Source of the DNA: a virus | Direction: 5' to 3' (one strand) | DNA: 30,872 bases | IMG/VR virus record: IMGVR_UViG_3300031673_000323 | Span: 1-30,872 of that record | Part shown: piece after piece, positions 1 to 30,872 of the stretch | How positions within the stretch are numbered: the first letter of the stretch is position 1 | Layout of the letters: each line of letters begins with the position of its first letter | The notes under the pieces: model-generated | Seen by the model: only the letters and a program-made list of their open reading frames with translations | Databases searched by the model: none | Told to the model about the DNA's origin: nothing | Position numbers and translations under genes: made by a program

Positions 1-2008
1 CATTCCCCATTGGCATTCCCCCCTGCGGAGGTTGCATCATCATCTCAGCACTTTCCTCCGGGTATGGAAGTTGGTCGGGAAAATCCCCCATCTGAATTTT
101 ATGTTCCTTTATATGCTCATTAAACGCGTCCCGGACTTTTACGGATGCGGCGAAGAATTCCGGCCTTGCCACAAACGCCTGCAATATCATCAAATGTACG
201 CGGTGCAAATCGTTCCCACTAATGATAACCTTCCCCGGGGTCTCCCCATCCCCAAACAAAAGAAGATTCTCAAGCATCGCCCTTCGATAATTCTGCCAAC
301 CAATCTCATCCCCCACAGGAATATCAAGCCCCCTCTTCCTGACCGCCCAGTTGAACTCATCGAGCGTAATCCTGCCATCCTTCAAAGCCTCTTTCAATTC
401 CGCCTTTTGTTGCTCCTTTGATATGGGAACTTCGCTGGCAATCGTAATCGAAACCTCATCAGGAAACGGAATCGCATTTTGGCTCAGAGTCAATGTCCCC
501 GACTCGGCGTCCAGAACTATACCGGCAAGCGAATCGTCCAAATTGGAAATACGTACAACCTTCTGATCTGACCACGTATCCTTGAGTATTCTGAGCAAAG
601 CCCTGTATATTCCAGCCATCCCCACAGCAATATTCTTGGCCGACGGTGACAAAGGAATCCCCGAAACCTCATACAAAAATCCCAACCCTACGGAGGAATC
701 CACCCGCCCGGGGGCGTTGCCACTCATCATCTCCGAGGGCTGATTGGCTTGTTTATCCATTAAGGCAACCGCAAGTTCGACGGCCTTTAATTGTGGGGCG
801 GTCATCTTCGCCGGTTCAACAGTGAAGGGTTTCTGGTCGGGAACCGCGTAATCCGGCTCAAACCGCATTACCTTCAATCCATCTTGTCCCCTTTGGGCAA
901 GCGGGGGTGTCCCGAGCGAATTAGGCCACATTACCAGCCCATATAAATCAAAATCCGACACCGATTGAAACACACTGGATAGAGCCAACTCAGTCTCATT
1001 ATTAAGGGGAATCAGTTGGTCTACGTAACTCCTGCCCCAGAAGCTCCCTATCGGCACATCCCGAACAATCTGTGTCGGCATATAATACTTGCTTTGGGTA
1101 TGGTCAAACCGGTATAACTCAGCAAACTTAGTAATCCCCATATAAATCCGGTACTCACCCAAGAACCCGTCACTGGTCTCCGTCCAAGTCTCAACCAGTC
1201 CCGTCACAGGAACCATCTTCTCATCTTTCGGTTTCTTGGCCCGACCACTCAATGACTCGAAATCCTTGGTCGGGGATTGTACGAAGAATCCCCCGCCAGT
1301 CGAAGTATATGAAACCATCCCCTCCCCGAGAGAATCAAGATCAACCGGCATATCCCCGGATGGCAGCTTAACATCGTCAGCCCCCTTATAGAGCTTACTA
1401 CCCTTGCCCGGGGTTATAGCCAGATTTTTAATCCAATCGACGGGGACATACCTAACCCTCATCAACCCCCTGACATCCTGTGGCCCGGAAATATCACTCG
1501 GAATCGGAAATATCTCCCAAGGTGGAATCACTTCGAGACCATGTGAATCCGGCCCCTCAATCCAAAGTCCCACCCCCACCGTGCCATACATAAGAAACGG
1601 TGGGATAAAATCCAGAACGAACTTCTTAATCTTATCCTCAGTAATAGAATCACTCAAAACCACCTGAGCGACACTCGCCTTTTTCAACCCATCGAGACTA
1701 ATATCCCCCTTCGGCCTTGCAATCGGGCTAAGGTCAAGGGACAGCAGCCTTCCAAGCTGGCTCACATATTTGGCTATAATTCCCTCATACCTAAACTTGA
1801 GAATCCCGGACTCACTGAGATACCCAATCGTAACCGTCCCATTGGTGTAATCAAGGTGGGAGAATTCCCGTATCCCCTGTAGATAGTACGATGCAATCAA
1901 CCACCGGATTACCTGTGGGTTTCTCTTGCCCTTCCCCCGCAGAATCAGGTTGGCAATTACATCCTCGCCTTGCTTTTTGTCTTGGGGCAACCTGTAAGTG
2001 TATGACAT
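1..2008 (-). CDS. Phage portal protein, C-terminus cut by window edge
   Basis: An open frame of 669 codons reads leftward from an ATG at 2008 and leaves the window without a stop. The ATG follows an AGGAACGGTAGT-type ribosome site. The product starts MSYTYRLPQDKKQGEDVI and has portal-like features: an N-terminal region reading NLILRGKGKRNPQVIRWLIA, a central stretch GSFWGRSYVDQLIPLNNETE and a later segment QPSEMMSGNAPGRVDSS. These resemble portal proteins, which form the dodecameric ring at the capsid vertex through which DNA is packaged. It lies downstream of the large terminase on the same strand, the usual order. The last visible codons are MMQPPQGGMPMGN, where PPQ is encoded by one copy of the dispersed CTGCGGAGG motif. 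The family call rests on recalled similarity and gene order; the exact portal subfamily is not determined. Confidence 0.75.
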   Translation of the reverse strand, partial: MSYTYRLPQDKKQGEDVIANLILRGKGKRNPQVIRWLIASYYLQGIREFSHLDYTNGTVTIGYLSESGILKFRYEGIIAKYVSQLGRLLSLDLSPIARPKGDISLDGLKKASVAQVVLSDSITEDKIKKFVLDFIPPFLMYGTVGVGLWIEGPDSHGLEVIPPWEIFPIPSDISGPQDVRGLMRVRYVPVDWIKNLAITPGKGSKLYKGADDVKLPSGDMPVDLDSLGEGMVSYTSTGGGFFVQSPTKDFESLSGRAKKPKDEKMVPVTGLVETWTETSDGFLGEYRIYMGITKFAELYRFDHTQSKYYMPTQIVRDVPIGSFWGRSYVDQLIPLNNETELALSSVFQSVSDFDLYGLVMWPNSLGTPPLAQRGQDGLKVMRFEPDYAVPDQKPFTVEPAKMTAPQLKAVELAVALMDKQANQPSEMMSGNAPGRVDSSVGLGFLYEVSGIPLSPSAKNIAVGMAGIYRALLRILKDTWSDQKVVRISNLDDSLAGIVLDAESGTLTLSQNAIPFPDEVSITIASEVPISKEQQKAELKEALKDGRITLDEFNWAVRKRGLDIPVGDEIGWQNYRRAMLENLLLFGDGETPGKVIISGNDLHRVHLMILQAFVARPEFFAASVKVRDAFNEHIKEHKIQMGDFPDQLPYPEESAEMMMQPPQGGMPMGN

Positions 2009-2146
2009 ACTACCGTTCCTACGTAGGGGAATATACACAATAGATACATTCTCTCTCGTACAATACAACAGGTGCATCATATAAAGAGAAATTTAGTTCA
2101 ATTACTTTGTATTTGTGGAACCCCAACCAGCATAAAATTTTCCTTA

Positions 2147-2425
2147 TCATCTCATCCCCACAACCATTGTATGACCCTTCGGCTCTTCCTTCCCCGGCTT
2201 CGGCTGTGCGACTCCTGGGATTTCCTTTTTCGGTGGTTTCATCGAAGCAACCAAGGCTCGCCCCACCTCCGGCCCCCCATCTCTCGCCCCCAGCAGGATC
2301 ATCAGCTTCTCGTTGGATGAGACCAGTTGCCGCGACATCTCCCTCACGGCGATAGTTAAGACGTACACGGTTAAGCCAATAACCCCCAAAAGGATGATTC
2401 CCAATGGCACGATGTAACTGTACAT
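2147..2425 (-). CDS. Small single-pass membrane protein
   Basis: 92 codons starting MYSYIVPLGIILLGVIGL. A hydrophobic segment covers about residues 4-26, followed by a charged, coiled-coil-like region (REMSRQLVSSNEKLMILLG) and a Pro/Lys-rich tail (PPKKEIPGVAQPKPGKEEP). The first in-frame ATG is 4 codons upstream at 2437, but the ATG at 2425 sits just behind GGGGGGATTT, so it is the better-supported start. The promoter at 2454-2481 lies just upstream, giving a very short leader. The topology (short outside end, cytoplasmic tail) fits a holin-like or spanin-like accessory protein or a structural helper, but no family is recognised. Confidence 0.6.
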   Translation of the reverse strand: MYSYIVPLGIILLGVIGLTVYVLTIAVREMSRQLVSSNEKLMILLGARDGGPEVGRALVASMKPPKKEIPGVAQPKPGKEEPKGHTMVVGMR

Positions 2426-2453
2426 AAATCCCCCCATCTATCTCTATAACTAC

Positions 2454-2481
2454 ATTATACCAGAAATCAGGATTTTTCCAA
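2454..2481 (-). promoter_or_regulatory. Leftward sigma70-like promoter
   Basis: On the minus strand TTGGAA (2481-2476) is followed after 16 bp by TATAAT (2459-2454), with an extended -10 (TGG before TATAAT). It has the same architecture as the promoters at 7871-7898, 7936-7963 and 24208-24235. The bases GGTATAATGTAGTTATA are identical to those of the plus-strand promoter at 7958. It should drive the membrane-protein gene and possibly the portal gene. Confidence 0.7.
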
Positions 2482-2507
2482 CCCTTTTTATCAGACCTCC
2501 ACAGGGG

Positions 2508-2675
2508 TTAAGTATGCAATATTGTTTTTTCCGGTTCTTCTGGTGGGACTCTCAAATCAGTTGATACCCGTCGAACCTCGGACTCTGCTTCCCCGTATTC
2601 TCCCCAATAAGAGATTACTACATCCGCTTTCTGTGGGCATTTTGCAAGTAAATCAATCAATTCATACACTTTCAT
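2508..2675 (-). CDS. Small protein of unknown function (55 aa)
   Basis: An ATG at 2675 follows GGGGGAAAT and opens a 55-codon frame, MKVYELIDLLAKCPQKADVV, ending at TAA 2508. The ribosome site lies within the 9-bp gap left by the terminase stop at 2685, so translation is probably coupled. The beginning (YELIDLLAKCPQKADVVI) resembles small phage proteins that start with a helix followed by a DAEV-like strand, but no named family is assigned. The variant repeat CCTCCACAG lies just past its stop. Confidence 0.6.
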   Translation of the reverse strand: MKVYELIDLLAKCPQKADVVISYWGEYGEAESEVRRVSTDLRVPPEEPEKTILHT

Positions 2676-2684
2676 ATTTCCCCC

Positions 2685-4544
2685 TCATCTAATAATTTTT
2701 GGCCTCAATCTTTCTATTCTCCTCTGCGGAGGCTGTATATTTCTTTTCCTCCTCTGCTGGCTCATAATATTCATCATCTCATCCGTAATCTCTGCGGAGG
2801 CCACCCCCGACAATACCGGCATCCCCTCTATCTCCGGCAAGTTCTTGATAATCCGCTCTTTCAACCCGGGCTTGCCCTGTTCCCTGCGGAACTTACTGCC
2901 CTTGGTCTTAATCACGTACTTGTGCATGGCAAGCGTATCAAGGGCATCATCATGCTGGAGCAAGGCCAAATCCATCGTGAAATCCATCGCCTGAGCATAT
3001 ACCTGATTGTACGGCCACTGCTCCTGTAAATGAGCCGGTAGCTTAACGCGACCCGAGTTGAATCGCCACTCCAGAGCCGACGATATTCTTTGTGCCTTGG
3101 ACTCCTTGGACGGATACGTCACGGGAAAAACTCGCCCCCTCCACTTGTCCCCCCGCATATCAGTCTGCTCATTGATATACTCTTGTGCAGCCTCCGCAAA
3201 CGCCTTCTGTATCGAAACCGCCTCTATTCCGAGAACCCGTACCTGCCATATCAAACCCGTCTCGTAAATCATCCTCATAAGGGTATCGTCTTTTGCCCGA
3301 CCGAGCCACCCGTACAGAAGCCACATCGTCCCGAGCGTATCGAACCCGCAAACCTCTATACAGGAATAATCATGGTAGGATGTAAGTCCCGAGGCGTAGT
3401 CGAACAGAAGCACCTTGAACATCGGCCCCACAAGCTCATTGTATTTCCGTTCCATCTCCTTGTATGTCCGGTGGTCATTATCCTCCCCGAATATCCGCTC
3501 ATTCCACTTGACTATATTGGTATTGGTAAGAGGTGCAGACCAATTAAATTCCCCTTCGACGGTGTACTCATTTTTACGTGGGTCAACCAACAAAATTCTA
3601 TCTTGAGCGGAGATGGGGTCATTACAGAATTCAGATGCGAATGCGGATGGCCCTATTCGTTTCCTCTCTGATTCGAGATATTCCTGTGACCACATTTCCG
3701 GCCAAATCAGGTGACATTTTGTTTCATCTTCCTCATCATAAGCGATGGCCCGAAGGTTTACCCTATTCCAAAAATCAAATCTTGGGTCATCCCCCTCTAT
3801 TGCTCGGTACAAGAAGGCTCGTCTATCTATCAGTGTTCCAATCCAGAACATACATGAACCGGGTTTTAACATAGGGAGCATCTTTTTGAACAATATCACT
3901 TCAAATCTCTCGATGAGCACCAGTCGAGAAGTTTCAGATTGATTTTCGGGGTCATTCTCCGGGTCATCTAAGATGAGAAGTCGGGGGCGTCCACCTCTCA
4001 TCTTGCCCATCACGCTCCCCCCCGAGATAGTTGAACCGTTTGAAAACTGTAGATACTCGTGATTCCAAGTAGCAGACCCCCGAATGGGTTTCATTGTCCC
4101 AAAATCGGATAAAATCAATTCGTTTCTTGTTAATTGATCCATTAACGTATCGAAACGAGGCTGTTTCATTTTATCGGTAGAAAAAAACAGGGATATGTCG
4201 AAACCAGGTCTTGTCAACGCCAATAGCAGTGTAATTTCGAGGTCGAGTACCGTAGATTTGGCCGAACCCCTCGGTGCTCCCCAAGCATTAAGGGCATACG
4301 ATCCGAGGGCATAGACCATCTCCGAATGAAAATCAGGAGATTCCAGAAAACCATCCTTATAGAATATGGCTTCTCGTGTTTGTGCCAGATACAATCGCCG
4401 AAACAAATCCCAGGCCAGCACGAGCTTGTGCGGCGTCGAATGGTCGCACAGCACACTCATTCTCGCCTGATATTGACCCTCCGCAGAAAGCCCGGCATAA
4501 TCTTTGGGCAGTGGATATAGAGGGTGTGGGCGGTAGATTATCAA
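2685..4544 (-). CDS. terL: Terminase large subunit
   Basis: ATPase-nuclease motor that packages genomic DNA into the prohead. With the TTG start at 4544 the protein is 619 aa. A Walker A motif (GAPRGSAKST) lies near residues 89-98 and a Walker B (RLLILDDPEND) near 188-198. The C-terminal RNase H-like nuclease has an Asp in VLLFDYASG (about 382) and a late acidic motif in LLQHDDALDTLAM. The frame extends upstream to an ATG at 4619, but that stretch overlaps the previous gene. AGAGGA lies 6 nt before a TTG that overlaps the previous stop as TTGA, which suggests translational coupling and the shorter protein. Three CTGCGGAGG copies lie inside the gene (4478, 2792, 2724), giving SAEG, ASAE and PPQ in different frames. 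Confidence 0.88.
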   Translation of the reverse strand: MIIYRPHPLYPLPKDYAGLSAEGQYQARMSVLCDHSTPHKLVLAWDLFRRLYLAQTREAIFYKDGFLESPDFHSEMVYALGSYALNAWGAPRGSAKSTVLDLEITLLLALTRPGFDISLFFSTDKMKQPRFDTLMDQLTRNELILSDFGTMKPIRGSATWNHEYLQFSNGSTISGGSVMGKMRGGRPRLLILDDPENDPENQSETSRLVLIERFEVILFKKMLPMLKPGSCMFWIGTLIDRRAFLYRAIEGDDPRFDFWNRVNLRAIAYDEEDETKCHLIWPEMWSQEYLESERKRIGPSAFASEFCNDPISAQDRILLVDPRKNEYTVEGEFNWSAPLTNTNIVKWNERIFGEDNDHRTYKEMERKYNELVGPMFKVLLFDYASGLTSYHDYSCIEVCGFDTLGTMWLLYGWLGRAKDDTLMRMIYETGLIWQVRVLGIEAVSIQKAFAEAAQEYINEQTDMRGDKWRGRVFPVTYPSKESKAQRISSALEWRFNSGRVKLPAHLQEQWPYNQVYAQAMDFTMDLALLQHDDALDTLAMHKYVIKTKGSKFRREQGKPGLKERIIKNLPEIEGMPVLSGVASAEITDEMMNIMSQQRRKRNIQPPQRRIERLRPKIIR

Positions 4545-5410
4545 GACAATTCCTCTGGGTTTGTTAGCATCCGAATCACATCGAACAGGGCAATCGTGGT
4601 CAGCACCCCCGCGGTCCATTCGACATTGTCGATACTCGTATTCATTACGAGCTTGAGTGACGGCCAGCAGGTCTCGATGTAGCCAGGCATCAGAATTGTT
4701 TCATAGATAATCTTGTAGACATCGACATTGTTTGGCAAGTCCCACGTTGTCAAGCGGGGAATCACGCTCGGAACCCGGCTAATCCAGCAATGGTGCATCC
4801 GTACCCAATCGGTGGAGAACTCAGAACTATGTACATATTCGATGAGCCTCCGCAGGTTTATACCTCCATCGTTAAGCTCTGACATAAGTTCTTCGACGGA
4901 ATAGACACTTTTCCCCGGGTCTGCAATGGCGTCAAGGGTTTCCTCATTGGGTTCTTCCCCCTGCGGAGGTTGGTCTTTCTGTACTGCTGCCGTCTTTACA
5001 TCTGCGGCAATCTTTTTCAATTCATCTTCTGATAACTTATCCCCCTGCGGAGGTTGTTCCAGATACTCCGGGGTAAAGCCTTTGGTCGCAGGTTGGGGGT
5101 CGGTGCTGGATACAGGGATTGTCTCCGGGCTGTTGCTCTCCGCCGATTCGCTCATTGTCATTGTCTCCGGCTGCATCAGAATTGTCGGGGTCTCGTGGTT
5201 TTTGAATTCGTCCGATTCCAATATCGATTCCAGTTTTTTCCTTGTCAGGGGTATTTCTTCCACCTGCGGAGGAATCTGGCCGAGTCTCGTCTGTGCCGAC
5301 AAGTCCCCGAGAGCCTGTGTCACTATCTCCTCCTGAGTCGGTTCCACTTTCATTGCCCTCTGACTCAGGGCTTCCTCCAACGTCGGTTTCTTCTTGTTCT
5401 CGACTGTCAT
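4541..5410 (-). CDS. Unknown protein preceding terminase, acidic linker plus conserved C-terminus
   Basis: A 289-codon frame beginning MTVENKKKPTLEEALSQ. The N-terminal 170 residues are acidic, Pro/Gln/Ser-rich and probably disordered, with three repeat-encoded PPQ segments (IPPQVEE, EQPPQGDK, DQPPQGEE). The C-terminal 110 residues are folded-looking and aromatic-rich (MHHCWISRVPSVIPRLTTWD, ending NPEELS). The start has a good site (GAGGAG, 7 nt spacing) but lies 374 bp inside the preceding gene in another frame. The stop overlaps the terminase TTG start. Position next to terL suggests a packaging or small-terminase-like role, an inference without family support. Confidence 0.65.
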   Translation of the reverse strand: MTVENKKKPTLEEALSQRAMKVEPTQEEIVTQALGDLSAQTRLGQIPPQVEEIPLTRKKLESILESDEFKNHETPTILMQPETMTMSESAESNSPETIPVSSTDPQPATKGFTPEYLEQPPQGDKLSEDELKKIAADVKTAAVQKDQPPQGEEPNEETLDAIADPGKSVYSVEELMSELNDGGINLRRLIEYVHSSEFSTDWVRMHHCWISRVPSVIPRLTTWDLPNNVDVYKIIYETILMPGYIETCWPSLKLVMNTSIDNVEWTAGVLTTIALFDVIRMLTNPEELS

Positions 5411-5768
5411 TTTTTATCTCCTCAACTTTTATTTGTTTTCTCGGATTGAACGCTGTGGCAATACGCTTGGCGGAAAAGACAGTAGTAGTACCATCTTCCC
5501 CGGGGATAATACGTGAAATTTTCCCGACCATCCCACTGGCCTCCGCCGCCTCTCGCAGCAGGGTACGAATATGTTTAATTGCCGTCATCTTAGCCGCAAG
5601 GTTGGCATCCTGACGAGCCACCTTTAAGGTCTCAAGGATTTCCTGACTACTATTCCACCCATAATGTTCGAGAATCTGCGTGATGAGATTGGGGTCGTTG
5701 TAGCTGAGTATCAACGATGTCACATCCTCGACGGACAACTGCTCAGATTTTTCAGGTAGATTATTCAT
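5037..5768 (-). CDS. Unknown helical protein, possible small terminase-like component
   Basis: A 243-codon frame from an ATG at 5768 behind GGGGAAGAAAA. Residues 1-110 look folded and helical (EDVTSLILSYNDPNLITQIL; AAKMTAIKHIRTLLREAAEA). From about residue 120 the chain becomes a Gly/Ser/Asp-rich, low-complexity tail that overlaps the next gene in another frame from 5410 to 5037. Either both products are made from the shared 374 bp, or the tail is merely an open shadow and the gene is effectively the first 120 codons. The helical N-terminus next to terL fits a small-terminase-like protein, but no signature was recognised. Confidence 0.55.
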   Translation of the reverse strand: MNNLPEKSEQLSVEDVTSLILSYNDPNLITQILEHYGWNSSQEILETLKVARQDANLAAKMTAIKHIRTLLREAAEASGMVGKISRIIPGEDGTTTVFSAKRIATAFNPRKQIKVEEIKNDSREQEETDVGGSPESEGNESGTDSGGDSDTGSRGLVGTDETRPDSSAGGRNTPDKEKTGIDIGIGRIQKPRDPDNSDAAGDNDNERIGGEQQPGDNPCIQHRPPTCDQRLYPGVSGTTSAGG

Positions 5769-6192
5769 TTTTCTTCCCCTGTGGAGGTCTCCCCACCGGT
5801 TTTGTCACAAACTTCTTGAGCAGGTCGGGGTTCCTCCCCGATGCCGCGGCCATCTCTGAGAGGATTTCCGGCTTGGCTGCCTCAGTCAAGATTTCGTCCG
5901 TCACCTCAAACAGATATTTTGGGTTGCCGATTGTGCGGGGGGAGTTCTTCTTCTTTGAGCCGGGGGCTACGAATCCCCTGCCATTCGGCTTGGACAGTAC
6001 GAATAATATTCTCTGGAGCGTCGTCAAACCAAAGAACACCTCCCCGCCGAAGTAGAACGGCTTGATCCGAAGTGCTTCGAGGTAGCGAGTCGCCGCATTG
6101 CGGGATATTCCGAGGACGGTCTCCAGGTAGGACAACTCGACAACATCCCCAAATCCAAAATTAAGGGTTCTTGGAAGTTTTAATTTTTCCAT
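5761..6192 (-). CDS. Helix-turn-helix DNA-binding protein
   Basis: 143 codons from an ATG at 6192 preceded by GAGGAGGAGAG. Residues 17-45 (ELSYLETVLGISRNAATRYL) have the spacing of a helix-turn-helix, followed by a wing-like GGEVFFGLTTLQRI. The rest is basic and ends GRPPQGKKNE, where PPQ comes from a variant copy (CTGTGGAGG) of the dispersed motif. Overlapping the next gene by 8 bp and sitting two genes before terL, it could be the small terminase DNA-recognition subunit or a regulator. The sequence does not decide between them. Confidence 0.65.
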   Translation of the reverse strand: MEKLKLPRTLNFGFGDVVELSYLETVLGISRNAATRYLEALRIKPFYFGGEVFFGLTTLQRILFVLSKPNGRGFVAPGSKKKNSPRTIGNPKYLFEVTDEILTEAAKPEILSEMAAASGRNPDLLKKFVTKPVGRPPQGKKNE

Positions 6193-6352
6193 CTCTCCTC
6201 CTCAAAATCCTCAAACATTTTTTGCACGTCACCTCCGCAGGGTTGTTCTTTATATAGGCACGGCGACCACTGTTCCAGCACGCCTTGAACCCACAGAGGG
6301 CTTTGTGCAGGATGTGTCGATACCCCTGCCCGTTTTCCATGTGAGTTTTCAT
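6161..6352 (-). CDS. Small Cys-containing protein (63 aa)
   Basis: 63 codons starting MKTHMENGQGYRHILHKALC and carrying AEVTCKKCLRILRRRDG near the C-terminus. The CxxC with basic surroundings is typical of small phage proteins that bind zinc or nucleic acid. The end overlaps the downstream gene by 32 bp. The ribosome site is weak; an ATG 4 codons further in is an alternative start. One CTGCGGAGG copy (6232) encodes the PAEV before the CxxC. Confidence 0.6.
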   Translation of the reverse strand: MKTHMENGQGYRHILHKALCGFKACWNSGRRAYIKNNPAEVTCKKCLRILRRRDGKIKTSKNP

Positions 6353-6359
6353 GTTCTAC

Positions 6360-6701
6360 TCAAAAGTAAACAATAAATGTAGGTTTCTTGGCATCCCTTG
6401 CGAGGTCAAGACTATGTTTTGTTCCTCGTGATTTGCCGTCCCAAAAAGCAAGGACTGTATCACAGGCGTTGACTATATCGTGGTTCCGCCTGAATCCGGC
6501 TGCTTTACCGTATTTATTCCATTCGGCGGGGAATTCTACATATTCGATATGCCACTCTTCGGCAAACTGTTTAGCCAGAGAATCCGCACCCTTAGCCCCA
6601 CCGGAAATAATACAGTCAATCTCCGTATTGAATATGTGGATTGATTTACGGAGCAAATTGTAATCGTTGAATGTTCTCGACCCGATTATAGCCAATCTCA
6701 T
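6360..6701 (-). CDS. SLOG-domain protein (DUF2493 family)
   Basis: 113 aa from an ATG at 6701 behind GGGGGGAT. It has the hallmarks of DUF2493 (YspA-like) proteins: MRLAIIGSRTFNDY at the N-terminus, then ISGGAKGADSLAKQFAEEW and RNHDIVNACDTVLAFWDGKS. The family is a Rossmann-like fold of the SLOG superfamily, thought to bind or process nucleotide or nucleotide-derived ligands. Its role in phages is not established. The frame runs further upstream to 6740, but that overlaps the preceding gene and lacks a ribosome site. Confidence 0.85.
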   Translation of the reverse strand: MRLAIIGSRTFNDYNLLRKSIHIFNTEIDCIISGGAKGADSLAKQFAEEWHIEYVEFPAEWNKYGKAAGFRRNHDIVNACDTVLAFWDGKSRGTKHSLDLARDAKKPTFIVYF

Positions 6702-6702
6702 T

Positions 6703-6939
6703 TTATCCCCCCGGAACGATTCTCTTGGCCCTGCCCTCACTGGTAAGCTCTACTTTGCGAACAGTCTCGCTCGGTCGTCTACAGTTCCTGGCTGTGGAAC
6801 GACAAGACATTACAAATGCCGCAGACAAGGGACCAGCGTAAAGTCCGAATCGCCCCGACCAGAATTTCCGAGTTCGACCATAATATTTTGGACTTGATTT
6901 TTTGAGTTCATGCACCCAACCAAATTTTTTTGCTTTCAT
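6703..6939 (-). CDS. Small basic protein of unknown function (78 aa)
   Basis: 78 codons, MKAKKFGWVHELKKSSPKYY at the start, rich in Arg/Lys throughout. The start overlaps the preceding stop (ATGA, 6936-6939) and GGAG lies 9 nt upstream. The stop falls 1 bp before the next start, so it fits the tight operon. No family recognised. The Cys/Arg-rich second half (SCRSTARNCRRPSETVRK) looks less conserved, and the true extent is less certain. Confidence 0.5.
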   Translation of the reverse strand: MKAKKFGWVHELKKSSPKYYGRTRKFWSGRFGLYAGPLSAAFVMSCRSTARNCRRPSETVRKVELTSEGRAKRIVPGG

Positions 6940-7196
6940 TTTTCATTCTCCTTTAAGTCGTTAATAACCCTGCGGAGGTCTTCATTTTCCTCTGCAAGTA
7001 AATCGTATTTCTCTTGTAATTCCCGGGACTTGTCCACCGTTCTCTGGTATACCCTCCGTAATGTTTCATACTTAAAAACAAAGTCCAGAAGTCTTTTAGT
7101 AACTTTGTGCCCATACCAGGGAGAACTCGGATCATCGAGGGTTTCTTTGACGGTATCTAAAATAAAGTCAAAAGCTGATTTATCAAATTTTGCCAT
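6936..7196 (-). CDS. Coiled-coil protein of unknown function (86 aa)
   Basis: 86 codons from an ATG at 7196 behind GGGGGATAAGAAA. The N-terminal half (FDKSAFDFILDTVKETLDDP) precedes a heptad-like coiled coil (SRELQEKYDLLAEENEDLRR, about residues 55-80). One dispersed 9-mer (6970) encodes the LRR. No family is recognised. Confidence 0.65.
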   Translation of the reverse strand: MAKFDKSAFDFILDTVKETLDDPSSPWYGHKVTKRLLDFVFKYETLRRVYQRTVDKSRELQEKYDLLAEENEDLRRVINDLKENEK

Positions 7197-7200
7197 TTTC

Positions 7201-7521
7201 TTATCCCCCCACTATTTCCCAAGGGGTTGAATCTCCCGGGTACATTTCTGGGTAGGGCAATTTCATTGCCAGTTCGAGTGCAGCATCCGGACTCATATCA
7301 TCGAGTTGGGCACGATAGGTGAGAGTCGGCCCCTTGTCCAAAAATAGTTCCAGAGTGGCCGGGTAAAACAAGAGGCGGTCGCCGAACTCAACCCACGATG
7401 GCTCTTTGACGAAGAAGTAGAGCCAGTAGCGGGCATCAAGCTTGCGTGCAAGTACAAGTCGGTGACAGGTACAGGGCTTGCTGACCTCAACGGCAATTAG
7501 TTTGACAGAGAGCTTAACCAT
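7201..7521 (-). CDS. Unknown protein (106 aa)
   Basis: 106 codons starting MVKLSVKLIAVEVSKPCTC. The product looks folded, with aromatic strands (ARYWLYFFVKEPSWVEFGDR) and an acidic, Pro-rich C-terminus (PYPEMYPGDSTPWEIVGG). The frame is open to 7575, but the ATG at 7521 lies inside the last codons of the preceding gene, as expected for coupled translation. No clear ribosome site is visible. No family recognised. Confidence 0.55.
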   Translation of the reverse strand: MVKLSVKLIAVEVSKPCTCHRLVLARKLDARYWLYFFVKEPSWVEFGDRLLFYPATLELFLDKGPTLTYRAQLDDMSPDAALELAMKLPYPEMYPGDSTPWEIVGG

Positions 7522-7813
7522 TCGAGACTTGTTGCAATGCCCACTTAAAGAATTCCCGCGGAGTGTCAAATTCATAGACTATCCCCCCCGAATCTATTTC
7601 TTTTTCGATGGCAACAGTAAGAGAGGAATGTATCCCACTTGATCCCCCAATGCAACTTCCTATGTAACAAAACATCCATAAATCTGTATCGCCTCGGCAT
7701 ATCCGTTGCAATTTATATACGGTCCTGCAACGTGCGACCGCATAGATTTTGTTCGTAGCAACTACTTCAATAGGCGTAGTTTGACTATGTGCTGTTTTGA
7801 TTACTTGTTTCAT
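7514..7813 (-). CDS. Unknown protein (99 aa), first gene of leftward unit
   Basis: 99 codons from an ATG at 7813 behind GGGGGGATTTGC. Starts MKQVIKTAHSQTTPIEVVAT and contains a beta-rich middle (WMFCYIGSCIGGSSGIHSSL) and an FDTPREFFKWAL tail. It is the first gene after the promoter at 7871-7898. No family recognised. Confidence 0.6.
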   Translation of the reverse strand: MKQVIKTAHSQTTPIEVVATNKIYAVARCRTVYKLQRICRGDTDLWMFCYIGSCIGGSSGIHSSLTVAIEKEIDSGGIVYEFDTPREFFKWALQQVSNG

Positions 7814-7870
7814 CGCAAATCCCCCCTCGAATGTGATTGATTAGTATTTCCTCTCTATCCCCATGTTTCT

Positions 7871-7898
7871 ATTATACCATATCCGCCGGATTTTCCAA
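7871..7898 (-). promoter_or_regulatory. Leftward sigma70-like promoter
   Basis: Minus strand: TTGGAA (7898-7893), 16 bp, TATAAT (7876-7871) with TGG before the -10. It drives the 7813 to 2508 gene set. A CTGCGGAGG copy (7912-7920) lies between it and the divergent promoter at 7936. Confidence 0.75.
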
Positions 7899-7935
7899 CC
7901 CCTGTTTTGAACCTCCGCAGGGTTGGATGCTGGGG

Positions 7936-7963
7936 TTGGAATAAATCGGGATTGTGGTATAAT
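7936..7963 (+). promoter_or_regulatory. Rightward promoter for the ATPase gene
   Basis: Plus strand: TTGGAA (7936), 16 bp, TATAAT (7958) with GTGG before the -10. The -35 elements of this promoter and the leftward one at 7871 are only 37 bp apart and share the GGGTTGGAA context, so one regulator could act on both. The leader to the start at 8088 is about 120 nt and contains a GC-rich patch (GCCTTGCGGGGGGC) and one TTGGCGGGG copy at 8063. Confidence 0.75.
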
Positions 7964-8087
7964 GTAGTTATATGGGGGAGGGTAATCCTGTCATCTTAAA
8001 CAAGCCTTGCGGGGGGCTGGCACAAACCCTAATTACCTCTCTCATCGTCAGCCCCCACTATTTTGGCGGGGAAGAAAGTAGTAATTG

Positions 8088-9155
8088 ATGGGGAAAGAGA
8101 AGGCGATTGAGATACCGGTGGTGGATAATTTCTCAAGGGTCAAGCCGAGGCGGTTGAGTTGGCTGTGGCCGAACAGGATACCCTTGGGGAAAATGAGCCT
8201 ACTGGTCGGGATCGGGGGCGTGGGCAAGTCGTTCCTGAGCCTGTATATGGCCGCACAGGTGAGCACGGGACGGCCTTGGATTGACGGCAGGAATGAGACG
8301 CGGGAACCAGCCAGTGTGTTTGTTCTGACGGCTGAGGATGATATTGAGGATACGGTAGTAATACGGCTCAAGGCTGCCGGGGCAAATCTCGATAAGGTGT
8401 ACTTTATCAAGGCCATAAAGAGCGAGGGGCAGGAGCGGGGGCTGTACAATCTGACCTCGGATGGGATTCTGCTGTGGCAGGCGGTTAGGCAAGTGCCGGA
8501 TACCAAGCTGGTGATTATCGATCCGATTTCGGCATACATGGAGGGCAAGAATGAGAATAAGAATGCTGAGGTGAGGGAGTTTCTGAGTCCGTTGATTTCG
8601 ATGGCCCAGACTGAAAAGCTGGCTGTGTTGGGGATAAGCCACTTGAATAAGAATCAGGAGCAGGCGGCGATAAACAGGGTGATTGGGAGTGCCGCTTTCA
8701 TCAATGCGGTCAGGGCGGCCTGGCTGGTGCAGACGGACAGGGACGATATTGATAGGCGGTTGTTTGTCCATTTGAAGGGGAATCTGGGGGTCAAGCCGAC
8801 CGGGTTGGCGTACAGGCTGATGGCCCAGAGCGTGATGACCGAGGATGGGTTGGAAGGATCGGCGTATTGTGCCTTCGAGCCGGGACTGCTGGATATTACG
8901 GCGGATGAGTTGCTGGCCCCGGGGGAGAGGAAGAAAGGCAGGCCGAGTAAGCGAGATGATGCCGGGGACTGGCTACTGGACTTCTTGACGGATGGGCCAA
9001 GGGATGCTCGGGTCATTATGTCTGCGGGAAGGGATGAAGGATATTCACAGAGGACGCTGGAAAGAGCAAAAAAGAGGCTGGATATTCAATCAATCAAAAT
9101 GCCGGACGACAACGGCCTATCGAATCATTGGGAGTGGGCGTTGCCTACATATTAA
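8088..9155 (+). CDS. RepA/AAA_25-type RecA-fold replication ATPase
   Basis: 355 aa from the ATG at 8088 (a TTG at 8085 is in frame). Walker A is GIGGVGKS (about residues 41-48). Walker B is LVIIDPISAY (Asp about 145). A sensor-like GISHLNKN follows, with conserved NRVIGSAAFINAVRAAW. These match AAA_25/RepA-like hexameric helicases and phage or plasmid replication ATPases. The C-terminal part (KKGRPSKRDDAGDWLLDFL onward) resembles a winged-helix tail. It is the only plus-strand protein gene in the window and has its own promoter. The gene-free, iteron-like region follows it directly. A role in initiating or loading replication is inferred. Confidence 0.8.
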   Translation: MGKEKAIEIPVVDNFSRVKPRRLSWLWPNRIPLGKMSLLVGIGGVGKSFLSLYMAAQVSTGRPWIDGRNETREPASVFVLTAEDDIEDTVVIRLKAAGANLDKVYFIKAIKSEGQERGLYNLTSDGILLWQAVRQVPDTKLVIIDPISAYMEGKNENKNAEVREFLSPLISMAQTEKLAVLGISHLNKNQEQAAINRVIGSAAFINAVRAAWLVQTDRDDIDRRLFVHLKGNLGVKPTGLAYRLMAQSVMTEDGLEGSAYCAFEPGLLDITADELLAPGERKKGRPSKRDDAGDWLLDFLTDGPRDARVIMSAGRDEGYSQRTLERAKKRLDIQSIKMPDDNGLSNHWEWALPTY

Positions 9156-9249
9156 CATTTCTTGGGTGGGGATAATCTGGGGTAAAAAGTATATCCTACT
9201 ATTCCCATATGCTTTTTTTTGTCAATGTAGGATTCCTGTACCCGGATTA

Positions 9250-9455
9250 TTGGCGGTCTTCAAAATGACCCCCATTATTTCGCTAATATCCAAACACCGC
9301 CAAAAAGGGGTAAACAGGGATTCTTTTTGGCGGGGTTGAAAATCCGCGTTTTTGAGCAAATATGCGAACACCGCCAACAGTTTTGGCGGTCTTGCTTGGC
9401 GGTCTTCGGATAACGGGCTGGAAATGGGGGTAGGGGTTATTTGTGGCGGTCTTGG
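9250..9455. repeat. Iteron-like GGCGGTCTT repeats
   Basis: TTGGCGGTCTTC at 9250 and 9396, TTGGCGGTCTTG at 9383 and TGGCGGTCTTGG at 9444. Inverted AACACCGCCAA occurs at 9293 and 9367, and truncated TTGGCGGGG at 9327 and at 8063 in the ATPase leader. The two inverted copies share a longer context (AATAT, then AACACCGCCAA). The spacing is irregular, so the repeats could be iterons for the neighbouring ATPase or operators for a repressor. Confidence 0.65.
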
Positions 9456-9560
9456 TTTCCTTGACATATACCTGTCAAGATTATTTGGGGTTATTAAAAC
9501 GGGAGAGGTCTTTGGACTAAGAAATAAGAAATCACTTGGGGGCCGACCGCCCTTCCGTAC

Positions 9561-9683
9561 GTCCGATAAGAGGAGCATCCTGAGCGATCCGAGGCAAGTC
9601 CGATAACGAGATCAATCATGCAGAGGCACTTCGTCCGATAACCGACAAGATAACCCGCTATCCTCGCGTGATATTATCGGTCG
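9561..9683. repeat. GTCCGATAA direct repeats
   Basis: GTCCGATAA at 9561, 9598 and 9633, with an inverted partial copy TTATCGGTC at 9674. The same word recurs in the plus-strand RNA candidate at 12498 (and inverted at 12528) and as variants at 12465, 12578 and 15591. The clustering suggests an operator or replication-protein site. Confidence 0.5.
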
Positions 9684-9780
9684 ATGCTGAAAGAAACATA
9701 ACCTATTTAATAGGACGTGATTTTAAGGTATGATTAAATGGTATGATGACGCTAATTATCTAAAATTATCTGGCTTTATG

Positions 9781-9794
9781 CTACAATTTCGCAC
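9781..9794 (+). repeat. 14-bp repeat shared with 12621-12634
   Basis: CTACAATTTCGCAC is found exactly here and at 12621-12634. In both places it lies about 100 bp or less beyond a group of GTCCGATAA words. The TACAAT resembles a -10 element, but neither copy has a convincing -35 at 16-18 bp, so its role is open. Confidence 0.45.
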
Positions 9795-9827
9795 AGTACA
9801 CACTATACCTATCTTATCTATCTCGTA

Positions 9828-10328
9828 TCAAGCTGCAAAGTTCGTTCTTGCATACTCCCCAAAATACTGCCTTGCAGCCTTGTCATAAGCCTGTGCGGCC
9901 TCAACCTCCGTCTTGTAAAAGCCCACATATATCTGCTTGTAATTGACAATAATTCTGGCAATCCATCTTTTCTTCCGTTTTGCTGCTTTTTGGTATGTAA
10001 CGCCCTTGTACTTACTCCATTTTACATCTTTGTGCGGCTTTTGATTCTGAGCATTCTCTTTATTTGTAGCTATTCTCAGATTAAATTGCCGGTTATCAAG
10101 TCCATCCCTACTGATATGATCTACAATCTCGCCATCTCCCGGCCATAGTCCCATTATCATTCTGTGCATTGATGTAACCGTTTTCCGCCCATTATGCACA
10201 ATAACAGCTTGGGCATACCATATCCCGGATGTGCCTTTTATTGCTGCCCATTTATATTTGCACACAATCGCATAATCCTTATCATCGACCAGGGCTATTT
10301 TTCCTTGTGTTAATTCTACTTCCCTCAT
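9828..10328 (-). CDS. HNH endonuclease with AP2 DNA-binding domain
   Basis: 166 aa. The N-terminal half has the HNH_3-type signature MHRMIMG then VDHISRDGLDNRQFNLRIAT and KENAQNQ. The C-terminal half is an AP2 domain: SKYKGVTYQKAAKRKKRWIA, then GFYKTEVEAAQAYDKAARQY and GEYARTNF. This is the layout of free-standing phage homing endonucleases. The ATG at 10328 coincides with the expected transcription start of the promoter at 10335-10362, so the mRNA would be leaderless. It lies beside the origin-like region, consistent with an insertion of a mobile endonuclease gene. Confidence 0.88.
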   Translation of the reverse strand: MREVELTQGKIALVDDKDYAIVCKYKWAAIKGTSGIWYAQAVIVHNGRKTVTSMHRMIMGLWPGDGEIVDHISRDGLDNRQFNLRIATNKENAQNQKPHKDVKWSKYKGVTYQKAAKRKKRWIARIIVNYKQIYVGFYKTEVEAAQAYDKAARQYFGEYARTNFAA

Positions 10329-10334
10329 ACTATT

Positions 10335-10362
10335 ATTGTAACACAATTACTGTTTCTGTCAA
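10335..10362 (-). promoter_or_regulatory. Leftward promoter of the HNH-AP2 gene
   Basis: Minus strand: TTGACA (10362-10357), 16 bp, TACAAT (10340-10335). The predicted start of transcription falls at about 10328, on the ATG, giving a leaderless or nearly leaderless message. Confidence 0.7.
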
Positions 10363-10444
10363 CCAAAAAAACAATCACCCGTCAAGCACAATCCCTCCTC
10401 CATAGATAGTTCTACAAATATTTTCTTTATTCCCCATTTTATCC

Positions 10445-10473
10445 TTGCATCCCGATTGCTTTTGTGTTATACT
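10445..10473 (+). promoter_or_regulatory. Rightward promoter of a short RNA
   Basis: Plus strand: TTGCAT (10445), 17 bp, TATACT (10468). An imperfect inverted repeat, ATTGCTTTTGTGTT (10455-10468) and AACACAAGCAAT (10489-10500), brackets the -10 and start region, as an operator would. Confidence 0.6.
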
Positions 10474-10479
10474 ATACTT

Positions 10480-10548
10480 ACAGCAACTAACACAAGCAAT
10501 TTATTTATTCCCCACAAAGCTCGGCTCAACCCAGTCGGGCTTTTTTTT
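10480..10548 (+). ncRNA. Candidate small RNA of about 69 nt
   Basis: It starts near 10480 from the promoter at 10445 and ends at a Rho-independent terminator: AGCTCGGCT (10518) pairs with AGTCGGGCT (10533), followed by eight T (10541-10548). No open frame with a ribosome site fits between. It lies in the gap between two leftward genes, transcribed against them. Function unknown; a phage regulatory RNA or a decoy terminator are possible. Confidence 0.55.
10518..10548 (+). terminator. Rho-independent terminator, rightward
   Basis: 9-bp stem AGCTCGGCT/AGTCGGGCT with two G-T pairs, 6-nt loop CAACCC, then eight T. Confidence 0.8.
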
Positions 10549-10657
10549 GTCCCCCCACACCCCCCACAATGGACGATCCCCCAGCAGCCCCTACCAATAC
10601 CTACCTCGTATCTCTCATATTCTTGAGCTATCGCCCGGAGCCATTATCTGCGGCCAT

Positions 10658-10693
10658 AAAAAAACCACTAAGAAGCTCGCACCTCCCAGTGGT
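10658..10693 (-). terminator. Rho-independent terminator, leftward
   Basis: On the minus strand ACCACT (10693-10688) pairs with AGTGGT (10669-10664), with further weak pairs inside, followed by seven T (10664-10658). It ends the leftward unit from 12247 that includes the small genes down to 10755. Confidence 0.75.
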
Positions 10694-10754
10694 CATAGGG
10701 AATAGATAATGTCATCCTCCGCAAGTCTTTTATCTACTGCGGAGGTTCAACTAC

Positions 10755-10904
10755 TCATTCATCAACTAAAGCCATATCCCAGGCTATCGCACACTGGCAG
10801 CATAGCCGTATCACTGTTCCGTCCTTCCTTGTTCTTTCCTCTACTGCCTCCCATTCACAAATCGGGTTCTTACAATAAATTGTCTCGCCATTATCATTTT
10901 CCAT
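10755..10904 (-). CDS. Small zinc-ribbon-like protein (49 aa)
   Basis: 49 codons from an ATG at 10904 behind the repeated leader GGGGATTTGGTG. Starts MENDNGETIYCKNPICEWEA and later has LCCQCAIAWDM. The pairs CxxxxC and CCxC are spaced like a small zinc knuckle. No family is recognised. One CTGCGGAGG copy lies 10 bp beyond its stop. Confidence 0.6.
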   Translation of the reverse strand: MENDNGETIYCKNPICEWEAVEERTRKDGTVIRLCCQCAIAWDMALVDE

Positions 10905-10938
10905 CACCAAATCCCCTAAAAATTCTCTCCTTTAATTT

Positions 10939-11160
10939 TTACTTTTCTCGTTGACTATACGGAATAGCCTGATTGATCCTATCCATCATTCCGTCTCGAA
11001 ACTGCCTTAATATATCCCTACCGGTACACGGCCACCAGCAAGTCAACCCATGCTTGAATTCCATCTCTGGATTCGCTTTCGCCAATAGTATTCCCCTGAT
11101 ATATGCTCCCAGGGGAACACGCTTTTCTATCGCTGGCAAATAAATATATCGCTTACTCAT
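10939..11160 (-). CDS. Unknown phage protein with CWWPCTGRD motif (73 aa)
   Basis: 73 codons from an ATG at 11160 behind GGGGATTTGGTT. Starts MSKRYIYLPAIEKRVPLGAY, with the segment GLTCWWPCTGRDILRQFRDG in the middle. The CWWPCTGR.I.RQFR pattern is familiar from many small phage proteins of unknown function, so the gene is probably conserved. The frame is open to 11235, but that part overlaps the hairpins upstream. Confidence 0.7.
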   Translation of the reverse strand: MSKRYIYLPAIEKRVPLGAYIRGILLAKANPEMEFKHGLTCWWPCTGRDILRQFRDGMMDRINQAIPYSQREK

Positions 11161-11189
11161 AACCAAATCCCCTTTAAAATAATATTGAA

Positions 11190-11270
11190 GGATGCTCGGC
11201 GTTTTGTGATGGGATGGGCGATCCCCACCGAGCATCCGAATCTGGAGGTTAACCGGCTAACAACCTCCAG
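11190..11270 (-). other. Two adjacent intercistronic hairpins
   Basis: First: GGATGCTCGG (11190) pairs with CCGAGCATCC (11228), with an inner GGGAT/ATCCC stem. Second: CTGGAGGTT (11242) pairs with AACCTCCAG (11262), which spans the stop codon of the 42-aa gene. Neither has a good T-run, so they are more likely RNA-processing, stability or translation-control structures than terminators. Confidence 0.5.
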
Positions 11271-11377
11271 TATTCTTTTATCAATTCAATCGCCTCCGTT
11301 CCTGTTATCATTCCCGATTCGACTCCATTCACTATCGCACTACAAAACCCATCAACATCTAACATCATAATGTCCAT
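11249..11377 (-). CDS. Small protein of unknown function (42 aa)
   Basis: 42 codons from an ATG at 11377 behind GGGGGGATTTGGTA. The sequence is MDIMMLDVDGFCSAIVNGVE at the start and AIELIKEYWRLLAG at the end. Its length, leader and helix-like composition support a real gene. No family recognised. Confidence 0.55.
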   Translation of the reverse strand: MDIMMLDVDGFCSAIVNGVESGMITGTEAIELIKEYWRLLAG

Positions 11378-11402
11378 TACCAAATCCCCCCTCAGTTCTA
11401 TT

Positions 11403-11684
11403 TTAATTCAAATCCCAAATTGGCCATAAATGCTTGCAATCATCAGGCAAAAAATCACTAACGATTGCTGTTAATTCAGTACTATCAATATCAACAAACT
11501 TACCATCTAATGTAATATCGAATAGTCCATTTAGATCGACAGCAATCCAAAGCCTTTTACCTGATATTTGTGAACATGGCCAAGGATTGTTTACTCGGTG
11601 TGCCCAAGTATAAGTCTCGTTATCATCTAAATTAAGATGATATAAAACAATATTACCATCGTGTTCTTCTGTCTTAATCTTCAT
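11403..11684 (-). CDS. Unknown protein (93 aa)
   Basis: 93 codons from an ATG at 11684 behind GGGGATTTGGTA. Acidic, beta-rich sequence (MKIKTEEHDGNIVLYHLNLD; KRLWIAVDLNGLFDITLDG). It shares the leader with the neighbouring small genes. No family recognised. Confidence 0.6.
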   Translation of the reverse strand: MKIKTEEHDGNIVLYHLNLDDNETYTWAHRVNNPWPCSQISGKRLWIAVDLNGLFDITLDGKFVDIDSTELTAIVSDFLPDDCKHLWPIWDLN

Positions 11685-11704
11685 TACCAAATCCCCTAAA
11701 AACC

Positions 11705-11923
11705 CTACGAATCGTCAAAGTCTCCTTTTGCCTTCGCCAATTCTGCGATAAAAAACAATGCACTTTCCGGCGTAGAAAAGGTTTCATTCCATGTAATATA
11801 CTCTACGTCTGTTGCCATCTCGTCAATCCGATATATTTCTTTATCGGCAGCCTCAACAGGTACAATCCGTAGAGTATTAAACGCTTTCAATCCTGATACT
11901 CTTACTTCTTTTAGTTTTGCCAT
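11705..11923 (-). CDS. Unknown acidic protein (72 aa)
   Basis: 72 codons from an ATG at 11923 behind GGGGATTTGGTG. MAKLKEVRVSGLKAFNTLRI at the start, acidic end AKGDFDDS. It lies in the cassette-like array of small genes. No family recognised. Confidence 0.6.
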   Translation of the reverse strand: MAKLKEVRVSGLKAFNTLRIVPVEAADKEIYRIDEMATDVEYITWNETFSTPESALFFIAELAKAKGDFDDS

Positions 11924-11977
11924 CACCAAATCCCCTAAATAGATTTTCCTACTTGTTACTTGTTTTGCCTGTGTGAA

Positions 11978-12172
11978 TTATTTTACTCTCACAAATCGTC
12001 TCCGTGGTCCCTGCCGGAAAATTTTATTGTTACTTATCGCTGCATCTACAAAAGCACGGTCTCTGTTATCAATCTCGGCGGTTATTCTGTTCTGTTGATC
12101 CGTCAGAATATACTCGTGCCCCAACAACCCGGCGTATCGTAACGCAGATTTTTCTTCCGGTGTGATTTTCAT
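11978..12172 (-). CDS. Unknown small basic protein (64 aa)
   Basis: 64 codons from an ATG at 12172 behind CGGAGGTAAAA. Starts MKITPEEKSALRYAGLLGHE, ends FRQGPRRRFVRVK. First gene downstream of the promoter at 12247-12275 with a leader of about 65 nt. No family recognised. Confidence 0.6.
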   Translation of the reverse strand: MKITPEEKSALRYAGLLGHEYILTDQQNRITAEIDNRDRAFVDAAISNNKIFRQGPRRRFVRVK

Positions 12173-12246
12173 TTTTACCTCCGAAAAATGTGCCCAAGGT
12201 ATGTGTCCCTACGTTAGTTCGCAATTCCCTATATAAATCATACATC

Positions 12247-12275
12247 ATTATAACACAAATACAAACCAATGTCAA
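12247..12275 (-). promoter_or_regulatory. Leftward sigma70 promoter
   Basis: Minus strand: TTGACA (12275-12270), 17 bp, TATAAT (12252-12247). It abuts the T-run of the terminator at 12277, so one unit ends where the next begins. It should serve the 12172 to 10755 small genes. Confidence 0.8.
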
Positions 12276-12276
12276 T

Positions 12277-12315
12277 AAAAAAACCTCCGCAGGTGGAAAC
12301 AACATTCTGCGGAGG
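12277..12315 (-). terminator. Terminator built from two CTGCGGAGG copies
   Basis: On the minus strand CCTCCGCAG (12315-12307) and CTGCGGAGG (12292-12284) form a perfect 9-bp stem, followed by seven T (12283-12277). Two inverted copies of the dispersed repeat thus make a Rho-independent terminator for the leftward unit above 12646. Confidence 0.75.
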
Positions 12316-12402
12316 CCCTACCATAGGGAATTTGGTTCAATATCTATCGGCAATTCCCAGGTTATATTTTACGAAATTATCGTTTTTTTGGCAAGATATT
12401 TC

Positions 12403-12431
12403 TTGCGTTCGTTTGTCTGTTATGGTACAAT
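12403..12431 (+). promoter_or_regulatory. Rightward promoter of a structured RNA
   Basis: Plus strand: TTGCGT (12403), 17 bp, TACAAT (12426), with TGG before the -10. It is followed directly by the structured element at 12465-12555 and by no protein gene. Confidence 0.6.
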
Positions 12432-12437
12432 AAAATA

Positions 12438-12555
12438 GAATTGAATCAAGATGGAATATCGAACGTCCCATAACCGTTGGGCGACGGAGGTTAAGACGTC
12501 CGATAATTTTATGTCTACTATCCCTCCTTATCGGACCTTCCGTCGCCCGTTTTTT
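12438..12555 (+). ncRNA. Candidate structured RNA of about 118 nt
   Basis: The predicted transcript begins near 12438 and carries GTCCCATAA (12465). Then comes a long hairpin: GGGCGACGGA (12479) pairs with TCCGTCGCCC (12539), and inside it GTCCGATAA (12498) pairs with TTATCGGAC (12528). Six T follow (12550-12555), so the hairpin can also end transcription. The two nested stems are nearly perfect. No frame with a ribosome site lies within. The inner stem is the same word repeated near the origin-like region. Confidence 0.6.
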
Positions 12556-12620
12556 ACCGGACGCTCCCCCCACTGCCGTCCGATATTATCCACTTGACAT
12601 ATCACCATCAATCCGAGGGT

Positions 12621-12634
12621 CTACAATTTCGCAC
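12621..12634 (+). repeat. 14-bp repeat shared with 9781-9794
   Basis: Second exact copy of CTACAATTTCGCAC, lying 35 bp beyond GTCCGATATTATCC. The gap 12556-12645 holds nothing else recognisable, apart from TTATCCACT (about 12584-12592), which is one base from a DnaA box. Confidence 0.45.
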
Positions 12635-12645
12635 GCGGTAGCAAA

Positions 12646-12831
12646 TCACATTATTATGTCTTTCCCCCAATCATCCACCGCGTCACCGTGCGATTTCTGG
12701 GAGCACTCTTGCCTAATTGAATTCCACCAGGCACACTCCCCCCGCAGGCACTCCGCAGGGATAACCTCCGGCACGTCCAACTCGGTTGTTTTTATCGATG
12801 TAACCACTTTTGACATAATCGGACAAATCAT
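12646..12831 (-). CDS. Small Cys-rich protein (61 aa)
   Basis: 61 codons from an ATG at 12831 behind GGGGGGGATAAG. Starts MICPIMSKVVTSIKTTELDV and carries CLRGECAWWNSIRQECSQKS, a Cys pattern (CxxxxC then C) seen in small metal-binding phage proteins. The start overlaps the previous gene's stop by 4 bp. Confidence 0.6.
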   Translation of the reverse strand: MICPIMSKVVTSIKTTELDVPEVIPAECLRGECAWWNSIRQECSQKSHGDAVDDWGKDIIM

Positions 12832-12941
12832 CTTATCCCCCCCAAACTAACCAAGAGGTCGATCTGATGTACGCACCACCAAGCCAGCCCCGCTAAAGCC
12901 AGGCCACACCCCACTCCGATTATCGCAATCCACTTCAGCAT
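12828..12941 (-). CDS. Tiny membrane protein (37 aa)
   Basis: 37 codons from an ATG at 12941, inside the end of the preceding gene. The sequence opens MLKWIAIIGVGCGLALAGLA, a single transmembrane helix with a short polar tail. The stop overlaps the next start as ATGA. Size and coupling on both sides support it; function unknown. Confidence 0.5.
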   Translation of the reverse strand: MLKWIAIIGVGCGLALAGLAWWCVHQIDLLVSLGGIR

Positions 12942-13330
12942 TTCAACGTCCACTTCGGAATCCTTCCGTATTCTTTCTGGTACAGCCCTTTGAGCTTCTC
13001 AAGTACCTTCCCTGCCGCTATATACCAAGCCACCCAATCCCGCTTTTTCAACGCCCAAAGTGCGTTACGCCACAACGGGAAACAGTCAAGGCGGCAACTA
13101 TTACATGCTCGGGAATGTTGCCAATCCAATTTGTATCTTGTACATAGAGCACAATGCCCGGACCGGATAATGTCGCAACCATCAATCCCGCCGTATTTCT
13201 TTTTGGCATATCGCAACTGGGCTGGCGTCGCCACCTTACACTGGACCCAATGCCTAATCGAGCACAGGACGGCCTCACGCCTCCCCGCCTGAGCCGCTTC
13301 TTTCACTTCTTCTTTTGTTATCCACCTCAT
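12935..13330 (-). CDS. Unknown protein with Cys cluster (131 aa)
   Basis: 131 codons, MRWITKEEVKEAAQAGRREA at the start. The centre carries CALCTRYKLDWQHSRACNSC then RLDC, which could bind zinc. A Trp/Lys-rich helix (WRNALWALKKRDWVAWYIAA) follows. The start overlaps the previous stop (ATGA). No family assigned. Confidence 0.65.
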   Translation of the reverse strand: MRWITKEEVKEAAQAGRREAVLCSIRHWVQCKVATPAQLRYAKKKYGGIDGCDIIRSGHCALCTRYKLDWQHSRACNSCRLDCFPLWRNALWALKKRDWVAWYIAAGKVLEKLKGLYQKEYGRIPKWTLKC

Positions 13331-13479
13331 TTCTCGTTCCTCCTCTTTTTCTCTTCTACCAATTTTCGTTTAAGCTCCGTACACACCCGCAACGCATCCT
13401 TCAAACCATAACAGCATATCCAGGACAGATACTTGTTCTCGACGATCTGTCTAATTTCGTCCTTCGACCGCTTTCTCAT
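13327..13479 (-). CDS. Small basic helical protein (50 aa)
   Basis: 50 codons from an ATG at 13479, MRKRSKDEIRQIVENKYLSW, ending in a charged helix (TELKRKLVEEKKRRNEK). The only upstream purines are GCGGGGGCTAAG, an acceptable site. The stop overlaps the next start as ATGA. No family recognised. Confidence 0.6.
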   Translation of the reverse strand: MRKRSKDEIRQIVENKYLSWICCYGLKDALRVCTELKRKLVEEKKRRNEK

Positions 13480-13480
13480 C

Positions 13481-13561
13481 TTAGCCCCCGCAACCTAAAT
13501 AATTTTTCACAAAACCTCGACACATCATCAAATCCCGCCTATTTACAGTATCATATTTCAT
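13481..13561 (-). CDS. Possible very short gene (26 aa), start uncertain
   Basis: An ATG at 13561 opens MKYDTVNRRDLMMCRGFVKN, ending YLGCGG just before the 50-aa gene. A G-run lies only 1 nt before the ATG, too close for a normal site. The same frame extends back to a TTG at 13675 directly after the TAA of the 43-aa gene, so a longer TTG-started product or stop readthrough is possible. The extension (STSAGNRPPGHAATPAGVSI) looks unlike a conserved protein. Confidence 0.3.
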   Translation of the reverse strand: MKYDTVNRRDLMMCRGFVKNYLGCGG

Positions 13562-13675
13562 ACCCCCCAATCTACCCCATAGACAGAAAGCCTTAATGCT
13601 GACCCCCGCAGGCGTCGCGGCATGACCCGGTGGACGATTCCCTGCGGAGGTCGAATGGAGATGGTGAAATGTCAA

Positions 13676-13807
13676 TTATTCAATACAATCATCATAATCA
13701 CTCCGATCATAGAATCCCTCATATTCATCAGTATCCCGTTGAATCTCGAATAGATCATCCATCTCCGGTACATCATTTACGCTCGGATCAATCCTGTACT
13801 CTCTCAT
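13676..13807 (-). CDS. Small acidic protein (43 aa)
   Basis: 43 codons from an ATG at 13807 behind GGGGGATTTGGCA, the same leader as the small genes further left. Very acidic: MREYRIDPSVNDVPEMDDLF, ending DRSDYDDCIE. A charge-mimic role is conceivable for so acidic a phage protein but is only a guess. Confidence 0.6.
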   Translation of the reverse strand: MREYRIDPSVNDVPEMDDLFEIQRDTDEYEGFYDRSDYDDCIE

Positions 13808-13855
13808 TGCCAAATCCCCCTATCGAGCCTCCACTTTTATTCCCCCAACTTGAAA

Positions 13856-14131
13856 CTACTCCCTCGGCGAGTCAGTGTGCATCATTCTTTCATGGGCTTT
13901 TGCATAATATCGCTCGGCCACATACTCGTCCTTTAGGTCGGCTACCTTGGGCGACCTGAGATATTGTTCGAGCTGTTCCCAAATGTCCATTTGGTGTCGA
14001 TACGTGGCCAATTTACCTATATATAGCTCATACAACTCTCGTATTGCCGCGTCGACTTTTTTCTTGTCACGCTCGAACAACTTGTTAGCTGCACTCTCCA
14101 ACTTCATTGCTAAATATTCAGTTGCGTCCAT
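13856..14131 (-). CDS. Unknown helical protein (91 aa)
   Basis: 91 codons from an ATG at 14131 with GAGGG 7 nt before it; a GTG two codons upstream is also in frame. Starts MDATEYLAMKLESAANKLFE. All-helical, charged sequence (KKKVDAAIRELYELYIGKLA). No family recognised. Confidence 0.6.
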   Translation of the reverse strand: MDATEYLAMKLESAANKLFERDKKKVDAAIRELYELYIGKLATYRHQMDIWEQLEQYLRSPKVADLKDEYVAERYYAKAHERMMHTDSPRE

Positions 14132-14180
14132 TTTCACCCTCTACTCGCTAAACCCATTGACATTTCTAAACTGCACAAGT

Positions 14181-14204
14181 CTCTGCCATTGCTATCTGGC
14201 AGAG
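14181..14204 (-). other. 8-bp intercistronic hairpin
   Basis: CTCTGCCA/TGGCAGAG with an 8-nt loop, downstream of the OMP-like gene. A related hairpin (TCTGCC/GGCAGA, loop also containing GATA on the minus strand) lies at 29296-29317. Neither has a T-run on the minus strand. Confidence 0.4.
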
Positions 14205-14222
14205 TATTGTAGAGTTTAATTG

Positions 14223-14744
14223 TTAGAACTTCCAAACAAGACCAGCACTACCGGTAAACTTCCGAACGTTGTCATAGTCAGCTGAAACTACTATCGGCAG
14301 ATTCGGAATGAAACAAGAAACACCTACACCACACAAGACACCATACCCTTTGTCGATTTTCTTATAAGCCTGATAGCAGTGTCCATCATTGAGAGGACAA
14401 CCCTTGTCATATAGAAGGTCATAGCCCCAAATACATTTTTCTGTACGACTAAGTCCAAGAATACCATTAAGATATAAATTGGAATTTTTTGCAACCTCGA
14501 ATCCGAACTTACAGGCAAAAGCATCTTTGTTTCTTTTGTCACCAATTTGAAGCGTATCATCAGCACCGTCATAAAGAGACACGCCGAAACCAAATAGCTT
14601 ATCGCCGCGTGTTCCACCGGTTTCAAACACAGTATAATCCTTATTTGAGCCAACAGTGAAATAACCCTTGTCCTGATTCTTTGCTTTACCTGTCGCTGGG
14701 ACGACCAGCAACATCAAAACGATTAACAACATTACCTTTTTCAT
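14223..14744 (-). CDS. Secreted, outer-membrane-like small barrel protein
   Basis: 173 aa. Residues 1-20 (MKKVMLLIVLMLLVVPATGK) form a signal peptide with a positive start and hydrophobic core. The rest alternates in short beta-strand patterns (FGFGVSLYDGADDTLQIGDK; LYLNGILGLSRTEK; PIVVSADYDN) and ends GSAGLVWKF, with the C-terminal Phe typical of outer-membrane barrels. Four Cys lie in the middle and could form disulfides in the periplasm or a surface loop. If right, the phage makes an outer-membrane protein in its host, perhaps for superinfection exclusion. The start overlaps the HNH gene stop. Confidence 0.6.
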   Translation of the reverse strand: MKKVMLLIVLMLLVVPATGKAKNQDKGYFTVGSNKDYTVFETGGTRGDKLFGFGVSLYDGADDTLQIGDKRNKDAFACKFGFEVAKNSNLYLNGILGLSRTEKCIWGYDLLYDKGCPLNDGHCYQAYKKIDKGYGVLCGVGVSCFIPNLPIVVSADYDNVRKFTGSAGLVWKF

Positions 14745-15487
14745 CTCACTTCTCCTCTACTTAAATTGAGTTGATGTTTGTGGATTCTCTCTACGTGAGC
14801 GAGAAAATCCTTTTGAGAATAATTGTTTTTCATAAAATTACATTGTCTGCAACAAGCTACGATGTTCCCAGGCACATATCCTTTGGAATTATCTGTACGG
14901 TCTATGCCATTGTGCACATAGTCCCCATTACAACTTTTTACCCTTCTTATTTGCGTCGGTTTTGTGCCACAATAATAGCATCTTTGCTTTGTAATTAATT
15001 TGAAGGCTTTCTCCGACAAAGAAAAGGCATATCCACGATTTTTAGCCGTGTGACAATAACTTTGATAGAGTCGATTAAAAGCCGCAACCCCTTTTGGTAG
15101 CCAAAGTTGTTCTTTTTGATAACAACCACAAGATTTAGTGTCACCATATCTTAAGTGGTTGCTTTCCACGTTTTTAATATTTCCACAATCACACTGACAA
15201 CTCCAATGGGTTTTACCATATTTTGATTCTGCAATCCCCAAAACCACAAGTTTGCCAAATCTTGTACCTATTGGAATGTTTACTCTATGAATTTCACGAA
15301 TACGCGATCGTTGATAACATCTACAAGATTTAGATTTGCCAGATCTAAGACTGCCTTGACAAACTGTCTTAAATTCCCCGCAATCACATTTACATTTCCA
15401 ATAAACGTTTCTTTTCCGATCTGGAGCACGTGCTAACACCACAAACCGCCCAAACCTCTGCCCTGTTAAATCCAATCGCTTACCCAT
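14741..15487 (-). CDS. HNH endonuclease with two zinc-ribbon repeats
   Basis: 248 aa from an ATG at 15487 behind GGGGTGGAG (a GTG two codons upstream is also in frame). Two similar DNA-binding modules come first: GQRFGRFVVL with WKCKCDCGEF and SCRCYQ, then GTRFGKLVVLG with WSCQCDCGNI and KSCGCYQ. An HNH nuclease follows with CYYCGT, NGIDRTDNSKGYVPGNIVAC and CRQCNFMK. This layout is common in phage homing endonucleases. It lies next to the OMP-like gene, and the pair could have entered as a cassette. Confidence 0.85.
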   Translation of the reverse strand: MGKRLDLTGQRFGRFVVLARAPDRKRNVYWKCKCDCGEFKTVCQGSLRSGKSKSCRCYQRSRIREIHRVNIPIGTRFGKLVVLGIAESKYGKTHWSCQCDCGNIKNVESNHLRYGDTKSCGCYQKEQLWLPKGVAAFNRLYQSYCHTAKNRGYAFSLSEKAFKLITKQRCYYCGTKPTQIRRVKSCNGDYVHNGIDRTDNSKGYVPGNIVACCRQCNFMKNNYSQKDFLAHVERIHKHQLNLSRGEVR

Positions 15488-15517
15488 CTCCACCCCAAAA
15501 AATTTTTAATTTTTCTC

Positions 15518-15546
15518 TTGACAGTCTTTTACAAAGCTGTTACAAT
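15518..15546 (+). promoter_or_regulatory. Rightward near-consensus promoter
   Basis: Plus strand: TTGACA (15518), 17 bp, TACAAT (15541). It fires against the leftward unit from 15655 and leads straight into the hairpin at 15557, with no rightward gene after it. Confidence 0.65.
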
Positions 15547-15556
15547 CAAATTTTCG

Positions 15557-15599
15557 TTATGGGGCGTGATTTTATGCTGGCATAAATCGTGTCCCATAA
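15557..15599 (+). ncRNA. Candidate antisense hairpin RNA
   Basis: From the promoter at 15518 the transcript would start near 15553. It folds at once: TTATGGG (15557) with CCCATAA (15593), GATTT with AAATC, and ATGC with GCAT closing a 2-nt loop. The 3' arm holds GTCCCATAA, as in the RNA at 12438. The 3' end is not clear; five T lie about 20 nt further on. The RNA would be antisense to the leader of the HNH gene. Confidence 0.45.
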
Positions 15600-15654
15600 A
15601 GTACTTACGATTATTCTGTTTTTAGTCATAAAACCCAACACTCTCATTATCAGT

Positions 15655-15683
15655 ATTATACCACATCGGAAAACCAAAGTCAA
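15655..15683 (-). promoter_or_regulatory. Leftward sigma70-like promoter
   Basis: Minus strand: TTGACT (15683-15678), 17 bp, TATAAT (15660-15655), TGG before the -10. It drives the HNH gene and the accessory genes down to the terminator at 12277. The leader is about 160 nt and contains the hairpin at 15557-15599. Confidence 0.75.
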
Positions 15684-15721
15684 CAAAAAAATCCGTTAGA
15701 AGATAATTTTATTTAGTGCCC

Positions 15722-16639
15722 CTATAAAATTGGGTATTTCCTGATTTCGATTTTCGGGCAACTAAATTCCCGCCCTTCTATAAACGGGGAGTAGAACGGC
15801 CATATTACAATCTTGGCGGTCATAAACGCTCTGGCCGGATAACACGCTTGAGATTCATACGTTCCCCGCCCAATGGAATGACTATCGAGCCAGCATCCCG
15901 GATTCAGGGCGAACCGGTGTCGCCACAATAATCCGGTGGGTAATGCACCGCGTCGGGGGATAGTTGCGACCGCTTTGGGGCCAAAATCCTCGAAAGTATG
16001 GGTATGCCCACTCAGACAAACATCAGCACATTCCCACTCATTCAACATTGCTGCCAGCTTACTCGGCTCGGCTCCCACACTCCGCCCCGCCCCGTACCCA
16101 TGCCGGAGGTAGATAATAGCCGTTGTTGTTGCATTTGTCCGTCCAGTCGGACGCTTAAACCTAAGGCGAATCAACGCCTCATCAGAAAGATTCTTGCATC
16201 CGAGCTTTTCACACAGCCGCTCCTGCACATCCATATTATGATATTTCCGTAAGGACTTTTCATGGTTTCCCTCCAATGCCCCGATTATCTGTTCTTTAAT
16301 CGGCCTGAGTATCTCGACTATTCTCTTTATCTCCCTATTTGGCAAATCCGCCAGGGCGTCCTTCACCTCCTCGGGGCTTCCCTGAACGAGCCAGTCGGCT
16401 ACATCGGAGAAATCGAATCGTTTCCTATCGGATGGGCTAATCGAGTTTGCTGCATCCCCACCGAGCAATACCCGGATATGTCGCCCGGACTTCTTTACTC
16501 TATTGCGGACTTCCTGTACCTGTTTTTTAATGGCTATCTCGTTACAATTAGCTTTGCCGACGTGCATATCAAAAAAAGGGAAAATCTCTACTCGATCCGA
16601 CCGCCCGGCACACTCAATTACCTCTTCAATAATCCTCAT
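15722..16639 (-). CDS. Calcineurin-like metallophosphoesterase
   Basis: 305 aa. The ordered metal-binding motifs of the superfamily are present: FFDMHVG (Asp 24, His 26), LLGGDAAN (Asp 62), EGNHEK (Asn 125, His 126), YLRHGYG (His 180) and SGHTHT (210-215). The reaction is hydrolysis of a phosphoester; the substrate (DNA end, nucleotide or other) is unknown. The start overlaps the HD-hydrolase stop as ATGA, so it is the last gene of the nucleotide-metabolism operon. Confidence 0.85.
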   Translation of the reverse strand: MRIIEEVIECAGRSDRVEIFPFFDMHVGKANCNEIAIKKQVQEVRNRVKKSGRHIRVLLGGDAANSISPSDRKRFDFSDVADWLVQGSPEEVKDALADLPNREIKRIVEILRPIKEQIIGALEGNHEKSLRKYHNMDVQERLCEKLGCKNLSDEALIRLRFKRPTGRTNATTTAIIYLRHGYGAGRSVGAEPSKLAAMLNEWECADVCLSGHTHTFEDFGPKAVATIPRRGALPTGLLWRHRFALNPGCWLDSHSIGRGTYESQACYPARAFMTAKIVIWPFYSPFIEGREFSCPKIEIRKYPIL

Positions 16640-17217
16640 CTCGTCAATTCCTTAAATCGCATCAAAAAGTTTTCTTCTGCACTTTGCCAATCCCAAGGGC
16701 AAATATTCGCTGGCAATGGCTCAACATCCTTCGGTATCCACCCGAGGTCACGGAATATTACAAAAACCTGCGGAGGGAACAAATCCAGTACCTCAGTCGC
16801 CAACATAATAATATCAGCCCGTTTGACCTCTTTTGGAGTTGCCAACCATGAAGCCAATGCTGGCAGCCCCAGGGCTTTACCAATATTCCGCAGAATCTCG
16901 GCTTCCACATGCTGATACATCAATGGGCATATATCCCCATTAACCCAACCCAATCCCGCCTTCTGTGGACTCGCTATATCTCCGATATATGCCTCCGCCG
17001 CATCGTGCATCAGGTTCAATAACGGCTCTCCAACCGGCAAAAGCGAACATCTCACGCTATGTTCCGCCACCGAATAAGGTTCCAAGGTGTGCCCCCCATA
17101 CCGGTTTGTCAGGGCAAGAGCGTGGGCGATGTCCTCAATGCAAATCGTCTCCGGCTTTGGCTTGAAGAAATCGAACATCTTGCCCGTAAAGGTCATAATC
17201 TCACGATTTTTATTCAT
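16636..17217 (-). CDS. HD-domain nucleotide hydrolase, DatZ/YfbR-like
   Basis: 193 aa from an ATG at 17217 behind GGGGGAGAGGAAA; an upstream extension to 17286 is rejected because it overlaps the 52-aa gene. The family pattern is clear: ICIEDIAHALALTNRYGGHT near 25-44, then SVAEHSVRC (His 53) and LMHDAAEAYIGDI (His 71, Asp 72, Asp 80) that bind the catalytic metal. Phage members of this group include DatZ, a dATP triphosphohydrolase of viruses that use 2-aminoadenine, while cellular YfbR is a 5'-nucleotidase. The partner gene at 17356 strengthens a nucleotide-pool role. The DatZ assignment itself is an inference. Confidence 0.8.
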   Translation of the reverse strand: MNKNREIMTFTGKMFDFFKPKPETICIEDIAHALALTNRYGGHTLEPYSVAEHSVRCSLLPVGEPLLNLMHDAAEAYIGDIASPQKAGLGWVNGDICPLMYQHVEAEILRNIGKALGLPALASWLATPKEVKRADIIMLATEVLDLFPPQVFVIFRDLGWIPKDVEPLPANICPWDWQSAEENFLMRFKELTR

Positions 17218-17372
17218 TTTCCTCTCCCCCAAAATATTAACATTTGGACTATTCCGAGTAACAGGGACGCCAACCCCGTCCTCCACTTGTGGATCACGCA
17301 GTCACAAATCCCCAACCCGAAAAAGCTCCCAATCATGGCTACAAAGAAAATTGTTCTAACCAGATGCAGCAC
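17214..17372 (-). CDS. Small membrane protein (52 aa), GTG start
   Basis: A GTG at 17372 opens a 52-codon frame, MLHLVRTIFFVAMIGSFFGL, with two hydrophobic segments separated by CDCVIHKWR. The ribosome site is GGAGGAGG, part of the CTGCGGAGG copy at 17382-17390. The start lies inside the end of the preceding gene and the stop overlaps the HD gene start as ATGA. The topology would suit a holin or anchor; not assigned. Confidence 0.55.
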   Translation of the reverse strand: MLHLVRTIFFVAMIGSFFGLGICDCVIHKWRTGLASLLLGIVQMLIFWGRGK

Positions 17373-17943
17373 TTTTTTCCTCCTCCGCAGGCTGTATTAT
17401 TCGGGGCTGCATCAACTCTTGATGGAGCATACTCATCGTATTGAACATTATGGCACAGAGGACATCCTGTATATCTTCCTGCCCGGAATCATCGTAAATA
17501 TCAAGTCCCTCCATCAATAGCCACAAAGTAAAGAAGTGCCGCCCAAGTCCATCGAAAGATCGCCGCATAGGAATCCCCTGTTTCCAGTTGTCGAACTCCC
17601 GCATTGAACCGTCAGCTTGCTTACGGTGCTTGGCAAGATACTGGAGATACCTGCGGAGGACTACGGAAGAAAGACCCCTGACATAAGAAAGTCTCCCATC
17701 TTCGGAAGTCCGAGTCGCCCCCGAGTCAAATGTCTGTATTCCCGCCGCGTCTTTGGGATTAGTTTCCTTGCCCCCCGCAAGGGTTATCCCCCTAAGATAT
17801 TCCTCGGACTTGTTGGTATACAGGTTTCCAAAACGAACTTGATAAGGGAAAGCACTCGACGGAGCAATCCAGATGATTTTCCCGATTTGTCCCTTATATG
17901 CCCCATTTATGCTTATTACTGTATCCCCCCTTTTGAATTTCAT
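17356..17943 (-). CDS. dATP/dGTP diphosphohydrolase-like protein (DUF5664) with KOW-like N-terminus
   Basis: 195 aa. Residues 1-55 form a small KOW/SH3-like barrel (KRGDTVISINGAYKGQIGKI). Residues 70-147 match the DUF5664 pattern: FDSGATRTSEDGRLSY, then LSSVVLRRYLQYLAKHRKQA, DNWKQGIP and RRSFDGLGRHFFTLWLLMEG. Members are annotated as dATP/dGTP diphosphohydrolases; one branch (MazZ) supplies dGMP for 2-aminoadenine synthesis. It is the upstream partner of the HD hydrolase. The KOW-like extension is not a usual part of the family as recalled, so the fusion is notable. Two dispersed-motif copies (17382, 17651) lie inside. Confidence 0.75.
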   Translation of the reverse strand: MKFKRGDTVISINGAYKGQIGKIIWIAPSSAFPYQVRFGNLYTNKSEEYLRGITLAGGKETNPKDAAGIQTFDSGATRTSEDGRLSYVRGLSSVVLRRYLQYLAKHRKQADGSMREFDNWKQGIPMRRSFDGLGRHFFTLWLLMEGLDIYDDSGQEDIQDVLCAIMFNTMSMLHQELMQPRIIQPAEEEKSAASG

Positions 17944-18386
17944 CTCAATTCCCCCCTTCCAAGTAAAATGTCACCGTCAATTTTCGGTATAACCACGTAA
18001 ATCACATCCCCACTCCCATAGCTTGCTTTGGAAATGAGTCCCATCATCTTAATCGTGCCAGGCCCCGCAGGATTCGGTTTCAATACCGTCCCAGGCAGAT
18101 AGTACCGCACGCCCGTTCCCATCCGGGTCATCTTCACGGCGGCGAGCCAGCAGGAGGGTTTATCCTCCGAAGCCCTTGAACTGTGAATGACCGCCTGCAC
18201 AAAAGAACGCCACTCGCTCGGGTGTGCCATTGTCAGTATCAAACTCCCCCGGTAATACCCCGCAAACTGGTCTTTGAAAATAACTGGCTGCGTATCCTTC
18301 CACAGCGAATGAACTAATATATAATGCCCCTGCAACTTGCCTTCTATGGTGTGCGGACTGATTGTGATTGGTACTCGTAGATTCAT
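17940..18386 (-). CDS. Unknown protein (148 aa)
   Basis: 148 codons from an ATG at 18386. The ribosome site is TGTGGAGGTCCG, a variant copy (CTGTGGAGG) of the dispersed motif. Starts MNLRVPITISPHTIEGKLQG. A beta-rich, Gly-containing sequence follows (FAGYYRGSLILTMAHPSEWR; GVRYYLPGTVLKPNPAG). The start overlaps the preceding stop and the stop overlaps the DUF5664 gene, so it belongs to the same operon. No family recognised. Confidence 0.6.
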   Translation of the reverse strand: MNLRVPITISPHTIEGKLQGHYILVHSLWKDTQPVIFKDQFAGYYRGSLILTMAHPSEWRSFVQAVIHSSRASEDKPSCWLAAVKMTRMGTGVRYYLPGTVLKPNPAGPGTIKMMGLISKASYGSGDVIYVVIPKIDGDILLGRGELR

Positions 18387-18580
18387 CGGACCTCCACAGG
18401 TGGGTTTACTATGGGGCATGTCAGGGATTGACAGTTCCCCTCATTATCATTTGGGTTGAGTGGGTGGGTGCAGTAAACTAAATTAACGTCATCTTCTGTT
18501 TGGCCCAAACCCTCTATGTCTTCACTTGTCCAAATAAAATAAGGACAAATCGCTATCCCTTTTTTAGTTTTTTGAAACAT
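18383..18580 (-). CDS. Small Cys-containing protein (65 aa)
   Basis: 65 codons from an ATG at 18580 with GGAGAGGGT just upstream. MFQKTKKGIAICPYFIWTSE at the start, then CTHPLNPNDNEGNCQSLTCP. Four Cys (ICPY, YCTH, GNC, TCP) suggest zinc binding. The stop overlaps the next start by 4 bp. It is the first gene after the folded element at 18599-18683. Confidence 0.6.
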   Translation of the reverse strand: MFQKTKKGIAICPYFIWTSEDIEGLGQTEDDVNLVYCTHPLNPNDNEGNCQSLTCPIVNPPVEVR

Positions 18581-18598
18581 ACCCTCTCCAAGAAAACG

Positions 18599-18683
18599 GC
18601 AATGGGGGTCGTACTACGCGAACAGCTTCTTCGATATTAGGGTTTCATATCGTCCTCGGCCTTCGGGACGCGACCCCCATTGC
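18599..18683. other. Folded element closed by a perfect 13-bp inverted repeat
   Basis: GCAATGGGGGTCG (18599) and CGACCCCCATTGC (18671) are perfect inverted copies 59 bp apart. Between them lie further stems: CGATAT/ATATCG (18632, 18647), CGTCC/GGACG (18651, 18666; shares two bases with the former) and a weaker CGAA/TTCG (18619, 18630). The last stem abuts the right arm, giving a multi-branched fold. It lies between the SSB-like gene and the 65-aa gene, so it is transcribed leftward. It is not a tRNA by sequence. A structured RNA, processing site or recombination site are all possible. Confidence 0.65.
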
Positions 18684-18721
18684 TCGTTTATTCTCTTTTC
18701 AAATAACAAACTTTCAAGAAT

Positions 18722-19276
18722 TTAGGCCAATACTTCTCCTGCCGACTCAGTTGTCCCTTCGACCACCGGCCCGCCGCCGTCATCCCCCTGCGGAGGTTCG
18801 TCCGGCAAATCCTCAACGGCCTCGGCCTGAATTACTTCTTGGATGTAGCAGTTTGTGTAGTCTTGCCCGTTCTTGGGGCTTCTGGTGGTCACTACTTTGA
18901 CTCGTAGAATCTTGCCGATTGATTGTGTAAATACCGCATTGATGTCATCAAACGAAACAAGTTCGCCGCCATTCAAGGCCCTGGCTTGCCCCTTCATTAT
19001 TCCGGGGGCGTTGGTATTAAAGAACCCCAAGGCGAAATCCTGCCCGAGTAGCTCGGGGCCGCCGTCTCCCGCTTCGATCCTGACGACGGGTTTCCACCAG
19101 AACATCGGGTTGTCTGGGTCTTTCTTGGTTGAGACCCCTTTGCTGCATTTGATGACCGAGACAGTGTACTCTCCGTCATCCGGCATCCAGTTACTGAATT
19201 CCTCGGCATCATCGTACTGCTGTTTCAGGTTGGCATTGTGGGCCGCCAACAAGCGTTCAAAATCCATGTCACTCAT
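18722..19276 (-). CDS. Probable single-stranded-DNA-binding protein, DUF669-like
   Basis: 184 aa from an ATG at 19276 behind GGGGGAAAAAAC. The region about 25-150 looks like an OB fold with alternating strands (DGEYTVSVIKCSKGVS; FWWKPVVRIEAG; KILRVKVVTTRSPKNGQDYT). The C-terminal 40 residues are acidic and disordered (EDLPDEPPQGDDGGGPVVEG), as in phage SSB-type proteins. Its neighbours, a RecA-fold ATPase and a RecB/Cas4-like nuclease, are typical partners of DUF669 proteins. The precise family is a recollection, not a search result. PPQG in the tail comes from a dispersed motif copy. Confidence 0.6.
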   Translation of the reverse strand: MSDMDFERLLAAHNANLKQQYDDAEEFSNWMPDDGEYTVSVIKCSKGVSTKKDPDNPMFWWKPVVRIEAGDGGPELLGQDFALGFFNTNAPGIMKGQARALNGGELVSFDDINAVFTQSIGKILRVKVVTTRSPKNGQDYTNCYIQEVIQAEAVEDLPDEPPQGDDGGGPVVEGTTESAGEVLA

Positions 19277-19311
19277 GTTTTTTCCCCCAAAAAAGAAATG
19301 TTATTATTTGT

Positions 19312-19500
19312 TCATATGCCTATTGGCTCATCAATCTCCATCCAATGTGTCACCGTAAATCCTTTTGCCGATCCCATCGCCCAACCATCATCATCCAACC
19401 AAGAGGGTGTAAAATCCGATATACCACCTCGATAGATAACCCAAACTAAGACAAGAAGATACTTTGGCGGCATCTGCGTTTCACATTTAATCCAATTCAT
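19312..19500 (-). CDS. DUF551-like protein
   Basis: 62 aa from an ATG at 19500 behind GGGGGTGGGCAG. The sequence MNWIKCETQMPPKYLLVLVW, with GFTVTHWMEIDEP at the end, follows the DUF551 pattern (W.....P....VLV...; VTHWM.LPEPP). These small proteins are widespread in phages and have no known function. Confidence 0.7.
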   Translation of the reverse strand: MNWIKCETQMPPKYLLVLVWVIYRGGISDFTPSWLDDDGWAMGSAKGFTVTHWMEIDEPIGI

Positions 19501-19511
19501 CTGCCCACCCC

Positions 19512-20450
19512 CTATTGATATTTTTTCTTGGCGGCTGCAACTGCCGCGTTATACTTCGTCCTGAATACTTCCCATCCTCCAACAAGAGGCACTTCAAATT
19601 TCGTTTCCATATCCGGTACGCCCCGCGACTTGCCTTCGCCCCGATTAGTAGTCAGGCAATCGACGTAATAAGTCTTCCGCACTTCCGTCCCCGAAGGAAC
19701 TTCAATTACCTGACCGGATGGCAATTTCTTCTTCTCTTTCAACTCAATCGTCTGGTTCAGGCAATAGACCGTAATCTGGAAGTCCGCCTTGTTCTTGATT
19801 TTCTGTGCGATGCTTGGGATAACGGCCTCTCTTAGTTTGGTCTCCTCTTTTTTGGAAACCGGATTGGTTCGAGTTACAACTTTCTGATGGCCGACGATGG
19901 CCCAAGTATAACCACCCTGCTCCAAGTCCATTACTTTCGACCAGACTCGTTGCAGGACAAGATTATAACCGTGACCTTGTGAGCCAAAATCAAAGACATC
20001 CTCGATGTTCTTTTCTTCCTCGATTTGATGCTTAATCATGTCAACATATTCTTCGATACCATCGAAAGAAACTCGTCCCCAATGGCGTTTGCCGTTCTTG
20101 GAATCCTCAACCAGCTTCACAATCACTTTGTCGAGATGTTCATAGTTCTTAATGTGAATCCGTATCGAATTCGTACCAACGACTCCGTCAGCCCCATTCT
20201 CGAAATCCAGAATGATATTGTTAGGGATACTTGCATCGAAAGTGGTCTTGCCCTCGTTATACGGTCCCACAATATATAGTCGCAGAGCCTCCGCAAGTTT
20301 GGGATTGTACCCAGTCACCGCCCCGAGTGCCGCCCAATCTGTAGGGACAATTGGAACGGTATTGGGTTTTACTGGAACGACTTTGTTAATTGCGTCCTCG
20401 ACTTGTTGCAATTGCTCTTTTATAATCGGATTACCTTGAGGCTGTGTCAT
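19512..20450 (-). CDS. RecA-fold ATPase, Sak4/AAA_24-like recombinase
   Basis: 312 aa from an ATG at 20450 with AGGAGG upstream. Walker A is GPYNEGKT (62-69); IILDFENG follows, then WAIVGHQKVV as a sensor-like motif. This is the outline of the phage AAA_24 group, including Sak4-type proteins that act on single-stranded DNA with a phage SSB. The C-terminus is Ala/Lys-rich (YNAAVAAAKKKYQ). The neighbouring SSB-like and nuclease genes fit a recombination module. Confidence 0.75.
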   Translation of the reverse strand: MTQPQGNPIIKEQLQQVEDAINKVVPVKPNTVPIVPTDWAALGAVTGYNPKLAEALRLYIVGPYNEGKTTFDASIPNNIILDFENGADGVVGTNSIRIHIKNYEHLDKVIVKLVEDSKNGKRHWGRVSFDGIEEYVDMIKHQIEEEKNIEDVFDFGSQGHGYNLVLQRVWSKVMDLEQGGYTWAIVGHQKVVTRTNPVSKKEETKLREAVIPSIAQKIKNKADFQITVYCLNQTIELKEKKKLPSGQVIEVPSGTEVRKTYYVDCLTTNRGEGKSRGVPDMETKFEVPLVGGWEVFRTKYNAAVAAAKKKYQ

Positions 20451-20474
20451 TTCTTTTATATCCTCCTATCGTTT

Positions 20475-20909
20475 TCATCCATTTTGCTTTTCCTGTGCTT
20501 TTTCCATTGCAACTATCTGGTCAATAACAGCCTCGATGTCGGCATTAGTTCCATCTTTGAACTCATCCTTTATCTTTGCCCAGAGTTCAGGTTGGTTCTT
20601 CTTGATTTTCTCGACCGAAGTTACAATATGCTGCGAGGTGTTCTTATACTTAGTCAATCCAGGTTTCATCTTTTTGTATGCACCAGTCACACCTGCCGCT
20701 ATCCCCGCTAAACCGGCTGCTCCAGGTACAAATAAGGACAAAAGACTGAGTGCTCCCGTCGCCGTTTCACCCGCACTTTCTATTTGATTGGCCGTAAATG
20801 GATTTAGCCGCCAATGACCATCCTGCCCCTGTTGGCATCCAGTAAGAAACAAACCGGAAGCAAAAGTTATTATGGTTACAAACAACGCAGTTAATAACAT
20901 TCGTCTCAT
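20475..20909 (-). CDS. Lipoprotein of unknown function
   Basis: 144 aa from an ATG at 20909 behind GGGGGTACAAA; the longer frame to 21044 overlaps the neighbouring gene. A lipoprotein signal peptide is clear: MRRMLLTALFVTIITFASGL, then FLTGC with the lipobox Cys at 25. A Gly/Ala-rich hydrophobic stretch follows (LLSLFVPGAAGLAGIAAGVT) and then a Lys-rich helical tail. It would be anchored to a membrane facing the periplasm; a spanin or exclusion protein is possible but unsupported. Confidence 0.7.
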   Translation of the reverse strand: MRRMLLTALFVTIITFASGLFLTGCQQGQDGHWRLNPFTANQIESAGETATGALSLLSLFVPGAAGLAGIAAGVTGAYKKMKPGLTKYKNTSQHIVTSVEKIKKNQPELWAKIKDEFKDGTNADIEAVIDQIVAMEKAQEKQNG

Positions 20910-20956
20910 TTTGTACCCCCTTTTACCTGTACGTGGTTTTCGTTTTGTGCCCCCTT

Positions 20957-21208
20957 TCAAACGACAACTAACGTCTCCCCTTTTTCCAGGATACGGACAC
21001 GACAAAAGGAATTTAGACCCCCCAGGCGGAAACAATCTGGCCAACGATAGCCTTCTGGTTTCCCCAGAGTAATAAGTACATCCCCATACCGTTGAACTAT
21101 ATGTCCAACATATTCAGCCTGCGTCCAGGCCACGATAACGGCGATGTCCCCATCGTTCATATCGCAAACCAGACTTCCATTAGGTTTATTTTTTACGAGT
21201 TGCAACAT
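20957..21208 (-). CDS. Unknown protein (83 aa)
   Basis: 83 codons from an ATG at 21208 behind GGGGGAGAAAAG. MLQLVKNKPNGSLVCDMNDG at the start; a compact beta-rich protein (DIAVIVAWTQAEYVGHIVQR; GDVLITLGKPEGYRWPDCF). The upstream part of the frame to 21340 overlaps the next gene and is not used. No family recognised. Confidence 0.6.
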   Translation of the reverse strand: MLQLVKNKPNGSLVCDMNDGDIAVIVAWTQAEYVGHIVQRYGDVLITLGKPEGYRWPDCFRLGGLNSFCRVRILEKGETLVVV

Positions 21209-21437
21209 CTTTTCTCCCCCTAAAAATTTGATTAGTATTGGTCGGGACTTTATATGTTCCCTTGGGTTTCCCCAAAAACTTCTTCTTGTAAATCTCCCAT
21301 TGACTATCCGCGATTTTATGACAGAGAGAGCAATAGACACATCCGCCTCTTTTTGTTCGAGGATGCGTTCCGTATGTCCACCAATGAAATCCCAACGTCA
21401 GGATTTTACAAAGTAATATCTTCATTATCTGTTTCAT
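21186..21437 (-). CDS. Small basic Cys-containing protein (83 aa)
   Basis: 83 codons from an ATG at 21437. Its ribosome site is the CTGCGGAGG copy at 21447-21455, 9 nt away. MKQIMKILLCKILTLGFHWW at the start, then GGCVYCSLCHKIADSQWEIY with CxxCxxC, which could bind metal. The gene overlaps both neighbours (31 and 23 bp). Confidence 0.6.
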   Translation of the reverse strand: MKQIMKILLCKILTLGFHWWTYGTHPRTKRGGCVYCSLCHKIADSQWEIYKKKFLGKPKGTYKVPTNTNQIFRGRKDVATRKK

Positions 21438-22476
21438 CTTCTTGTACCTCCGCAGGTTTAATTTGGTATTTGGTTTCAAATAGACTGTCCCACTGGTTCG
21501 GGTCGGTCTCGCACAGGTCGTGGTATATACACCGTTTCTGATATGCAAAGCAGGCCGACCTTGTAACGTCCCGATGATAATATGCGGGATGGATAGGATA
21601 TCCCTCAAGAATCCGCATTTTTTCAAGTGCATTTCGCAATTCGTAGGGGATCAACGGTTCGGTAAACAGGATCGCCTTCGAGTCGATTGCCTTGGTGTTT
21701 CGTTTTCCCTCCAACTCCGCCTTGACCTCGTAGGTTCGATACCAATCCTTAACCCTGCGGAGGTAAGCATCTTCGACCGAGCATTTCCATTCCTTAGCGT
21801 TCTTCTCGTCGGTCTTGCACAGCTTAATCCCCGGCGTGATGATGCCATCGAGAATGAATCCCCTCGCAGTTGGGTGATCATCCTTCCATTTCCCAACCAA
21901 ATAATCCTCTGTAAGTATCCGATATAACCTTGCCTGTATTGACCACGCTAAACCCCCGAACAGAACTGCCAAAGGCCGCCCCGTACTTTTGTGGTCTCGA
22001 ATCCAGAGATTGCCATCTTTCTCATCTAAAATGAGTTTATCTATCGTCCCCTCAAGGGTCAGGCCATCGAAGTCCATCGTGTGTTTTATCTCCGTGCCGA
22101 TGACCTTAAACTGCGGAGGCTGTGGAAATTTCTCCCAGAAGATGTGAGCCATGACCTCGGCCTTCTTATAAAGGCTTGTCAGCATAATGGTAAGTCGCAG
22201 GGCATTGCCGTCGAGGTCTTCCCCCCTATCGATCATTGCCATCAAGTCACACTGTTGCCCTCGTACCCACGCCTTCGTTTTCTCCTCCTCACCGGGGCCA
22301 TATTGCTGCAAACGGTGATATATCTTACCAAGTGTGGCGGCATCCTTTTTCTCTATCCCCCGCAGTCGCACGCCCATTCGATGCCGACAGAACCAGTACC
22401 TCTCACAAGCCAAGGCACACGCGATTGAGGATTGCCTGCATGTAACTGGTTGAGGTACTATCTCATCAAATTTCAT
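21406..22476 (-). CDS. Cas4/RecB-like PD-(D/E)XK nuclease
   Basis: 356 aa from an ATG at 22476 preceded by GCGGAGACTAATC. GKIYH (50-54) resembles the RecB-family GxxxH element. GTIDK (Asp 146) and RDHKST (Asp 161, Lys 163) give the D...DxK nuclease centre. Cys lie near the N-terminus (IACALACERYWFC) and in the C-terminal CFAYQKRCIYHDLC, the arrangement that holds an iron-sulfur cluster in Cas4 and AddB-type nucleases. The enzyme probably resects DNA ends for recombination with the ATPase and SSB-like proteins. Two dispersed-motif copies (21755, 22111) lie inside. Confidence 0.8.
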   Translation of the reverse strand: MKFDEIVPQPVTCRQSSIACALACERYWFCRHRMGVRLRGIEKKDAATLGKIYHRLQQYGPGEEEKTKAWVRGQQCDLMAMIDRGEDLDGNALRLTIMLTSLYKKAEVMAHIFWEKFPQPPQFKVIGTEIKHTMDFDGLTLEGTIDKLILDEKDGNLWIRDHKSTGRPLAVLFGGLAWSIQARLYRILTEDYLVGKWKDDHPTARGFILDGIITPGIKLCKTDEKNAKEWKCSVEDAYLRRVKDWYRTYEVKAELEGKRNTKAIDSKAILFTEPLIPYELRNALEKMRILEGYPIHPAYYHRDVTRSACFAYQKRCIYHDLCETDPNQWDSLFETKYQIKPAEVQEDETDNEDITL

Positions 22477-22828
22477 GATTAGTCTCCGCAAATCGGACTG
22501 CTTCTTGGAGGATTACGATAAGGTTCTTCGCACCAGAGATGTCCAATATATCCCCCGGACAAGACTCCACGACACCGAATCCCCCCATAGGTTCTCCACG
22601 TTTTGCCCCATGTAAGGTGGAAATTCGGATTGGGAACATTTCACTATCCGCACCAACACTAACCCGGATATTGTCTACCCGCCCCTCAAAGTTTTTCGGG
22701 GAACTCTCGGCTATACTAATAGCTGCGGTAAGGTCGGAGTGTATTTTCTTGGCAGCACCGATGGTGTATTTCTCTGTCGCGGTTTTCATCTCTATAGATA
22801 CGGTTCTGTTTTCGGCTTCTATCTTCAT
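22466..22828 (-). CDS. Unknown protein (120 aa)
   Basis: 120 codons from an ATG at 22828 behind GGGGGAAGAAAA. MKIEAENRTVSIEMKTATEK at the start. Alternating charged strands followed by a helix (IVILQEAVRFAETNHEI). The stop overlaps the nuclease start by 11 bp. No family recognised. Confidence 0.6.
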   Translation of the reverse strand: MKIEAENRTVSIEMKTATEKYTIGAAKKIHSDLTAAISIAESSPKNFEGRVDNIRVSVGADSEMFPIRISTLHGAKRGEPMGGFGVVESCPGDILDISGAKNLIVILQEAVRFAETNHEI

Positions 22829-22839
22829 TTTTCTTCCCC

Positions 22840-23154
22840 CTAACTTTGTGTGTATGGAAATCTCGGGCGGAATATGATATACGGTTCCGCCGAGAATATG
22901 TGAGCAATCGCATTTAGCTCGTTCAAAGGTAACGGAAAGCCTCCGACATAAGATTTCAGATTACTACCTTGCAGGGTATTCACTACCCATTCCGGGTCTG
23001 CACATAACCGCACGACCAGATCATCCCACGTCATCTGAAAGTCATCGAGCAATCGTTCAATGGCTGTGATTAGCTCGATATGAAATCGCTCATAAGAAGC
23101 CGCTTTGAGCCTCCGCAGGACTTCTTCACTTGTCCCCTTGTTTGCGTCGATCAT
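22840..23154 (-). CDS. Unknown protein, possibly HTH-like (104 aa)
   Basis: 104 codons from an ATG at 23154 with GGGAG upstream. MIDANKGTSEEVLRRLKAAS at the start. The middle (TAIERLLDDFQMTWDDLVVR) followed by LPLNELNAIAHIF resembles Xre-type helix-turn-helix proteins in which a sequence like MTWDDLVVRLCADPEWV begins the fold. Not certain. The start overlaps the preceding stop. Confidence 0.55.
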   Translation of the reverse strand: MIDANKGTSEEVLRRLKAASYERFHIELITAIERLLDDFQMTWDDLVVRLCADPEWVVNTLQGSNLKSYVGGFPLPLNELNAIAHIFSAEPYIIFRPRFPYTQS

Positions 23155-23459
23155 ATTTGCTCCCTATAAGCTAAAGGACAGACTGGATCGAAATCAGGCC
23201 AAATGATACGGGTTTGAAACCAAATCAAATTACATTCCCCGCCACTAAAAGCGTATGGACACATTTCATGGTATTGGTTGCATCTCCCCCAGAAGGCTTT
23301 ATCTGTGGGGGCATTGACTTGTTGACCATCTACAGTATAAAATCTTAATATTGTCGGTTCTGATTGGGGAACCGAGAAATGAGGGTCGAACGCGGACTCA
23401 TCTTCTTCCTTGCATAACGTTCTAAATAATTCTCTTTGTTCCTGGTAACTATCCCCCAT
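23151..23459 (-). CDS. Unknown Cys-containing protein (102 aa)
   Basis: 102 codons from an ATG at 23459. MGDSYQEQRELFRTLCKEED at the start, with CNQYHEMCPYAFSGGECNLI and DPVCPLAYREQI further on. Four Cys might bind zinc. The start overlaps the end of the zinc-ribbon frame that follows on the genome map. No family recognised. Confidence 0.6.
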   Translation of the reverse strand: MGDSYQEQRELFRTLCKEEDESAFDPHFSVPQSEPTILRFYTVDGQQVNAPTDKAFWGRCNQYHEMCPYAFSGGECNLIWFQTRIIWPDFDPVCPLAYREQI

Positions 23460-23610
23460 GTATTATTCCCTCATAATAGAAAATTGCAATTTTGACTGCT
23501 ATAAAAGTCTTTCCACAAGAGGAGCATTCATAATCATCTATTTCCTGTTCAATTTCGTCAAATATCTCCCCAGTATCTTGACCCTTATGCCCACAGTGCA
23601 GACAAAGTTC
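23449..23610 (-). CDS. Zinc-ribbon frame with no start codon; possible +1 frameshift product
   Basis: From 23610 to a TAG at 23449 the frame encodes ELCLHCGHKGQDTGEIFDEI, then an acidic EQEIDDYECSSCGKTF and a hydrophobic tail. Two CxxC pairs 23 residues apart make a convincing zinc ribbon. The frame is open upstream only to a TGA that lies inside the preceding gene, and it has no ATG, GTG, TTG or ATN codon in that span. It lies in +1 relative to the end of that gene, whose last codons are CGT ATA TGA, followed by ACTT. A +1 shift at the UGA would fuse the two. Alternatives are a sequence error or a decayed gene. Confidence 0.45.
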   Translation of the reverse strand, partial: ELCLHCGHKGQDTGEIFDEIEQEIDDYECSSCGKTFIAVKIAIFYYEGIIHGG

Positions 23611-23833
23611 ATATACGTAATTCCTTCACCGTCTTCATTCCTTCTCGAAACCGCATTTCATCTCTTGCCGATTGCTCGGCCTCATCCATTGTATAAAACC
23701 AATCACAATGAATTATTCCGCATGGTCGATGGAAACATGACATAGTTTTCCATCTAAACCTGCCGGTAAATAACCCAACAACTCTCTCTTGCACGTAGTA
23801 ACTACAGCCATCATATTGAATTCTAATACTCAT
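23609..23833 (-). CDS. Unknown protein (74 aa)
   Basis: 74 codons from an ATG at 23833 that overlaps the preceding stop (ATGA). MSIRIQYDGCSYYVQERVVG at the start; Cys/His pairs in CFHRPCGIIHCDWFYTM suggest metal binding. It ends MKTVKELRI at the UGA discussed for the downstream zinc-ribbon frame. Confidence 0.55.
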   Translation of the reverse strand: MSIRIQYDGCSYYVQERVVGLFTGRFRWKTMSCFHRPCGIIHCDWFYTMDEAEQSARDEMRFREGMKTVKELRI

Positions 23834-24045
23834 ATTATTATCCCCCGTTGTGGTTCGGTTCTGGTCACTCCGGGGCGACCGATTTCCAACGCTTGATCCA
23901 CTCCTTCCCGGACTTTTTTATATAACGCCGGATCGGATACGGTTATAACGTCCGCACCGTCTGGGTCGTATGTATCGCTTGGGACGAACAGGATAGCAGG
24001 CTCTTTCTGGTTGATAGTTTTCTTGAGTTTACGTAGTGTTCCCAC
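23830..24045 (-). CDS. Unknown protein (71 aa)
   Basis: 71 codons from a GTG at 24045 directly behind GGGGGATTTG, the repeated leader of the phage's small genes. An ATG 4 codons upstream at 24057 has no site before it. VGTLRKLKKTINQKEPAILF at the start, followed by a Pro/Asp-rich turn and a helix (DPALYKKVREGVDQALEIGR). No family recognised. Confidence 0.5.
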   Translation of the reverse strand: MGTLRKLKKTINQKEPAILFVPSDTYDPDGADVITVSDPALYKKVREGVDQALEIGRPGVTRTEPQRGIII

Positions 24046-24071
24046 CAAATCCCCCATGAATGTGTGTTGAG

Positions 24072-24115
24072 TTAAAAACGGAAGCCTGCCGTCGAGACTA
24101 TTGCCAAGACGACAG
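24072..24115 (-). terminator. Leader hairpin with T-run (possible attenuator)
   Basis: GCCTGTCGTC (24115-24106 on the minus strand) pairs with GACGGCAGGC (24091-24082), with one G-T pair, then TTCCG and five T (24076-24072). It lies between the promoter at 24208 and the first gene at 24045, so it sits in the leader and could attenuate transcription. Upstream GACGAC (about 24186-24181) could compete for the GTCGTC arm. Confidence 0.5.
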
Positions 24116-24207
24116 GCGTCCTGCGGAGGTCGTAAGAAGGGGAACGGCAGTCAGATTCTTTATAAAGTAATGTTTTAATCTCGTCGTCCCCTGTTCCATC
24201 TATCATT

Positions 24208-24235
24208 ATTATACCACAAATCATTTATTTTCCAA
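24208..24235 (-). promoter_or_regulatory. Leftward sigma70-like promoter
   Basis: Minus strand: TTGGAA (24235-24230), 16 bp, TATAAT (24213-24208), GTGG before the -10. The -35 lies inside the last codons of the DUF4326 gene and directly beside a CTGCGGAGG copy (24239-24247). It opens the 24045 to 15722 unit. Confidence 0.75.
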
Positions 24236-24551
24236 CCCCCTCCGCAGGGGAAATATCTTTTGTTTTTATCCTTTTTACATAGTTATCCCCATGACATCTA
24301 CGTGGGGGACAGTTTCCCGGACAGCCTAATCGTTTTCCTGTGAGGTATTTTTGAATTTCTCTTAAAGACGGTGGCTTGCGTCCGTCCGGGGCTTCAATCT
24401 TCCCCTCCAACCACAAGTCATGTTTGTCGCATACCCCATCCCGTGTTCCATGTATCCCCAATACAAATGGATTTCCCCATCGTCCGGGGCGTCCTATCCA
24501 TATATCATAAGGATCAGTAATTCTTACTACTGTTGTTTTATTCTCAGCCAT
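24225..24551 (-). CDS. DUF4326-like protein
   Basis: 108 aa from an ATG at 24551 behind GGAGGAGAAAA. The DUF4326 pattern is clear: VVRITDPYDIWIGRPGRWGN followed by PFVLG, and near the C-terminus GKRLGCPGNCPPRRCHGDNY. The family is common in phages and bacteria; the GC..C...CHG motif suggests metal or nucleotide binding, and its role is unknown. The longer frame to 24602 lies in the preceding gene and is not used. Confidence 0.8.
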   Translation of the reverse strand: MAENKTTVVRITDPYDIWIGRPGRWGNPFVLGIHGTRDGVCDKHDLWLEGKIEAPDGRKPPSLREIQKYLTGKRLGCPGNCPPRRCHGDNYVKRIKTKDISPAEGVGK

Positions 24552-25131
24552 TTTTCTCCTCCAGCAGCACAGGCGGTACATCAAATGTCTCCTGCAACGC
24601 ACAGGCGACCATCAGGTGTAGCATCAGCGTCCCCACCTTCCGCCGCGTGTCCGAATTCCTTGCCTTCCAGGGGATAAACAACAGCCGCAGATTATACTTC
24701 GCAATAGCCAGTCCCAGCCGATGGCATACGAGTTCAGGTTGTTTGACCAAGGCATTGCTTGATAATAGTTCCCCTGCGGAGGCTTCCACCAGAAGGTATG
24801 GATATTTGCAGCCGGTCGATAGTCGCCTGAACGCCTTGGCCTGCCTGATACGGTCGAGGCTTTCGTTCATGTTCTTGTAAATTTCCAACTGGCTTGCCTT
24901 CCGTTCGATAACACACTGGTCGGGATATTCTTTCAGGCGGTAGTCACCGAAGTCCAGTTTGGTTTTTTCCTGTTTGACGGCGATAGGCAGGGACAAATGC
25001 GTTAGCTCGGGATGTCCGATCATAAGAGTGTCGGGAAAGAGTAGCGGTATCTGTTCGCGGGTGTCAATTTGTACCGTGATGATGTTTGGGATTTTATATC
25101 GATAATATACGTCAGTTTTTCTTGGCAGCAT
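24544..25131 (-). CDS. ERCC4-type (XPF/Mus81-like) nuclease
   Basis: 195 aa. The catalytic motifs occur in order: VQIDTREQIPLLFP (about 20-33), KLDFGDYRL (58-66) and CVIERKAS (73-80), matching the DxRE...GDY...ERK signature. In phages such proteins cut branched DNA during recombination or replication. The start lies inside the end of the methyltransferase gene. One dispersed-motif copy (24774) gives ASAG. Confidence 0.8.
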   Translation of the reverse strand: MLPRKTDVYYRYKIPNIITVQIDTREQIPLLFPDTLMIGHPELTHLSLPIAVKQEKTKLDFGDYRLKEYPDQCVIERKASQLEIYKNMNESLDRIRQAKAFRRLSTGCKYPYLLVEASAGELLSSNALVKQPELVCHRLGLAIAKYNLRLLFIPWKARNSDTRRKVGTLMLHLMVACALQETFDVPPVLLEEKNG

Positions 25132-26482
25132 TTGCTTTTACCCTTCCCCTTATTATCTCACAGTATGCCGGTTCCTTCTCGACTATAACACAATCCCTTC
25201 CGGTGTTCATGCAGGCCAGAGCAGTAGTGCCACTGCCCCCGAACGGGTCCAGGACTGGCCCGCCTTCGGGCGTCCTTGTCAAACGGCAAAGATACTCCAT
25301 GAGCTTTAGAGGCTTGACTGTGGGGTGATTGTTCTGCTGATATTGTTTTGGTCGTGGTTTACCATCTGGATATGTGCCTGCAATACCAGCCATTTTCTCA
25401 GATTTCATTGAATCTTTAATCTCCATCCCTTCCAGCCCCGCGTTGCGTTCCGACCTTGAGGCTTTGGCACAATACAGGAATCTATTGGGCAAATCTAATG
25501 CACTTCCTTCCAAGAGGCATTCATCGCATAGATACACTCCGGAGCCAACTTCAAGATTGCCGTGTTCTTCAACATATCCACAGAAAAAACAAGGTTCAGG
25601 TTCTAATATCTTAAAAAAGCGGGATGCACCGCCGTATCCTTCATAAGTGTTCGGTGCATTAACCTCACCAGAACAATTTTCAAATCCACTATATGTTTCT
25701 GCTCTGTTGGCTGGAGTTATCCTTTTAGTTGTTTTTCTTGAACCACTAATCCCGCTCTGCTCATCCAGCATAGCCGCCGATTCTTCATCGAGGATTAAGT
25801 TGGCAGGCCAGCGACCTTTTTTTGCAACCCACGGTTCGGTTGTTACCGCTTTTGATACCTGTCCAAATGTTTTACTCGCATCACATAATCCTGTACTTCT
25901 GGATGGTATGTTATCAGCAGTACCTATCCTCCCCCCATCAATCCACAATCCCGCCACTCCATACTTCTCGGCGTTCTGTGCAAACGTGCCGTCTAAGGGC
26001 TTCATGGCGACTATGATAGGCTCCCAGGCAGGCTTAAATGATACATTATATCCATTCCATTTTTTCTCTAATCTCCACCAAAATCTTCTTTCTTCTATAT
26101 ATTCCCTGCCCATTATGAAGTTTGAAATACACCGACCTCTCCATCCATGCTTTTTAATCTGGTATTGCCTCGGTATATCATGTCCTTTCGGGAATCCGCT
26201 GCCGTAGAGCCACATCATACAGTCCCGAATCTGCCAGCCCGCGTCCTCGATAGCACAGGTCAATCGGTGATATGTCCGAGTACCACCAAATACTAAAGCA
26301 AATGCCCCGGGCTTGCAAACCCGCAGGAACTCTTTCCAGAACCGCACGCCCGGTATTCCCCTGTCCCAATCCTTGCCCATAAATTTAAGGCCATACGGAC
26401 AATCAGTTATAAGAGAATCGAAATGATTTACCGGAAACTTTGGAGTAACATCCAAACAATCCCCCCCATATAGTTTTATCAT
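25112..26482 (-). CDS. DNA N6-adenine/N4-cytosine methyltransferase with zinc insertion
   Basis: 456 aa from an ATG at 26482. Its ribosome site is the CTGCGGAGG copy at 26490-26498. The catalytic motif is DCPYG (27-31; usual DPPY) and the AdoMet-binding motif near the end is DPFGGSGTT (412-420), the order of beta-class enzymes. FFCGYVEEHGNLEVGSGVYL, then CDEC, between them is an inserted zinc-binding segment. No restriction gene is adjacent, so it is an orphan enzyme that could protect phage DNA or mark replication. Its target is unknown. Confidence 0.82.
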   Translation of the reverse strand: MIKLYGGDCLDVTPKFPVNHFDSLITDCPYGLKFMGKDWDRGIPGVRFWKEFLRVCKPGAFALVFGGTRTYHRLTCAIEDAGWQIRDCMMWLYGSGFPKGHDIPRQYQIKKHGWRGRCISNFIMGREYIEERRFWWRLEKKWNGYNVSFKPAWEPIIVAMKPLDGTFAQNAEKYGVAGLWIDGGRIGTADNIPSRSTGLCDASKTFGQVSKAVTTEPWVAKKGRWPANLILDEESAAMLDEQSGISGSRKTTKRITPANRAETYSGFENCSGEVNAPNTYEGYGGASRFFKILEPEPCFFCGYVEEHGNLEVGSGVYLCDECLLEGSALDLPNRFLYCAKASRSERNAGLEGMEIKDSMKSEKMAGIAGTYPDGKPRPKQYQQNNHPTVKPLKLMEYLCRLTRTPEGGPVLDPFGGSGTTALACMNTGRDCVIVEKEPAYCEIIRGRVKANAAKKN

Positions 26483-29124
26483 TGTTTAGCCTCCGCAGTG
26501 TAATCCTTCTTTTCAAATTTCCAAGGAATAGTTCGTCCGACCCAATTCTCGAAAACCCGTAGCAACGGGGGATGGGTCATTGCCTCTCCGACTATCTCAT
26601 CGACGTCCTTCTCTTCGCCGGGGAATATGTCCGCAAAAATAGCGTCGTAGATATTCAGGCAAATCAAACTGCGGAGGTGATATTTCAAAAGGTGTAGTAT
26701 GATTTTATACTGGGCCGATTCGGTTATCTGGGCACACGGGGCTTGGTGCAGGAAATTACAAACCTCCGCCGCCTGTCCCGCAATGTTCTCTTGTCCGATG
26801 CCGAAAGTCCTCGACCACCCCGTAGGTAGTACCAAATAACCCTGCTGTGCAGCCAAGTCAATCATCCTGTCCTGCCAATGTTTATAAATGTGATGCTTGG
26901 CATACCACTTGTCGATTGAGTCTTGACAGAAACTCAAATCAACCTCAACCTCGGCGTCCTCTAAAGCTGTACTTTGAAATGCCGTAGCACCGCCTCTAAA
27001 TAGTACGAGGAAATTCAGTGTCTTGCCGAGCTTGTACATATCCGATTTTTTCCAGCCCGGATCGGCAGGGTCAGCCTCAGGAAAGATTGTCAAGGCTGTT
27101 CGGGTATGTATATTCTCTCCTTCTTTCTGGTACGCCTCCATCAACAGGGGGTCGCCGGAAAGTAATGCCGCCATCCGCAAATGATCCTGGCTCACATCGT
27201 ACTCTACGAGCTTTCCCCCTCGGAATCTTGAGCAGGAACACTCTCGAATACTGGCTGGTTCTGTTTGTCGGGCTGGTTTTCGACAAGAGAATCTTCCTTG
27301 GATTTGCCCCCCTGACTTTTCATCGCTTCTTCCACCCCTTTCGGCGTAAGCTGGTACAGGATACCAATTAGGGAAAACAAGGCCAATTCGTCCAGAACGC
27401 AGGACAATTCCTTTCCGTCTATCTTCAAGGATAGGCTTTGTATATGTAGAGACAATTTTAGCCCGTTCCTTATACTCTTGGAAATCGGTAACGACAGCAT
27501 AATATGGACTGACTGTTCGTAAGTGTTGTTTGATGAGGTTGACATTTTCGACTCCTATTGAAATTTTCTTTGTTTTCGGCGACCACTCTACACGGGGGTC
27601 ACTCATTAAGCCAGCCTCCGCAACACAGTCGAGCATCAACTGACGAAGGGGGGCGTCACTCCCCTTCCCCGCCAGCTTGATTCCATGTTTTTCTTCTGCG
27701 GAGGTCATCAACTCATTGCATCGCTTTTGTTCCTGCACATGGTACTTCTGCAACTTGGGAATGTCGAAAGTACTTCCATTTTTCTCCAAGTCAAGCGTGT
27801 CCCAAATAATCATATTTCGTACCCACGCACAGGTGACACTCAGCTTAGGAGAGTCCTTTCCGTATTGGTCGATAATCCTTTGCCGCAGGTCTCTCTTCAA
27901 AGCAATAGTCGCCCCGGAATCAAAGCAGTTATAATAATGTAAGTCCTTATCTCGTGGAGACTTAGCAGTACCAGATTTGGCCGTGACTTTCGCCATAGAA
28001 TAATCGGCGATACCGTACAAGGTAGATAATTCCTTCAACCCCTTCTCCGGTTGTTGTTCATATAACAGGAAAGACCATATCATTGTATCATCAACTATCA
28101 ACCTACGTGGGTCAATCCAATATGGAATCTCCTGATCCCCACAGAATTTCAGGTAGAGCAAATCAAATTTAATATTTTGGCCGATGCAAACGATTCTCTC
28201 CCGTGACATCCGGCGAAACCATCGGCGGATTATTTTGCGGTGCTTCTTGAGATTGAAAATATACACCGCCGTCCTCAATTTCGTCCCCTCATACCACCCG
28301 AAGCTAATCGTTACTATCTGATACTTGAACGGTACGCCGTCTATCTCCTTCGATTTGATAGGATGAAAAACAGTTTGCTCAACCCCCGCGAGAATACCGT
28401 AGGTCTCGATGTCAAGGCTAACCTCCGCAGGTAAAGTTTCGGGCACTTCGACCCCAAGCTCCGGCTCTATCTTGAGATTGTTTGGGATGAACTCGCCTTT
28501 GAGATAGCGAAGCACAAGGGAGAAATGAGTTTGTACCGCCCGGACTTTCCCCGGCTGTCTGGTTGGGTGCAACATGGCAGGGTGGTATGTGGCAAAGACA
28601 ACCGGCTCAGGTGTGCCGAAGAACGGACTCGGTTTGCCCTGCTTTTTGAGCGTTTCGTTGAGTGAACTGATATTCAAGACGGAATAGCAAGCCTTAGCCC
28701 CCAGAGCAAATATGATTACCTCTTTATAACGCCCCTGCAATTTGGCAATATCCTCCTGCAAATAGCCTCGGCAGGCCCGTATCTGTGATTGAGATATATC
28801 TCCCCCCTGCGGAGGTTTACACCGGCAGGCGTTGGCAAAATATACATCGGCGTACTCGTTCAATCTCGAAGCCATTACGAACTGTTCCAGAAGATTGCCG
28901 GTATATCCCAAGAATATTCGACCGTTGGGGTAAGCAGTTTTCCCTCCGAATCCCTTCGTTCCTTTGTCTTCGTTATGCCCCGGTGACTGTCCAACAAAAA
29001 GCAAGGCCCGCCTCGATGATGGAATCATGCCATCAATCATAGTCCTCGACGGCAGGCCCGGATTCATGGCCGACTGATACAACGGACACAACTGACAATC
29101 CGAATGTCTCTCGAATTCAATCAT
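26479..29124 (-). CDS. Uracil-DNA glycosylase (family 4)/DNA polymerase A fusion
   Basis: 881 aa from an ATG at 29124. Residues 1-210 are a family-4 uracil-DNA glycosylase: CQLC (10, 13), GQSPG (45-49), Cys 100-102 and 118 for an iron-sulfur cluster, and YHPAMLHP (180-187). Residues 235-412 form a DnaQ-like 3'-5' exonuclease (LDIET, Asp 238/Glu 240; NIKFD, Asp 321; YNCFD, Asp 402). The polymerase follows with motif A DVSQDHLR (643), motif B KLGKTLNF (Lys 701) and motif C IYDAIF (Asp 827), where the usual HDE reads YDA. A frame to 29229 exists, but its first 35 codons lie in a different small gene. It is the likely replicative polymerase. Confidence 0.88.
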   Translation of the reverse strand: MIEFERHSDCQLCPLYQSAMNPGLPSRTMIDGMIPSSRRALLFVGQSPGHNEDKGTKGFGGKTAYPNGRIFLGYTGNLLEQFVMASRLNEYADVYFANACRCKPPQGGDISQSQIRACRGYLQEDIAKLQGRYKEVIIFALGAKACYSVLNISSLNETLKKQGKPSPFFGTPEPVVFATYHPAMLHPTRQPGKVRAVQTHFSLVLRYLKGEFIPNNLKIEPELGVEVPETLPAEVSLDIETYGILAGVEQTVFHPIKSKEIDGVPFKYQIVTISFGWYEGTKLRTAVYIFNLKKHRKIIRRWFRRMSRERIVCIGQNIKFDLLYLKFCGDQEIPYWIDPRRLIVDDTMIWSFLLYEQQPEKGLKELSTLYGIADYSMAKVTAKSGTAKSPRDKDLHYYNCFDSGATIALKRDLRQRIIDQYGKDSPKLSVTCAWVRNMIIWDTLDLEKNGSTFDIPKLQKYHVQEQKRCNELMTSAEEKHGIKLAGKGSDAPLRQLMLDCVAEAGLMSDPRVEWSPKTKKISIGVENVNLIKQHLRTVSPYYAVVTDFQEYKERAKIVSTYTKPILEDRRKGIVLRSGRIGLVFPNWYPVPAYAERGGRSDEKSGGQIQGRFSCRKPARQTEPASIRECSCSRFRGGKLVEYDVSQDHLRMAALLSGDPLLMEAYQKEGENIHTRTALTIFPEADPADPGWKKSDMYKLGKTLNFLVLFRGGATAFQSTALEDAEVEVDLSFCQDSIDKWYAKHHIYKHWQDRMIDLAAQQGYLVLPTGWSRTFGIGQENIAGQAAEVCNFLHQAPCAQITESAQYKIILHLLKYHLRSLICLNIYDAIFADIFPGEEKDVDEIVGEAMTHPPLLRVFENWVGRTIPWKFEKKDYTAEAKQ

Positions 29125-29248
29125 CGTCTTCCGGGAAGAAAGTGTGCTCTGGAAATTCTTTTTGAAGTGCTTCGAGGCAAACGTCTCGGTCTTGTTTACG
29201 CCGAAACTTTGCAATGGGCTGTTCCCCATCTGAAATGAGATACTTCAT
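29117..29248 (-). CDS. Small gene overlapping the polymerase start (43 aa)
   Basis: 43 codons from an ATG at 29248 behind GGGGGATTTGGTG, the repeated leader. MKYLISDGEQPIAKFRRKQD at the start, then CLEALQKEFPEHTFFPEDDD. Its stop overlaps the ATG of the polymerase gene, which explains why the polymerase frame seems to extend further. No family recognised. Confidence 0.65.
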   Translation of the reverse strand: MKYLISDGEQPIAKFRRKQDRDVCLEALQKEFPEHTFFPEDDD

Positions 29249-29295
29249 CACCAAATCCCCCACCTGATTATTGAATTGCTTTTTTACAAATCCCT

Positions 29296-29317
29296 TCTGC
29301 CACTATTATCCGGCAGA
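29296..29317 (-). other. Intercistronic hairpin related to 14181-14204
   Basis: TCTGCC/GGCAGA with a loop containing GGATAATAGT on the minus strand, close to the form at 14181. It lies between the Ala/Asp repeat gene and the 43-aa gene. Confidence 0.35.
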
Positions 29318-29337
29318 CACTATTTCAATCACGTTAT

Positions 29338-30141
29338 TCATTCTATCTTCATCACCTGCTCTGCTATCTGTACCAAATTTAGAGTAGTGGTTTTAATTTC
29401 GGCGGCATCGACGGCGGCATAGGCGGCATCGGTGGCATAGGCGGCGGCATCGGTGGCGGCATCGACGGCGGCATAGGCGGCATCGGTGGCATAGGCGGCG
29501 GCATCGGTGGCGGCATCGGCGGCGGCGGCATCGGCGGCGGCGGCATCGGTGGCGGCATCGGCGGCGGCGGCATCGGTGGCATAGGCGGCGGCATCGGTGG
29601 CGGCATCGGCGGCGGCGGCATCGGTGGCGGCATCGGCGGCGGCGGCATCGGCGGCGGCGGCATCGGTGGCGGCATCGGCGGCGGCGGCATCGGTGGCGGC
29701 ATCGGCGGCATCGGTGGCGGCATCGGCGGCGGCGGCATCGGTGCGGTCTTCGTTGGAAAGCCACTTGTCGGCCCAAATGTTCCATTTTTCAGAATGATAG
29801 ACCGCCTTTGCACATATAATGCCATACGCTATCCGTTGGACAGTGGAAATTTTAGGAGTGGGAATCTCTCTGACTATTTTCATCCTGCGATACCCACACT
29901 TTATCCCGTGATTGTCTTTTGATTCCCCGTCAACTTCCACCTCAAACAACCTGGGATTCGTTATATCCCCATGAAGTGGATTATGCAGGATAGCAAGCAA
30001 CGAGCTATCATAACAATGCAACCACGCATCCGAGCATAAACCTTGTGATATGTCCCCAGTAGCTTCGTGCCAAATACTCTCCCTCCACTGATACCCTCCC
30101 CATGTTTGCATCTTCTGATCTGTCAGTTTATATTTTATCAT
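29338..30141 (-). CDS. DUF7666-like N-terminus with long Ala/Asp/Thr repeat
   Basis: 267 aa from an ATG at 30141 behind GGTGGGGAAG. The N-terminal 130 residues (MIKYKLTDQKMQTWGGYQWR; RLFEVEVDGE) resemble the phage group in which a globular start is followed by short Ala-rich repeats. Residues 135-245 are runs such as TDAAAADAATDAA, later with YAT and YAAVDAA, from the tandem DNA repeat at 29401-29742. The end (LNLVQIAEQVMKIE) is ordinary. The function is unknown. Confidence 0.6.
   Translation of the reverse strand: MIKYKLTDQKMQTWGGYQWRESIWHEATGDISQGLCSDAWLHCYDSSLLAILHNPLHGDITNPRLFEVEVDGESKDNHGIKCGYRRMKIVREIPTPKISTVQRIAYGIICAKAVYHSEKWNIWADKWLSNEDRTDAAAADAATDAADAATDAAAADAATDAAAADAAAADAATDAAAADAATDAAAYATDAAAADAATDAAAADAAAADAATDAAAYATDAAYAAVDAATDAAAYATDAAYAAVDAAEIKTTTLNLVQIAEQVMKIE
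29401..29742. repeat. Tandem GCGGCATCGGTGGC-type repeat
   Basis: A degenerate GC-rich array built from GCGGC, ATCGG and TGGC/CGGC units, 15-21 bp per unit. All three leftward frames stay open through most of it (Ala/Asp, Met/Pro and Arg/Cys/His products), and only the Ala/Asp frame is in a gene. Length change by replication slippage is expected. Confidence 0.85.
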
Positions 30142-30170
30142 CTTCCCCACCGATTTTATGTTGATGCTCC

Positions 30171-30527
30171 TTAATCATTATTCGCGTTGAGGATAGCTCT
30201 ACGGCTCTGTCCACTTAACTCATTTGTGACATCTCTTCCGTTTGAATAAAATCTAATTTCAATTTTAGGGACAGGTAATAAATTGCAATCGTTCACTGTA
30301 ATTATATAACTACTCTGTACATCTTGAAGAAGTGTGTTGGCAAATTTATTCTCGCAAACGGGAATCCTGGCGTTAACCGCCAGAATCTTAAATACTATCG
30401 CTTCGCCATTAATATGTTTGGAGTTAATATGAGTTGTGTATTTGCCATCGAGAGGGTTCATATTTATAGTTCTGCCCCAACAATCTCCGGTAAGAATAAC
30501 TTCTTCCCCTATTTTGAATTTATTCAT
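30171..30527 (-). CDS. Unknown protein (118 aa)
   Basis: 118 codons from an ATG at 30527 behind GGGGGTTAAG. MNKFKIGEEVILTGDCWGRT at the start: an SH3/KOW-like opening followed by beta-strands (KYTTHINSKHINGEAIVFKI) and a basic tail. First gene after the promoter at 30625-30653. No family recognised. Confidence 0.6.
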   Translation of the reverse strand: MNKFKIGEEVILTGDCWGRTINMNPLDGKYTTHINSKHINGEAIVFKILAVNARIPVCENKFANTLLQDVQSSYIITVNDCNLLPVPKIEIRFYSNGRDVTNELSGQSRRAILNANND

Positions 30528-30624
30528 CTTAACCCCCTCAAATTTTATGTTGATATGTGTAAATCCGCTCAATTTGATTTGCGTGGTGTAAGAATTGCTC
30601 CCCCCACAAATCCCTATTATGCGT

Positions 30625-30653
30625 ATTATAACATATTTGAAAGGCAAAGTCAA
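30625..30653 (-). promoter_or_regulatory. Leftward sigma70-like promoter
   Basis: Minus strand: TTGACT (30653-30648), 17 bp, TATAAT (30630-30625). Leader to 30527 is about 90 nt. It opens the unit that leads into the polymerase gene. Confidence 0.75.
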
Positions 30654-30661
30654 GAGAAAAG

Positions 30662-30872
30662 TTATTGCGGGGCTAAATAATTTTGCAACCCGCCGAGATT
30701 TTTCATCTCAACCGGTGCAGTCACTTGGGACAGCGTGGCGTCAGCGAGTATCTGCTCAAATATCGGACGGTACGCTTGCGGTATTGCCCTGCCTATTCTC
30801 TGTATGCGTGACATTTCTCGGCGATTCTCAAGGGCGGTCAAGTCAGTTTTCTTGATTTGTAGTGGGCCAAGC
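30662..30872 (-). CDS. C-terminus of an unknown protein, cut by window edge
   Basis: The frame enters the window at 30871 and ends at TAA 30662, giving 69 codons: LGPLQIKKTDLTALENRREM, then IGRAIPQAYRPIFEQILADA and LGGLQNYLAPQ. Helical and basic. The frame is open to the edge, so the start lies outside. No family recognised. Confidence 0.5.
   Translation of the reverse strand, partial: LGPLQIKKTDLTALENRREMSRIQRIGRAIPQAYRPIFEQILADATLSQVTAPVEMKNLGGLQNYLAPQ

Follow-up and report, generated by a model that had tools for sequence, protein, structure and literature searches.

A strand-ordered nine-base word in uncultured phages, with possible parallels to Chi sites and DNA uptake sequences

The Chi site of the Escherichia coli RecBCD system (GCTGGTGG) is a short, non-palindromic word that is G-rich on one strand and dispersed in both directions along the DNA. 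It acts with a polarity, the enzyme being stopped only when it comes from the 3' side of Chi. The HIP1 word of cyanobacteria (GCGATCGC) is a highly iterated palindrome that is tolerated within coding sequence. Only a few bacterial groups are known to have Chi sites or uptake sequences, and both kinds of word opened the way to a recombination or DNA-uptake machine. The uptake sequences DUS of Neisseria and USS of Pasteurellaceae are 9–12 bp long, occur at 0.4–1 per kb and are found within genes and in the arms of terminators (PMC6776037, PMC2346458). Phages that lysogenise Pasteurellaceae accumulate USS, up to ~750 per Mb, and large, likely lytic Pasteurellaceae phages are USS-poor (PMC6776037). 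As counted here, the host USS (AAGTGCGGT) is the top 9-mer of Haemophilus phage HP1, with 17 copies in 32 kb, and phages HP2, Aaphi23 and S1249 likewise carry it as their top 9-mer. Chi is also enriched in a phage, with 50 copies of the octamer in P1.

The present analysis concerns a word of this general kind in the window, a stretch of 30,872 nucleotides of viral DNA from IMG/VR. It contains 31 exact copies of CTGCGGAGG (20 plus-strand and 11 minus-strand), which span positions 23 to 28815, against an expectation of 0.17–0.36 under Markov models of orders 0 to 3. The original prediction had described an enrichment of about 130-fold; the enrichment is confirmed, and every coordinate given for it is right. 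The word is the most numerous 9-mer in the window and, in the Markov-background count that had been proposed for all 9-mers, ranks first under orders 2–4. The concern that other 9-mers might be equally frequent does not apply, as the other abundant ones (CGATGCCGC and its overlaps) belong to one tandem Gly-rich coding repeat at 29401–29733. This repeat has units of 9, 21, 27, 42 and 54 bp and lies inside a predicted protein (29338–30150) that also matches DUF7666.

The word is asymmetric, its reverse complement being CCTCCGCAG, so that it forms no perfect palindrome, and its reversed form is absent from the window. An extended form, CCTGCGGAGGT, occurs 14 times there. One-base variants are present, as had been predicted, and the most frequent of them are mainly transitions. 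Taken over 347 sites in the window and its relatives, the core is CTGCGGAG, followed by G in 85% of cases and preceded by pyrimidines on its 5' side. Beyond the core the flanks vary from phage to phage and look like dialects. One 52-kb phage contig (G311, loci L342–L344) favours CC after the core: its copies extend to CTGCGGAGGCC, and of 32 copies 27 and 23 have C at the first and second following positions, where the window prefers TT.

The copies occupy all frames and both strands. Position within genes and sense or antisense orientation have no strong bias, and intergenic copies amount to about twice their share. Two plus-strand copies (2724–2732 and 2792–2800) lie antisense within the TerL gene. 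Further plus-strand copies are placed at 23–31, 5045–5053, 5264–5272, 6970–6978, 10737–10745, 13642–13650, 16768–16776, 18788–18796, 22111–22119 and 24121–24129, and minus-strand copies at 4478–4486, 6232–6240 and 23110–23118. The copy-free stretches to which the original prediction drew attention do exist but are ordinary, the coefficient of variation of the gaps being 0.91 compared with 0.95 under random placement. Two copies, at 12284–12292 (minus) and 12307–12315 (plus), form the first and second arms of a hairpin at 12277–12315, which was rightly called a terminator: it is a good one for the minus strand, with a folding energy of -20.8 kcal/mol, a z score of -3.4 and 7 Ts. Minus-strand copies at 7912–7920 and 24239–24247 adjoin promoter-like repeats. 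Sigma-70-like promoter blocks (TTGAC...TATAAT) are repeated at 2445–2484, 7871–7982, 15507–15690, 24189–24239 and 30616–30664, with up to 40–51 bp of similar sequence between distant places. A repeated leader, AGGGGATTTGGTGATG (reverse complement CATCACCAAATCCCCT), stands ahead of several small genes and is found in the window at 10897–11950 and 29227–29261.

Codon usage does not produce these counts. In the 28 larger genes of the window 20 copies are observed, compared with a mean of 0.87 after synonymous-codon shuffling, and across six genomes the genes hold 20–39 copies compared with 0.7–1.1 after the shuffle, an excess of ~20–45 fold. The history of individual sites was traced in the gene for DNA polymerase A (PolA; 26479–29229, minus strand), the product of which has an N-terminal domain of the uracil-DNA-glycosylase superfamily and the polymerase gene being conserved throughout the family of phages described below. 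A codon alignment of six phages was used, in which the window and L012 have 68% protein identity. Between these two, 2 of 4 word sites of the window are kept, compared with 4% of other 9-mers. The copy at 26669–26677 (plus) is kept in L011, L012 and L013, those at 27696–27704 (plus) and 28422–28430 (minus) in L011, and that at 28807–28815 (plus) in L011, L012, L013 and L014. Sites at new positions in the polymerase genes of other phages were gained by substitution, with no gaps, in all frames and on both strands, and can alter residues, reading FLK in one phage and LRR in another. Among the sites compared, the sole exception with a gap is the minus-strand copy at 26490–26498, which lies in a C-terminal extension. 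The comparison of orthologues for clean insertions, which had been put forward with the idea of a small mobile sequence, revealed in-place substitution instead, and that idea is rejected for the sites compared, save the one at 26490. Judged from this alignment, the word sites in PolA are the outcome of selection with turnover and not of insertion. The copies fall in all frames and on both strands, exceed the synonymous shuffle by ~20-fold and turn over by substitution, and this supports the original prediction of a word that acts at the DNA level and is tolerated in proteins.

No close DNA relative of the window was found among 50,697 annotated phage records, in which protein matches were remote. 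Relatives in IMG/VR were found by way of PolA, a single 16-mer and patterns of word pairs. They include nine longer contigs (G018, G019, G020, G021, G309, G316, G313, G311 and G312) of 41–55% GC, which have genes in common with the window or one another at ~44–86% mean protein identity. In all nine the word is the top 9-mer (in an overlapping form in G020 and G311) at 0.4–1.1 per kb, G020 carrying mainly the 8-bp core, and the reversed word has few copies or none. With the window included, all ten members of the family are enriched, ~100–250 fold. Seven protein clusters are common to all six large relatives, the window among them: PolA, TerL, the protein at 2–2092, a PDDEXK_1 exonuclease of the RecB/AddB/Cas4 type (21406–22491, minus), an ERCC4-type nuclease (24544–25131, minus) and two more. 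A Sak4-like single-strand annealing protein for recombination (19512–20450, minus) is present in five of the six, and an N6/N4 DNA methyltransferase (25112–26482, minus) has homologues in three. For 75 larger proteins from six phages, the families found (with PHROGs, the 25 most frequent of 70) comprise neither an integrase nor a CI-type repressor, which is suggestive only, but makes the word phages appear lytic. At L009 (3407–5838) a terminase homologue spans ~500 bp more than that of the window, with 99% identity in the main part; the difference is possibly an inserted element or one of boundaries.

The word is also found in a second type of phage. Two contigs, G314 and G315, carry genes for a lambda gpE-type capsid (PF03864) and for a siphovirus tail, and no protein in common with the family of the window was detected. 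They hold 6 copies in 6.9 kb and 5 in 6.4 kb, respectively, and L389, whose capsid has 45% identity to those of both, holds 7 in 8 kb. Each of these three contigs was found through one close pair of copies, so that one pair per contig has to be discounted, and even then all three stand far above expectation. L348, in contrast, has just 2 copies in 20 kb although its capsid is 70% identical to that of G314, and hence the density of the word does not track capsid descent. The simplest reading is that both types of phage owe the word to a common host or to an unseen module that they have in common.

The main feature of the word, which the original prediction missed, is the ordering of its copies by direction. 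In the ten phages pooled, copies that face the same way repel each other over distances of up to ~1 kb. At separations below ~800 bp there are more outward-facing pairs (<- ->) than expected, and below 600 bp there are few inward-facing ones. Such outward-facing pairs in the window are 4847–4855 with 4961–4969, 17382–17390 with 17651–17659, 21447–21455 with 21755–21763 and 24239–24247 with 24774–24782, the first member of each being on the minus and the second on the plus strand. Under a circular-shift null, the alternation of strands is mostly accounted for by the regular spacing of each strand alone, whereas the outward excess and the inward shortage are not.

Most large relatives had been found by a pattern that requires a close outward pair, which biases pair statistics, and the ordering was therefore retested on contigs found without a pair search (the window, G018, G019, G020 and G021; 152 sites) and on the others with close pairs removed. 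In the contigs free of the pair search there are 49 like-oriented neighbours compared with 73.5 ± 5.8 (sd) expected, 54 same-direction pairs within 1 kb compared with 75, 47 outward pairs within 600 bp compared with 22–26, and 14 inward pairs, again compared with 22–26. In the pair-found contigs, after removal of all close outward pairs, 28 outward pairs remain compared with 13.5–16 expected and 22 same-direction pairs compared with 42; the deficit of inward pairs is not significant there. The gpE-type contigs retain 18 sites once the ascertained pairs are removed, too few to show ordering, and an earlier claim that the ordering was replicated in them is withdrawn. A palindrome cannot carry an ordering by strand, and the word is thus directional and not of the HIP1 kind. 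Of the suggestion of a signal like HIP1 or Chi, the ordering hence fits the Chi half and not the other.

The word is a real, selected and directional DNA signal in phages. Among possible mechanisms the best supported is that CTGCGGAG(G) works like a Chi site through a host helicase–nuclease, a reading that may be right but is advanced tentatively. It accommodates the observed enrichment, the spread over two types of phage, the gain of sites by substitution and the ordering by strand with its outward pairs. As inferred here, the recognising enzyme would be a helicase–nuclease, most likely of the RecBCD/AddAB type and belonging to the host, that resects DNA starting at breaks or free ends, and the word would stop or switch this enzyme from one side of approach only. 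If the polarity were that of Chi in E. coli, plus-strand copies would halt leftward resection and minus-strand copies rightward resection. An outward-facing pair would then bracket a short island, protected against resection from left and right alike, and an inward pair would spare nothing. Phages of such a host could maintain copies in both orientations, spaced fairly evenly, so that every fragment left by a break retains a stretch able to recombine. In the contigs free of the pair search, 0.53 of 2-kb pieces hold a protected island under the E. coli polarity compared with 0.42 in shifted controls (z 3.7) and 0.37 under the opposite polarity, a test that re-expresses the asymmetry of pairs and is no independent evidence. 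The conservation of the PDDEXK_1 exonuclease in all six large relatives, as a candidate partner of the word, was counted in favour of the Chi-like mechanism. The density of the word in G314, G315 and L389 and its near-absence from L348 point to control by the host or by something else other than the capsid. Against the Chi-like mechanism weigh the lack of a word-rich genome among the ~1,600 bacterial genomes counted in a thin sampling, the lack of an outward-pair excess among the Chi sites of P1, and a density about double that of those sites.

The main rival explanation, which on balance is somewhat unlikely, is that the word is an uptake sequence of the DUS/USS type belonging to a naturally competent host. 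Competent cells would take up phage DNA and recombine it into resident copies, and molecular drive would add the word to it, as in the phages of Pasteurellaceae. The USS-rich phages described above are a direct precedent for this idea, which also fits how dense the word is, how its copies arise by substitution, its presence in terminator arms and in unrelated phages, and its dialect-like flanks. The USS phages tested, however, lack the ordering by strand or have the opposite one. The word phages also look lytic, a suggestive point only, as do the large Pasteurellaceae phages that are poor in USS. Moreover, no competent, word-bearing host, and indeed no word-rich genome, was found among the ~1,600 bacterial genomes counted. 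These comprised 287 of Patescibacteria, 349 of Pseudomonadota, 250 of Burkholderiales, 221 of Chloroflexota, 175 of Verrucomicrobiota, 255 of Planctomycetota, 47 of one other phylum and 17 single genomes. In the surveys that followed the one of Patescibacteria, the count was of extended word forms with 10 or 12 bases; the sampling is thin, with Desulfobacterota, Acidobacteriota, Bacteroidota and others outside its systematic part. In a genome scan with the word pair, the matches listed were chance terminators, and none of those loci is word-rich. Of the single genomes, a Sulfurovum MAG (G003, locus L030) ranks top by the ratio of the word to its reversed form, with 37 copies to 2 in 1.7 Mb, yet is far below the phages.

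The absence of a word-rich host genome would be accounted for if the reader were encoded by the phage. The PDDEXK_1 exonuclease, perhaps together with Sak4 and an SbcC-like protein, would then degrade or resect DNA and be kept in check by the word, so that the phage's own DNA, unlike that of the host, is spared or recombined. The original prediction had likewise named a site for the Cas4/RecB-like nuclease as one possible role, and the exonuclease is a candidate for it. This is an unlikely reading, even with the exonuclease among just seven clusters present in all six large relatives and the word kept across phages of 41–55% GC. The gpE-type contigs, which are partial genomes, are dense in the word without detected homology to the family and would need the same reader; to our knowledge it is not established that phage exonucleases are checked by a sequence in this manner. 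Some other directional DNA-binding role, in host chromosome organisation, in the priming of DNA synthesis or as a mark for defence or anti-defence, seems quite unlikely. The ordering in itself speaks only for directionality and a range of ~1 kb, which such a role would share, but equal use of the strands and the lack of a strong link to gene direction or position argue against roles tied to transcription or to the replication fork. That the word arises as a side effect of codon choice, ribosome binding, a mobile element or a methyltransferase is most improbable. The GGAGG of the copy at 26490 can indeed double as a ribosome-binding site for the methyltransferase gene, but start sites use motifs of the AGGAG/AAGGA type and the word lies mostly elsewhere, whilst the synonymous shuffle and the lack of gaps at nearly all polymerase sites compared tell against codons and mobility. 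The methyltransferase, raised in the original prediction as an orphan enzyme with the word as its target, is missing from three of the six large relatives, and the word-rich G311 has no PF01555 match; as a general cause it is not supported.

More broadly, a new directional word, read by a nuclease or by an uptake machine, may have shaped the genomes of unrelated phages, and in the larger, apparently lytic family the repeated outward pairs would act as protected islands. This wider proposal is possible, though it is held more loosely than the Chi-like mechanism itself. None of the titles listed in a literature search for the word was relevant. The word points to a further DNA-processing machine in uncultured bacteria from many metagenomes, and is usable as a tag for assigning hosts to these phages and perhaps to other mobile DNA. 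The outward pairing yields a prediction on the direction in which the reader travels. If the Chi-like role is true, it would show how phages with no detected anti-nuclease protein live with, or make use of, an end-resecting nuclease of the host.

Set against the known systems, the word resembles HIP1 in its iteration within coding sequence but differs in being asymmetric and ordered by strand. It is like DUS and USS in length, in its placement in genes and terminator arms and, at 0.4–1.1 per kb in both orientations, in its density of about one per kb, although its sequence is unrelated and its phages appear lytic. Like Chi it is an over-represented, short, asymmetric word, G-rich on one strand, dispersed in both directions and enriched in phages; its sequence is different, and at one copy per kb it is about twice as dense as Chi in P1. 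The Chi sites of P1 have the same repulsion between same-direction copies (11 pairs compared with 17.6 expected, p 0.008). In the USS phages, a comparison of three to five phages only, like-oriented neighbours are as expected (32 compared with 31.6), unlike the alternation of the word, and the uptake words of Haemophilus and Aggregatibacter phages have an excess of same-direction pairs within 1 kb (25 compared with 16.9), opposite to the word. The ordering is therefore nearer to that of Chi than to that of uptake words. P1 has no excess of outward pairs (8 compared with 6.6 expected), and we know of no description of a genome-wide outward-pair architecture for Chi or uptake sequences. It is this excess of outward-facing pairs, seen neither in the Chi sites of P1 nor in the uptake words of the USS phages, that sets the word apart from both.
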